64,000 nt of DNA, taken from assembly GCA_028554795.2 (NCBI GenBank), contig CM068827.1, forward strand, positions 71,893,809-71,957,808. Direction: 5' to 3'. Every line of letters begins with the position of its first letter. Position 1 is the stretch's first letter. The DNA comes from Sinohyriopsis cumingii. Its lineage: Eukaryota > Mollusca > Bivalvia > Unionida > Unionidae. A program made the position numbers and the translations under genes. Shown one piece after another: positions 1-64,000 of this stretch. Under the pieces are notes generated by a model that was not told the DNA's origin, did no database searches, and saw only the letters and a list, made by a program, of their open reading frames with translations.

Positions 1-2909
1 GGTGAGGTAGCACGGGATGTTAAAATTCCGTGGGAGGCAAGACTTTGCACTTGATCAGACCTTCGTATTGTCGAATGTTTTTCAGGTCGATGTGTTCCGT
101 GAACAATTGTGGGTGCCCTGCAGGAAAGCGACAATATTTGCACACGTAGGGATAGAGCGAACACACGTAAAAGTATTTCATTTCTTCTCCTTTCTCTTCG
201 TCTGCTTGGTACAGCAAACAGGTACCATTGGTCCTTCCTCCGTACAAACTATCCCTCGGGTTCAGCGGGTCCATGAACTGGTAACTTTCCACGAGGCGTT
301 TAAACTCGGGATCGGTTTTCAAACGGTGATTGTATTCGTGTTCCCACATTTCCACCACTTGGTATCCTTCCTGTTCTAACTTTAGGCGTCGCTGACAAGT
401 GGCCTGGTACAAGTCTTCCATGGTTTGTTGTAAAAACTGATTTTTAGTGCCGCGATCAGGGTAACAGACGGGGCATCCGTGACATAAGCAACCGTTAAAC
501 TCGTACACGATCTTGGAGTTTTCTGAGTCCCAGCCATCGACCGAATGCGTTCCGATGGTCTTCTCGCCCCCTCCGTTGCGGGCATGCTGAATCCATTCTC
601 TTCCTTGTCGCACAAGTAATGTAACCAGCGTAGAGCTTTGACCGAGTATTGACGTTTGACATAGTTGGTCGTCTGAGGACTGATGACAGCTACGGTGTTT
701 TCAGGCATGAATCGTTGTCGGTACACTAAGGAACACGCTTTGGCAATGGTGCAAGCTTCTTTCAAAGGATCGACCCCTCCGTGTTCCATGAACAGTTCTC
801 GAAATTTTCCACAGCATCGCCGTAAAATGTCCACGTCGGAACGACAATACTTTAACATTTCTTCCTGAAAATCGAAAGGGTCCGAGGAGTGAGCCTGGTA
901 CCAAGCGTAGAAAGCTTCTCGTTGTTCGATACGCATGTTTTCGGGGTCGTAATAGTGAGCCTCAGGCAAATGGGGTTGAACGGCTTGTTGGTTGACTTCC
1001 GTATTGAAAAAGTGAGGAAAGTACCCTTTAGCCATTTCTGTCATTCCAAACGTTTTAGGCGTTCGACTTAAAGGCATGGCCAAGTAACTCATCGAATCTT
1101 TAAACTTCACTTGTCCCACTTGCATGAAAATGATTTTGGCTCTGTTCAAAGTGACTTTAGGACGTTCGGTGCCTTGTTCCGTATAGTACCTCAAAAGAAA
1201 CTGTCCATCGTATCCGGAGAAATTGTGAGCCATCACTGTGACATGGCGATGACAATCTCCGTAACGTTCGATGTCCTCTTGGCTCGACTTCTTGTCGATG
1301 GGGTCTAAGACCCATCGGGCGAAATCGGCTAGCGTGTTCGGCCCTCGAAAGATTTTTTCACGTCCTCCAGGAATCTTACTGCAGTGAGGGCAATAACTCA
1401 AGATAGGTTCTTGAATGCACTTTTCGCACGCTCGATGAGCCACGCAGAAATTAGGAATGTGAACGCCGGTCTCTTGCATGCATTCGAAATCGAAAAAGAT
1501 GAAATTGCCTTTCTTCTTGTGACCATCCTCTTTCTCTGGTTGGAATTGGTATTTTTGCACGTAGCATTGATGTTCCAAGTCTACGATGTGGTGACAAATG
1601 TGACATTTTTTCTTTCCTGGACATACGTGTGCCTTGGCATTATTGGTACGTATGCCTTGGCCACAGGTAGGGCACAATTTCAGGAGTTAACAAGCACATT
1701 TCTTCTGTGAACCTTGCGCCTTCAAATGTTGTTGGTATCAGGCAGGGCTGACAAACGTGCGCTGACAAGTTGAACAATGCACTGGTTCTTGTCCTTCGCT
1801 CAGACAGGGTGGAGAGGCCAAACATCCTGAGCATTTCGAGCCACAATGCTTGTGTTGCTCTCGATTGTTATAGCTATAGTCACATTTCTCACAGTAATAT
1901 CTGTATCCCAGGAATCCGGTGATGGTGGTAATGGTATCGAAGTGGTCATCGTGATGATAGACATGAATGTATTTTCCATCCTTAAAGTCTTTCCCTCGAG
2001 ACAACAGAGGCCCACGCATTTTTTGAGGGTGCACTTTCAAGGTGTAGCGTTATCTTGCAATGTTTGCATCTCAGGAATGCCACGGGGTGTGTCTGTGGAC
2101 AGGCCGGCTTGTTGTAACAGGAGTTCTGCTTCACTTTGTTGTTTGGCTCGGTCCGATTGTCGAATGTTCTCCCAGTCTCTTTTCCATTCTACCGTGTCGT
2201 TTTTGTTGGCATAGGTTCGTCCCACCACAATAGCCCTGGCTAAACACATCTGGTCTTGAGGGTTGTGAATTCGGACGAGACTTGTTTTGGTGCTGCGAAG
2301 CTCGTCCACCAATAACATCTTTTTGCGTCCAGTCCCTTGAGGAGGAGAGATGTGGGTCATGTCCAGTGTGGCTTTGCCATCGGTGATATCAAACTGGTCA
2401 TTGGATTGTTGTACGTGTTGTATTTTGTCCATGACTTTGGAAGCAGTCAATTTTGCAGGGGTGCTAAACTCGATCCAAACAGGGGATTTCAAACCGTCGT
2501 GTTGTATGGAAAGTCTCAAGCGATCGTCTTCTTTGGGTTGACATTGTCGCTTGAGTGTGGTAAGTAAAGAATCCCACATCTCGGTGATGAACCCTTCTGC
2601 TTTCTCTAACGGTACGTCGGACTTGAAATTTTTAAACTTCACCCTGTACGTGTAAGCCGTGGTTCTAAATTTTCTAGAGGAGCGCTTTTCTGTCTCTCGA
2701 ATGTCATAGTACTTTTCATGGTTGACTAAGGGTGGTGAACTTTGTTTAGAGGAAGACTCTCTGGGCTTGAATTCTGGTTCACTCATGTCCTCTTCAAAAT
2801 CACTGGCATGAATTTGTGCCAAGACTTCAGCTCTGGTACGAGGCAATAGATCACGTTTCTGCCTCTTACTTGCTTCTTCTTTCTTCTCAAATGAATTGGA
2901 TCGTTTCAT
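1..2909 (-). pseudogene. polB: Polinton protein-primed DNA polymerase B (element 1, broken, 3' end outside window)
   Basis: Family-B DNA polymerase of the protein-primed type that replicates Polintons. The start (ATG at 2907-2909) matches element 2. The amino-terminal region is basic and begins MKRSNSFEKK. A cysteine-rich stretch follows around 1740-1920, then the 3'-5' exonuclease motifs: FFDFEC near 1490, NFSGYD near 1225 and YCRSDVD near 855. The first polymerase motif (SLYP) lies near 140. The palm motif with DTDS would lie beyond the window edge. It shares a short divergent promoter with the zinc-knuckle gene at 3044. Fossil copy with about three breaks. Confidence 0.92.
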
Positions 2910-3043
2910 CTTGATTGCAAAACGTCAAATCACTAAAGTTTAAACACCATGGACTACTTTATAGTCATGGCAGTCCAGCGTATATAAAAGGGTGTGTGTC
3001 TTGTACTTTCACTATTCATTTCACTCTCAAACCGAGCACAACG
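2910..3043. promoter_or_regulatory. Divergent promoter, PolB / zinc-knuckle gene (element 1)
   Basis: The 134 bp between two divergent starts holds a TATA box for each gene. TATATAAAAG lies at 2981-2990, about 55 bp before the zinc-knuckle ATG. TATAAAG on the minus strand (2957-2963) lies about 48 bp before the PolB ATG. The same arrangement recurs at 24623-24756 in element 2, so it is conserved within the family. Confidence 0.75.
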
Positions 3044-3493
3044 ATGGAAGAGACTACCCAGATCGAACATTTCATCAGAGCGTTGCGAGGGGTCATTAGA
3101 AAATTCTCTTCAGACCAGCCGACAGACTACTCTCCTTCCTTGCGAGATAAAAGTCAAGATACTTGCTATATCTGTCAGAAGAAAGGGCATTGGTCTTCAG
3201 AGTGTCCAGACCGTCAAAAAAGAAAAAAAGGGGTTAGAAAAGACAAAAGTCAAGATACCTGTTATTATTGTCAAGAAAAAGGACATTGGTCTCCAGATTG
3301 CCCAAAAAAGAAACAAAACGAGTCAGAAGAAGAGAGGGATTCTTCAGAGGAAGAAGAGGAAGAAAGAAGACAATTCTATTTACAAGAGGCAAAGAAAAAG
3401 AAACAGGAGAAGAAAAGAAGAAGGGAAGAAAGTGAGGAGGAAGAAGAGGAAAAGCCTGTGACGGTGAAGAAATTGAAAAAACAGAGAGACTAA
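3044..3493 (+). CDS. Two-zinc-knuckle (CCHC) basic/acidic-tailed protein, Polinton element 1
   Basis: About 149 residues from the ATG at 3044, which fits the TATA box 55 bp upstream and matches the start in element 2. The amino-terminal 40 residues (MEETTQIEHF...) are a predicted helical region. Two CCHC zinc knuckles follow at residues 43-56 and 73-86, each C-x2-C-x4-H-x4-C (CYICQKKGHWSSEC and CYYCQEKGHWSPDC). The tail alternates Glu-rich and Lys/Arg-rich blocks. CCHC knuckles normally bind single-stranded nucleic acid, so a role in genome binding or replication is likely but inferred. It is divergent from PolB. Its message probably ends at an ordinary AATAAA (3575-3580), unlike its neighbours, which carry histone-type ends. 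Not a Gag protein: there is no capsid or matrix region. Confidence 0.8.
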   Translation: MEETTQIEHFIRALRGVIRKFSSDQPTDYSPSLRDKSQDTCYICQKKGHWSSECPDRQKRKKGVRKDKSQDTCYYCQEKGHWSPDCPKKKQNESEEERDSSEEEEEERRQFYLQEAKKKKQEKKRRREESEEEEEEKPVTVKKLKKQRD

Positions 3494-3785
3494 ACAATGA
3501 GATAGAAGAAGTGTATGAACTTTTTAAAGTGCTCTGTTGTGAATTGTGAATTGGATTGTTAATATTTATAAAAGAATAAATTAAGTATTAAAAGGTAAGT
3601 GTCTTTGCGTTTTGATTTTAAAATAAGAACGTACACTCACACACTCATACACATACCATAGGGTAAAATGGGTTGATTTTTTTTGTTTTTTTTTAGTTTG
3701 AATGGACGTTGGCAATTGAAAGTCTATCTCTTTTCGAGAGACGTGGGTTACCCTGAAAAGGGCCTTTTTTGGTGTAGGGGTGAGT
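3494..3785. other. Convergent 3' region between zinc-knuckle and coiled-coil genes (element 1)
   Basis: Holds the AATAAA (3575-3580) of the plus-strand gene, followed by GT-rich sequence, and on the minus strand the histone-type 3' signal of the coiled-coil gene (listed separately). No coding potential. The equivalent segment of element 2 (23862-24153) has the same layout. Confidence 0.7.
3722..3764 (-). terminator. Histone-type 3' stem-loop plus U7-like downstream element (copy 1)
   Basis: Reading the minus strand just after the stop of the coiled-coil gene: GGCCCTTTTCAGGGTA (3764-3749), then ACCCA, then after 14 bases from the stem end AAAAGAG (3734-3728). This is the layout of a replication-dependent histone mRNA 3' end. 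The outer two stem pairs of this copy are imperfect; the other six copies have complete stems. Confidence 0.75.
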
Positions 3786-4358
3786 TTAAGCAATCAACTT
3801 TAACTGCCTTAAGCCTTTGCCACGGCCAAGGCCTACTTCTGGACTGCGTACTGTTGATGATGATGATGATTTGGTTGAAATCACTAACGGTGGTACGGTA
3901 GGCTTAGTCACAGGGTTGGAGTGTTTAGCTCGGGAAGGTCGTATTCTCTTCGGTCGTAATAAAGAAGTCTGATACATTTGTTTCAGACTTCTTAACTCCG
4001 CTAAAATGTCTAACAGTACTGTGGCCGTTTGATTTGCACACCCTTGTTTCTTTGCTGCTACTTCTTCTTCTTCTTGTTTTTTTCTTACCTCTTCTTCTTC
4101 CTGTTGTTGCTGTAGGAGAAAAGCTTGTTCCGCATCCTTTTGCTGTTGTATAAATTTCTCCAATTCTTCTTTCTGTCTCTGTCTAAAATTCTCCATGTGC
4201 GGTAATGAAGAAGGTGACGAAGGTTCCGGAACAAATTCTTGCGAGGTAAGAAAATCCACAAAATCCCAATTCACCTCTTCTGAAAGTAAGTCCGGGTTCC
4301 CTTGGGTAGTCTCCACCGTCGGTGCACCCCAATTTATCGTTTTCTGAGTTTCCGTCAT
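3786..4358 (-). CDS. Gln/Glu-rich coiled-coil protein, Polinton element 1
   Basis: 190 residues from the ATG at 4358. An upstream in-frame ATG exists, but homology with element 2 (MTETQKTI start) sets the start. An acidic amino-terminal segment includes NWDFVDFL. A long heptad-like Gln/Glu/Lys coiled coil spans residues 60-105, followed by a short helix (LLDILAELRSLKQMYQ) and a basic Ser/Pro tail ending GLGRGKGLRQLKLIA. No known enzymatic domain; function unknown. It is divergent from the small Arg-rich gene at 4578 across a promoter conserved in element 2, and is followed by a histone-type 3' stem-loop. The reading frame is open in both copies, which supports a real gene. Confidence 0.78.
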   Translation of the reverse strand: MTETQKTINWGAPTVETTQGNPDLLSEEVNWDFVDFLTSQEFVPEPSSPSSLPHMENFRQRQKEELEKFIQQQKDAEQAFLLQQQQEEEEVRKKQEEEEVAAKKQGCANQTATVLLDILAELRSLKQMYQTSLLRPKRIRPSRAKHSNPVTKPTVPPLVISTKSSSSSTVRSPEVGLGRGKGLRQLKLIA

Positions 4359-4577
4359 GTTGAATAACTGTCGCATGAATTGACTGCACACAGGCGCTAG
4401 CGAATCTATATAGACTACGTGACGTCACAGACTGCTCTCTTCGGATTGGACGTGGGCTGACTGAATTTTGTAACGCGTGTTTGGATTGGTCAACAAACTC
4501 AATCCGTTTCAATCCTTCCTCTACCTATAAATAAGCGCAGTTCACTGCATTGATTCACCTGTTCTCAGCGCCTCAAG
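4359..4577. promoter_or_regulatory. Divergent CCAAT/CRE/TATA promoter (element 1)
   Basis: A 219 bp divergent promoter between the coiled-coil gene (minus) and the small Arg-rich gene (plus). TATAAATA lies at 4526-4533 for the plus gene, and a minus-strand CTATATAG around 4406-4413 for the other. A perfect CRE/ATF palindrome TGACGTCA lies at 4420-4427. Several ATTGG/CCAAT motifs lie between them. Element 2 keeps the same order of sites at 23073-23291. CCAAT boxes between two TATA boxes resemble divergent H2A-H2B histone promoters. Confidence 0.7.
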
Positions 4578-4808
4578 ATGTGGACCGACGTTGAATCTTC
4601 CACCCTTGTATCTTCGATGATGTTCAGGACGGACATACCCATGTATGTCCGATCCAAGTGGGCAGTTGTCCATAGGACCGACACGAGCCTATGTATACGT
4701 AGGATTTACGTGGAGAGGCAAGGATGCCTGAAAAGAGTTTTAGTGTATGGACCTACCATTCGACGAAGCCTAAGAAGAAGAAGATGTTGCAGATGCCCTT
4801 TATGTTAA
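4578..4808 (+). CDS. Small Arg-rich protein, outermost gene of Polinton element 1
   Basis: 76 residues, starting at the first ATG about 45 bp past the TATA box. Basic, with Arg clusters toward the carboxyl end (RRSLRRRRCCRC). No recognised domain. It is real rather than chance: element 2 has an open homolog of 77 residues (22839-23072, minus) with mostly conservative changes (MYVRSKW, RRIYVERQGCLKRVL shared). It lies next to the terminal repeat, reads outward and is followed by a perfect histone-type 3' stem-loop. Its size and charge would suit a small DNA- or RNA-binding protein, but that is inference. Confidence 0.7.
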   Translation: MWTDVESSTLVSSMMFRTDIPMYVRSKWAVVHRTDTSLCIRRIYVERQGCLKRVLVYGPTIRRSLRRRRCCRCPLC

Positions 4809-4831
4809 GGGCATATTAACATAAACCCAAA

Positions 4832-4873
4832 GGCCCTTTTCAGGGCCACCCACATTTCTCGAAAAGAGATAGA
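4832..4873 (+). terminator. Histone-type 3' stem-loop plus U7-like downstream element (copy 2)
   Basis: GGCCCTTTTCAGGGCC at 4832-4847 forms a 6 bp stem with loop TTTC. ACCCA follows directly (4848-4852), and AAAAGAG (4862-4868) after 14 bases from the stem end. It lies 24 bp after the stop codon of the small Arg-rich gene, on the sense strand. It matches the canonical animal histone 3' end. Confidence 0.85.
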
Positions 4874-4969
4874 CTTTCAATTGCCTACCCCATTTTTTTA
4901 TTTGTTTTTCTTTTTTGTTTAAAAAAAAATAAAGACCCCTCCCTGTTTCAATTTTCGTATGTTCCATTT

Positions 4970-5234
4970 CCATAGACCCATCAGGTCGGAACCATATTAA
5001 AATAGGGTCCCGACCCTGTTCCATTTCCCCTAGTCCCTAGACAGGCCCAGGGTGATTAATGTTAAATTTACATAGACCCTATACCAGCCCAAGATTTTTG
5101 TCCATGTTAATTCCGATAGACCCTAGAGTGGCCCAGAGGTTTTGTCCATGTTAAATTTACATAGACCCTAGAGTGGCCCAGGGGTGTTTTTAATGCTAAT
5201 TCCCATAGACCCTAGGGTGGCCCACTTCACTACT
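4970..5234. repeat. Terminal repeat of element 1 with about six 44-45 bp iterated units
   Basis: Units start near 5204, 5161, 5116 and 5072, with two weaker ones further in. Read inward from 5234, each has GGG, a core such as CCACTCTAGGGTCTAT, then an AATTTAACATGG-like half, then a spacer. The outermost unit contains the palindrome ACCCTAGGGT. The framework matches the units of element 2's terminal repeats, but the core is different. Confidence 0.8.
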
Positions 5235-5490
5235 AGTATGTTGAAACATATATAATGTACAATGCAGTATGTAGAAAATATATATAATGTACAATACAGT
5301 GTTTAGAAATATATATATGTACAATGCAGTATGTAGAAAATATATATAATGTACAATGCAGTATGTAGAAATATATATAACGTACAATGCAGTATGTAGA
5401 AATATATATAATGTACAATGCAGTATGTAGAACATATACGTATTCTGCAATGCAGTATGTAGAAACCATATGCAATGTACAATACAGAAT
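5235..5490. repeat. Tandem array, 31-32 bp unit, about 8 copies
   Basis: Repeated units of the type ATGTACAATGCAGTATGTAG followed by a short AT-rich stretch. The array starts directly at the end of element 1. The expected target duplication AGTATG is part of the unit (CAGTATGTAG), so the Polinton inserted into the array. Open frames across it are artefacts. Confidence 0.85.
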
Positions 5491-5706
5491 GTGAAGCATA
5501 ATTAAGCCAAAATAAAGATCATTTTACAAGCATTCGGAAATCAGAATGTCTTTCAGGAATCAATTTACCATTTCTTATGAATGGATAACATCTAAAATAA
5601 CATAACGGGGTGGTGAATGTAAAATAAGGTAACCACCATGGAAAATATTTCCCTATACATCTACGATATCTGCGTATGTTTTTTTGTCTTTTTTCTCGAC
5701 ACATGA

Positions 5707-7317
<1,611 letters not shown>

Positions 7318-7950
7318 TAGTTATTAAGCGAGCAATTCAGTCCTAAGCATGCAATTCAATCATAAACATACAATTAACTCATAAGCATAAATTCAATCGT
7401 AAACATGTAAGTAATCATAAGCATATAATTCAATGCTAAGCATGTCATTCAATCATAAGCATGCAATTCAATCATAAACATACAATTAACTCATAAGCAT
7501 AAAATTCAATCGTAAACATGTAAGTAATCATAAGCATATAATTCAATGCTAAGCATGTCATTCAATCTTAAGCATGTAATTCAATCATAAGCATACAATT
7601 AACTCATAAGCATAAAATTCAATTATAAGCGAACAATTCAATCGTAAACATGTAATTCAATTATAAGCATGTAATTCAATCATAAGCGTACAATTCAATC
7701 GTAAACATGTAATTCAATCATAAGCATGCAGTTCAATCATAAGCATAAATTCAATTATAAGAATGTAATTTAATCATAAGCGTACAATTCAATCGTAAAC
7801 ATATAATTCAATCATAATCATATAATTCAATCATAAGCATACAATTAACTCATAAGCATACAATTAACTCATAAGCATACAATTCACTCATAAGCATACC
7901 ATTTAATTATAAGCATGTAATTCAATCATAAGCATGTAATTCGTTCATTA
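7318..7950. repeat. Minisatellite, about 19 bp unit, roughly 33 copies
   Basis: Variants of AATTCAATCATAAGCATGC are tandemly repeated, with two interleaved sub-types: CATAAGCATG and CGTAAACATG. A higher-order repeat of about 130 bp is visible, because the order of variants at 7340-7450 recurs at 7455-7570. Not CRISPR: there are no unique spacers. Confidence 0.9.
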
Positions 7951-10790
7951 TTACAACAATGTGGAGAGGCATCCGAGACTTCATCTCAATATTTTTATCT
8001 TTTAGCCGTTATGGAGAACAGAACAGAATCTTACTTTTAAATCCTAATAACCTACTTGTGCCTGCTACATCAAGGTTCTTCTAGGTATCGTATGAACTAA
8101 ATGACAACTTATTTACAGCTATTAAAGATTTTATTAATGCAATCAGATGCCTTTCCTGGTTTTCCCGCCTTAAGTATTTTGTAAAGTGCGGTGACACTGG
8201 GGAATGGCTATACCTCATTTTGGAGAACGTGTTGCCGATTCCATTTCCTTCCTTAATATGGCACAATAATATGTTTAAGCTGAATATTTGCAAACAATGT
8301 ACCATTTCATTTATTATCATTACGTTATTCCCACCTGAGCAGGGTAATATTCGATTATATTGGATGCAGAATTATATTACCTCTGAGCCACAACGGCTAC
8401 TGTCCCTATTATTTGCCTCTGAAGACACGCAGGATAGTGCATAATTCCTATTCTCCATCATCGAGCCCACGAAAACTATTTTTTTGAAGTTGATTCAACT
8501 GTGTTGCTTTTAATTCACTCACATATTCCTGAAGTGTTTACACCATTTTCAAATCTAGCAAATTATTGAAATTATTGTTAAAATTTTAGGATTATTTGGA
8601 GAAAAACATCGAACCATAATTACCGTTGAAATAGTTATAATGTCATATTCCGTAACTACATATCACTTAATATACACTTACATCGATCTAACAAACACTA
8701 TCGTCTAATTATATAAATATTTATCTATTTATTTGTGTGTAGAAAGTGTTTTAGACCATTATATTCAGAAATCTATATCATGGTTTGCACGAAGATGGCT
8801 TAATAATTAAATATCAATCTGGATTTCTTCACCAGGAAATCCTCAACTAATTGGACTTGAGCATACAATATATGGTTCGCTTCATTTGAATGAAATCAAA
8901 TGTTTAACATTGCCTTATGTCAGGAATGCTTTGGACAGAGTAAGGATGCAAGGTCTAGTTTAAGAATTTCAGAAATATGGAAGTCCTGCTAAATTTATAT
9001 TCTGGTTCGAAAGCTTCTGAACTGGCCGTAAAGCATAATTTGCTGTCTAAATGTATTATCCGAGTTAGGCCCGTTACTATTTCCTGTTTACATCAATAAT
9101 ATTCCACACAATTAAATATCCTTGAAAATGCTATTTTCCAGTGATACTTCTTGTTTACGGACATAAAAGATTGGAAAAACTGATCTTGAAAATACTAAAT
9201 GCACGGGCAAACGAATGTGTATCTATTGTTGATCCATCGAAAACTGGCATTGCACTAATCACTACTATGCAAACTGAGTTTTTTGTTTTCTTCCTGTGTT
9301 TCACTTTTGATTATATTAATATGGTTCCTGTTAATCGTCATTGCCACGAAGGATTAACATCATATTCTGATGCTAAATGGAATAATTATAATAGTACGAT
9401 TAAACAGCACATAGCTAAAGATTTATTTAGCTAACTTAGATACACTATTGAAACTTTTATGTTTAGAAGATACTTAGAACGATTTGGAAAGACTGGAAAT
9501 TTTCAAATCATTAATCCCATTTCTGTTGTAAAAGGAGAAAATTCAGCTTTAATAATATTTATGCTGCATAAAATATAGTTGTTCTCTTTAAAACAATAAA
9601 TTTATAGTTTGAAGGCTTTTATTATTTGTAACTTCTGATAATATGATACATACATTTCTAGTAACCAAGAGATAAGGCACGCGTATTTCACATCTGATGT
9701 TATAGGTGTTGCTTTTCTGAAAATAGATATTAACTGAAACGAAGCATAGATATTAACAGGCAATTTTAATTTCTGAGAGACTGCTATTTCATGCATCAGT
9801 ACATTAATAAAGCCATGCCACAGTAACACAGTAATACGAAGCCATGTCGCAGATAACACATAAAGTACTCTGATGTCATGTTACAGAAAACGTAACTACT
9901 GTGAATTATTGTCACGGAAAACACATACTGTACATGTATGATGTTTTACATACTTGATTTTAAATGAATAGTAAATAGGATATAATCAGCATCTGGAATA
10001 CCTTTTCATATCCCACGTAACTGTTTCAGTCTGGTACATCCCACAGCATTGTCTCAATCTGTCATCTCTCTCTGTCATATCCCAGAGCATTGTTTCAAGG
10101 CTATTATTTCAGTGGTCAATATTGTATTTGTTTCATTTCTGATACATCATAGAAATGAAGGTCATAAATAACATTTTCTGTAATTCTGGTTCCATTAAAC
10201 AGTTGATGTAGGTAGTACATTAATTTTACATGAAATATAATTTGAATTTCAGTAATAATGTTATATACTTATTGTGTCCTTCCATTATCCATACTTTCTT
10301 TTTTCATTCTATTTTACTCTATTTTCATATATGGCAGCAGTGTGACTGACATACGGTGAGAATATCTCATGTAGCCTGTGATAGTAATAACTATGCATTT
10401 TATTTCAGGGTGCAAAATATTGATCATAAAGGATGCAAAACAAAAGAAAATAAGTGAACCCGGTGCATACGTGATCCTTTAAACCACAACTGTTCTAGTT
10501 TGCTCTGTTTTTCAAGCCTCTACTTAATAACGCTAGAAAGTTGACGTTAGAATAAATAACCAAATAATAATATTCCTAAATGTTCAAAAGTATATCCTCA
10601 AAATTATACCTTTGTAGTATATCATATTATATTTGAATTGATACATTAATAAAGTAAAACTAATGGACAACAGTGGATATAACTGTGTTTTGTATTTTCA
10701 CTCTCTCATTCCTTCTTTTTCTCTTTTTCTATCTCCCCTACCGTTCCCCCTCTGTCTGTCGTTTCTATTAATCGTTGATTTACTTAGCAA
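7951..10790. other. Host DNA without recognised genes
   Basis: AT-rich, with scattered short open frames (8220-8444, 9141-9434, 9602-9859) that match nothing I recognise. No RNA gene seen. Confidence 0.5.
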
Positions 10791-12215
10791 TAATTTTTAG
10801 CAATGTACAATCTGCATATCCCTTGCCACAGTACTGAAACTACTCTTTTAAAAGTAGTTAATGACATTCTCTCTGCATTGGATAGCGGAAAGGTTACAGT
10901 CCTCACCCTCCTTGATTTGTCTGCAGCATTTGACACAATAGACCATGATATATTACTTCACCGTCTCCAGCATGTATTTGGCATTCATGATACAGCCTTA
11001 CTGTGGTTCAAGTCCTACTTGGTCAACAGGATACAAATTGTGTCTGCAAATGGAATACATTCCAGCCCAGTTAATCTATGTTGTGGTGTTCCACAGGGGT
11101 CTGTTCTTGGACCTGTTCTCTTCATTCTGTACACTCAGCCGCTCTCAAGTGTCATAGATCATCATCCAGTGTCTCATCAATTGTACGCTGATGACACCCA
11201 AATATACAAATCTAGCCACCCAGCTGAAGTTGATGCCACTATCCAAGGTGTAGAGAGGTGCATTTCTGATATGAAATCATGGATGCCGTGTAACAAGCTG
11301 AAGATGAATGATGATAAAACTGAGGCCATTCTGATCACAACACAAAGACTTTCTCATTCACATCCTTTACCTCAAACAATAAATATAAGTAACACCAACA
11401 TTAAATTCACAGTCAGTACGAACCCTAGGTGTTACACTCGACAGTTCTCTCACATTGCACCAACATGTCATGAACATATGCAAGGCTGCATATCTTGAGC
11501 TGAGACGCATCAGCTCAATTCGCAAATATCTTTCAGCTGATGCCACTAAAACACGTATGTGTTCATTAGTACTTTCAAGACTGGACTATTGTAACTCAAT
11601 TCTGTCTGGTTCATCTCAATATCTACTCCAGAAACTTCAAAAAATTCAAAACACAGCTGCTCGGATCATACTTAGAGTACCACGATCAGAGCACACCTCC
11701 ACGCTGCTCTGTACCCTACACTGGCTATCCATTCAATCCAGAATCAAACACAAAATTTGTTCTCTGTGCTACGTTTCACTGACGGACTGCAGTCCAACAT
11801 ACCTATCCGACCTCACCCATGTGTACACACCAGCAAGATACTTACGCTCCTCTTCTGACAATCGTATACTCATTATTCCCACTATGAGAACGAAGTCATA
11901 TGGACAACGTTCTTTTGCATACTAGGGCCCAGCAACGTGGAATGAATTGCCCACTGAACTTAGACACAAGGACACAGTGATCCCATTTAAGAGTGCTCTT
12001 AATACTCACTTATTTGGACTGCAAGAACAAACTTGAAGACCTAATAATGTTTCCTACCTTAAATATTTTCATCATGTTTTTTATGTTTTCTAATTTCATG
12101 GTGTTTGTTTTTTGTAATCATATCATTATATATGTTTTTTATGTTATAGGTGTTGTCTAATGTTGTAAAGCGCATATTATTATTATTATTATTATTATTA
12201 TTATGATTATTAATT
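10791..12215 (+). mobile_element. 5'-truncated LINE, L2/CR1 group, copy 1
   Basis: Contains the carboxyl-terminal part of a non-LTR reverse transcriptase, a short 3' UTR and an (ATT)n tail at about 12176-12203. Simple-repeat tails in place of poly(A) are typical of L2/CR1 elements. A second copy of the same family, more truncated, lies at 53010-54006. Confidence 0.88.
10803..11925 (+). pseudogene. LINE reverse transcriptase, truncated and frameshifted
   Basis: The preserved reverse transcriptase part runs from the HSTETTLLKVVND region through LLDLSAAFDTIDHDILLHRL (catalytic Asp), the GVPQGSVLGPVLF motif and the YADDTQ active-site box to the LKMNDDKTE segment. This frame ends at 11498. The thumb and carboxyl-terminal part (LDYCNSILSGSSQYLLQKLQ, LHWLSIQSRIKHKICSLCY) continues in another frame from 11455 to 11925, so one frameshift lies near 11430-11460. 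A stop at 11923-11925 interrupts the RSFAY-GPATWNELP region. The amino-terminal endonuclease is absent. The motif style is L2/CR1-like. Confidence 0.85.
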
Positions 12216-13682
12216 AGGGACACATATGTTATTCTTTCTTTGAATATTTACACTTCTTAAATGTATGTAATTTTGACCTAGTTTTCAGATATGTTCCGTT
12301 TTTCATTGCGAAATGAATGTCACCTTGGAACAGTTAGTACGTTCAAGGAAAGGTCGTAAATGAATTAGTTAACTTGAATCCAATCCCATATTGTTTTTAT
12401 AAAACGATATTGAAATATATTTAAAATAATACACGTTCATCGACATAGGATACAAGAAAAATGGGAGATAAATTCAAACTGATGCACTGTCATCTAGAAA
12501 TTAACTAATACATGTGAGAGTTTGCGCAACATTGGCCTCTAAAAGACCAAATCTGTTGAATCTTAAACGCCATTGCGAGCAATCCCAACTGTGTTCTAGA
12601 CAAGATTAAACTGTTACCGTACATGTATCTTCTGAAGGAAAACTTTTCCGAACAGACGTATCATCAAAAAATGCAATCCACTTTGATGCTTGGGAATAAC
12701 AGCAGATGTGTACAAATATAAAATTTCCCGCATTATTCTTCTTTAAAATGCTCCATACATTTAATTTTGGTATGTGAAATATCAGATCGTTAGCAGTGAG
12801 AAGGCCAACTAGTTCGCACTTATTCCCCGGGGAAACGACGGCATAGAAAGATACATTTATAGAATAATATTAATTGTTGAAATCAGACAGAGGAAATCAC
12901 TATCTGACAACAGGATACCTCAATTAAGGATTTTTCAGAATACAGAATAGCAAAGTGAACTAGTGCCCAAACACAAACTTATTCAATTAGGAGGTAATGG
13001 CAGGCCATATATTTCCCATTTGACAAGTCATTGTAGAAGCAAACCAAAGTAAGTTGGTTATAATTTAGTACTTGTGCTCCATGCTAGAAGTACATATATT
13101 CGTAAGAATCGAGAATGATCTAGAACTATTTTAGAGACGCACTTAGTGAAGGGGTCAAGATATTGCGGCAACTGACGTGCTCATGTCCTTCTTTCCAGCG
13201 TTCTGGTATATCAAAACAGCAAGCTTTATTATAAGATAATCAATCCATGCAATTGTATCTGACTTAACTTAAGATTGTTACTTAGACAACAAAAACAAAC
13301 AATCAATCAGGACTGCGAACATTTTTTTCCTGTGCATGAAGCTAGTATTAGTGTAAGAAGGCCCTGTTTCTGGAGACATAACGTGTATATTCTCTCCTCA
13401 TAGATGTCTTTGCACTGGACTTAGCTGAGGTCATTGTCAGATAGTTAGAATCATACTTCCATTTAGATAATTGTAATTATACAAGTGATTGACAGCGATC
13501 GGTTGTGCACACCGAAGTAGTTTGAAAAGTGTGATCATACACGTGGTTGAGAGCGACCACAGGAATTGCGATGATATACGTGGTTGATTGCAATCGGTTC
13601 AGCACACCGAAGCACGTTACCAGTTTTACAATTCAAAACGGATTCTTCTGATGTGCATCATAAAGTTCTACAATGTTTTAGT

Positions 13683-13687
<5 letters not shown>
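12216..13687. other. Host DNA without recognised genes
   Basis: No open frame or repeat that I can support. Confidence 0.45.
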
Positions 13688-13717
<30 letters not shown>

Positions 13718-14037
13718 TGTGTGTGTGTGTGATTTGGATTTTTAACGTAGCTTTAAGAATTTTTCAGTCATATCGATATGATGTCAGCAGCGTAGCAGTT
13801 TATAGTGATGTCTAGCATTGGGATATCATGCCGCAGACATGTAGTGTACTGTTCCACTCAGTCACATTATCCGATACCAGGCCGATTAGTCCTAATACTA
13901 ATTTCTTAATGCTGATGGCCTAGCGCAGCAACTGTTAGTAAAATTTTATTATAAGTCTTTGGTATAAATCGCCCGGGGTTCGAACAAGCGACCTCCCGCA
14001 TCCAAGGCGGACGCTCTGTCCACTAGGCCACCGGAGA
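13688..14037 (-). mobile_element. tRNA-headed SINE, copy 1
   Basis: On the minus strand the element starts with a tRNA-like head: A box TGGCCTAGTGG and B box GTTCGAACCCC, with CCTTGGATGCGGGAGG between them. A central body shared with the copies at 42718 and 51350 follows. The end is a conserved TTAAAGCTACGTTAAAAATC segment running into a (CA)n tail (seen as GT at 13688-13731). Confidence 0.85.
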
Positions 14038-15429
14038 AGGTATGCAGTAAAATGATACATTATTTGAAATAACTCCATATCAAAGCATTGGTTCATCTCG
14101 GTGGCAGCTAGGTGTAACAATTGACATGTACCAGTCTAAGGTGAGTAATTTTGCAAGGTGATCCGCTTTTCTCCATCTCATACCAAAGAAAGACCTAATT
14201 CGATCTCTATCAGTTTCTCACCTAAGATCATTTTATTGCATGTAACTGTTTGTGTGACATGTGTACTCATGTATGGAATGTATGTAACAAGGATGTATAT
14301 AGAAATTCAAATATAAGAGATAAGAAAGTAATTCTTTAACATATGTTTGATGTTTGTTATTCCTCGACAGTTTCAGAGAGATTTCATGAATACATAAACG
14401 ATTAATATAATTATAATTTTAACTTCTCTTAGTTAAAATCAACAGTTCAATACCCTTACAACCTTTTCTCGTCATTTCGATGGCCCATTTAGAGGCGCTA
14501 GAATTCGAGCTGAAATCAAATCACGTGCATTGCTGGACGACAAATAACCCTTGCGTATGCTCATTGACTTCAACCCGAAACGGTATGGCTGCTAGGCGAA
14601 CGGCATAATCAGTGCCTTTATTTAGATATATAGTTCATAATAGGGTTCCACATGAGAAACGTAAGACGGAGTTCGAAGGACAAAGCTGATCCCGATGGCT
14701 TAAAGTCTTTTCCCGGTTGCTCCGGCAACTGCTTGTGCATAGTGATCAATGTATACTTCATGTTCTTAACAAACTCAGTTATAAAAATGAATTATTGACG
14801 GAGTGTCTAAAGAAAACCAAATCCAAACAACAATAATAAAAAAGATAAACCTTTCATAAGCGAGTGGAAATCTATCACTCAAGTGCTACCTTCTATTTTT
14901 TTGTTTGGCTACACCTAGATTTCCAAAATCACACGCGCCAAAGCAGCTGGACGAAACCGACCCGAACAGGCTGTTAATATGACATTATATGAGTAAGTAT
15001 TCGTAGTCGTAAAATTTAAATATCCTTTGCAACTTTCTGGTATGGAACATAACACAAAATACAGAAAAGTCTACAAGTTTAAACAAAGTAAAATTTACAT
15101 TCAGTTGACTTTTAGCGGTATAGAAATAATGCAATTGATTTATTTTCGTTATAATATGCGTGCTTTCAGGAGTCAAAAACCAAACCTGAAATCATGGCAT
15201 CAAATAGTGCAAGAGAAAACTGAGTTATATTTCCTGCTTTTCTAAGGACTACTTTGAGATACAGACTATGCTCTCACTCTGGAATTTAAACAAAGAAACT
15301 TTAATTAAAAGTAACCTACTGTATGACAAATTAATAAAGCCAATATCAACTTAACTTGTTTATAATTATTTATTAACTCCACAGGCTTTATAAAACCTTT
15401 TTCAACTGTATTATAATGATAAAAGTATG
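14038..15429. other. Host DNA without recognised genes
   Basis: Unremarkable AT-rich sequence. Part of it (around 15190-15242) recurs inverted near 18234-18290, consistent with the local duplication history. Confidence 0.45.
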
Positions 15430-17060
15430 CATATCCCCAAAAACCAATACCGACTAGATTTCTCCAAGGAGGCATCTATATTTCGTTTAGCCATAAAGAG
15501 AACCCATAAATCAATCCCTTTTAGACACTAGAATGAAGTAGTTTTTGCCCTTTTTGAATGATTACGCTCTGAATTACTTTAGAACGACGATACCCACATC
15601 ATATTGAAATTCTGCTTCTTGCTACTCAGACTGAAATTCTAGATCTTGTGACGCAGTAAAATTGAAATTCAAGATCGTGTGACTCAATTGTTTTTGCAAA
15701 CAATAAAAGCAGAACACGAAATTAGCAACAACCTTAATATCATTACAATAGATATAGGGACTTAAATGTCCCGATTTGCCTGTCACATTTCTGTTTTAAG
15801 TCAAAATTGGATTGTTTGTCTGGAAAATATGGATATCAAATACATTTTGAGATGATAATCTTTAAATTTAAGTCCAATACATGTCTAGACAGAATTTTCT
15901 GTCTTCTTGAAATTAGACTTTAACTATTTAGCCTTTTTGCGGAAACTTTAAAATTTAAAACAAAGTTTATCAAATTAAATCGGAGTTTTCAATTGTTATT
16001 GGAGATAGGATCAAGATTATATATCCTTTATTCTCCATCTCTTTATGTTTTACCTATTGTGCCAAGGTGCCATGGTTGCATTCGATTTTCTTACAACTAG
16101 AATTAAACAGCAGGATTTGTAATAAACATAGTCTACAGACACTGTGTGGAAACTATATTAACTATTTACGTACATTCACTACAAACTGAATTATTGATAT
16201 TCAACTTCGTATTGGTCACTTAATAAGCATGCCCTAGGGTTTTCATCAATTCATGCGCCGCTAAACGAACCAGTCTTCAGCCACAATTAATAAACTTGGA
16301 ACCTTGATTTACTGAGTACAGCCTTATGTTTCGCATGCATCTAAAAAGCCCAAGGGAATATTCATGTTTGAAATTGGTTTTGAAGCTTCATAGACTAATC
16401 ACTTACATTTGATGCACGCAATTAAATATTTCATTCAGCACAGCTGTCAAGATCGTAATAACTAATTTTGAATCAAAGTTACTCAAAATATCTGAAAACT
16501 TATATACCCAGCCAACCATCCATTAAAACTCTATCAACAAAGATTCTTACAACACAAATATAGGCCTGGTGATGAAGGAATAACGAAGCCACACTCAGAA
16601 AAACTTATCCCAACAGTAGAAACGGAATTGCTTAAGAAACCTTGTATTTTTCTTTACCCCAATTGGCCTTTCAGGCATTAAGTAGATCCTATAATTACTT
16701 TCATGAATATGCCTGATTCAAAGTCTGATACAAAATATATACATTAGAACGCTGCCGAAACCAGAAAAGGACAAATCTGTGACGAATAAAAAATGTCGGA
16801 CCAGCACGTTAACTTAATGATGTCGTTGAATATTGTATAATATGGAGCAAAAGTATTTCAGTCTTTCGTGAACAATGTTGAATTAAGCGTCAAAACAGTA
16901 ATATGTCAAATTCGTATGCACTGTTTGGTGAATGGTGATGACAAAACCATTGCGCATGAAACTGAATTTTGATTTTATGTCAGTTATAAACGGTTTTATC
17001 TTGGAAAAACCACTTATGATTGACTCACAATGGAAACTCAGTTTCCAACTCAGCGTACCG
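15430..17060 (+). repeat. Diverged direct duplication, copy A
   Basis: Blocks recur in the same order in 18500-21260: GACTAGATTTCTCCAA (15451 and 18513), AATAAAAGCAGAA / AATAAGAGCAGAA (15700 and 18699), CTGTCAAGATC (16444 and 19446), AACTTATCCCAA (16601 and 19587) and AAACCACTT (17008 and 21222). Divergence is high, so the duplication is old. No coding content seen. Confidence 0.7.
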
Positions 17061-17378
17061 CATGATTAACTCCAAATGCAAAATAAAGAACAATTCCTTT
17101 GCAAAAAGTATTCCTAGTGTTTATCGTTGGAATATTTTGTATTTAGTGAAGGAAACAAACTATATTTTGTTTTACAAATTCTTCCTGAAAATATTTTAAT
17201 TGCGGAATATTATTAACATTAAATTATTTTCTAAATGATATTCGGCATGATTTACCGAGTTGTACGATTCAGCGTAGATATGTTATTTATGAAGCATTAT
17301 TCTGGCATATTACAATACAGAAGATGACTTCAAAACTTACCAATTTTGTTTTTGTTGTTTTTGGGCGAATGGGGGTTA

Positions 17379-18499
<1,121 letters not shown>

Positions 18500-19620
18500 T
18501 AACACCAATAGTGACTAGATTTCTCCAAAAGTGCATCTATATTTCGCTTTACCACAATATCCCCTATAAATTACGCAGTGTTTCTAGGCAAGAATGAAAG
18601 CATTTGTATTTTTTGATGATTACGCTATTACTTTGCCCTTCACGGGAACAAAATCAAATTGAATTTCTTGATCGCGTGACACGTTTGTTTTGAACACAAT
18701 AAGAGCAGAAAACTAAATTAGTAACTTAAATTTCATAACAAGATTTGTAGGTTCAAAAATATCCCAGCGTGGGGGGGGGGGCCAAACATCATAGTTGCAA
18801 TACACATTTAGATCGAGTCTCCTGTACTGCAATTAGATTTTGCAATGTGCCTCTTTCTGTGCATATATTAAATTTAAATTTTACTTGGAAATAGTCAGAA
18901 GTTAAACCATAATTTAAGAAAGAGAAAATTAGTGTGCACACATCTGACAACTGAGGTAACACTAGATTGTGATAACAAAATATGATATTATCTGTTAATA
19001 CAATTTATTTATCATTTACTTCCATCATTCATTCAATACTATTCATGAACATGTGTATTGACTTTAAAGGAATACATATAAATCTGGTATAATGTAGATT
19101 ACATAGGTACGATATTACCCTTGTAAACAACAATATACTACACAAACTTTAAGTTGACGAAAAGCGATCTGAAATTTTAGCTACAACAGAGTGGGATCAA
19201 GATTAAAAATATTTTTGGTCGCATTTTGCATATTTTGCTTAGTAACGTAACTGCCTCATGTGCTGTATTGAAGAGTATGAAATGCATCAAACACGACTTT
19301 ACTACTCTGTGTATCTTAATTCGTATTTTCTAGCTCAGCACATTCTCTACAACTCATGTCAAAAATTGATTATGTCTTTCATTAAACAAAGTTTAGACTA
19401 ATAGTTTTCATCTGATTTGCACATGCCATTCTTGCTGAACACATCTGTCAAGATCTCAACATTTAATTTGAAGGAATCTCACTCAAAATGTATGAAAACA
19501 TACATGTCATACAATTATCTCTCAAAGTTCATAGGAGACGAATTATGGTCTAGTGATGATGGAATGACGTCATCACACTCATGCAAACTTATCCCAAAGC
19601 AATTTTAACGGAATCGATGG

Positions 19621-20922
19621 CAGGGCTGAGCAAATCCCATAGCCCGACGTCCCGGACTAGTCATTTTTGAAGTCGGACAAGTAAAATTTTCCAAGTCGCT
19701 AGTCCGGGACAAGTGCTTTTTAAAAAAGTCGGGCTAGTCCTTATTTTCGTGCTTTAGTCAATATATCTGCCTTTATTTGGCCAATCATGCCCTCTGGACG
19801 TACTGAATACTTGATTCTACCCCTCTTCGTGTATACATTTACATCCTTTTACCGCTTGACTACATATTGGGCTAAGCGACCAAATTATCGGCAAATCAAA
19901 ACAGGTCAAACAAAAGAAAGCCAGTATGATCAATTAGCAGTGTTGTAAGCGGTTTTGTTGCAATGAGTTTACTCAATCTAGATCATAGCGAGCGGTTCAC
20001 AATGATTTTATTCCAGCGAGTCAGTGTATTAAATTAATGAAAGGTATTTTACCGACATCAGTGTTGGTTTCCTTTATGAACTGATTAAATGACAGTAATG
20101 ATTCTTTAATTTATAATTGATTATACAGATGATTAACTTCCACGTGCGATATTGTGTTTGAAGCGAAACAATTACGCTAATTAATGAGCTGTTTCGGTTC
20201 GTATTTAAAAGAGAAAATTGATGTTATGATCACTTTAGAAGTAGTTGTCAAGCAAGCTGATAGTTACTCTGTGGATAAAATGAGTTTGCTAAATTATTTT
20301 CGCAAGTAAGGTAATAACGGCGATTCGGCGAAGGTAAATTTGTTTGAAAATGGAGGGATAAAACGTAAGACGGATATTGAGTGTGCGGTAGCTATTTCTG
20401 AGTGTGAACGAGGATTTAGTTCAATGAACTTAATCAAGACTTCTTTAAGGAATTCCTATCGCAACCTACATGTCAATGACCAAAAGAGTTTACAAATGCT
20501 AATGAACATTTCTGCAAATGGACCAGAGCTTGAGGACTTTAACCCAGACACAGCTGTCAACTGCTGGCTTAATGCTGGTGCAGGTGGCAGACATATACAC
20601 GGACATATTTTCAAATCCATCAGCTAAAACATATATACATGAACCTGAAGAAGCCAAATGTATAACAACCAATGTTTTTGAAAAATTAAATTCTTTTAAG
20701 AAATAAGTATGTTGTATATCGTTTTTTTCTTCTTTTTTTATGGATTAAGCACATACGTCTCATCAAATCTCGGCAAGTGATTACCATTTTGAGACCAGTG
20801 AAAAATAAGGTGGGACTAGTGACGAGTAAGGAGGGACTAGAGAAGAGAAAGGTGGGACTAGTGAATTTTCTGAAACCACTTGTCCTGGACTAGTGGTTAA
20901 AAAATAAATTTGTTCAGCCCTG
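19621..20922 (+). mobile_element. hAT-type DNA transposon, internally deleted
   Basis: Terminal inverted repeats CAGGGCTGAGCAAAT (left) and CAGGGCTGAACAAAT (right, reverse complement). Both sub-terminal zones are dense in GGACTAGT/ACTAGTCC-like motifs, probable transposase-binding sites. The flanks share a direct GATGG (19616-19620 and 20923-20927), shorter than the usual 8 bp hAT target duplication, so the site is degraded or unusual. Inside, an apparent start (MSLLNYFRK at about 20280) is joined almost directly to the carboxyl-terminal dimerisation region; most of the catalytic domain is missing. Confidence 0.82.
20340..20627 (+). pseudogene. hAT transposase remnant, C-terminal dimerisation region
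   Basis: The peptide contains SECERGFSSMNLIKTSLRNS, the hallmark of the hAT carboxyl-terminal dimerisation domain, followed by LHVNDQKSLQMLMNI and a short tail. The preceding catalytic segment is lost. A stop codon at 20307-20309 separates it from the amino-terminal fragment starting near 20280. Non-autonomous. Confidence 0.8.
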
Positions 20923-21260
20923 GATGGACAAAATTGGTCATGTTCTCTACGCTTTGAGTACCAATTTTATACAAAATAATACACAAGAAAGTCCAGAAAA
21001 CCAGGCACGGGCCGAAAAGGTGTGTATGACATAGATGTCTAATGATAGACTGTGTTTTTATCAGATTGTGTACTAAAATGTTAGGGTTTCTCAGTCGTTT
21101 GTGAGCAGCAGCGTTGCATTAAACATTGAAAAAAATCTTTATTGTAATGTCAAAATCATAAGCATGGCCTGGTAAACCGTGATAGTGAAACCACTGAGCT
21201 TGGTTATAGACTTGCCATTAAAGAAACCACTTTTGACTGGATTTCCAATTCAAGCCCAGA

Positions 21261-22451
21261 ATGTAATAATCTCCGACCAGATGGCCAAAAAACCGGTCAA
21301 TAATAATAATTGACGTCTTTAATGAATTTGAAAATAATTAGAAATTTCTAAAACTTGCGATGACAAATCAATGCTCTTTGAAAGAATATATTTACCTTCA
21401 CCATGAACAGATAAATATTCTAAACCATTATTAAAACAAAGGAAATAACGGAGTGTGTACTCCATATCCTAAAGATGGGATTAGAAAATACGTACATCCA
21501 TGCTTTCTTAATATACGCTTTCAGATTAGATTAACAAAACGAGTTTACATTACGTTTAAAATATGTCGTGTTTTCTATACAGCCTCAGCTGCCACATATC
21601 TTCTTCGAAGACAATTCAACAAATTTACTCTTCCATGGCCCTACACCGGATGAGCGAAACTTTAAAATACTCCAAAAAATACATACCATTTTATTCACCT
21701 ATGTGATGAAATTATGACAGTTGCTTCAATGAAAGAGGCAACGCTAAATTTAGCGATAATGTATCATCCCTTAATTTCGTGTTTATCATTAATCTTTCCA
21801 GACTTTTCATTTTCTCAGTTGACTGTTTATATTCATTGTATTTCTTCATGATATGCTGACGAATATTACAAAGATAGTTGACACTATAACAAGGTGAAAA
21901 CAGTCCGTTTGTAGCTATCTCGATTATGGAATTATGTGGGTGTTTTTAATACACAGGCATCATTATTCGTTCTTTTTAAGGTTTTGTTTAGACATGATGA
22001 AGTCAAAATTTCAGACTAGAGAGCGCTTCCATTTCAAGAAATTATTCATGGCATTTATCTTCAAAAGATTTTTAATCTGGTAAAAGAAACAATTTCTTTT
22101 TAATGTTTGCCAAACAAAATATATTTATTCATGAACAATATTAATATCCGATTACTTGCTAAATATTAGACACAAATTATCAATTAGAAGAGTTCTCTGT
22201 ATACATGGCAGTTAATAAAAACAGACCATGACTTAAATCTTTATCGAAAAGGTTGTCTTCTCTACCATCCGTCGAAAAAGCATCATTTTGTACGTTTCAG
22301 GTCGAAGAGAACAACTGATTTAACAATGATTTTTATTTACTCTTCCGCAGCTTTTAAAACTGTGATTTCAATTAGGTGCATATAGAATAAGTATGTGAAC
22401 CTTTTAAGAGGATATAAAACAGTTTGAATTTATTTCACGTATGTAAACGAG
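21261..22451. other. Host DNA without recognised genes
   Basis: AT-rich flank of element 2. Nothing I can support. Confidence 0.45.
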
Positions 22452-22457
22452 TACATT
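22452..22457 (+). repeat. Target site duplication, left (TACATT)
   Basis: Exact match to 42475-42480. A 6 bp duplication is the Polinton norm and fixes the element ends. Confidence 0.93.
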
Positions 22458-22823
22458 AGTAGTGAAGGGGGATACTATACGTACAATGGGAATTAGCATT
22501 ACAGACCCCCTTGGGAACATATACGTACAAGGGAAATTTAACATGGCGAAAAATCGTGGGAACATATACGTACAAGGGGAATTTAACATGGGAATAAATC
22601 GTGGGAACATATACGTACAAGGAGAATTTAACATGGGAATAAATCGTGGGAACATATACGTACAAGGGGAATTTAACATGGGAATAAATCGTGGGTCACT
22701 TTACGAACAAGGGGAATTTAACATGGGATTTTTTTTTAAAAAATTTTAAAAAAAGGGGTAGGCAATCGAAAGGCTATCTCTTTTCGAGAAATATGGCTGG
22801 CCCTGAAAAGGGCCTTTGGGTTT
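22458..22823 (+). repeat. Left terminal inverted repeat with five 45 bp units
   Basis: Pairs with 42109-42474. After an 18-base start (AGTAGTGAAGGGGGATAC) come about five units of 45 bp, each with GGGAACATATACGTACAAGG and AATTTAACATGG. The palindrome TACGTA is in nearly every unit. The inner end contains a histone-type stem-loop on the minus strand. Because 45 is divisible by three, the array is open in several frames, which is not evidence of a gene. Confidence 0.95.
22772..22814 (-). terminator. Histone-type 3' stem-loop plus U7-like element, inside left TIR (copy 3)
   Basis: Minus strand: GGCCCTTTTCAGGGCC (22814-22799), AGCCA, then AAAAGAG (22784-22778), again 14 bases after the stem. It serves the outward-reading small Arg-rich gene at 22839-23072. 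Confidence 0.82.
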
Positions 22824-22838
22824 ATGTTAATGTATTCA

Positions 22839-23072
22839 TTAACATAAATGGCACCGCATTGGTCTTCTTCTTGTCCTTAGGCTGCGTCTCACTGTTGGCC
22901 CGTAAATTAGCACTCTTTTCAGGCATCCTTGCCTCTCCACGTAAATCCTACGTATCCACAGGCTGGTGTTTGTCCTGTGGACAACGGTCCACTTGGATCG
23001 GACATACATGAGCAAGTCTGTCCGAAACATCATGGAAGACACACGGGTGGATGACTCAACTGTGGTCCACAT
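22839..23072 (-). CDS. Small Arg-rich protein, outermost left gene of element 2
   Basis: 77 residues, homolog of 4578-4808 in element 1. The shared core includes VSSMMFRTD, MYVRSKW and RRIYVERQGCLKRVL; the tail is Arg-rich (RRSLRTRRRPMRC). The ATG lies 45 bp after a minus-strand TATAAATA (23124-23117). No recognised domain. It reads out toward the terminal repeat, where its 3' signal lies. Open in both copies despite several amino-acid differences, as expected for a selected small protein. Function unknown; nucleic-acid binding is a guess from charge. Confidence 0.7.
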   Translation of the reverse strand: MWTTVESSTRVSSMMFRTDLLMYVRSKWTVVHRTNTSLWIRRIYVERQGCLKRVLIYGPTVRRSLRTRRRPMRCHLC

Positions 23073-23291
23073 CTTGAAGCGACGAGAACAGGTGAATCAA
23101 TGCACTGAACTGCGCTTATTTATACGCAGAGGTAGGATTGAAACGGATTGAGTTCATTCACCAATCCGAACACGCGTTACAGAATTCAGTCAGCCCGCAT
23201 CCAATCCGAAGAGAACAGTCTGTGACGTCACGTAGTCTATATAGATTCGCTAGCGCTTGTGTGTAGTCAATCTATGCAGCAGTGATTCAAC
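23073..23291. promoter_or_regulatory. Divergent CCAAT/CRE/TATA promoter (element 2)
   Basis: Minus-strand TATAAATA at 23117-23124, CCAAT at 23161-23165 and 23201-23205, CRE palindrome TGACGTCA at 23223-23230, and plus-strand TATATAG at 23238-23244. All sites are kept in the same order in element 1 (4359-4577). The layout resembles divergent histone gene promoters. Confidence 0.72.
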
Positions 23292-23861
23292 ATGACGGAA
23301 ACTCAGAAAACGATCCAATGGGGTGCACCAACAGGGGAGACCGCCCAAGGGAACCCGGACTTACTTTCAGAAGAGGTGAATTGGGATTTTGTGGATTTTC
23401 TCTCCTCGCAAGAATTTGTTCCGGAACCTTCGTTACCTTCTTCATTACCGCAAGTGGAGAATTTTAGACAGAGACAGAAAGAAGAATTGGAGAAATTTAT
23501 ACAACGACAAAAGGAAGCGGAACAAGCTTTTCTCCTACAGCAGCAAGAAGAAGAGGTAAGAAAAAAACAACAGCAACAACAGCAAGAAGAAGTAGCAGCA
23601 AAGAAACAAGAGGGTGAAAATCAAACGGTCACGGTACTGTTGGACATTTTAGCGGAGTTAAGGAGTCTGAAACAAATGTATCAGACTTCTTTATCACGAC
23701 CGAAGAGAATACGACCTTCCCGAGCTAAACACGTCAACCCTGTGACTAAGCCTACCGTACCACCCTTAGTGATTTCAACCCAATCATCATCAACATTACG
23801 CAGTTCAGAAGTAGGCCTTGGCCGTGGCAAAGGCATAAGGCAGTTAAAGTTGATTGCTTAA
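23292..23861 (+). CDS. Gln/Glu-rich coiled-coil protein, Polinton element 2
   Basis: 189 residues, homolog of 3786-4358. An acidic amino-terminal part (NWDFVDFLSSQEFVPEP) is followed by a Gln/Glu/Lys coiled coil around residues 60-105, with a poly-Gln run whose length differs between copies. Then come LLDILAELRSLKQMYQTS, a basic Arg/Lys segment (RPKRIRPSRAK) and the tail GRGKGIRQLKLIA. No enzymatic motif. The start fits the TATA box about 50 bp upstream. A histone-type stem-loop follows the stop by 27 bp. Function unknown; a structural or regulatory oligomer is plausible. Confidence 0.78.
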   Translation: MTETQKTIQWGAPTGETAQGNPDLLSEEVNWDFVDFLSSQEFVPEPSLPSSLPQVENFRQRQKEELEKFIQRQKEAEQAFLLQQQEEEVRKKQQQQQQEEVAAKKQEGENQTVTVLLDILAELRSLKQMYQTSLSRPKRIRPSRAKHVNPVTKPTVPPLVISTQSSSTLRSSEVGLGRGKGIRQLKLIA

Positions 23862-23888
23862 ACTCACCCCTACACCATAAATAAAAAA

Positions 23889-23925
23889 GGCCCTTTTCAG
23901 GGCCACCCACATTTCTCGAAAAGAA
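23889..23925 (+). terminator. Histone-type 3' stem-loop plus U7-like downstream element (copy 4)
   Basis: GGCCCTTTTCAGGGCC (23889-23904), ACCCA (23905-23909), then 14 bases from stem end to AAAAGAA (23919-23925). It lies just after the coiled-coil gene, on its sense strand. The opposing zinc-knuckle gene instead has AATAAA (minus strand, 24068-24063). Confidence 0.85.
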
Positions 23926-24153
23926 ATACAATTTCAATTTGCCAATAACTCAAAAAAAAAACCACCCATTTTACCCTTATAGTACGTGTCTGTGTATGAG
24001 TGCGTGAGTGTAGCTTCTTATTTTAAAATCAAAACTCAAAGACACTTACCTTATATCATTCATTTATTCTTTTCTCCATTTTTTACAATCCAATTCACAA
24101 TTCTCAACACAACACTTTAATAAAAAGTTCATTAACCTCTTCTGTCTCCTTGT

Positions 24154-24622
24154 TTAGTCTCTCTGTTTTTTGAATTTCTTCACTGTCACACTCTTTTCCT
24201 CTTCTTCCTCCTCACTTTCTTCCCTTCTTCTTTTCTTCTCCTGTTTCTTTTTCTTCACCTGTCTGCTTTCTTCCTCTGAAGAATCCCTCTCTTCCTCTGA
24301 AGAACCCCTCTCTTCTTCTGAAGAATCCCTTTTCTTCTGACTCATCTTGTTTCTTTTTTGGGCAATCTGGAGACCAATGTCCTTTTTCTTTACAATAATA
24401 ACAGGTATCTTGACTTTTGTCTTTTTTAGCCCCTGTTTTTGTTCTTTTTTGACGGTCTGGACACTCTGAAGACCAATGCCCTTTCTTCTGACAGATATAG
24501 CAAGTATCTTGACTTTTATCTCGAAAGGAAGGAGAGTAGTCCGTAGGCTGGTCTGAAGAGAATTTTCTAATGACCCCTCGCAAAGCTCTGACGAAACGTT
24601 CCATCTGGTTAGTCTCTTCCAT
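24154..24622 (-). pseudogene. Two-zinc-knuckle (CCHC) protein, Polinton element 2, broken
   Basis: Homolog of 3044-3493. The start MEETNQMERF at 24622 follows a minus-strand TATATAAAAG (24685-24676). Two knuckles of the form C-x2-C-x4-H-x4-C (CYICQKKGHWSSEC, CYYCKEKGHWSPDC) are followed by a charged tail of Ser/Glu and Lys/Arg blocks, more expanded here than in element 1. It carries about one break, in the tail. The message probably ends at AATAAA (24068-24063). Likely nucleic-acid binding. Confidence 0.8.
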
Positions 24623-24756
24623 CGTTGTGCTCGGCTTGAGAGTGAAATGAATAGTGAAAGGACAAGACACACACCCTTTTATATACGCTGGTCTGCTATG
24701 ACTATAAAGTAGCTCATGGTGTTTGAACTTGAGTCATTTGACTTTTTGCTTTCAAG
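24623..24756. promoter_or_regulatory. Divergent promoter, zinc-knuckle / PolB (element 2)
   Basis: Minus-strand TATATAAAAG (24685-24676) and plus-strand TATAAAG (24703-24709), facing away from each other, each about 50 bp before a start codon. Same layout as 2910-3043. Confidence 0.75.
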
Positions 24757-27700
24757 ATGAAACGATCTAATTCATTTGAGAAGGAAGAAGAAGAAGAAAG
24801 TAAGAGGCAGAAACGTGATCTATCGCCTCGTACCAGAGCTGAAATCTTGGCACAAATTCATGCCAGTGATTTTGAAGAGGACATGAGTGAACCAGAATCC
24901 AAACCCTCTAAACCAAGTTCACCACCCTTAGTCAACCCTGAAAAGTACTATTCCATTCGAGAGACGGAAAAGCGCTCCTCTAGAAAATTTAGAACCACGG
25001 CTTACAAATACACGGTGAAGTTTAAAGATTTCAAGGCTGAAGTGCCGTTAGAGAAAGCAGAAGTGTTCATCACTGAGGTGTGGGATTCTTTGCTCACTGC
25101 ACTCAAGCAACAATGTCAACCCAAAGAAGACGATCGCTTGAGACTTTCCATACAACACGACGGCTTGAAATCCCCTGTTTGGATCGAGTTTAGCACCCCT
25201 GCAGAATTGACCGCTTCCAAAGTCATGGACAAGATTCAACACGTGCAACAATCTAATGACCAGTTTGACATCACGATGGAAAAGCCACATTGGACATGAC
25301 CCACGTCTCTCCTCCTCAAGGGACCGGACGCAAAAAGATGTTATTGGTGAACGACCTTCGCAGCATTAAGCGTAGCCTTGTCCAAATTCACAATCCTCAT
25401 GACCAGATGTGTTTAGCCCGTGCCATCGTGGTGGGACGAACCTATGCCAACAAGAACGACACGGTAGAATGGAAAAGAACCTGGAACACTATTCAACGTT
25501 CCTATCGAGCCAAACAACGAAACGAAGCAGAACTCCTGTTACGACAAGCTGGCCTGTCCAAAGACACACCCTGTGGCATTCCTGAGATGCAAAAATTGCA
25601 AGATGCCCTAGCTCCACGATACACCTTGAAAGTGTACCCTCAAGAAGTGCGCGGGTCTCTGTTGTTTCGAGGGCAAGATTTTAAGGACGGAAAATACATT
25701 CACGTTTATCATCACGATGACCATTTCGATACCATTACCAGTATCACCGGATTCCTGGGATACGGTTATTACTGTGAGAAATGTGACCATGGTTATAATA
25801 ATCGAGAGCAACACAAGCATTGTGGATCGAAATGCTCAGGATGTTTGGCCTCTTCACCCTGTCTGAGCGAAGAACCAGTACCTTGTTCAACTTGTCTGCG
25901 TACGTTTGTCAGCCCTACCTGTTACCAACAACATCTGAAAACGCAAGGTTCACAGAAGAAATGTGCTTGTCAACTCCTGAGATAGTGCCCTACGTGTGAA
26001 CAAGTCATACGTACCAATAATACCAAGGCACACGTATGTTCAGGAAAGAAAAAATGTCACATTTGTCACCACATCGTGGACTTGAAACACCAATGTTACG
26101 TGCAAAAATACCAACCCCCACCAGAGAAAGAGGACGGTCACAAGAAGAAAGGCAATTTCATCTTTTTCGATTTCGAATGCATGCAAGAGACTGGCATTCA
26201 CATTCCTAATTTCTGCGTGGCTCATCGAGCGTGCGAGAAGTGCATTCAAGAACCTATCTTCAGTCATTGCCCTCACTGCAGCAAGATTCCTGGAGGGCGT
26301 GAAAAAATCTTTCGGGGACCAAAGACGCTAGACGATTTTGCCCAATGGGTCTTAGACCCCATCGACAAGACGTGGAACCAAGAGGACATCGAACTTTACG
26401 GAGATTGTCATCGTCATGCCACGGTGATGGCTCACAATTTCTCCGGATACGATGGACAGTTTCTTTTGAGGTACTATACGGAACAAGGCACCGAACGTCC
26501 TAAAGTCACTTTGAACGGAGCCAAAATCATTTTCATGCAAGTGGGACAAGTACAGTTTAAAGATTCGATGAGTTACTTGGCCATGCCTTTGAGTCGAATG
26601 CCTAAAACGTTTGGAATGACAGAAATGGCTAAAGGGTACTTTCCACACTTTTTCAATACGGAAGCCAATCAACACGCCGTTCTACCCCATTTACCTGAGG
26701 CTCACTATTACGACCCCGACAACATGCGTACCGAACAACGAGAAGCTTTCTACGCTTGGTACCAGGCTCACGCCTCGGACCCTTTCGACTTTCAGGAAGA
26801 AATGCTAAAGTATTGTCGTTCCGACGTGGACATTTTACGGCGTTGCTGTGGAAAATTTCGAGAACTGTTCATGGAACACGGAGGGGTCGATCCTTTGAAA
26901 GAAGCTTGCACCATTGCCAAAGCGTGTTCCTTAGTGTATCGACAACGATTCATGCCTGAAAACACCGTGGCTGTCATCAGTCCTCAAACGACCCACTATG
27001 TCAAACGTCAATACTCGGTCAAAGCCCTACGTTGGTTACATTACTTGTGCGACAAGGAAGACAAGTGGATTCAGCATGCCCGCAACGGAGGGGGCGAAAA
27101 GACCATCGGAACGTATTCGGTCGATGGCTGGGACTTAGAAAACCCCAAGATCGTGTACGAGTTTAACGGTTGCTTATTTCACGGATGTCCCGTCTGTTAC
27201 CCTGACCGTGGCACTAAAAATCAGTTTTTGCAACGAACCATGGAAGACTTGTACCAGGACACTTGTCAGCGACGCCTAAAGTTAGAACAGCAAGGATACC
27301 AAGTGGTGGAAATGTGGGAACACGAGTACGATCACCGTATGAAAACCGATCCCGAGTTTAAACGCCTCGTGGAAAGTTACCAGTTCATGGATCCGCTGAA
27401 CCCGAGGGATAGTTTGTACGGAGGAAGGACCAATGCCACCTGTTTGCTGTACCAAGCCGACGAAGAGAAAGAAGAAGAAATCAGATACTTGGACGTGTGT
27501 TCGCTGTATTCCTACGTGTGCAAATATTGTCGCTTTCCTGTAGGGCACCCGCAATTGCTGACGGAACACATCGACCTGGTCAACATTCGACAATACGAAG
27601 GCTTGATCAAGTGTAAAGTTTTACCTCCCACGAACCTATACCATCCCGTCTTACCTCACCATTGTCAAGGCAAACTGATGTTTCCCTTGTGCCGTACTTG

Positions 27701-28808
27701 TGCCGAAACGTGCAACCAAGACCAACCTTGCCATCACAGCCAGGAAGAACGGGCCTTGACGGGAACCTGGGTCAGCGTAGAATTGTTCAAAGCTCTGGAC
27801 ATGGGATACCAACTGTTAGAAGTGTACGAAATTTGCCACTTTCCCAAGACACAACAATACCACAAGGGTGACCCCACGCAGAAAGGCATTTTCGCAGACT
27901 ACGTGGATGCCTTTTTGAAACTGAAGCAAGAAGCCAGCGGCTATCCTTCCTGGTGTCACACTCCCGAAGACCAAATAAAATTCAAAGAGAAATACTACGA
28001 ACAAGAAGGCATCACTTTAGACCACATCGAGAAAAACGAAGGCAAGCGATCGTTTGCCAAAGTGATGTTAAATTGCTTGTGGGGTAAAATGGCACAACGA
28101 CCGTGTTTACCCAAGACGGAATATTTGACAGAACCTTCCCGCTACTTCCAGATGATTCACGACAAAACCAAATACATGAAACACGTGGACGTCGTTCGAG
28201 AGAATTTGATCTTGGTCAATTACGAAGAAGATCTGGACTTTGTACAAGACGACCCTTTTGGAAATGTCATCATTGCGGCTTACGTGACAGCCCATGCTCG
28301 CTTAAAATTGTACGAAGCTTTAGAACTGTTAGAAGAACGCGTCCTGTACTTTGACACGGACAGTTGCATTTACATCCATCACCCGATTCAACATCACCCT
28401 AGCATCGAAGGAGACCGTTTAGGAGCCTGGACAGACGAGCATCCCGACGACAAGATTCTAAGTTTCGTCAGTGGCGGTCCCAAAAATTACGGCTACGAAT
28501 ACCGGGACAAACAAGGAGAAGTGCACACGACGTGCAAAGTGAAAGGATTGACTCTGAATTATCGTACCAGTCGAGTGGTCATCTTTGGGGTATTGAAAGA
28601 AGCCTTGCAATTGGGAGAGGATGGAAACTTTAAAGTGACCACCTATCAACCGAACAAGATTGTACGTTTACCCACTCACCACATCGTCAGTCGACCCTTG
28701 GAAAAAGTCTATCAAATTGTATACCAGAAGCGAGTGCGACTTCCCAATCACTTCACCTTACCGTACGGTCACGTCGGTATTGGTCTGTATATAAAAAAGG
28801 AACCCTAG
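24757..28808 (+). pseudogene. polB: Protein-primed DNA polymerase B, Polinton element 2, broken
   Basis: About 1,350 codons, usual for Polinton PolB. In order: a basic amino-terminal region (MKRSNSFEKE), a poorly characterised region to about 25600, a cysteine-rich zinc-binding-like region at 25770-25980 (CEKC, CGSKCSGC, CSTC), and 3'-5' exonuclease motifs FFDFEC (about 26163), NFSGYD (about 26436) and YCRSDVD (about 26811). The polymerase motifs follow: SLY near 27500, KVMLNCLWGK near 28060 and YFDTDS near 28348. It replicates the element using a protein primer, by family knowledge. Broken about twice. PolB of element 1 is closely similar. Confidence 0.95.
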
Positions 28809-28853
28809 ACAAGATCGATAGTTCATTGGGACTACCAAGACCGAGCGAACAAG

Positions 28854-29237
28854 ATGAATACTTTGAAAGAGACATCGTTCCAGTTTGGGGATTGTAAAAA
28901 AGTTGTATCTTCCTCTAGTGTGACTAATATTGGATGGATAAGACCCAGACATTGCGACGGAAAATGTCCGGAAGGAAACTGCGATTGTCCATGTGGTTAC
29001 CATTGTAATTGCGTAACGGAGTTTGCAGACGAGTGCGATTGTGAGCCTTGCGATGGATACGATGCTGTACCTTGTGACCTGAGCGATGCCGTAAAGCATC
29101 ATGGGAACTTTAGTGCCCCTACCCCTATCATGGAAAGTGATGCTGTGCTTGTCAAACCTGTGGGATGCGAAAGCGATGCTGCTCGTCCTCTTGGACATTT
29201 TACTGGGTTTCGTTTTAAAGGGGAATGTTCACCTTAA
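28854..29237 (+). CDS. Cysteine-rich small protein of unknown function
   Basis: 127 residues, preceded by TATATAAA at 28788-28795. Residues 33-66 are packed with Cys (CDGKCPEGNCDCPCGYHCNC, then CDCEPC), a pattern suited to metal binding or disulphide knots. The second half is Ser/Asp-rich with a repeated SDA motif. No signal peptide and no match to a family I recognise. It starts the accessory block between PolB and the ATPase, directly ahead of the BIR gene. Confidence 0.6.
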   Translation: MNTLKETSFQFGDCKKVVSSSSVTNIGWIRPRHCDGKCPEGNCDCPCGYHCNCVTEFADECDCEPCDGYDAVPCDLSDAVKHHGNFSAPTPIMESDAVLVKPVGCESDAARPLGHFTGFRFKGECSP

Positions 29238-29315
29238 CGTCTACCCCCCTACGGATGCCATCCAGCCCTGAGCAAACTCCTGTTCCTGTCACCCAACCCT
29301 CATCGAAACGAACCT

Positions 29316-29597
29316 GTGAAAGACGAATATTCGTTTCCTGTGCGTTTGTCGGAATACTGCGACTTTGAAAATCGTCTTCAATCGTTCAAAGGAAAATGGC
29401 CTAAGTATCTGGGAGGACCGACCCCCGAAGAATTAGCCAGAGCCGGATTTTTCTACTTGGGCGAAGGAGATAAAGTCAAGTGCTTCAGTTGCGGTGTGTC
29501 ACTTCACCACTGGGAACCGCAAGATTCGGCCTACGTAGAACATGCTCGATGGTCACCGAATTGTCATTACTTACCCTTAGTGGGACCGAGACATTGA
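29316..29597 (+). CDS. BIR-domain (inhibitor-of-apoptosis-like) protein
   Basis: A single BIR domain fills the protein. A conserved Arg-Leu-x-Ser-Phe start (NRLQSFKGKWP) leads to LARAGFFYLGEGDKVKCFSC, WEPQD and EHARWSPNCHYL. The zinc ligands are spaced C-x2-C-x16-H-x6-C, exactly the BIR signature. BIR proteins bind caspases or IAP antagonists and are used by baculoviruses to block cell death. No RING finger follows. The true start is uncertain because no in-frame ATG lies near; the coordinate given is a GTG. In an element of this kind it is probably a captured host-type gene that would protect the replicating cell (inference). Confidence 0.85.
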   Translation: MKDEYSFPVRLSEYCDFENRLQSFKGKWPKYLGGPTPEELARAGFFYLGEGDKVKCFSCGVSLHHWEPQDSAYVEHARWSPNCHYLPLVGPRH

Positions 29598-29625
29598 AGT
29601 AACTTCTTACCATAATAATCTGTTC

Positions 29626-30081
29626 ATGGATACTTTACAAGAGAACATTCGTGCTTTGCCTGTGGAGTTGAGAGAACGCATTTATCGAGAACTGGTTAAA
29701 ATACAAGTGAAACGTAAAGAACAATTGCATCCGTTACGTCACCGGTGTTTGAACCACTGGTACCTGAAGGCTATACAAGGATTGATTCAATTGAAAGTGT
29801 TCCATCGGACAGACATTGATCAACGATCCTCTAGTTTTAAAAAGGATTGGTTTGGTATGGACGATTGTAGTTACATCATTGTAAACGTACTGCATCGAAT
29901 TCCAGAGGAAGAGTTAACGAATTACCAACATCTTGAACACAATGTCAACTTGGTGAAAGAGGAAACTTCTGAACGAATTGTAATGTGTAGATTAGTGACT
30001 CAACGATTTAAATTCGACACTGAAGTAAAACCATGTTTGTGCAAAGAGTACATTTCTTGTGTCAGACCAAAGAGGATTTAG
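29626..30081 (+). CDS. F-box-like accessory protein, tandem copy 1
   Basis: 151 residues beginning MDTLQENIRALPVELRERIY. The segment LPVELRERIYRELVKI resembles the first helices of an F-box (Leu-Pro-x-Glu-Leu...Ile). The rest is a conserved but unrecognised domain (NHWYLKAIQGLI, HRIPEEELTNYQHLEHN, FKFDTEVKPCLCKEY). It heads a tandem family with 30094 and 30329. If the F-box reading is right, it would link target proteins to the host SCF ubiquitin ligase; this is inference from a short motif. Confidence 0.65.
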   Translation: MDTLQENIRALPVELRERIYRELVKIQVKRKEQLHPLRHRCLNHWYLKAIQGLIQLKVFHRTDIDQRSSSFKKDWFGMDDCSYIIVNVLHRIPEEELTNYQHLEHNVNLVKEETSERIVMCRLVTQRFKFDTEVKPCLCKEYISCVRPKRI

Positions 30082-30093
30082 TATGACCTATTC

Positions 30094-30366
30094 ATGGATA
30101 CTTTGCTAGAGAACATTCGTGCTTTGCCTGTGGAGTTGAGAGAACGCATTTACCGAGAACTGATCAAAATACAAGTGAAACGCAAACTCAAAGTGATTCG
30201 TCCGTTTTTAAATTATGCTATGTTCCAAAGTACAAGAAGACTGATTATGAGTGGATATTACATTAGGCACAAAGTTAAACGAGGCTATTGGCCACGACCC
30301 AGCGATTCCAAAAACAGTGCATATACTTATGGATACTTTACAAGAGAACATTTTGGGCTTGCCTGA
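30094..30366 (+). CDS. F-box-like accessory protein, tandem copy 2 (short)
   Basis: 90 residues. The first 30 are nearly identical to copy 1 (MDTLLENIRALPVELRERIY), including the upstream CTATTCATGG-type context. The remainder diverges and is shorter (LNYAMFQSTRRLIMSGYY). It overlaps the start of copy 3. It may be a shortened family member or a decaying copy; I cannot tell from sequence alone. Confidence 0.5.
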   Translation: MDTLLENIRALPVELRERIYRELIKIQVKRKLKVIRPFLNYAMFQSTRRLIMSGYYIRHKVKRGYWPRPSDSKNSAYTYGYFTREHFGLA

Positions 30367-30853
30367 GGAGTTGAGAGAAAGGATTTATCGAGAGTTGGTG
30401 AAAATACAAGTGAAACGTAAAGAACAATTGCATCCGTTACGTCACCAGATCTTTAACCACTGGTACCTGAATGGCATAAGAGGACTGATTCGTCAGAAAT
30501 TTTTTCACTGGTCAGACCTTGTTGAATACTTTCAGTATATGAATGATGATGGGCTAGACGTTCGTAATTTTGGTTACTTGGAGATTCACTTACTGCAACG
30601 TATTGAGGAAGACGAGTTAAAGGATTACCAACATTTGTTACATGGAATCTGCTTAGAAAAAGACGAAACATCTAGACAAACTCTGACGTTTCAGTTACAG
30701 TATGTAACATTTAAATTCCCTACTGGAGAACGAACGTGTTTGGTTAGAAATTACCTTTATTGCTTCCGAAACAAAGACACTATAAAATCAAGTTGCCATG
30801 CCACGGATTATGTCACATATCATTCAACAGATTCCGTGGAAGGAACTCAATGA
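30329..30853 (+). CDS. F-box-like accessory protein, tandem copy 3
   Basis: 174 residues from MDTLQENILGLPEELRERIY. It keeps the F-box-like start and aligns with copy 1 throughout (NHWYLNGIRGLIRQKFFHW, LLQRIEEDELKDYQHLLHG, VTFKFPTGERTCLVRNYL). It has an added basic/Ser/Thr tail. The start overlaps the end of copy 2. The family seems to have grown by tandem duplication, as host-interaction genes of large DNA viruses often do. Confidence 0.62.
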   Translation: MDTLQENILGLPEELRERIYRELVKIQVKRKEQLHPLRHQIFNHWYLNGIRGLIRQKFFHWSDLVEYFQYMNDDGLDVRNFGYLEIHLLQRIEEDELKDYQHLLHGICLEKDETSRQTLTFQLQYVTFKFPTGERTCLVRNYLYCFRNKDTIKSSCHATDYVTYHSTDSVEGTQ

Positions 30854-31022
30854 CCATATTCAAACCGTGGATCATTACCATCAATTATTACAAGAACTGT
30901 ATCCGTTCAATTTGGGACGACAAGTGGTGTGTGTCTTAGTGACTTGTTTTTTGGGATTTCGTTTACCAACCGATTCTTTGTGGACTCTTTACGATCAGTA
31001 CTTACCACCTCAATGGCCTTAA
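30798..31022 (+). CDS. Small diverged relative of the tandem family
   Basis: 74 residues (MPRIMSHIIQQIPWKELNDH). The order Ile-Pro-x-x-Glu-Leu, then LVTCFLGFRLPTDSL and YDQYLPP, resembles the second half of the F-box-like copies, without the F-box-like start. A TATAAAA-like box lies just upstream (30781). It overlaps both neighbours in other frames. Moderate to low confidence. Confidence 0.42.
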   Translation: MPRIMSHIIQQIPWKELNDHIQTVDHYHQLLQELYPFNLGRQVVCVLVTCFLGFRLPTDSLWTLYDQYLPPQWP

Positions 31023-31336
31023 ATGGTCACGAAAAACTCCTTTTGCTCAAAGCCTTGCGGTTTCATCTGGATACTTCTCGACCTCAACAGGAAAAAAAGA
31101 TTCGTCAACTTTTAGCGACCCAAGACGTGTATGACGATGTGTGTGTAGCTTGTGACTTACATCCCCACTGGACAGATGTCCGTGCCTGGAAAGAATGGGG
31201 TTTTGAGGCTTGGACCCAAGAAGTGGCCCAGTATGCACGAGAGTTGTTCAAGGAAAAAAGTTACTTTTCAACCCGTGTTAGTGACGGTGCCAGAAGAACC
31301 CGTCACCCAGGACAGGACTGTCGTGGACAGGCCTGA
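31013..31336 (+). CDS. Unknown accessory protein
   Basis: 107 residues from the ATG at 31013 (MALNGHEKLLLLKALRFHLD). Predicted mainly helical, with VCVACDLHPHWTDVRAWKEW giving a Cys/His pair. It overlaps the reading frame of the next entry for about half its length. No family recognised. It lies at the end of the accessory block. Confidence 0.45.
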   Translation: MALNGHEKLLLLKALRFHLDTSRPQQEKKIRQLLATQDVYDDVCVACDLHPHWTDVRAWKEWGFEAWTQEVAQYARELFKEKSYFSTRVSDGARRTRHPGQDCRGQA

Positions 31337-31526
31337 AAGACCCTTTCGGGAGGACACTTGTGTGACCTTACCCCCTACTATAGAACTGGTCAGAACATTA
31401 CCCAAAACATGTGGTTGTTGTACAGACACTTGTGTTTATTCCACGTTCATAGTTATCATGTGCCTTTTATCCTTGTACTTAAGCCTTTGGCTTTTATGTA
31501 TTTTTGTCTTTCGTATTCATGTTTGA
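31176..31526 (+). CDS. Putative C-terminally membrane-anchored protein
   Basis: About 116 residues from the in-frame ATG at 31176. A Pro/Thr/Val-rich middle (VTVPEEPVTQD) and a short Cys cluster (CGCCTDTC) precede one strong hydrophobic segment at the very end (TFIVIMCLLSLYLSLWLL), a tail-anchor-like arrangement. AATAAA follows at 31538-31543, so transcription of this block probably ends here, just before the TATA box of the ATPase gene. The first part overlaps the previous frame, so the true start may be later. Confidence 0.45.
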   Translation: MSVPGKNGVLRLGPKKWPSMHESCSRKKVTFQPVLVTVPEEPVTQDRTVVDRPERPFREDTCVTLPPTIELVRTLPKTCGCCTDTCVYSTFIVIMCLLSLYLSLWLLCIFVFRIHV

Positions 31527-31613
31527 AAAAAACATTCAATAAACGTGTTCTGAAAAAGTATATAAACTCTTGTCTTGTTTGTTTTTCGTGTCACAAGTGA
31601 CATTTCTCACACC

Positions 31614-32357
31614 ATGGCTACCTCTACTGTCTCTGCTCCCTCTTCCTCTACTGTCAAAGTCATCGACGAACACTTAGATCGTGCCAGTTGGGAGGCTTTG
31701 TATCTTCGCCATCCCTTTAACATGCTCATTGCTGGACCTAGCGGTTCAGGCAAAACCGAATTCGTCAAACGTTTGATCGAACATAAACATCATTTGATCG
31801 ATCGACCCCCTCAACGGATCGTGTGGTGTTACAAAGAGTGGCAATCGGCGTACAGCCTCTTGCGAGAAAGTCAAGGCGATTCCATCGTGTTTGTGGAAGG
31901 CATTCCTAAAGAAGACGACGGCATCGTCTCTGACTCCCGTCTAACCCATTTGGTCATTTTCGACGACATGTTAGGAGAAGACGAAGAAGAAATTAAACTG
32001 TGGTTCACGCGCAAAGGGCATCACCGTAATGCCAGTGTCGTTTACATCACCCAAAATTTGTTTCAACAAAGTAAAGCCCATCGCACCATCAGTCTCAATG
32101 CGCATTACGTGGTCTTGTTTAAAAGCCCTCGAGATAAATCGCAAGTGCAAGTCTTAGCCAAACAGTTAGGAACGCCTTGGTTGACTCAGGCGTACGACGA
32201 TGCCACTCAAGCGCCACACGCCTATTTACTCGTCGATTTGAAACCTACGACCCCCGAGGATTTGCGATTTCGTACCCACTTGTTTCACCACTGGTGCCAA
32301 GACGGAGGGCCTGTCCTGTACACGTCTCCGTCCTCGACTTCATTTCACTCCCCATGA
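31614..32357 (+). CDS. Packaging ATPase (A32/FtsK-HerA type)
   Basis: 247 residues from the ATG at 31614, preceded by TATATAAA at 31559-31566. Walker A is GPSGSGKT at residues 41-48. Walker B is LVIFDD at 113-118. A polar sensor-like YITQN follows. This is the Polinton DNA-packaging ATPase related to poxvirus A32 and drives genome entry into the capsid. The length is normal. The frame is open. Confidence 0.93.
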   Translation: MATSTVSAPSSSTVKVIDEHLDRASWEALYLRHPFNMLIAGPSGSGKTEFVKRLIEHKHHLIDRPPQRIVWCYKEWQSAYSLLRESQGDSIVFVEGIPKEDDGIVSDSRLTHLVIFDDMLGEDEEEIKLWFTRKGHHRNASVVYITQNLFQQSKAHRTISLNAHYVVLFKSPRDKSQVQVLAKQLGTPWLTQAYDDATQAPHAYLLVDLKPTTPEDLRFRTHLFHHWCQDGGPVLYTSPSSTSFHSP

Positions 32358-32411
32358 AAAAAATCTATAAAAACCTCAGACCCTTTTTCGTCTGTCTCAC
32401 ACAGTTTGAAT

Positions 32412-33365
32412 ATGACGTCCCTTCAGTCGCATCTTCCCGTCAAATTGATTCGTGCCTTGTATGGCATCAGTCGAGAAAAAGATCCACAAACACGTGCTCG
32501 TGTCTTAGAAGCTAGTCTCAAAGAAGTCTTACGATGGTTCACGGTGACGGCACGTCAAATACTCCAAGGAATCATTCAGATTCCTCATCAAACCAAACGC
32601 TTTTTCGATCGAAACAAAGTCGCTTTGGTCCAACTGGCCGATCCCCGCATCGACACTCAAACCAAAAAACAAATCATTTTGAAACCTGGAGGGAGCGGTA
32701 CTTTAGGAGGGGTCATCATTCGCTCACTCTTAAGATGGGATCCTAATGCCCCCAAAGTTATCCCCAAGACAAAAGTCCAACGAAGCCCCAAGAAGAAAAA
32801 GAAAAAGACCAGGTCCCCAAGAAGAATAACTTCTCCAGTGGCAGGACCCTCCTCTTACCAGACACCACCCCGGAAAAAGAAAAGAAGCCCCCAGAAAAAG
32901 AAACAGAGAAAAAGTCCCCAGAAAAAGAAAAGTCCACAGAAGAAAACTAGTCGCAAGAGAGGCACTTCGGCCAGGACACAACCTTACACTCGCAAACCAC
33001 GACCTGCCACAGCGGTGACTGCGTCTCCGGCAGCCTCACGTTTATCCACTTCTCCGTTGATGTCACCAGGAACTGAAGAGTACTTGGAGACGTTGATCAC
33101 ACCAAGAACTTCTCCGTTGATGACCCCCAAAAGAACTTCCCCAGTGGCAGGACCCTCCAATTTAGTGGCAGTGGCTGCTGCTCACAAAGTACCTTCTCCC
33201 AAAATCAAAGTCCATGAAAGATCGGGCATGTTACAAAGTTTACTGGATTTGTCCAAGCAAGAACTGGCTCGATTTAGTCCGTTACGTACCCCTGCACGAC
33301 GTGTCATGCCTGTCCTCAAACTAATACGCCGTAAAGACAATCAGTGGCGACGCGTTCCAGTATAA
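32412..33365 (+). CDS. Basic core-like virion protein
   Basis: 317 residues from the ATG at 32412, preceded by TATAAAAA (32366-32373). The amino-terminal 110 residues form a conserved helical domain (LIRALYGISREKDPQTR, GGTLGGVIIRSLL-like end). A very basic Lys/Arg/Ser/Pro region of about 90 residues with repeated SPQKKK motifs follows, then a Ser/Thr/Pro tail with repeated SPVAGPS and TSPLM motifs. The composition suggests DNA condensation in the particle, as with adenovirus core proteins; that role is inferred. It sits between the ATPase and the small basic gene at 33424. Confidence 0.65.
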   Translation: MTSLQSHLPVKLIRALYGISREKDPQTRARVLEASLKEVLRWFTVTARQILQGIIQIPHQTKRFFDRNKVALVQLADPRIDTQTKKQIILKPGGSGTLGGVIIRSLLRWDPNAPKVIPKTKVQRSPKKKKKKTRSPRRITSPVAGPSSYQTPPRKKKRSPQKKKQRKSPQKKKSPQKKTSRKRGTSARTQPYTRKPRPATAVTASPAASRLSTSPLMSPGTEEYLETLITPRTSPLMTPKRTSPVAGPSNLVAVAAAHKVPSPKIKVHERSGMLQSLLDLSKQELARFSPLRTPARRVMPVLKLIRRKDNQWRRVPV

Positions 33366-33423
33366 AAAAGGCCTGTGACCGAGTAGAGTATCAGTGTTTT
33401 TTGGTGCTCCTAAAGACTCAAAG

Positions 33424-33810
33424 ATGTCACCCTCCAGAAAACCCCAAGGAAAGAAAAGGAAAGGACTGCCACCACGTTTAGCCAAACACGGGGACCTGTT
33501 ATCTGTCCTGTCCAAAGCTTCTCCACCCCTACGAAAAAAACTCATTCAAACGTCTTCCAAAGAGGTCATCGATACCGTGTGCGAATGTTGTTTGAACGTT
33601 TTGAAAGGCACGATCCCTTTGTCCAAACACCAGAAACAATGCTTAAGCAAGCGTCGTCACGTTCTTCGCCAAATGGTTCGAAAGAAAATTCCCATTCGTC
33701 AAAAAAAGAAGATGTTAGTGCAACGTGGAGGCATTTTGCCTCTCTTGTTAGGCCCCATACTGAAAGGAGTCTTGGGAACCATGTTGGGAGGACTGGTGGG
33801 AGCAAGATAA
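33424..33810 (+). CDS. Small basic virion protein, pX-like
   Basis: 128 residues from the ATG at 33424; TATAAAAA lies at 33361-33368. The amino half carries VCECCLNVLKGTIPLSKHQK, a pattern I recognise from proteins encoded beside the integrase in many Polintons and adintovirus-like genomes. A Lys-rich stretch is followed by a hydrophobic Gly/Leu end (LPLLLGPILKGVLGTMLGGL), like the adenovirus pX/mu-type proteins proposed for this family. Probably a virion DNA- or membrane-active protein. Confidence 0.68.
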   Translation: MSPSRKPQGKKRKGLPPRLAKHGDLLSVLSKASPPLRKKLIQTSSKEVIDTVCECCLNVLKGTIPLSKHQKQCLSKRRHVLRQMVRKKIPIRQKKKMLVQRGGILPLLLGPILKGVLGTMLGGLVGAR

Positions 33811-33859
33811 AAAGGCCCTCGAAAGTCCCAAGATCTCAGAATTCACCCCTGACAACCCC

Positions 33860-34486
33860 ATGGAAGGACGAAAACTAGCTTTAGTGCCTTACAAACGATG
33901 GATGGAATACCATCGGTGGCAAGAACAACGCACCCCGCATTTACCTCCCAATCCCAATTTGAGCGAGATGTCCCAGTTACAACACGAATTGCAATCCTTG
34001 ATGGATCGCCAAGATTTGTCCGAAACAGAAAAATCGCAAAAGTACGGTCAACTCTTGCAACGACTGCAACTCTTTCACCAGAAAGCTTTAGACGAAACAG
34101 CTCTACCCACTTTGAAAGATTTTAAGACCTTGATGAAAAGTCCAGCACCATCACCAGTACCAGTACCAGTACCGGTACCAGTGGTCAAGAAAGAAAAAGG
34201 AAAAGAAGAAGAAGAAGAAGGGTTTCAAACTCCACCAGAAAAAGTACGCAAGTTAACAACACCACCTACCTCCAGAATTGGATGGATTAAAAAGATGATG
34301 GCCACCCCTTCTTCATCACAAGAGAAAAAGAAAGTGAAGACAGAAGTGAAACAAGAACCGATATCCCCTGCTCAGACATCCTTCTCTTCGACACCTATTG
34401 CCGGTCGCACACGCAAAGCCTTGCAATCCAAGAAAATACCCCAAGAGAAAAAGAGTAGCCTCTTCCAAGAGTGGGTGCCTTATTAA
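33860..34486 (+). CDS. Polinton protein of unknown function (conserved position before integrase)
   Basis: 208 residues. An amino-terminal helical part (LALVPYKRWMEYHRWQ; LSEMSQLQHELQSLMDR; GQLLQRLQLFHQKALDE) suggests a coiled coil. A Pro-Val repeat and a charged, low-complexity Lys/Glu/Ser/Pro linker follow, with IGWIKKMM near residue 140. No enzyme motif. Genes with an LVPYxR-like start are common at this site in Polintons, probably virion components. The frame is open. Confidence 0.6.
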   Translation: MEGRKLALVPYKRWMEYHRWQEQRTPHLPPNPNLSEMSQLQHELQSLMDRQDLSETEKSQKYGQLLQRLQLFHQKALDETALPTLKDFKTLMKSPAPSPVPVPVPVPVVKKEKGKEEEEEGFQTPPEKVRKLTTPPTSRIGWIKKMMATPSSSQEKKKVKTEVKQEPISPAQTSFSSTPIAGRTRKALQSKKIPQEKKSSLFQEWVPY

Positions 34487-34503
34487 CACACAAACACAAA
34501 AAA

Positions 34504-35614
34504 ATGGAAAAAGTCTTAGCCAGCATTTACTACGATCCCTCGCATCCTGCAGGTTACGCAGGAGTTCAAAAATTGTATCGTGCTGTCAAAACGCGACTGA
34601 AAAGTCTCCGTTTACCTCAAGTGCAACGATGGTTACAAGAACAAGCTACCTACACTTTACACAAACCCATTCGACGTAAGTTTGCCAGAAGTCGCACCCG
34701 AGTGGAAGGCATCGATCATCAATGGCAAGCCGATTTAGCCGATGTCTCTCATTTGGCCAGCTACAATCGCGATAAAATATTTGTTTTGTGTCATCGACGT
34801 CTTTTCCAAATTTGCCTGGGTCGTGCCCTTGACTTCCAAATCCAGCAGCGAGTTAGTGCGAGCCCTGCAACGAGTGTTGAAACAAAGCGGTCGTCACCCT
34901 CTTCGATGGCAAACGGACAAAGGCACCGAATTTCTGAACCAAGCTTTCCAAAAAGAATTAAAGAAACGTGACATTCATTTTTTTACCACCGAGAATCCCG
35001 AAACCAAAGCCAGCATCGTGGAACGTTTTCAACGCACTTTGAAAGAACGCATGTGGAAATATTTTACGCATCACCACACTCTGAAGTACATCGACATCTT
35101 ACCGCACCTGGTGCAAGCGTACAACCAATCTTACCATCGAAGCATCGGACGTGCCCCGCAAGACGTGACTCCCGACAACGAAGTGCTGGTGTTTGAGCGC
35201 CTGTTTGGTACGTCCCCGACGAGGGCTGTCCCCAAGAAAAGTGGAGAGTTGACCGTAGGAGATTGGGTGCGCATTGGCAAAACCAAACGCACTTTCGACA
35301 AAGGTTACTTACCTAACTGGACGACCGAATTGTTTCGCGTCACTGGACGAGTGCATGGCCGTCATCCTGCCGTCTATAAATTGGAAGACATGAACGGAGA
35401 AGTGCTCAAAGGAACGTTTTATTTGCCCGAGTTACAACGTGTGACCAAAAAAGAAGACGACGTGTACGACATCGAAAGCATTCTCGAACGCAGAACCCGT
35501 AAAGTGGGCAAACGACGTGTCAAAGAAGTCAAAGTACGTTGGAAAGGATATCCACCCAGCTTCGATTCTTGGATCGACGCTTCGCAAGTCATCGACTATA
35601 AAAAGAAGAAGTGA
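34504..35614 (+). pseudogene. Integrase with C-terminal chromodomain, broken
   Basis: Retroviral-type (rve) integrase of Polintons. The amino-terminal part (YYDPSHPAGYAGVQKLYRAV) is typical of the family. Catalytic acidic residues: Asp in DHQWQADLADV (about 34725), Asp in WQTDKGTEF (about 34917), and Glu in ASIVERFQ (about 35022), with 34 residues between the second and third. A carboxyl-terminal chromodomain at about 35460-35590 (YDIESILERR, VRWKGYPPSFDSWI) probably guides insertion to marked chromatin. It inserts the element and makes the 6 bp target duplication. About one break. Confidence 0.93.
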
Positions 35615-35619
35615 CCATC

Positions 35620-35835
35620 ATGCCCTTTCACACAGCAGACGCAGCTACGTCGATCACTCCTCCTTCACCTAGTTCTTCTGTGCAAGATTTACAAAAACAA
35701 CCTTTGTGGGTGTGGTGTGGAGAACGTGTGCCTAAAACGCAAATCGTCTTTTTCTGCCAAATCTTCGTGGTGTATTGTGTCATCGGGGCAGCCATCGCCA
35801 ATTTGAGTTTGCAACAAGGAGACAAACAATTGTAG
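35620..35835 (+). CDS. Small single-pass membrane protein
   Basis: 71 residues from the ATG at 35620; TATAAAAA lies at 35597-35604, inside the end of the integrase gene. A Ser/Pro-rich amino end precedes a hydrophobic segment at residues 41-64 (QIVFFCQIFVVYCVIGAAIA). Small membrane proteins with a Lys-Thr-x-Ile-Val-Phe-x-Cys-Gln start to the membrane helix are recurrent in Polintons between integrase and capsid genes. Role unknown. Confidence 0.62.
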   Translation: MPFHTADAATSITPPSPSSSVQDLQKQPLWVWCGERVPKTQIVFFCQIFVVYCVIGAAIANLSLQQGDKQL

Positions 35836-36035
35836 ACCATTTTATTGAGCAGTTGCATCGGTTACCTGCTTCCCAATCCCTCCCTGAAATTCTCCTCGAA
35901 CGGGAACCACGGGAACCTTGTGTCCAGTGCCAGTGCCAGTCACCACTCCAACCACAACCAGAACCCCATTTTGGGAGGAGACACGCCTCTGACGTCCAGT
36001 AATATCCCCTCGGACAGCCACAGAACTCTGGAATT

Positions 36036-36966
36036 ATGAGTCACCAAAACCAATTTTACTTGACCTTACCCAGTGACAGTTCCATGGAGGTGTTTCCCCA
36101 CAACACGTTGTGCTGTTACACGGCCAAATTACCTCAAGCCATCCCCTTAGATCACGAAGCCCATTGGGAAGTGGCTTTAGTAGAAATGATTCACCCGACC
36201 CAAGTCCTCAATGTCCTTCCCAATCAAAATAAATTTGATGTGGAAGTTTATGACGAGCGAGTGCAACAGTGGTTGGATAACCATGGCAAATATGACAAGA
36301 AAACCCGTTTACAAAATCAAAAGTACACCACCAATCACTTGTTCATTCCCCCAGGGTATTATTTTAGTGGTCAACATTTGGTCAGCACCATAACCTCCAG
36401 GTCTAATGTCGTGTTTCTGAAAGCTTTGGAGGATGCCAAAAAAAAGTGTCACCATGGATTACCACAAAGCAGCTCGTCGCTTCTTGATGAAATTTGGCGG
36501 GAGTAAAATCGTGTCCATTTTATTTTGTCCTGACTTGTTTGACATGTTGGGCGGAGACATGGACATGAGAATGACCATGATGAAGAAAAACGAATTACCC
36601 ATCGTTTACGACAACGAGTCTTTTAGCAAGTTATTTCGTGCCCCAGTAGAACTGAATCAAGGACTGAATTTGATGTTCGTGTATTCCGATGTGGTGGAGT
36701 ACAACGTGGTGGGACACACCTCCGTACCGTTACTGCGTGTCATTCCTTTCAAAGTGGATTCTGCCACGAACGCTGACGAGGAAGGTGGAAACACTTACCA
36801 CGTCCACCGCGAATTTGTACATCCTCACTATTTGCCTGTCAGCAAGTCTTATTTGGACACGGTCAACATTGCTATAAAAGGAGATCTGGGACAAAATATT
36901 CCATTCACCAAAGGAAAAGTCACGGTGAAACTCTATTTTCGAAAACGGTTCTCTCACGACTCGTAA
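36036..36966 (+). pseudogene. Minor capsid (penton-like) protein, broken
   Basis: Starts MSHQNQFYLTLPSDSSMEVF and continues with NTLCCYTAKLPQAIPLD and WEVALVEMIHP, the pattern of the single-jelly-roll minor capsid protein of Polintons. Later parts include LRVIPFKVD and HPHYLPVSKSYLDTVNIAIK, typical of its carboxyl half. It forms the capsid vertices in the family model. It lies directly before the small basic virion gene and the major capsid gene. About one break. Confidence 0.85.
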
Positions 36967-36969
36967 GTC

Positions 36970-37386
36970 ATGTATCCAGTGTACCGAGGGTTTGCTCGAC
37001 AGCGAGGACACGGTTTAGGAGATATGCTGAAATCAGCCTTTCGTTCGGTGGCCCCGGTGTTGAAACCGATGGTGACACGCGGATTGCACGCCTTGAAAGA
37101 TGCGGCACTGACGCAAGGCAAAGAATTTCTCCAAAATGTCATCATCGACAAACAAAACCCTAAAGAAGCCTTCATGAGGGCAGGCAAAAATGTCTTGCTG
37201 CAAACGGGCAAAGACATTTTAGGCCGACGAGACACACCTATAAATGCCCTGCACGCTACCGAGTCAGGCATTCAGCAAGGACAAGGCAGAAAGAGACGAC
37301 GAAGAAAACACCCTTTCACCAGACTTCAAGCTAGAAAGGCCAAGAAAAGAAGAACCGTTCGAGACTTAGACGTTTTCGATTATTGA
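36970..37386 (+). CDS. Small basic virion protein, possibly pVI-like
   Basis: 138 residues; TATAAAA lies at 36873-36879. The amino-terminal 40 residues could form an amphipathic helix (GLGDMLKSAFRSVAPVLKPM). The middle is helical and Gln/Lys-rich, and the end is very basic (RKRRRRKHPF, RKAKKRRTVR). Its position between minor and major capsid genes and its amphipathic start recall adenovirus pVI, a membrane-lytic cement protein; this is inferred, not proven. Confidence 0.6.
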   Translation: MYPVYRGFARQRGHGLGDMLKSAFRSVAPVLKPMVTRGLHALKDAALTQGKEFLQNVIIDKQNPKEAFMRAGKNVLLQTGKDILGRRDTPINALHATESGIQQGQGRKRRRRKHPFTRLQARKAKKRRTVRDLDVFDY

Positions 37387-37402
37387 GAAAAGAGACAAAA
37401 AA

Positions 37403-38716
37403 ATGATGCACCGAGAGTCTTGCGCTTGTTCCAAGACGGAACTGGATCTGTTTGCCATGCCCCCCACCATGATGACGATGCAAGAATCCCAATGGGTGGA
37501 ATTTCACCCCGTCTCCTCATTGACAGCCTCAGCTCCCATCGAGTTTGAAATCAAAGGACAGCCCGAAGATTACATCGATCTGAATAGCAGTTACTTGTAC
37601 TTGAAAGTCAAAGTTGTCGATGAGGACAATTCAACCCTAGATGGCGATGAGGTAATAGCTCCCGTCAACAATTTCATGCATTCCTTGTTTAGCGGAGTGG
37701 ACTTGTACTTGAACAACAAACTGGTCAGCAGCAGCATGGATACTTACCCTTATCGAGCGTACCTGGAAAATCTCTTGACGTACGGAATAGACGCCAAGAA
37801 CACTAATCTCAATGCCTGTGTGGTATGGGAAGCTGACGAAGCAGGCCAGTTTGAAACATTCGAAACTGATGCAACCAAAACACCAAACAATGACGGATTT
37901 GTAGAACGAAGAGACAAAATCAAAAACGGACAAAGTTTAGAACTAATGGATCGTTTACATTTGGACATGTGGTTGCAAGAGAAATATTTGCTGAACGGGG
38001 TGAATGTCCGCCTGAGACTGAATCGTAGCAGTGCCGCTTTCCATTTGATAGGTAATACTGCTTGCAAAACTGTCATCGAGGAAGCCAGGCTCTACGTACG
38101 ACGCGTAGAAGTGTTACCTAAAGTGGGTAACGACATCAGTCAGACGTTGAGCAGAACGACCGCCAAGTATCCGATCCGACGCGTGGAAGTGAAAACCTTC
38201 ACCATTCCCAAGGGACAGCGATCCATGATCGAAGATCATCTGTTCCAAGGACAGCTACCCAAACGTTTGATCGTTGGTATCGTCGAAAATGAAGCCTTCA
38301 ACGGAGCTTTGGCTAAAAATCCTTTCTACTTTCAACACTTTGGCGTGTCCAAAATCGAAGTCAGTCGCGATGGCAAGACCTTGTGTACCCGACCCTTTGA
38401 GCCTGACTTTCAGAAGAAGAATTACTTGAGATCGTACTTGTCCCTGTACGAAGCCACCGGCCAGTTAGGAACCAACACCAGTCACGGTATTACGTACGAC
38501 GATTATGTAGGAGGCTACGCTTTGTGGGCTTTCGATTTCACTCCTGACCAAGGCAGCGACGAGGGACATTTCCACCCTATAAAATCAGGCCAGATTCGTG
38601 TGGAAATTCAGTTTGCAAACCGAGACCCTGATGTAACGGTGAACGTAATCCTGTATGCAGAATTCGATAATACCATAGAAATCAACAGTTTGAGAGAAGT
38701 CATTCTAGATTATTAG
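37403..38716 (+). CDS. Major capsid protein, double jelly-roll
   Basis: 437 residues, usual length for Polinton major capsid proteins. Recognisable family segments: YIDLNSSYLYLKVKVVDEDN, NNFMHSLFSGVDLYLNNKLV, MDTYPYRAYLENLL in the first jelly-roll; KYPIRRVEVKTFTIPKGQ, PKRLIVGIVENEAFNG and FDFTPDQ in the second; and the common end NVILYAEFDNTIEI. TATAAAT lies at 37239-37245. It forms the hexameric shell units. The frame is open in this fossil copy. Confidence 0.95.
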   Translation: MMHRESCACSKTELDLFAMPPTMMTMQESQWVEFHPVSSLTASAPIEFEIKGQPEDYIDLNSSYLYLKVKVVDEDNSTLDGDEVIAPVNNFMHSLFSGVDLYLNNKLVSSSMDTYPYRAYLENLLTYGIDAKNTNLNACVVWEADEAGQFETFETDATKTPNNDGFVERRDKIKNGQSLELMDRLHLDMWLQEKYLLNGVNVRLRLNRSSAAFHLIGNTACKTVIEEARLYVRRVEVLPKVGNDISQTLSRTTAKYPIRRVEVKTFTIPKGQRSMIEDHLFQGQLPKRLIVGIVENEAFNGALAKNPFYFQHFGVSKIEVSRDGKTLCTRPFEPDFQKKNYLRSYLSLYEATGQLGTNTSHGITYDDYVGGYALWAFDFTPDQGSDEGHFHPIKSGQIRVEIQFANRDPDVTVNVILYAEFDNTIEINSLREVILDY

Positions 38717-38721
38717 AAACC

Positions 38722-39198
38722 ATGGAAGACTGTTCTCCCTCTTTACCTAGTGGAGAAACTTTAAAGATGGAATGTGTTGAAAAAGAAGAAGTGATCATGA
38801 TGAAGTCGAGATGGCCAGAACAAGAAGCCCATTTAGTCTCCTGTTTTGCCAAACACTTGGTCGACAAAATGACGGAATTGATCAAGAAAAATTGTTATGG
38901 ATGTCAAAACGATCATCCCAGTCAAATTCAACACGATAAATGCCTGATGTTGAGTCAAGAAGAAAAATTGGACGAGTATCTGGACGAAGCTTGGAGTCTC
39001 ATCTCGAACAAAGACGTGTTGCACCAGTGGTATAAAGACTTGCGTGAACATTCTTGTCCACCATTAACCACTCAAGAGATCCATCGTATCGAAGCTCTCC
39101 TAAATCAGAGTGAGGAAACAGAACGAATAACCGTTTATTCGTCAGACATTTTCAAGCAAAAAGTCAGGATCGAATTGACGACTTATTATTACCTGTGA
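38722..39198 (+). CDS. Cys/His-motif protein between capsid and protease genes
   Basis: 158 residues; TATAAAA lies at 38578-38584. The central motif NCYGCQNDHPSQIQHDKCLM gives C-x2-C-x3-H-x5-H-x2-C, a likely zinc site. I recognise this motif from genes at the same place in other Polinton-like genomes. The rest is helical (LDEYLDEAWSLISNKD, IHRIEALLNQSEE). Role unknown. The start is 5 bp past the capsid stop, and the end nearly touches the protease gene. Confidence 0.65.
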   Translation: MEDCSPSLPSGETLKMECVEKEEVIMMKSRWPEQEAHLVSCFAKHLVDKMTELIKKNCYGCQNDHPSQIQHDKCLMLSQEEKLDEYLDEAWSLISNKDVLHQWYKDLREHSCPPLTTQEIHRIEALLNQSEETERITVYSSDIFKQKVRIELTTYYYL

Positions 39199-39215
39199 AG
39201 AAGAAAACAACACAA

Positions 39216-39776
39216 ATGGATACCTGGGAACTTTATTACCTTTTGAACCACAGTTCGTATACGGCTTCTTGGAATCCTGTCGTCTGTGCTAAAGATGAAC
39301 TCCCTCATCGCAAACCTAAAGACCATCAAGCTTACGTGATCAACACGGACGACAGCCATCTCCCAGGAACCCACTGGGTAGCCGTCTACTTTCCTCAAGA
39401 AGGATGTGTGGAATATTTCGATTCGTACGGATTGCCCCCTTTGGAAGACGATATCATTGACTTTATGAGAAGAAATGCTCAAACCACCCGATTCAATAAT
39501 GTGAAATTACAAGGCACAGATTCCTTGGTGTGTGGACAATATTGTGTGTATTTTCTGCATCATCGCAGCCTAGGCTATTCCTTAGAACATTTAGTGACTC
39601 ATTTCGATCCTCGTTCTTCTGCTAGAAATGATGTGAAAGTAGATCGATGGTTTTGTGACCATTATGCTTATCTTTTGTCTCAAGCTAGGAAACGTAGTGT
39701 CCATCAATGGCCTAATGATTTCCAACAGTGGAAATCACAATTTCATTCACAACGTTGTCAGCCCTGTTTAAAGTAG
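39216..39776 (+). CDS. Adenain-type cysteine protease
   Basis: 186 residues from the ATG at 39216. The catalytic residues match adenovirus protease: His53 (GTHWVAVYF), Asp69 (EYFDSYG), Gln99 as oxyanion residue and Cys106 (CGQYCVYF), with the Gln-to-Cys spacing of seven as in adenain. It matures the capsid. The frame is open. AATAAA at 39890-39895 would end the message of this capsid block. Confidence 0.93.
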   Translation: MDTWELYYLLNHSSYTASWNPVVCAKDELPHRKPKDHQAYVINTDDSHLPGTHWVAVYFPQEGCVEYFDSYGLPPLEDDIIDFMRRNAQTTRFNNVKLQGTDSLVCGQYCVYFLHHRSLGYSLEHLVTHFDPRSSARNDVKVDRWFCDHYAYLLSQARKRSVHQWPNDFQQWKSQFHSQRCQPCLK

Positions 39777-40101
39777 ATTGTCCATTGAGAAAAAATGTTT
39801 GTGATTTGAAAAAATTTGTTTGATGTTATAGTGTTGGATTATTGTTAAAAATGTTAGAAATGTTGTTGTTTAGTGTTAAGTGATTTTTGAATAAAAAATG
39901 TTGTTTTGAAAAAAATGCCTTTGTCTTTTGTTTAGCTATAAGAATGTTGGATTGATGCTCTTTCATTTCTTACTATCCCTCTCATGAACGTTGCGGCTCG
40001 AAAACCGTGTTGGATGTTTTCCTTCACGTCCGCGCTTTGACTTTAAGAACCGGGGTTGTTTCCAGTCTAACCATCCATTGTTGACTCATCCTCCTACGAA
40101 G
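39777..40101. promoter_or_regulatory. 3' region of the capsid block and promoter of the right-end gene set
   Basis: AATAAA at 39890-39895, followed by GT/T-rich sequence. Then GATGTTTTCCTTCACGTCC starts at 40013 and leads into GCGCTTTGACTTTAAGAACC. This TTTTCCTTCACGTCCGCGC box recurs before each of the next genes. Confidence 0.65.
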
Positions 40102-40464
40102 ATGTGCTCGAAACTAGCTAAGCTCAACGAAGCCTACGTGAATTTGCATAGGGTCAGACACAGTCTGATACCGAAGCCAGAAGAAATAGAGAATGTGAGA
40201 ATGTTAAAAATCACTGAAGACCTGATAGAAGAGCTCTTCAGAGAAGAAATGAACAGGGAGAAAGAAGAATGGACAGAGAAGTACAGACTTCAGAGACAGC
40301 AGCAACAGCAGCAACAACAGCAACAGCAGCAGCAACAACCTGAAGCTGACAGAGGCTTTGTCGATTGTCGTATCGACACCAAAGAGTTCTTCTTCTCTTT
40401 CCGAAGAAGCAGACCTATCGCCAGAAAGTCAATCCTCAGAGGACATCGCATTCTTAGAAACTAA
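40102..40464 (+). CDS. Right-end charged coiled-coil protein 1 (poly-Gln)
   Basis: 120 residues from the ATG at 40102. A helical start (KLAKLNEAYVNLHRVRHSL), a charged helix (LIEELFREEMNREKEEW), a poly-Gln run of about 16, then a basic end (FFFSFRRSRPIARKSILR). It resembles the next two genes in size, charge and promoter, so the three may be diverged tandem duplicates. A histone-type stem-loop follows 29 bp after the stop. Function unknown. Confidence 0.6.
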   Translation: MCSKLAKLNEAYVNLHRVRHSLIPKPEEIENVRMLKITEDLIEELFREEMNREKEEWTEKYRLQRQQQQQQQQQQQQQQPEADRGFVDCRIDTKEFFFSFRRSRPIARKSILRGHRILRN

Positions 40465-40493
40465 AAAAAAGAATGCCATAGCAAACAAAAAAC

Positions 40494-40530
40494 AGCCCTT
40501 TTCAGGGCTACCCAATACTCTAGAAAAGAA
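40494..40530 (+). terminator. Histone-type 3' stem-loop plus U7-like downstream element (copy 5)
   Basis: AGCCCTTTTCAGGGCT (40494-40509), ACCCA, then AAAAGAA (40524-40530) after 14 bases from the stem. The outer pair is A-T in place of G-C, a compensated change that supports an RNA hairpin. Confidence 0.82.
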
Positions 40531-40961
40531 ATAACGATCAATTTGCCAATGTGTGTAGGTAGAGTAGTGTGAAAATAAACACTAACTCTTTTTAAAAAAT
40601 GTGAGGGTATGTGTTTGTGTGTTTGTGTTTGTAAGTGATCAAGTAAGTTGGTATGGATAGTAGATTAAAATGATGTCTTTTTTGGTGTTTGAGGTGTGTA
40701 TTTGGGGTTAAATTGGATTGCTTTGCGTATGTAAATAGTCTATTGAAGTGATTTATGAAAAAATTTTAAAATAGTGATGGGTAGCATAAAAAGTGAGTGA
40801 GTGTTTCTTTTAGGTCCGCGCGTTGTTGTTGTTTTTGGTCATGATCTAGGTAAGATCAATTTTATGTTTTTAGGGGATGTTTTCCTTCACGTCCGCGCTT
40901 TCACTATAAATTGAAACTCGCTGGACAGTCTAGCTACCCTTGTTGATTGATCAACACAAGA
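40531..40961. promoter_or_regulatory. Duplicated intergenic region with TTTTCCTTCACGTCCGCGC promoter box
   Basis: Contains GTGTGTAGGTAGAGTAGTGT, GTGAGGGTATGTGTT-like and TCATGATCTAGGTAAGATC segments, all repeated at 41343-41709. Then comes the box starting at 40876, running into GCGCTTTCACTATAAATT with a TATAAAT. Clearly a duplicate of the next intergenic region. Confidence 0.68.
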
Positions 40962-41273
40962 ATGAATAGTAGCAGAATAAGCAAACTTCTTGAACTTCAG
41001 ATACATCTGGAATATGTAAGGCGCCTGGTCAATGAACTGGCTGCGGAGGCTATAATAGAAGAAGAAAGAATAAAGAAAGAAGAGGGGGAGAGAAGAGAGA
41101 GGGAAGAAGAGGAAAAGAAAAGAGAAGAGAGGATGTCGTTCAATATTCCCGAGACAGAGGATTGGGGTGTTGAAGCGAATCATCCTCCCTCTGCGCTCCC
41201 CAGAAGAAAGGTGAAAGAAGACTGGGGAAGAAGATGCGTGTGTGGCGCCAGGCCAGGAAGGTGCAACCATTAG
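40962..41273 (+). CDS. Right-end charged coiled-coil protein 2
   Basis: 103 residues from MNSSRISKLLELQIHLEYVR. A helical start with Leu heptads is followed by a Glu/Arg/Lys coiled coil (residues 30-60) and a basic end with CVCGARPGRC. TATAAAT lies about 55 bp upstream, and a histone-type stem-loop 33 bp after the stop. Related in design to 40102 and 41710. Function unknown. Confidence 0.58.
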   Translation: MNSSRISKLLELQIHLEYVRRLVNELAAEAIIEEERIKKEEGERREREEEEKKREERMSFNIPETEDWGVEANHPPSALPRRKVKEDWGRRCVCGARPGRCNH

Positions 41274-41305
41274 ATAGGTGCATCAGGAGTTCAAAAAAAA
41301 CCAAC

Positions 41306-41342
41306 AGCCCTTTTCAGGGCTACCCAATACTCTAGAAAAGAA
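41306..41342 (+). terminator. Histone-type 3' stem-loop plus U7-like downstream element (copy 6)
   Basis: AGCCCTTTTCAGGGCT (41306-41321), ACCCA (41322-41326), AAAAGAA (41336-41342) after 14 bases. Same compensated A-T outer pair as copy 5. Confidence 0.82.
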
Positions 41343-41709
41343 ATAACTATTGATTTGCCAATGTGTGTAGGTAGAGTAGTGTGTATATAAACACTAACTC
41401 TTTTTTAAAAAAATGTGAGGGTATGTGTTAGTGTGTTTGTGTTTGTAAGAGTAAAGGTATGTTTGTGCGAATAGTAGATTATGGGTTTCTTTATTGTTTC
41501 TTAGCGTATGTGGAGAGTATAGTTTGGGTTATATTATATGAAATGAGAAAAGTAGGGATGTTTTCCTTCACGTCCGCGCGATGTTAGTCATGATCTAGGT
41601 AAGATCCATTTTATGTTTTTAGGGGGGTGTTTTCCTTCACGTACGCGCTTTCACTATAAGAACCCATAGTGTTCGTTGTTCAAACCAATCTGCAAAGAAT
41701 AAAAAGAAG
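41343..41709. promoter_or_regulatory. Intergenic region with two TTTTCCTTCACG boxes
   Basis: Box copies begin near 41557 and 41626 (the second reads CACGTACGCGC). CACTATAAGAACC after the second gives the TATA-like element. TCATGATCTAGGTAAGATC lies at 41589-41607, as at 40839. Confidence 0.66.
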
Positions 41710-42054
41710 ATGGCGTCAAACCAAATCGACAAAATACAAACCTTGCAAGACGTTTTAGACAACTTAGGAATAATGGAACAGATGCTATTAAGACTGGTTG
41801 AAGACCATTATTCCTATAGTCCCCATCGTGTGAAGATGGAAATTAATAACTTAAGGAAAGCAAAGGACAAGATTAGTGGTGTCATGAAAGAGATCAAGGA
41901 GGAGAAGGAGGATGAAGAGGAAAGAATAAGAATACGCAATTGGAACGAAAAAATTGAAAAAGAAGAAGAAAATGAAAAGAAGAAGAAAGAAGAGGAGGAA
42001 GAGAAGAAGAAAGAAGAGGAGGAGAAGAAAAAAAGAAAGAGAAGAAGAGTGTAG
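41710..42054 (+). CDS. Right-end charged coiled-coil protein 3 (outermost)
   Basis: 114 residues from MASNQIDKIQTLQDVLDNLG. Leu-rich helical first half (MEQMLLRLVEDHY; KMEINNLRKAKDKISGVMKE), then a very long Glu/Lys coiled coil ending KKRKRRRV, like a nuclear-localisation signal. It reads outward into the right terminal repeat, where its histone-type 3' signal lies. Function unknown. Confidence 0.58.
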   Translation: MASNQIDKIQTLQDVLDNLGIMEQMLLRLVEDHYSYSPHRVKMEINNLRKAKDKISGVMKEIKEEKEDEEERIRIRNWNEKIEKEEENEKKKKEEEEEKKKEEEEKKKRKRRRV

Positions 42055-42108
42055 GAGATAAAATAAGAACTTGGTGGAGGAAAAGAAGAAATTAGAAGAA
42101 GAAGAAGA

Positions 42109-42474
42109 AAACCCAAAGGCCCTTTTCAGGGCCAGCCATATTTCTCGAAAAGAGATAGCCTTTCGATTGCCTACCCCTTTTTTTTAAATTTTTTTTAAAA
42201 AAATCCCATGTTAAATTCCCCTTGTACGTAAAGTGACCCACGATTTATTCCCATGTTAAATTCCCCTTGTACGTATATGTTCCCACGATTTATTCCCATG
42301 TTAAATTCCCCTTGTACGTATATGTTCCCACGATTTATTCCCATGTTAAATTCCCCTTGTACGTATATGTTCCCACGATTTTTCGCCATGTTAAATTTCC
42401 CTTGTACGTATATGTTCCCAAGGGGGTCTGTAATGCTAATTCCCATTGTACGTATAGTATCCCCCTTCACTACT
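42109..42474 (-). repeat. Right terminal inverted repeat with five 45 bp units
   Basis: Reverse complement of 22458-22823 with two substitutions and small differences in the A/T run. The GGGAACATATACGTACAAGG units and a stem-loop are as in the left copy. Confidence 0.95.
42118..42158 (+). terminator. Histone-type 3' stem-loop plus U7-like element, inside right TIR (copy 7)
   Basis: GGCCCTTTTCAGGGCC (42118-42133), AGCCA, AAAAGAG (42148-42154) after 14 bases. It lies 63 bp after the stop of the outermost right gene. Confidence 0.82.
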
Positions 42475-42480
42475 TACATT
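42475..42480 (+). repeat. Target site duplication, right (TACATT)
   Basis: Exact copy of 22452-22457. Confidence 0.93.
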
Positions 42481-42715
42481 ACATATTTGAAAAATGATTT
42501 GTTTTACATATGTTAAAAGAAACGTGATACACATGTGGGAAAAATTACATAAAAAGTACAATAAAGACTTTTTGTCACAATTGTAACATTCATTAATACA
42601 TCATACAGGCATATTCCAAGAGCATTTAAAATTAGGCATGTCCGTCCATCCATTACGTATGTCCAAAATACCTGTGCATCTTTCCATGGACTGTGTTCAA
42701 ACTTGGCCGTTATGG

Positions 42716-42717
<2 letters not shown>

Positions 42718-42769
<52 letters not shown>

Positions 42770-43076
42770 TTTGGATTTTTAACGTAGCTTTACAAGTTTT
42801 CAGTCATATCGCTACGATGCCTGCAGTGTGGCAGTTTATAGTGACGTCTAGCACTGGGGCATCACGTCGCAGACATGTAGCATGATATCCCACCCAGTCA
42901 CATTATCCTGACACCAGGCCGACCAGTCCTAACACTAGCCTCTTAATGCTGAGCGCCAAGCGAGGAAGCTGTTAGTATCATTTTTGTAAGTCTTTGGTAT
43001 GACTCGACCGGGTATCGAACCCACGACCTCCCGCATCCGAGACGGACGCTCTAACCACTAGACCACCGGAGCCGTC
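42718..43076 (-). mobile_element. tRNA-headed SINE, copy 2
   Basis: Minus strand: head CTCCGGTGGTCTAGTGG with A box and GGTTCGATACCCGG B box, the shared body, and a (CA)n tail seen as a GT run at 42718-42769. Near full length. Confidence 0.87.
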
Positions 43077-45720
43077 AGTTATGAATGAAATGGGATGATA
43101 TAAGCTGTCATGATATATGCTTTCTTCACTATATTAGTATTAACTATATATGTATATATTGTGGTACTATTCCTATAAGCAATCGACACACCAGTGTCTC
43201 CGATTTTCACCGTTTCCAGTGACTTCATCCAGGTCCTATGCGTGACAGTGCCTTTAATCTTCACAATAATATCTTGAATCTCAACATCAAACGTTTGTAG
43301 TTTGCCAGTTTGATCTTGAAAAATAATAAGTTCACCTCGGTCTACGTCAACAACGCTGCCGCTTTTGCAACCACTGAAGCCGCTGTTGCTAACAATGTTG
43401 GAATAGCTGCAAGGAATGAAAATGTTCCACATATCTTTTGCATTTGTGTCACCTCTGTCTTGGATAATTTTAATGTCACCGAAGCTCTGGGAATTTTTTG
43501 CCGCATTAAGCTGGCGAGTTGGCTCAACTATACTGAGACACTTGGGCAATTTTGCCAGAGAAAGTTGCAGTGTGACCCACAATTGCTTTTTATTGCGTTT
43601 TTTATTTTTCCAGCTGATTTTCAATAAGGCCAACCTTCATTTCGTGAGAGGACGTATTTATTTTCCACATTTACATCGAGGACCCTCGTGTGACAGCCAG
43701 CATCCTCCAACAAAAGAGTCTTGCCAGAAAGTATGCCAGCATAACATCAATAACCACCACCAACGTTACCTACCAATGCATGAAAATACATATCGACAAC
43801 GGACAGCCTGTGCAACTCCATGTATTCCAGTGAAAAGTAATACATCGGGTATAGTGTCATGAAGTCATATTAGGAAATCTGCAAACCAGTTTCAACGTTG
43901 TGATGCCTGTCCATATAGAACGACAGATTGGGATATGCACGTGCAGTACGATTCGTTTCAAAGTTAAGCTGTATTTCTTCAGAAGGTTCTTGGTGACGGA
44001 TTAAACGCAAAGAAGCATCACTTCAGTCACTTCTAAATTGTCAATTATCATTTTACATTCAGTTTAGGCATTGGCTCGATTTGAAAGTTGAAGCGCCAGA
44101 AACATATGTTTTGGTGGGGTAAGGCTATGTTGGTATCTTATTCGCCCCGTAAACTGTCCCACAAAAGCTCATGGGAGTGCATGTCTGTGGTATGTGAGCG
44201 AAGCGACAGATTGAATCAGCGATAACAAAAACGTTATTCTGTGGTCAGTAAAGGAGATAACACAGGCATCTACAATGTTAATGTTTCCAGTACAACTCTA
44301 TAATCAGCGGCACCTGCAACACGCCAAACAGCTTCGTTGGAGTTGTTTTCACTGGTTAATGTGACTTTATGTTTGACCCCAAATATAACCATGGGAACAT
44401 CTGTACAAAATCCAAATATGTAAATAAAAGGAATTGCACACGAAAATCATAATGAAGCTCCATGACGTTGTCCTTCGTGCTGAGCAAATCAACTATTAAA
44501 AGTGACGCTAGCACCTACAACCAAAGCTTGTACAACTGCATCAGTGTTACCTGCATGAATCTGAGGACGCCTAATTGAATGTTGTTGAGAATCCGCCTTA
44601 TCAGATGTATCCTTCATAATCATAATAGCTGAACCAGCAGTTCTCATGCAATCCTCGCTGTATTTTGCAAGTCCAATAATTGTCGTGGTTACGTTGTCAG
44701 AATGTATTCGATTTCTTTTCCATCGATTGAATAACGTGCACTGTTAAACAATGCCATGATTCCATTGTTAACAAATCCAACTGTGGTATTGGCAGGATAA
44801 TTGGTACAGCCGGCATTATTCTGTACAAGTTTTCCACCAATTTCCAAGAATGCCTTGCATGGAAGAAAAAAACATAGACGAGTCATGCAATTTGCAATTC
44901 TATTTTTAATTCATTTGGGTCCCTGGGCAGGTATGATTAATACTGTACATCTCTTTTACATCGATTGATTAAACAGGCGCTCCCATACCAAATGCAGGCT
45001 CAGGTATATCTTTGAATCTCGAGTATGCTTGATTTACCAACTTTAACAGGTGCAGAAAAAGTCACTCTAAATTCTGGCTTCGTTGATGGGATTGCAATTA
45101 TCGAGGTAACACTGGGTTGTATTTACAACAACCTGTTGCACTGCAGCATAGAGTTCACATAAAACACACAGCGTCTCGATCGTTTCAGAACTTATCATCG
45201 ATGTCGTAGTAATATACACCATTTATATCCTCAACTAGTTCATGCATCAGCGTGCAAGATGTTTTTCTGTCCATGATGTGACTGTGATCAGTTGCTGACA
45301 AATATATGTGGCCTCATTAACGACTTCTGGTACGTTTTTACAACACGAATTGATCCCACGAGTGTTACCATTCAATCAGCAAGGTCGTTGGGGTCACACT
45401 GTCCACCAAAGCCGCTTCCTTTCTTTTCTTCTTTATGTGTGGTTGCAAGTGTGCGCTTTGGTAACGGCTGCAGCTCCAAACTTTTTTCTTTCTGGTCTCG
45501 TATATTCATCTTCTTCCTGTGTGCGTTATTAATCTATAACATGTTTCACTATCCAATCTAGTTGTTGTTCTTCCTCCTGTGTGAGTACAGGTTGTTGTTC
45601 TTGTTCTGATGCTTTAGAATTTTTTCCGTGTAATTTGTATGGTGGAGGATTATGTGATACACGTTTTGGCTGAGGTGTGACTGCTTAATCCAAAAATTCT
45701 TCCGTCTCAATCTCAGTGGT
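43077..45720 (-). mobile_element. Remnant of a virus-like element with capsid-like coding sequence (fossil)
   Basis: The minus strand carries dispersed coding remnants. One (about 44690-44886) has FLEIGGKLVQN and VNNGIMALFNSARYSIDGKE; another, downstream on that strand (about 44270-44450), has IPFIYIFGFCTDVPMVIFGV and KHKVTLTSENN. I associate this pattern from memory with a large family of repeat-borne proteins in invertebrates that look like double-jelly-roll capsid proteins distinct from the Polinton 2 type. A 184-residue open stretch at 43079-43633 (minus) has no match I know. Heavily broken, at least five breaks, old. The family call is tentative. Confidence 0.38.
43645..43975 (+). repeat. 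330 bp direct repeat, copy A
   Basis: Over 90 percent identical by eye to 45990-46318. Both copies share an open plus-strand stretch (FPHLHRG, NNHHQRYLPMHENTYRQRT) and a CDACPYRTTDWDMH-like end in the sequence after it. What it encodes is unknown. Confidence 0.85.
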
Positions 45721-45989
45721 TGATTGCTTCTCTGTACAGGAGTTTCATAAAATGATGCATCTTTGTCTTTGGTTGGTTATGTTTCCCAGCTTTAGTCAAA
45801 TAAAAAATGTCATTATAATGCTTAAACATCTCACCAGAAGCCTTTTAAACCCAGGAAATTCCCTGTACATCCACTTGGTCCATACCTCTTTTATGTTCTA
45901 AGATGGTTCTTTGATCACTATCGTTTTCCAATGCAAATTTGCATGGATGGGGTCTTCAACGATCCAACGGTTGACCTTCTTCGTTAAAA

Positions 45990-46318
45990 TGTTCGTGAGA
46001 GGACGTATATATTTTCCACATTTACATCGAGGACGCTCGTGTGACTACCAGCACCCTCCAACAAAAGAGTCTTACCAGAAAGTATGTCAGCATAACATCA
46101 ATAACCACCACCAGCGTTACCTACCAATGCATGAAAATACATATCGACAACGGACAGCCTTTGCAACTCCATGTGTTCCAGTGAAAAGTAATACATCGGG
46201 TATAGTGTCATGAAGTCATATTAGGAAATCTGCAAACCAGTTTCAATGTTTTGATGCCTGTCCATATACAACCACAGACTGGGATATACACGTGCAGTAT
46301 GATTCGTTTCAAAGTTAA
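45990..46318 (+). repeat. 330 bp direct repeat, copy B
   Basis: Partner of 43645-43975, same orientation, 2.34 kb apart. The two copies bracket most of the capsid-like remnant, so they may be its terminal parts or a tandem duplication. Confidence 0.85.
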
Positions 46319-46762
46319 GCCGAATCAGAAAATACCCTAAATAAAATACAGAGTTGACATTTTTAGAATTTTTAATGGGTTATTTTGTTTTTAGAAGACC
46401 AGCAGTTGTTATTACTAAATAAGAGGTGATAAAACGAGGAGAGAAATTGCAGAAGTTTAGTCTGAAACTGCTTCTAGTGTAGTTAGTATTTGATACCTGA
46501 GGCATATTAAAAAGCAACATAGCTATTTGCATTTCACGGTAATATTGCAATGGAGAATAGATTGTTTGATACAAGTAAGGCAGAGATCGTATTTCCAAAT
46601 TGTTAAAGCAATGGTTACGGGAGTAGAATGTAATATCTTAGGCCACTCATGCCTGGGTTGTTTGGCAGTCTATGCCCTTGGTACCACGACTATATAAGTA
46701 GCTATATTTTTCAACATTTAATTCTTTAACTTCTCATATTGCATGATATAAATTGGTCCATA

Positions 46763-46837
<75 letters not shown>

Positions 46838-48199
46838 GATAGAACGTGTAATGCAAAATTAACTTACGTCATGCAATCTCCTTTTAGTCTTTACATTTGC
46901 ATTAGGCAGTGATGTTCAATTTTCTTCACAGCATCACAAACGTTGCTCACAGTTTTGTTATATCTACTTTGAATATTATTTTTGTGATTAATATCTGCAA
47001 TATTAATAAGTAAACACGTAGTAGTTGTATATTGATTTGGAATCCCGTATTTGAGACATAACATCTGTTGAAGATCTCTATAGATATAAAAATGGCGTTG
47101 GTCATTAGAAATTATTTGGAAATAAAAGTAATTTCTTTAATACAATGATTTATCGCCAATGAGCTAACTTTGCCGTTATCCCGCCAATTGATAACAAAAA
47201 GCGTGTGTAGCCAATTCAAGTATTTTCCATTTCATAGCAGCCTTATTTTCTCCAGTGCGGAAATATTGTGTTCCCAAGTTTCCTGTTGATTGCTTCGATG
47301 TTTACTGAGAACAAATTTGGCTGTATGTTTCAAGCTCTTTGAGTGTAAATTGGACACTAGGAAATGGAATTTTTCAGATCAAGTAGCGGTCCTCGAGAAT
47401 CTAGAACGAAGTTATTAACTCGGTCCTTTTCCTAAAAAATCAATCTCAGTGCTCAATTGGTGTGATCGATTTTACCGCCAGAGATGTAAAGTGCCAGGGA
47501 ATTGTATTCAATAATAACTTGTATCTCCACTTTCAGCATAAACTAAGCCGCAGAAGTTAAAAACCACTGTAATTTCGACTTGTTAATGTCGCAGTTTCGA
47601 GGTTTTGAGTACTTCAATGCAGTTGACGACAACTATATCTCCGTCTCTCTAGATATTTCTGGCTTTGTAATAAATTTGGAAATATACGTGGTATAGACTT
47701 TGAGAATTCAGTCCCAATTAGTAATGTATTAAATCAAAACTGTCAATTACAACCCTAAAAGTGGCTTCATCCTAATTTGGGCATTCGATACATGTTAATT
47801 CCAATATCCTTTGCAAGACCAACAACCGTGCCAAGAATATCAACTACTCTGAAGATCAATTTACCACTCACATTTTTATCTATCATCAGCCCCTGTTTTG
47901 ATACAAGAACAAGAACAATCGAAATTAAAACGAAAAATAATTACTATACCAGTCAGGCTATTTTGAGGCAATATCATGTCATCTGCTTGGATTTTCCAGA
48001 TAAAAATGTTCCACAACATGGGCTAGTAAGCAAGGTCGCTTAGGGTACGAGTACGGGATAAGAATCCATTATCAAAAGATAGTTGGTTCCAAACTCCACA
48101 GACATAAACTGTGCTTTTAGATGAAAGAGCTCGATAGTAGCGTATTTCTGGATTCACTGCACTACTTACATATGGTAAGAATTATTGTTCCTATCTATA
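46319..48199. other. Host DNA without recognised genes; (AT)n at 46767-46834
   Basis: One long AT microsatellite; otherwise featureless. The open frame at 47777-48043 lacks any recognisable domain. Confidence 0.5.
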
Positions 48200-48353
48200 C
48201 TGTGACTGGGTGGGACATCGTACTACATGTCTGCAGCATGATGCCTCAACGCTAGACATCACTATAAACTGCCACCCTGCAGACATCGTAGCGATAGGAC
48301 TGAAAAAAGTGTTGAAGCTACGTTCAAAATCCAAATCACACTCACACACACGC
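48200..48353 (+). mobile_element. SINE, copy 4 (5'-truncated, plus strand)
   Basis: Matches the body and 3' end of the SINE family (GTGACTGGGTGGGACATC, GCAGACATCGTAGCGATA, AAATCCAAATCACACTCAC) and ends in a short CA tail. The tRNA-like head is missing. Confidence 0.8.
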
Positions 48354-51349
48354 GCTAAGGATGAGTATGTCCAGATTCATTGGACGTTGACACGTATTCA
48401 AGAGATCAGCTCAGAAAATGATGACGTATATGTAGACAATAAATTAAAATGTACTTCAAAAATTAAAATATGCCAAAAGGGAAAATGTGAAAATTACAGT
48501 TCCAATTAGTATGCCTTCAAATTAGAACAGAATAAGAAAGATGAAGAAAACAGAGTTTAAACAAAATCATAAGGAAAAGACAGATTTATTTCGAAAATAT
48601 ATTAGGCATCAGATCGTTTTTTTACTTTACAGCCATAGAACCAGTCGACTAGTAATGGAATAGAGTACAATATATTTTGAGATGTACACATTCTTTTATA
48701 AATGTATTTAATTTCTTGTTTCAATATTAATTTCATTAGCATCAGTCTATTCCTACAGATAAAAAAAGCATATGAACTCTTGGTGTGAGTTTGTGTTCCC
48801 CCTTTTAAGAGAACAAGACTCAAAAGAAATATTACAAAACACTTGTTTATCAAGGCTGAAAAAGCAGTATTATAACTCGAATGAATGGAAGCGTGTGTTA
48901 TTTGTATGCCAGTCTATGCAGACATTTTTTCTTTTTATTTTGACAGATTTTAACGTATCCATTAGTGTGGTGCTGGCAATAATGAGTACAGAAACTTATC
49001 TGCTTATTTTATTTCTCAAGAGTAGATAACACATATTTCACAGCTATCTCGTGTAGCTCAATAATCTATATTTCATTTTAATTTACTATAAAGTTTGGTA
49101 TCGTTATTTTGCGTGTTTTTTTTTTTTTTTTTTTTTTGCTTTACATTTACAGTTTAAATTGACTTCTGATCGATTCATGTGTCTTTTTATGTGTTGCATG
49201 CTTAACTCTAATTAATCTAAAAGATTTAGCACGTCATTAATTTAGCTTACAAACGCATCATTAAAACAACATTAAAACATATTGACAGTTGTTTTATTGT
49301 TTAACTCAGTAATTTTAGTGTTAACACTAAAATCTAGGCGTTTAATCTCTTAGCGGTTTTGTGATTGCTTCATCATTTAAATTGGTATATAAATGTGTTG
49401 CAGTTCAGATTGTAAAGTGGTTTAGTCTTCAAGAGATTTGTTTACCTTTTCTATGTTGCTTTCTACGCATTAATTTCATTGTTTATCCTGTTTTTTGCTG
49501 CAAATATGGCTGAATATGAGATACCCCATCTGGTCTTTATCTTCCTTTACGTATAGTGTATACCACACTTGATAAGGCACTGCGTCTCCTTGTAAAAACA
49601 ATAATCATGTGCACCTAAAATAGTTTTCTATCCTTATAAATCTGTTTTTATGTTTCTGCTAAAGTTGTGTGTAATCAATATTGGTATTCCTCAAATATAT
49701 TATATTCTGAACTTGATATTCTTTATAGCACAGAGAAACGTTTAAGATTGTCTAATCATAATCTGGAGATAGAAAAGGTATGATTGACTTTAGACTCAGA
49801 GAAGATATATTTCAATTCTGTAAATGTAATTGCAATGGAACCATTATAGAAGATGAAACCATTTCTTATTATCTTGTCAATGTCACACCAAAATAAAAAT
49901 CAGATAGAATTTAAAAACCCTTTTTGTATAAGAAAATAGGTTCACCAGATGTATAAAATGTCTTCAGAAATTTAGATGCTATAGTGATTGACAGACACAA
50001 TTATGTCAGGTTATTTTATTACCCCATGCAACATTCTCAGCTATATGTGAATTGTTGTTTAAGATTTGATTATGGTAGGGCTCAGAAGCCTCGAGCAAAC
50101 TTAGAAATTAACTGAGAATGTATGTATTGGTTTAAAGTAATATAAAATATCGATTTCACTAATATAGCAATATTTAATTGCTGATTTCTCTCGTATATTG
50201 ACACTAAACTCTAACGATTCAGAAATAGAACAATGTAGCTTGTGGCGTCAAGCTTTTGATCACGATGTATTTCAGGTTCCATGGTTCCCATCGAAGGTCA
50301 GTGAGCTACAGTGCATGGTCCGCCCCTACTAGTCTGCCGAAGGATCTCTCAGTAGCATGCATACACTCTGCAGATCTATCTGACCTCACACTTTCGTCCC
50401 TCACTGTGAGCTAACCAATACCCTCCTCCGAGCCAACGCCAACTCCGATAACAGCATACGAGTTACATGAAACCCTACATATTACTACGAATGCCCATCC
50501 AAAAGCAGCTAACACTAAAAATGACGAACCATGTAGTTAGCACACGAGACACAATTAAGTGCAATACATTAATATCCATTACGCATTCGCGCACATGATT
50601 TGGCTTCGTTACAGATTAAATCGTTTTATCAGAACTACTGTACAGAGATTATTATTATAATAACCAATAATCCGTGTCCGATAGGAATAATTTCACTGAA
50701 TTAAAAGAATACAAAAATGATTCTTCTTTCAATACATGGAACGTAAAACTGAATTTAATCTTCTGTTCAGTCATAAAAATGGCTAACATGAAGCAGACTA
50801 TAGTCTCTGATTGCATGGTGGTATGTGACATAAACCTATCTGTAAAATTTTGAATAAATTCTGAAATAAAAATATATATATAAATATAAAATAGTTATAT
50901 CACATAAAACGGATAGCAAGAGAGAATGCAATTTTATAATTCACATACCTCTACAGTTGAAGACTGTTCCAGTAAAGGTTATTGGTGTATGTGCTTTTCA
51001 ACACATAATCAATACTTCGATTGGTTGGGCATAGCCCGCTGTAAGATATTTTGATTACATGCTTTTCATTTTGTTCACAATGCCATTTGTAAAGTGGACA
51101 GCTACCTTACCAAACTCGTTTTATTAACATAAAACAGCAACAGTTTTCTCTGAAAGCACCCTGGATGTAGTTGCAAATCCACATCCAGAGAACTTGAGGT
51201 AAACTTTAAACACTATGCTCGTGCAGGATTAGGAAAACCAAACTCAGAATTTTGAAATAGCTAAAGACGAACATAATCCACTTAGGGTAACGCTGTAAGC
51301 GGTAACGTAGCCAGGGTGTTATTATCTTTCATATATAATGTATTGATTT
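48354..51349. other. Host DNA without recognised genes
   Basis: T run at 49116-49137. A relatively GC-rich patch at 50270-50480 has no clear open frame. Nothing else I can support. Confidence 0.45.
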
Positions 51350-51668
51350 GTGTGTGTGTGATTTGGATTTTTAGCGTAGCTTTAACAATGTTTCAGTCAT
51401 ATCACTACGATGTCTGCAGTGTGGCAGTTCATAGTGATGTCTAGCACTGGGGCATCACGTCGAAGACATGTAGCATGATGTCCCACCCAGTCACATTATC
51501 CTGACACCAGGCCGATAAGTGCTAACACTAACCTCTTAATACTGAGTGCCAAGCGAGGCAGCTGTTAGTACCATTTTTATAAGTCTTTGGTATGACTTGG
51601 CTCAGGTTCGAACCTGTGACCTCCCGCATTCTTGGCGGACACTCTAACACTAGGCCACCGGAGCAGTC
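51350..51668 (-). mobile_element. tRNA-headed SINE, copy 3
   Basis: Minus strand: head CTCCGGTGGCCTAGTGTTAG, B box GGTTCGAACCTGAG, shared body and a short CA tail. It is flanked at the head by a (GA)n run (51673-51691). Confidence 0.87.
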
Positions 51669-53009
51669 GATCGAGAGAGAGAGAGAGAGAGAAAATCACA
51701 AATTCTTTATCAGAAACGTTAAGCAATAGTGTATAGTTTATGTTCTTGCTGTTATTATACTTGACAAGTGAAATGAACTTTGCAGAAAACTAAGTCTAAG
51801 TTAATCTAGCAGTTGCTGATATTTTTCTACAAAATGCATTCTGATTTCATCCTGTTTTATTGCCGAAAGGAAATGACGTGAGAATGAAAATACAAACAAA
51901 CAGCCTGACATATATATGGAGAAAAGGAACACTTCTGCAACTCATGTCTTTGCGAACAAAATATTCACCTGCTATTCACTCTATTGGTAAGGCAAAGAAG
52001 AGACAAGTTAGAGAACCAAAGACGAAAAAAGACGATATAGACAGATACAAAGGAAAATGTTATCTCAGTCAATGAAGTGGGAAATATAGGTCACATTGAC
52101 TTCCTTTGGGGGTGTTAAACTCAACAAATGGACAATTTTTAGAATCTTGTATCCAAATGGACATAACAAACTGCCCTAAACGCAAAGTGTGACAGGTAGA
52201 GAAAATCAAAATAAATAAGGGGTGGGGATGGAATACTGAGTTACGTTTAACTTGAAACTGACCAAGAAAATAACTGAAGTAATTTGGAGAAATTTAACTA
52301 TTATTTGGAGAATCAAGAGAGGTAGACACAAGAAATAAATAGGGAAGGCATTATTGTGGCTTGACGTTTCTACAAGAGATGATCCATAACTTGTGCATAT
52401 GGGTCAGATTTATGATTCCAGTCTGGAAAAGGTTAGTTTGCTTAGATTATATACCGAGTTTTATTTCACAACTTCTAAACCTAGTATTGTTATGAATTCT
52501 TTGAAATAAAACTTAAAAAATTAGGAGAATCAATTTTGTTACGCCATGATGCATTTCTTTTCTTAGTCTTAACACATTATTGGCTACATCATGTCAAGTA
52601 AATGGAAGCTAAGTACCTTTCACAAGGACACAAAAGGGCTAGGATGGGTATGAAACCTGTGGCCTTTATCTACCAGCAGTTTAGGTGGTGTCAAAATATG
52701 TTGCATAAATAAAAAATACTGTCAAAATTGTAAGACCTATAAAACCAAATGCCAACTGAAACAATGTCACATAAACAGATAGAGACTTCTGACTGGTTAA
52801 TACAAGGATAACAAAATTAAGGCAACAGGAGAGATAGATCACTAACAAGTCAATATGGACAAAGGGAGGTAACTTGTATTAAATGTGATGGCATAACTGA
52901 CACAAAGAGTCATTCTACTTACAAACAAATATGTGTAACTTTAAAGTACACATTAACAGAATATGGAAACTGCATAAATGATATTTCTCAAACCTATCAA
53001 TATCTTTCC
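51669..53009. other. Host DNA without recognised genes
   Basis: The open frame at 51860-52075 is Lys-rich with no recognisable domain; not called as a gene. Confidence 0.45.
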
Positions 53010-54006
53010 TGATATTCACCCAAGTGAAGTTGATGCTATAGTCCAAGGTGTAGAGAAGTGCATTTCTGATGTGAAATCATGGATAACATGTAACAAGCTG
53101 CAGATGAATGATGATAAAACTGAAGCCATTCCGATCACAACACAAAGACTCCCTCATTCACATAACAATAAATATCAGCAACACTAACATAAAATTCACA
53201 CAGTCAGTACGAAACCTAGGTGTTACTCTCGACAGTGCTGTCTAATTGCACCAACATGTCATCGACATATGCAAGGCTGCATATCTTGAGCTGCGATGCA
53301 TCAGCTCCATTCGCAAGTATCTTTCAGTTGATGCCAATAAAACACTTGTGTTTTCCTTATTACTTTCAAGACTGGACTATTGTAACTCAATTCTGTCTGG
53401 TTCGTCTCAATATCTACTCCAGAAACTTCAGAAAGTTCAAAACACGGCTATTCAGATCGTACTTAGAGTACCACGATCAGAGCACACCTCTCCACTGCTC
53501 TGTACCCTACACTGGCTATCCATTCAATCCAGAATCAAACACAAAATTTGTTCTCTGTGCTACGTTTCACTGACGGGTTCCAGTCCAACATACCTATCCG
53601 ACCTCACCCATGTTTACACACCAGCAAGATAGTTACACTTCTCTTCTGACACTCGTATTCTCATTATTCCCACAATGAAAATGAAGTCATACTGACAATG
53701 TTCTTTTACATATCAGGGCCCAGCAACGTGGAACAAATTGCCCACGGAACTTAGACACAAAGACACAGTGTCCTCATTCAAGAGTGCTCTTAAAACTCAC
53801 CTATTCTGATTGCAAAAACAGGCTTAAAGACCTAATAATGTTTCCTTACCTTAAATATTTTTAGCATGTTTTCTAATTTCATGGTGTTTGTTTTTATTTT
53901 TGTAATCTTAGCATTATGTATGTTTTTTAAGTGTTGTCAAATGTTGTAAATCACTTAGAGCTTCTAAAGTTTAGGCGCTATACAAAGTCCTCTTTATTAT
54001 TATTAT
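53010..54006 (+). mobile_element. 5'-truncated LINE, L2/CR1 group, copy 2
   Basis: Same family as 10791-12215. It starts in the region after the YADD box (CISDVKSWITCNKLQMNDDK) and continues through LDYCNSILSGSSQYLLQKLQ. It ends with the L2-like GGCGCTATACAAAG and a short (TTA)n tail. Frames are interrupted: the first stretch ends at 53187, the second runs 53246-53632 and stops at 53630-53632 after TYLSDLTHVYTPAR, so it is inactive. A stop is also present in the RSF-like region near 53695. Confidence 0.87.
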
Positions 54007-57000
54007 GTTAATAATGACTAAAAGAAAGCTCCATCTTTTGAAGTGATTTTATAATCTAAAAAAACCCGCATTAGTAAAGAAAAGTCACCATTTGACAAAG
54101 CATCTAAAGTTCAGTCAATTTTACAAACTTTTTGACCATTTACATTTTTCCTATGCTTTTTAATAACTAAGAGCTGAAGTCTACAAAATATAATAAATCC
54201 ACCTAACACAAATATGCAATCGGTATGTTGCTATCAGGAAACTGGGAGGAAACAGAAATTTCAGTAGTTTAACAAATACTTGAACAAAAATTACTAGAAG
54301 GAAATGTTTTTTAAGCACTATACAGGTGTACCCCACCCCACTGTGATCCCCAATGTGTGGTATTTCACCATGTCACATTGAAAACTAGACCAACGTCAAC
54401 TGAACATAATAAGGTCTTGGGAAACTCAGAATGCATCTGCATATCTTATGTCATGTTTGGTTAATATAAAGAGACATTTTCATTTGTATGTCATTTTCTT
54501 CGAATTGTTGCCCTATGACCTTAAAAAGTAGGTCAAAGTCACCAGAACCTAAATGGGTTTAGAAATCCTTTCAAAGCATCTACACATTTGTATCAGTCTT
54601 ATATTGATTCAGTAGTTTCCAATAATTTTTCCATACAATCTTATCATCATAAGTGCATGAAAAATGAACAAACAAACAAGACACAATCAAGTGTTCCTCT
54701 ACAACCTGCAATGCCTTAATCAGAAAAATTTATTATGGTAAATCGACACAATTGTGTGGCACCTTGTACCAGAACATTTAAAAAACAGTACATAATCCTT
54801 TAAATCTTTCCAACTTTGTTAAAATGTTTTGGGAAATAAATCAATGTAAAATTACTACATCCCGCCACCACTCCCCACCAAAACATTGCGTTTTGAATGT
54901 TGAGCTGCTGGAGACGATTAAAAATCGACTACATGGAAAAAGGAACAAGGTCAAGGCCTGAATATTGAGCCTACTGCTGTAAAATGTTTAATGTTGATAT
55001 CAAGGTTCATGGGATCAATGAGCATGCTGCAGAATGAATTCTCTTAGCTTCATAATAATTCATCCCACATATAAGCAAATTACAACATGGAGTTTAGGAA
55101 ATACAGGCACATTTGCAAAACTTCAACCAAAACCTAAATGCAAATTTGCCACAACTGTGACCTTGAATAACAGGCAGACAGGATGAGTGAGCATGTCAAG
55201 GAATGATGAGAATCTATCAATGGTTCAACCAAAATCTTAACAGTTTATCCACTTACAGTGGAAAAGTGACTGCTATGTCTTATTTCACACCAGTGTGGTT
55301 AGGAAATAAATTGTAATCACAGAAACAGGTATGTATAATCAAACAACATTTTTCATAATGGTTTTTATCTGATACTTTAATATTACAGTAACAATAATAA
55401 TAATAATAATAATAATAACAACACATTTACAGGTCTTGTTCTATTTTTAAAAGTATTCAAGAGAGATATGTCCTTCCATATATGATATGCATGAAATGCT
55501 ATTGACCTTTTGATCTTTTACAACCGTCACTTGAGACAACTTTCCATTGAAGAGCGTAAGGTGTAGAATCTTGTATTTAGGCAAATCCTATAACCAACTT
55601 GCACAAGATAAAAATTACCAGTACCATGTGTGTCAGTACCTGGAACTAAGTGTATACATCTTGTAAGGGACAACTGCTAATAAAGGAAAAAAACCTGTAT
55701 TAACTTTACTTTCACATGTAACAGTCACTGAATTCAAATAAAAACCCATTTTCCCCCAAAGTTTTATAAAAAAATCTACTTGTTTAAACTAACCATCATA
55801 AATCCCACAGATGAAGCTATTGTCATAACTGGTCACTAAATTTTACCATCTGTCTATGTAGGTTCAGTTTGCTTTTGAACCAAATGTTCTGACCTGTATT
55901 AAACAGACACATTTCTCTTTGCCCTGGTCATTAATGCTGGATACAAAAGTAGGGATCATTTCAAAAGTAGATATTGACAACTTGAAAATATGATTATGAA
56001 AACAGGGTTACACGATAATCTTGTATACTGAAATATACTTGTATCTGTATCAATAAATCAACCTGAAGGAACACAACAAGGATTACGAAAAAAGAAGAAA
56101 CACAATTTCGATATTAGAATTTTCTGCTGCGAGTCTTTCTGCATTTGACACAATACAGGTACTGTCTGCACTGAATGACCAAATCACAAGTAAAGAATAG
56201 CATGTGTGTAAACACCTGCTGAAGTGCACTCATTCCAGCTTACAATGAAAACTTTATGATCACTGAAATGTTCAAATAAAAACGTTAAGTTACTACATCA
56301 AAAATTTCTTGTGATCCTACACACATTTTTTGGACCAACCATTTTGGTATCAAAATGTTACAATATTTAGTGGATTTGGGACAAACGTGGACAAACAGTG
56401 TCAATAACAATCAGACTACAGTACATGTATATACTGACTTCTAAATTAAGTCCAACTGCAAACAAAATATTCTCTGAACTTCCATGTTCTACCAGATTTA
56501 CTGTATATCTTGGCACAAGATAAAAAAAATGATTTTTTTTCCTGTTCCATAACTTATGGTTAAAATTTTGTTACCTAAATCATATGTCCCAAAACTTACA
56601 GACATGAAACAAAATTGTGTTGAATTTGCCACCCTTGCCCCCATAATAAAGTATGCAAATAGAATGCTCATTTAATATTACAATGAAAGAAACCTTGTAT
56701 TATTCTCATTTTTATTGTTTTGTTCCTCATTAAGCAATTTATGTGCAAAAGAAACATATCCAACATTCAAACACTGCATGGTCATGTGATCTAGTGTATA
56801 GATCTATAGTGTGTATCACTCATGTTGAGTACGAAACATTGATATATTGATCACTGATGTGAAGATGTATCAATAAATCATGTTTGGTTGTCCTCATGGG
56901 TTTCAACATGCTATCAAAATGAAATTAGATCCAATTTTTTATTTAAAAAAAGGGCAAGGAAGAGAAATAATGACAGATTACTTTAAGACACTAGCAATTC

Positions 57001-58559
57001 ATGCATGAAATGGTGTATGGTGCACAATAACCAAGACTGTATTATATCCAGGTTAATAATATGACAATATTTTTGCTAGCACAGGTTAAAAAAGTACTGT
57101 TAAAGACAATTAATATGTATAATACTGTACCCTGCAGACATCATTATTGTTTGTATCAATAATAACAAGGTGGCAAACAACAGAAGCTTGGGTGGTGAAT
57201 AAACACACCTGGTAGAGAGAAATAAACCCAATGTTTCAACTTGGAATGGAAAAAACCAAAGGTTTTTTCATTTACAAAGCAAACAAACCTGAAAAGCCAA
57301 CTTGGGATTTTTTTAAGGATGAGAGTTTTTTTTAATATACTGTGTAGGTTGACCTGGAGAAGCTGACTTTGGTTTTGTGTTTACCAGTATTCAAAGGAAA
57401 TTTGAAAATAAATTGAAACAATCAAACAGCCGGTACTCTATAAGCGACACTTTGGGTATACATTGTATGCAAATCAATAAGTTTCATCTGTGCAACATGA
57501 TCACAGGAAGTTCAAATAAACTGTTAACTGAATATATGACTATTTGGCACTGACCAAGTAACATTTGCAGCTCAATCAAAGGGTTGGTCACATAAAGCAA
57601 GTACTGTTTTTACAAGCTAAGGGCTTTGCACTGGCAGATAAGTAAAGAAATGTGAGTTGGGAATTAGACCTCACTTATGAATAAGGAAAATAAAAATCAA
57701 ATCAGAACTTTTATTGCATCAAACACAGTGTACAGCACAACACAAAATATAATACAAATATATGAGTTGTTCGGACTTGCAAAAAAATGGAAGCAATATA
57801 CTTACTAGTAAACACCCAAGGTAAACAACATTGATGGATGCTCTACTCTGCAGTAAGTAATATTTAATTAAATATTTTAAATTATTAAAATCCAAATAAA
57901 TGTAGATACTAGTACTGTGTAATTACTACTGTAATAAAACATAAATGCAGTTCATACCAAGGTCTATATGCATTTCATGATCAGAATTGTATCAAAGAAA
58001 CATATAAATATTTAAACTATCTTGTATGACTTCAAACACTTAGGGTTTCCACTATTGCACCAAGATTGATCAAATTTTGTTCCTCAATAGTTTGATGTTA
58101 GAAAAGAAAGTGAAAAATGCTGTTTGTTTTTTGTTTTATTGGTTTTAATAAGATTTAAGTTAGAGTGCATTATTGGACATTAAGATCAGAATGATTTCAT
58201 TTTTTAATTATACAATGAAAATTATTTTCAAAATTAATGTATGGTGTCCCAACATATATTGTAAATAAGGTATGTAGTCTGCAGCTTGCTGACTTAAAGT
58301 ATATAATGTATATCAAAAGAACATATGTGCAATGGACACCATTCTGTATTCCCTTGAGTGCCCATTATTGACATGTTCTACTGTCACTGAATCTAAGCTG
58401 TCTTTCTATTTGCTGATTAACTAGTAAAATTTGGTAAAAATTAAGGACTAAAAATCCTATGCATTTTGGACATACCTGAAAAACTAGACTGGTGCCTGAT
58501 GATATTAACAATTCCAATGCAAAAAGAGAAGCAAAATAATGTTCTGTTTAAACATACAT
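54007..58559. other. Host DNA without recognised genes; (AAT)n at 55392-55418
   Basis: Long AT-rich, intron- or intergenic-like sequence with no open frame above noise. Confidence 0.5.
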
Positions 58560-58799
58560 TGTACATAGCAAAGGCAGTTTTTCAAAAGTGTATGTCAGGA
58601 TCCTCTCATTACTCCAAGAATTCATATCAAAATGGTAGAAAGTTCTAAAATGCATCTATGATAACCACTCCACAAGGTTCTCCAATTTCTCCAAGAATTC
58701 ATATCAAAATGATACACAGTTCTAACTTGCACCTACCAATAACTACTCCACAATGCAAGTGCCTTCTCTAGGTCCCAAATGTTTTTCTGGAACAGCCCT
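58560..58799 (-). mobile_element. Small non-autonomous DNA element, copy 1
   Basis: Minus strand begins AGGGCTGTTCCAGAAAAACA and matches the element at 63297. It contains an internal tandem duplication of about 70 bp (CTCCAAGAATTCATATCAAA twice), and its far end is degraded. Confidence 0.65.
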
Positions 58800-60499
58800 A
58801 ATTCAGTACTTCAGGAAAATATATTAACATACATATGTACATGAATATAATTTCTTGAAGCATATCACATTTAAGAACCTTCAACTTTAAAAGAAATATA
58901 AAATCATGGACATATTTGAGCAAAAGTATGACATGTTTTATTGAAAATTAACTTTAGATCCATCCATGGGAAGCACAACCCAAAAATGTCATAACAAAGA
59001 AATACTGTCTGCTTTTACTCTGAGAAAGAAACGAAAGAGACAGTTGTGAACATATAAGATTATTATTAGGAACACTTTGATAAGAACTCCCTAAACATGA
59101 TGTCATATTTATAAGCTTGTACTTGTTTCCACTTAAGCATTTCAAATTGTAGCCAAAATTGTTTTATGTAATTATTTTCATTTTGCTGGTTACTGCAATA
59201 AATCTCTCTTGTTTACAAAGAACAAAGGAAAAGGCAGAGGTCAAAATACATCAATTAAAAAATGGTGTTGCCATCAGAGAAAATAATTGGTACCCAATGG
59301 CTATTTTGTTTACATGTACCGCAAAAATTAAGAAAATATTTGTACATTTCTGCATGAAAAAACAATTTTATGTGTGCAAAAAAAATTCCTTCAGTTTTCA
59401 GAGGTCTATACTGAAAATGAACCCTGTTAGAATGACAAAGTTATGGTTCTTTTCATCATGATGAAATTTCAAGCAGTAAACTACTCACCAAAATTAAAGA
59501 TGTGTCTGTAAACACAACGCCCAACCATCTAATATGTGCTGTACTGAGTACACAACAGTGGAAAGTTTATTGAGTTTCTAAGAGGAGGCAACTCCAACTT
59601 CTAGAGATAGAGAGTATTTGGTACAAGTATCAATTGAAAAACGATAAAAACTGAAGCATGCTGCATGACAAAAAACTAATAACATATGTATACATAATAA
59701 CATTCATCACAGCATTTCACTCCATCAGTTATTCATGAACAAGTGACAGAAGCTAATCAATATTTCCTTATAACACCTTTAACAATCTTACTAACTTTCA
59801 CTGAATTCCATTAAATGGTTTGGAAGATATTTTGTTCACAAACATAAACACAGATACCAGTGACAGCAGAAGCATATAGCAGTCTGCTTAAAACTAATAC
59901 TAATGAAAAAGAAAACAGTAAAATATGCAGTAATCTAAATTCTTAACTAGCAGCTGCTGAAATTATGCTAAATTTCAGCCCTTTCCATAATATGACCTCT
60001 ATATGATTCAGTCTACAGAGTTATAACTTGAATATATATTTGTGAAAACTGTAGCCATGACACTAAGGGTAACAGACAAAGAAGTGGTAAACATTTACAA
60101 AACATTAGGTGTTGAATAATGACAAATAACCTCATAAAACATTCAATGAAAAACAGGCAATATAAATTCAATGCAAATAACCAACACACACCAAAGTTAA
60201 CTGAAATTAGTGACAGTTTGAGATTTCTTTGTTTTTAACTTGCATGCCAAGAGCAGCTGTCTATATCCTTTGTCCATATTACTGTCTAAAACAGGAGACA
60301 CAAGTAGGCCTGAGATCACTCACCTAGCTGACAAATGGCTAACAGCTAAAGGCATGAGAAGCTGGCCAAGAAACCTGATTCAATAGGATTGTAAGTGTAG
60401 AAAGTTCTTACAATGCTACTGACTGCACAGATTAGTAAACAGGTGTTTCAATGTTTCTCCTTGTTTTTATTATCATCTATAAAAGATACCATATCTGAA
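58800..60499. other. Host DNA without recognised genes
   Basis: No supported feature. Short frames at 58954-59145 and 59159-59461 have no domain. Confidence 0.45.
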
Positions 60500-61385
60500 T
60501 TATCTGTGCAATGCTGAAAGTCCTTTATGGCCAGATTCTTTCAGAGTTGGTCAAGTTTTGTTGAGTAGTTTTTTTTAGATATAAGTATTTAAATATTCAT
60601 CTTATAGGTAATGTGGTCATATTGGATTGTTGATTGGCTTTATTTCTACAAACTTCAAATCCCTTTTTGCCATACTGATCTATTTGGTCAAATTAAATTC
60701 TGCTCAAAACTTATGGATGCATATTTAATTGTTTTCAATATTGAGTAATTGTATCCATACTTGATGGCAGATTAGCATCATTTTACAGATCGGAAAGACC
60801 TTCATTGCCAGAAAATAATCTCAAACTGGTCAAATTCTGTCAATTTGTTTTTGAGAAGTTGTTCAAGTTTTTCCATTTTTAGCAACAGCCATATTTGATG
60901 GTAGAGTGGCATCAAGGACACAAATCTGAACCTCTTCTTGTCAAGATGCTGTCAAATTTGGTCAAATTCTGCTGAGCAGTTTTAGAGAATAAGTTATTTA
61001 TATTTTTCTATTTTAAGTCAACAGTGTTCATATTTGATGGCTGAGTAGTGTCACTGGTACAAACTTTGAAAAACCTTCATGCCAGAATGCTTTCTGTAAA
61101 ATCTGGTCAAATTCTGTCAGCAGTTTTTGAAAAGATGTCATTGAAATGTTTTTCTATTGCTAGTAATGGTAACCAAAATTGATGGCAGACTGGCAGCATT
61201 TGCACCAAAAAATTTTGTCAAATTTGGTCAAATCTTGTTGTGCAGTTTTGAAAAGTTATGTCAAGGTTTTTCAATATTTCAAAAAGCGGTCATATTTGAT
61301 GTCAGATTCTTATCATTGGTACAATCCTGAAGGTCTGTATGCCAGAATGGTCTCTTGAAGTTTAGCTTAAATTGTTAATTTGTTC
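60500..61385 (+). repeat. Degenerate tandem repeat, about 135 bp unit, six to seven copies
   Basis: The landmark TTTGGTCAAATTCTGCTGAG, in varying forms, recurs near 60546, 60685, 60820, 60956, 61100 and 61214. Each is followed by a CAGTTTTTGA-like stretch and CATATTTGATGGCAGA-like stretch. Spacing is 115-143 bp. Non-coding. Confidence 0.75.
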
Positions 61386-63296
61386 ACTTGGGTTTACGGC
61401 CTGGTGCACTAACCAGGTTACAACCACAAATGGACATTTGATTTTTTTTAGCTGATTTTTAATGAAACTAAACTGATTAAAAATTCATTCTGACAAAATT
61501 AAAGGGGCAATTACTTTTTATAACATCTCACCTCTGTCCATGTGGGCTCAAGTCTCACCTTGGTCAACATGGGTACGTGAGAAAGCTTGCCAGTATATTT
61601 CAATCGGTCGGTGCTTCTTACCTGGGTTTCCCAGGTTCTTCCTCCACCAAATATACTGACTGCCATTTAGTATGTGCTGAAAAATGACATTAAACCTACA
61701 ACCACTGAAGTACTTATGTCTGATGTACTACACTGACGCTGGCAAAATGAATTAAGGTAGGTAATCACTGAATCCAATCATTTATTTTTTGGGCTCAAAT
61801 GAGTTATGCCCCTTTGTTAACTTGACTCCCTTTACAAGGCCTCAAAGCCAAATAGAGCTAATTATAGAAAACTGTATATTATTTGAAATACAAACTATTC
61901 TTGGTGATAAAAAGTAGACAGCATGCCACTGGTGCAAGAGGTACCAGTTTCTTCAAGTGAAATGTTCATTATTCATGTTTATCACTCATACACACACTAA
62001 TAGTGTCTCAAAGACATAAAGATGTCTTCTTTCATGTAGTCTAATCTCAATATGTCAGGCACCATATAGTAAAATATCTTCTTTTTTTTAACAACTGGCA
62101 AAACTATTTGTGACCAATTAATGTATTTGCTGTTTTGAAGGCTTGATTTACCGTGTATCTACTTTTTTTGCAGCCATTTATTTCTTAAATACTCACAAAG
62201 GAAACTTGTGCATATAATTTAACAGCCATATCAAATATTTTATTTTACAAAATAATACAAAAGTTCACTCAAACATGCTGATTAAAAAGTTTAAAAGCTG
62301 CAAATAAGTTTCTTATTGAGAAATCATGGGATGGTGTAGCAGCAAATTGAAGATAATTAAAGTATACTGATACACTAAACTAGACTATTTTCAGAAATCA
62401 AACTGACCTATAAACAAAACAATACCAGTCTCTTCAAAATGTTTGGATAAGGGATATTTGCCAGTACATAAAATATCCTAAGATAACAATTCCAACCTGG
62501 ACAAGTTTCAGTGAAGAATAATAAATAATTACTTTTTCTGATAGTAAACATCACTTATCCTTCATGTCTGTAATAACTCAAAACTGCTTTTGAAAACTCT
62601 CCATTTATTACAGTGCCGAGTTTTCTATAATAGTTAACATTAATTTAAAAAAAAGTTGAAGCAAACTTGTATTCAAGCACCTGTACACCAAAAAATTTTG
62701 ATATGTTTCTTTTTTAAGAATATATACAGCAACATTTCTAAAGAATTAAATTATTCTAGAATTTGCACATCAGTTATGGCAGAAATTTTAATTTTAAGAA
62801 AAAAAAACTTTAAAATGAAATAGATTAAACAACACAATATTTAACTTGCAAATCTTGATTACAGAATTATTAATATTTATAAATAAACTCCAAAATGAAA
62901 CTGTTCAAGTAATAAAAGTACACCATAAGCAAACACTCATTAACTTATTGCAGTATGAAAGTAGTTTTGGATTCATCGATAGAAATCTCCTTTTCATACA
63001 TTTCAACAATTGATTAAGGCAAAGAGAAAATGCTTGTAATCTGTTTCCTTTAGTATGTGCCTAGTAAGCATAAGAAGAGTCACAGGGATGATAATTCATT
63101 CATATGCCCAGCTAGCCCACACAAATAACCAGACTCTAATCAACAAAGCTTTTATCAGTTTCCAGCAGCCATTGTAAACCACCTTTTATCATACAGAAAA
63201 TAAATTCACATGAAAGTGATCCTGACCACGGAAATGTTGACCCTTTGGAAAGGGCATAAAAGACATAAAACATTAAAACTTGTATTATTTTCTATT
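61386..63296. other. Host DNA without recognised genes
   Basis: A 250 bp patch at 61440-61705 with sequence unlike its neighbours could be an old SINE-like repeat, but no second copy is in the window. The rest is featureless. Confidence 0.4.
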
Positions 63297-63486
63297 AGGG
63301 CTGTTCCAGTAAAACATACTGGAACCCAAGGAAGGCACTTTTAATGTGGGGTACTCACCCATAGATGCAATTTAGAATTTTCTTACTATTTTAATATGAA
63401 CTCTATGAAATTTTAAGTACCCTGGCATATATTTTTTAAAATCTGCCTTCCCTGGGTACCAAGTATAATTTAAATGGCACAGCCCT
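63297..63486 (+). mobile_element. Small non-autonomous DNA element, copy 2
   Basis: 190 bp with imperfect inverted ends: AGGGCTGTTCCA on the left, and AGGGCTGTGCCA as reverse complement of the right. The next bases also pair (GGAACCCAAGGAAGGCAC against GGTACCCAGGGAAGGCAG). No coding capacity. Same family as 58560-58799. Confidence 0.75.
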
Positions 63487-64000
63487 TAGATCAAAATAGA
63501 AGCACTACACTGAGCTGATAAAAAAAGGTGGGTTTTTTCTTGTTATTTTCCCCATCAAATTACTGTTCTTAAAATCTGCTTCAGATATTATCAATGACCT
63601 TCTCAGACAGTCAGATTTTACTGGGTGACAGTCACAGGCTTTGAGCATCCTTGGAGTGACTGCAAATACAACACTATTACAACCACAGTTCATGCATCAG
63701 TATTTACCTTGATTAGCCACTACAGCTGATATCTTGCATGAAACTACGGCTGAAATGCATGCAGTCCACTCATATAATACAACGCACAGTTAAACTGTTA
63801 TGAGTGATCTATCTTAATATACAATGTATAGAGATATTTATTCTTACTTTCAATTACACTGGTCCAATATGGCCTTCTTTGTAAGCTAGTATGTATAAAA
63901 CATTTTAAGATCTATGAGCTAAACAAAAATACTTAATCAACATTAGTAAAGTATAAAATGAAGGTCATAATGACCTTATTTGCTTGTAAAGGTGTGGTAC
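63487..64000. other. Host DNA without recognised genes
   Basis: No supported feature to the window end. Confidence 0.45.

Follow-up and report, generated by a model that had tools for sequence, protein, structure and literature searches.

Five short genes towards the ends of a Polinton/Maverick element of Sinohyriopsis cumingii (L1, L2, R1, R2 and R3), together with two homologues in a decayed relative, are each followed by a three-part signal: a stem-loop, an A(C/G)CCA flank and a purine element beginning exactly 14 nt past the stem, a spacing that holds at all seven sites, just as the initial annotation had stated. Its identification as an animal histone 3' end is supported by the stem-loop, the flank, the spacing of the purine element and the short, single-ORF genes that carry it; indeed, it matches the histone signal in every part that can be seen in DNA. 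The signal is absent from the other 19 ORFs checked, the central genes of the element being without it.

Two Polinton/Maverick elements

The window, by which we mean the whole 64-kb stretch of DNA analysed, holds the two elements previously claimed: one with intact ends (element 2, 22458-42474) and a decayed relative, of which one end is present (element 1, position 1 to about 5235). Element 2 is bounded by AGTAGT...ACTACT termini and by TIRs of 366 nt and 99% identity (22458-22823 and 42109-42474), with a 6-bp TSD, TACATT, on both sides (22452-22457 and 42475-42480). It encodes a family B DNA polymerase (PolB; PF03175 DNA_pol_B_2, E 1.9e-41), a retroviral-type integrase (Pfam rve, E 1.9e-11, plus a chromodomain, E 7.2e-8) and a candidate packaging ATPase (Pfam Pox_A32, 31.8 bits against a cut-off of 22.8). 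The protein of 37403-38716, a possible major capsid protein (MCP), has 1240 homologues and no Pfam match; that of 39216-39776 resembles a cysteine protease by eye only, with neither a Pfam nor a PHROG match. Searches of the viral contig collection with the 37403-38716 protein, its alignment (A1), PolB, the L2 alignment (A3) and the ATPase as queries found no DNA relatives.

Anatomy of the 3' end module

At six of the seven sites the 6-bp stem is perfect and closes a TTTC loop, the stems starting at 4832 (+), 22814 (-), 23889 (+), 40494 (+), 41306 (+) and 42118 (+). The seventh, behind the L2 homologue of element 1 (3724-3769, -), has the sequence GGCCCT-TTTC-AGGGTA, in which the base of the stem contains a G-U and a G-A; of the module as first described, flank and purine element are thus present throughout, and the perfect stem everywhere except at this site. 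The position originally given for it, 3744, and likewise 22799, are the left edges of minus-strand sites rather than stem starts (22814 in the case of 22799). The flank is ACCCA in five sites and AGCCA in two, putting a CA ahead of the expected cut, 5 nt past the stem. The purine element is AAAAGAG at four sites and AAAAGAA at three, with cores of AAAGAG and AAAGAA respectively. Set against the CUCUUU of mammalian U7 (PMC7026596), from which the host's U7 may differ, the U7 complementarity proposed earlier would be complete at four sites, AAAAGAA having one mismatch to this mammalian sequence.

The Rfam Histone3 model (RF00032; curated gathering cut-off 34 bits) reports six of the seven sites, four of which reach gathering: the 3' ends of element 1 L1 (4827-4872, +; 42.5 bits, E 3.2e-9), of L2 (23884-23928, +; 41.2 bits), of L1 in the left TIR copy (22774-22819, -; 35.6 bits) and of R3 in the right TIR copy (42113-42158, +; 35.6 bits). 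The ends of R1 (40489-40534, +; 31.0 bits, E 6.4e-5) and R2 (41301-41346, +; 31.7 bits, E 3.3e-5) lie below it, and the broken element 1 L2 site has no match at E<=5; nor does the model match anywhere else in the window at that threshold. With four sites above threshold, the covariance scan leaves the claim of an animal histone signal standing.

The orientation described at the outset was likewise borne out: all seven sites are in sense, 21-63 nt downstream of a stop codon that closes an ORF of 75 aa or more, a placement that 6.9% of element positions and strands would satisfy. A pattern for the whole module has six matches in the window, against a mean of 0.00 in 100 dinucleotide shuffles. 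In other collections it matches one stretch among viral contigs and four among prokaryote genome contigs; Histone3 has no match at E<=0.5 at any of these five loci (L001-L005), and the sole viral one, L001, has an imperfect stem. The stem-loop pattern without its downstream element matches 0 stretches in the viral contig collection.

The sites represent fewer than seven independent events, being related through the TIRs and by duplication: those at 22814 (-) and 42118 (+) are counterparts in the left and right TIR, those of the decayed element are homologues, and 40494 and 41306 have downstream sequence in common. Four sites lie inside the elements and outside the TIRs, each past a stop codon and in sense. 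The compensated stem changes reported before come down to one pair (G-C to A-U), found in two sites that probably share an origin and disrupted in the seventh; 35 of 500 shuffles reach the observed covariation score.

Genes that carry the module

As had been noted, none of the encoded proteins is a histone; the five element 2 genes match neither this nor any other Pfam family. All are short single ORFs, with mRNAs estimated at about 300-640 nt. A poly(A)-type hexamer lies within 250 nt in two of the five: L2, with AATAAA at 23880, just ahead of the stem (+18), and R1, with hexamers at +109 and +199.

At the left end, L1 (22839-23072, -; stop 24 nt ahead of the stem) encodes a 77-aa basic protein (17 K+R, 3 D+E) and L2 (23292-23861, +) a 189-aa protein with a predicted long helix (53-134) and a basic stretch near its C-terminus. 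AlphaFold2 gives an unusable model for L1 (pLDDT 48.5) and one long helix for L2 (pLDDT 67.4). L1 has two homologues and L2 has 20 (alignment A3); neither matches PHROG, and L1 has no match among PDB sequences at E<=1. Judged by its codon changes with respect to the element 1 copy (dN/dS 0.14), L1 is under purifying selection; the value for L2 is 0.54. The two genes diverge from a common promoter region (23073-23291), with TATAAA at 23124 (-) and TATATA at 23238 (+). CCAAT-type motifs were also seen here by eye and are uninformative, as the window contains CCAAT 140 times.

At the right end, R1 (40102-40464, +; 120 aa), R2 (40962-41273, +; 103 aa) and R3 (41710-42054, +; 114 aa) have in common both the 3' module and an upstream box, and BLASTP of R1 against R2 and of R2 against R3 finds the proteins not to be alike. 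The box, TTTTCCTTCACGTCCGCGC ahead of R1 (40017-40035, +), is exact there, ahead of R2 (40880-40898, +; then TATAAA at 40905) and at the distal of two positions ahead of R3 (41561-41579, +), the proximal one (41630-41648, +) having one mismatch. In the form CACGTCCGCGC it presumably resembles the site bound by HINFP, a factor of histone H4 genes. That the three genes have this box in common suggests that R1-R3 may be under joint transcriptional control as well, without indicating by what.

Conservation between elements and in homologues

Element 1 carries homologues of L2 (3786-4376, -) and L1 (4578-4808, +), their proteins being 89% and 84% identical to those of element 2. Between the two elements the TIR module is identical at 44 of 46 positions, compared with 182/347 for the outer TIR and 185/231 for L1 coding sequence. 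The module accompanies the same genes in one relative; in two database homologues, from other records, the versions after L1 and L2 are decayed. This recurrence, too, leaves the initial reading of the signal standing. Damaged copies are found either in the decayed element or where the reading frame runs on past a lost stop.

Discussion

Histone mRNA ends are described as having an AAAGAG core, facing the CUCUUU of U7, and an ACCCA ahead of the cut (PMC7026596), which falls 5 nt past the stem (PMC6303110). We infer that the L1, L2, R1, R2 and R3 mRNAs would acquire their 3' ends in the manner of replication-dependent histone mRNAs. The stem-loop would be bound by host SLBP, host U7 snRNA would pair with the purine element, and cleavage behind A(C/G)CCA, 5 nt beyond the stem, would give short mRNAs without poly(A). 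The end genes would then be expressed, or their mRNAs kept, during host DNA replication, because the SLBP/U7 route operates mainly in S phase. Processing by SLBP and U7, taken by itself, we hold to be very probable; the whole statement, in which host SLBP and U7 snRNP process the end-gene mRNAs and these are also tied to S phase, is one that we consider probable. In weighing the mechanism we counted on its side the identity of the TIR module relative to the outer TIR and to L1 coding sequence, the dN/dS of L1, the RF00032 scores, the pattern counts in the window, shuffles and other collections, the placement of all seven sites past a stop in sense, the box and module common to right-end proteins that BLASTP finds unlike, the decayed modules of the two database homologues and the published anatomy of histone mRNA ends, and on the other side the sub-threshold scores of R1 and R2, the three AAAAGAA elements, the hexamers at L2 and R1, the weak covariation, the broken element 1 site and the kinship of the sites. 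A further-reaching proposal, to be taken as tentative and perhaps somewhat short of an even chance, is that of a histone-mimicking regulon, whose genes would start at the common box or at the divergent TATA promoter, end in the full SLBP/U7 signal and be made in the histone locus body, in S phase only; these would be the first described animal non-histone protein-coding mRNAs with histone-type ends.

The ends might be processed by SLBP and U7 for some benefit other than S-phase timing, either as an export and translation route for short, intronless mRNAs without poly(A) or through expression in the egg and early embryo, where histone mRNAs are abundant. The small size of the single-ORF transcripts fits such a route, as does a preprint reporting that maternal histone mRNA is controlled independently of SLBP (PMC12803260); the box ahead of R1-R3, however, suggests joint transcriptional control too, and we regard this reading as unlikely, if worth keeping in mind. 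Relic modules, once taken from a histone gene of the host, duplicated with the element ends and no longer acting, would agree with a set of sites related by descent, one of them damaged and others decayed in the two homologues from other records; against this, the TIR module has been kept while the adjoining outer TIR has diverged, six of the seven stems are perfect, and damage is confined to the decayed element or to copies whose frame continues through a lost stop; we hold relics to be very unlikely.

A terminal-repeat hairpin that serves integration, replication or packaging, and has no more than a resemblance to the histone stem-loop, would fit the two of the seven sites found within the element 2 TIRs, to which the element 1 L1 site is homologous. 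The four sites outside the TIRs, each in sense past a stop codon, nevertheless speak against this, and neither ACCCA nor a purine element at fixed spacing would be explained; we consider such a hairpin highly improbable, and a signal of the TIR alone was rejected. Chance, too, was rejected, by the shuffles (0 pattern matches in 100) and the collection scans, in which the pattern is rare among viral and prokaryote contigs alike; with a best Histone3 E-value of 3.2e-9, its probability is negligible.

Should processing by SLBP and U7 in step with S phase prove true, the route would not be restricted to histones, the same end being used by several unrelated genes of a virus-like element. It would offer a specific means by which a DNA element that replicates itself could keep to the S phase of its host. 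It would also supply natural transcripts in which the roles of the stem-loop and U7 site could be separated from histone coding sequence. Other Polintons offer a test of the prediction, for which an Rfam model already exists.

With its PolB, rve integrase, ATPase-like gene, TIRs and 6-bp TSD, element 2 resembles animal Polintons/Mavericks, and its termini are of the (AGT)2//(ACT)2 form given for Polintons in PMC8097293; the histone-type ends are a feature of the elements described here, 'histone' and 'stem-loop' each occurring 0 times in the main text of that paper. Histone mRNA is described as the only known animal protein-coding mRNA with this stem-loop at its end (PMC6303110; in similar wording, PMC12775136). 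The ends seen here are like those of metazoan replication-dependent histone mRNAs (RF00032) in their 6-bp stem, TTTC loop, ACCCA, purine element at fixed distance and short single-ORF genes; they differ in belonging to non-histone genes of a Polinton, where their function is a predicted one. The initial annotation knew of no description of such ends, a statement that needs qualifying: PMC12220804 counts six matches to the Rfam histone 3'UTR stem-loop among 8,300 Polinton-like virus (PLV) genomes (cmscan at curated thresholds), none of them in the cryptophyte PLVs that are the paper's own subject. In the relevant part of that paper the matches are given as a count, without gene association, downstream element or interpretation.

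The two Polintons

Working across element 2, a Polinton/Maverick with intact ends (22458–42474), we see 366-nt TIRs, AGTAGT...ACTACT ends and a TACATT target duplication; tandem repeats of ~45 bp are found within the TIRs (22512–22728 and 42204–42420). The element encodes a family B DNA polymerase, an rve integrase with a chromodomain, an ATPase with similarity to Pox_A32 (Pfam) and a candidate major capsid protein (37403–38716). For the last of these there are 1240 homologues at E ≤ 0.001, bivalves (Mercenaria, Crassostrea, Saccostrea, Ostrea) making up most of the named organisms among the best 120, which makes a mollusc the probable host. The integrase region (34504–35614) and a likely minor capsid gene (36036–36966) each appear as two overlapping ORFs in different frames, so that both may be broken in this copy. 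Element 1, a decayed relative (1 to ~5235), lies in the opposite orientation and aligns to element 2 with 89.5% identity in one alignment of 4966 columns; a single end falls inside the window, its position being taken from that alignment. Outside both elements, there are reverse transcriptase ORFs (10803–11925) that by eye are animal-LINE-like.

Histone-type 3′ ends

Five short genes of element 2, two at its left end (L1, L2) and three at its right (R1, R2, R3), terminate in a ‘module’ resembling the 3′ end of a histone mRNA—a stem-loop, A(C/G)CCA and a purine element—as do homologues of L1 (4578–4808) and L2 (3786–4376) in element 1; the seven sites of the initial annotation. Running the Rfam Histone3 model over the window, a check which that annotation had proposed, gives four sites that reach its gathering threshold and two that fall short of it; all six lie inside the two elements, and the rest of the window yields no match at E ≤ 5. 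The seventh (3744, following L2 of element 1) goes unreported by Histone3, the base of its stem being broken and its folding energy −6.3 kcal/mol versus −9.0 to −11.4 for the remaining six; the claim of seven sites stands for the A(C/G)CCA on the 3′ side of the stem and for the purine element (both 7/7), but not for this stem. The purine element sits exactly 14 nt past the stem each time (AAAAGAG in four, AAAAGAA in three). According to PMC7026596, ACCCA precedes the histone mRNA cleavage site and an AAAGAG core pairs with CUCUUU of U7 snRNA; PMC6303110 puts the major cut 5 nt past the stem.

The module pattern has six matches in the window versus a mean of 0.00 over 100 shuffles. Elsewhere it occurs in one stretch of viral_contigs and four of genome_contigs, five loci at which Histone3 gave no match at E ≤ 0.5. 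All seven sites are in sense orientation, as originally described, and 21–63 nt downstream of a stop codon (the initial annotation gave about 25–65 bp); by way of background, 6.9% of element positions and strands fall ≤70 nt past one. Since the sites are related by descent, multiplied probabilities would overstate the case; in terms of context they fall into roughly three kinds, those of the TIRs, of L2 and of R1/R2. As for the reported compensation of stem changes, one pair is indeed altered on both sides, but the covariation score is matched or exceeded by 35 of 500 shuffles, and covariation by itself is weak support.

Conservation of the module

Between the two elements the L1 module is identical at 44/46 positions and the next 25 nt at 22/25; the figure for the L1 coding region is 185/231 columns, and for the outer TIR 182/347, gaps accounting for 60 of these. 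These figures suggest that it is the module, more than the TIR, which has been retained. The neighbouring genes L1 and L2 differ strongly in dS (0.79 for 4578–4808 and 0.10 for 3786–4376, versus 22839–23861), suggesting recombination between Polinton lineages; the elements may therefore be mosaics along which neutral rates vary, making the adjoining TIR and L1 the safer yardstick for module conservation.

The motif can also be traced beside the same genes in other records. In two of 22 database homologues the reading frame overruns its usual end, P0142 into KPFSGPLTLLENIYY and P0129 into WPISGPPTSLEKRYY, both resembling the module translated in the matching frame (RPFSGPPTFLEKR in element 1, RPFSGPPTFLEKKY in element 2) and thus indicating that a partly changed module follows L1 and L2 there; in this protein-level comparison, the other 20 end without running into the module.

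Genes with and without the module

We checked 24 ORFs of element 2: L1, L2 and R1–R3 carry the module, which was not found at the remaining 19. Poly(A)-type hexamers lie ≤250 nt downstream of three of those 19 (24212−, 31013+, 39216+), and also at two of the five module genes (L2 at +18; R1 at +109 and +199). Pfam matched no family to the five, and a scan of 20 of the 24 ORFs gave zero histone matches, in keeping with their description as non-histone genes. We regard L1, whose protein is small and basic, as a real gene, given homologues in two records and a dN/dS of 0.14 against element 1. L2 has 20 homologues and a dN/dS of 0.54; its protein is predicted to form one long helix, and a basic stretch may serve as a nuclear localisation signal. 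Convergent to L2 on the minus strand is a gene (24212–24622; element 1 homologue, 3044–3493) whose product contains two zinc knuckles of the CCHC type (PF00098); poly(A)-type hexamers are present at this gene, and the histone-type end is absent.

The proteins of R1 and R2 are unlike each other, as are those of R2 and R3; nonetheless, all three genes have in common both the 3′ module and an upstream 19-bp box, TTTTCCTTCACGTCCGCGC, present in four copies (40017–40035, 40880–40898, 41561–41579 and 41630–41648), one with a single change. No further copies with ≤3 mismatches were found in the window. Three of the four are followed downstream by a TATA-like motif, and the box presumably resembles an HINFP site.

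Proposed processing and relation to known systems

The functional claim for the module is strong by analogy: host SLBP and U7 snRNP very probably process the mRNAs of these end genes. Such processing would in turn link their expression with host S phase, as initially proposed; this full mechanism is our best reading, less certain than the processing step alone. Histone mRNA itself, according to PMC5706932, depends on SLBP and U7 and disappears when S phase ends.

The initial annotation knew of no earlier description, and among the papers listed in a search of largely non-subscription literature we likewise saw none presented as an account of histone-type ends on Polinton genes. That said, PMC12220804 counts six Histone3 matches among 8,300 Polinton-like virus (PLV) genomes, on which we found no comment in the sections consulted. 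Element 2 itself shares its end motif and 6-bp TSD with the Mavericks of PMC8097293.
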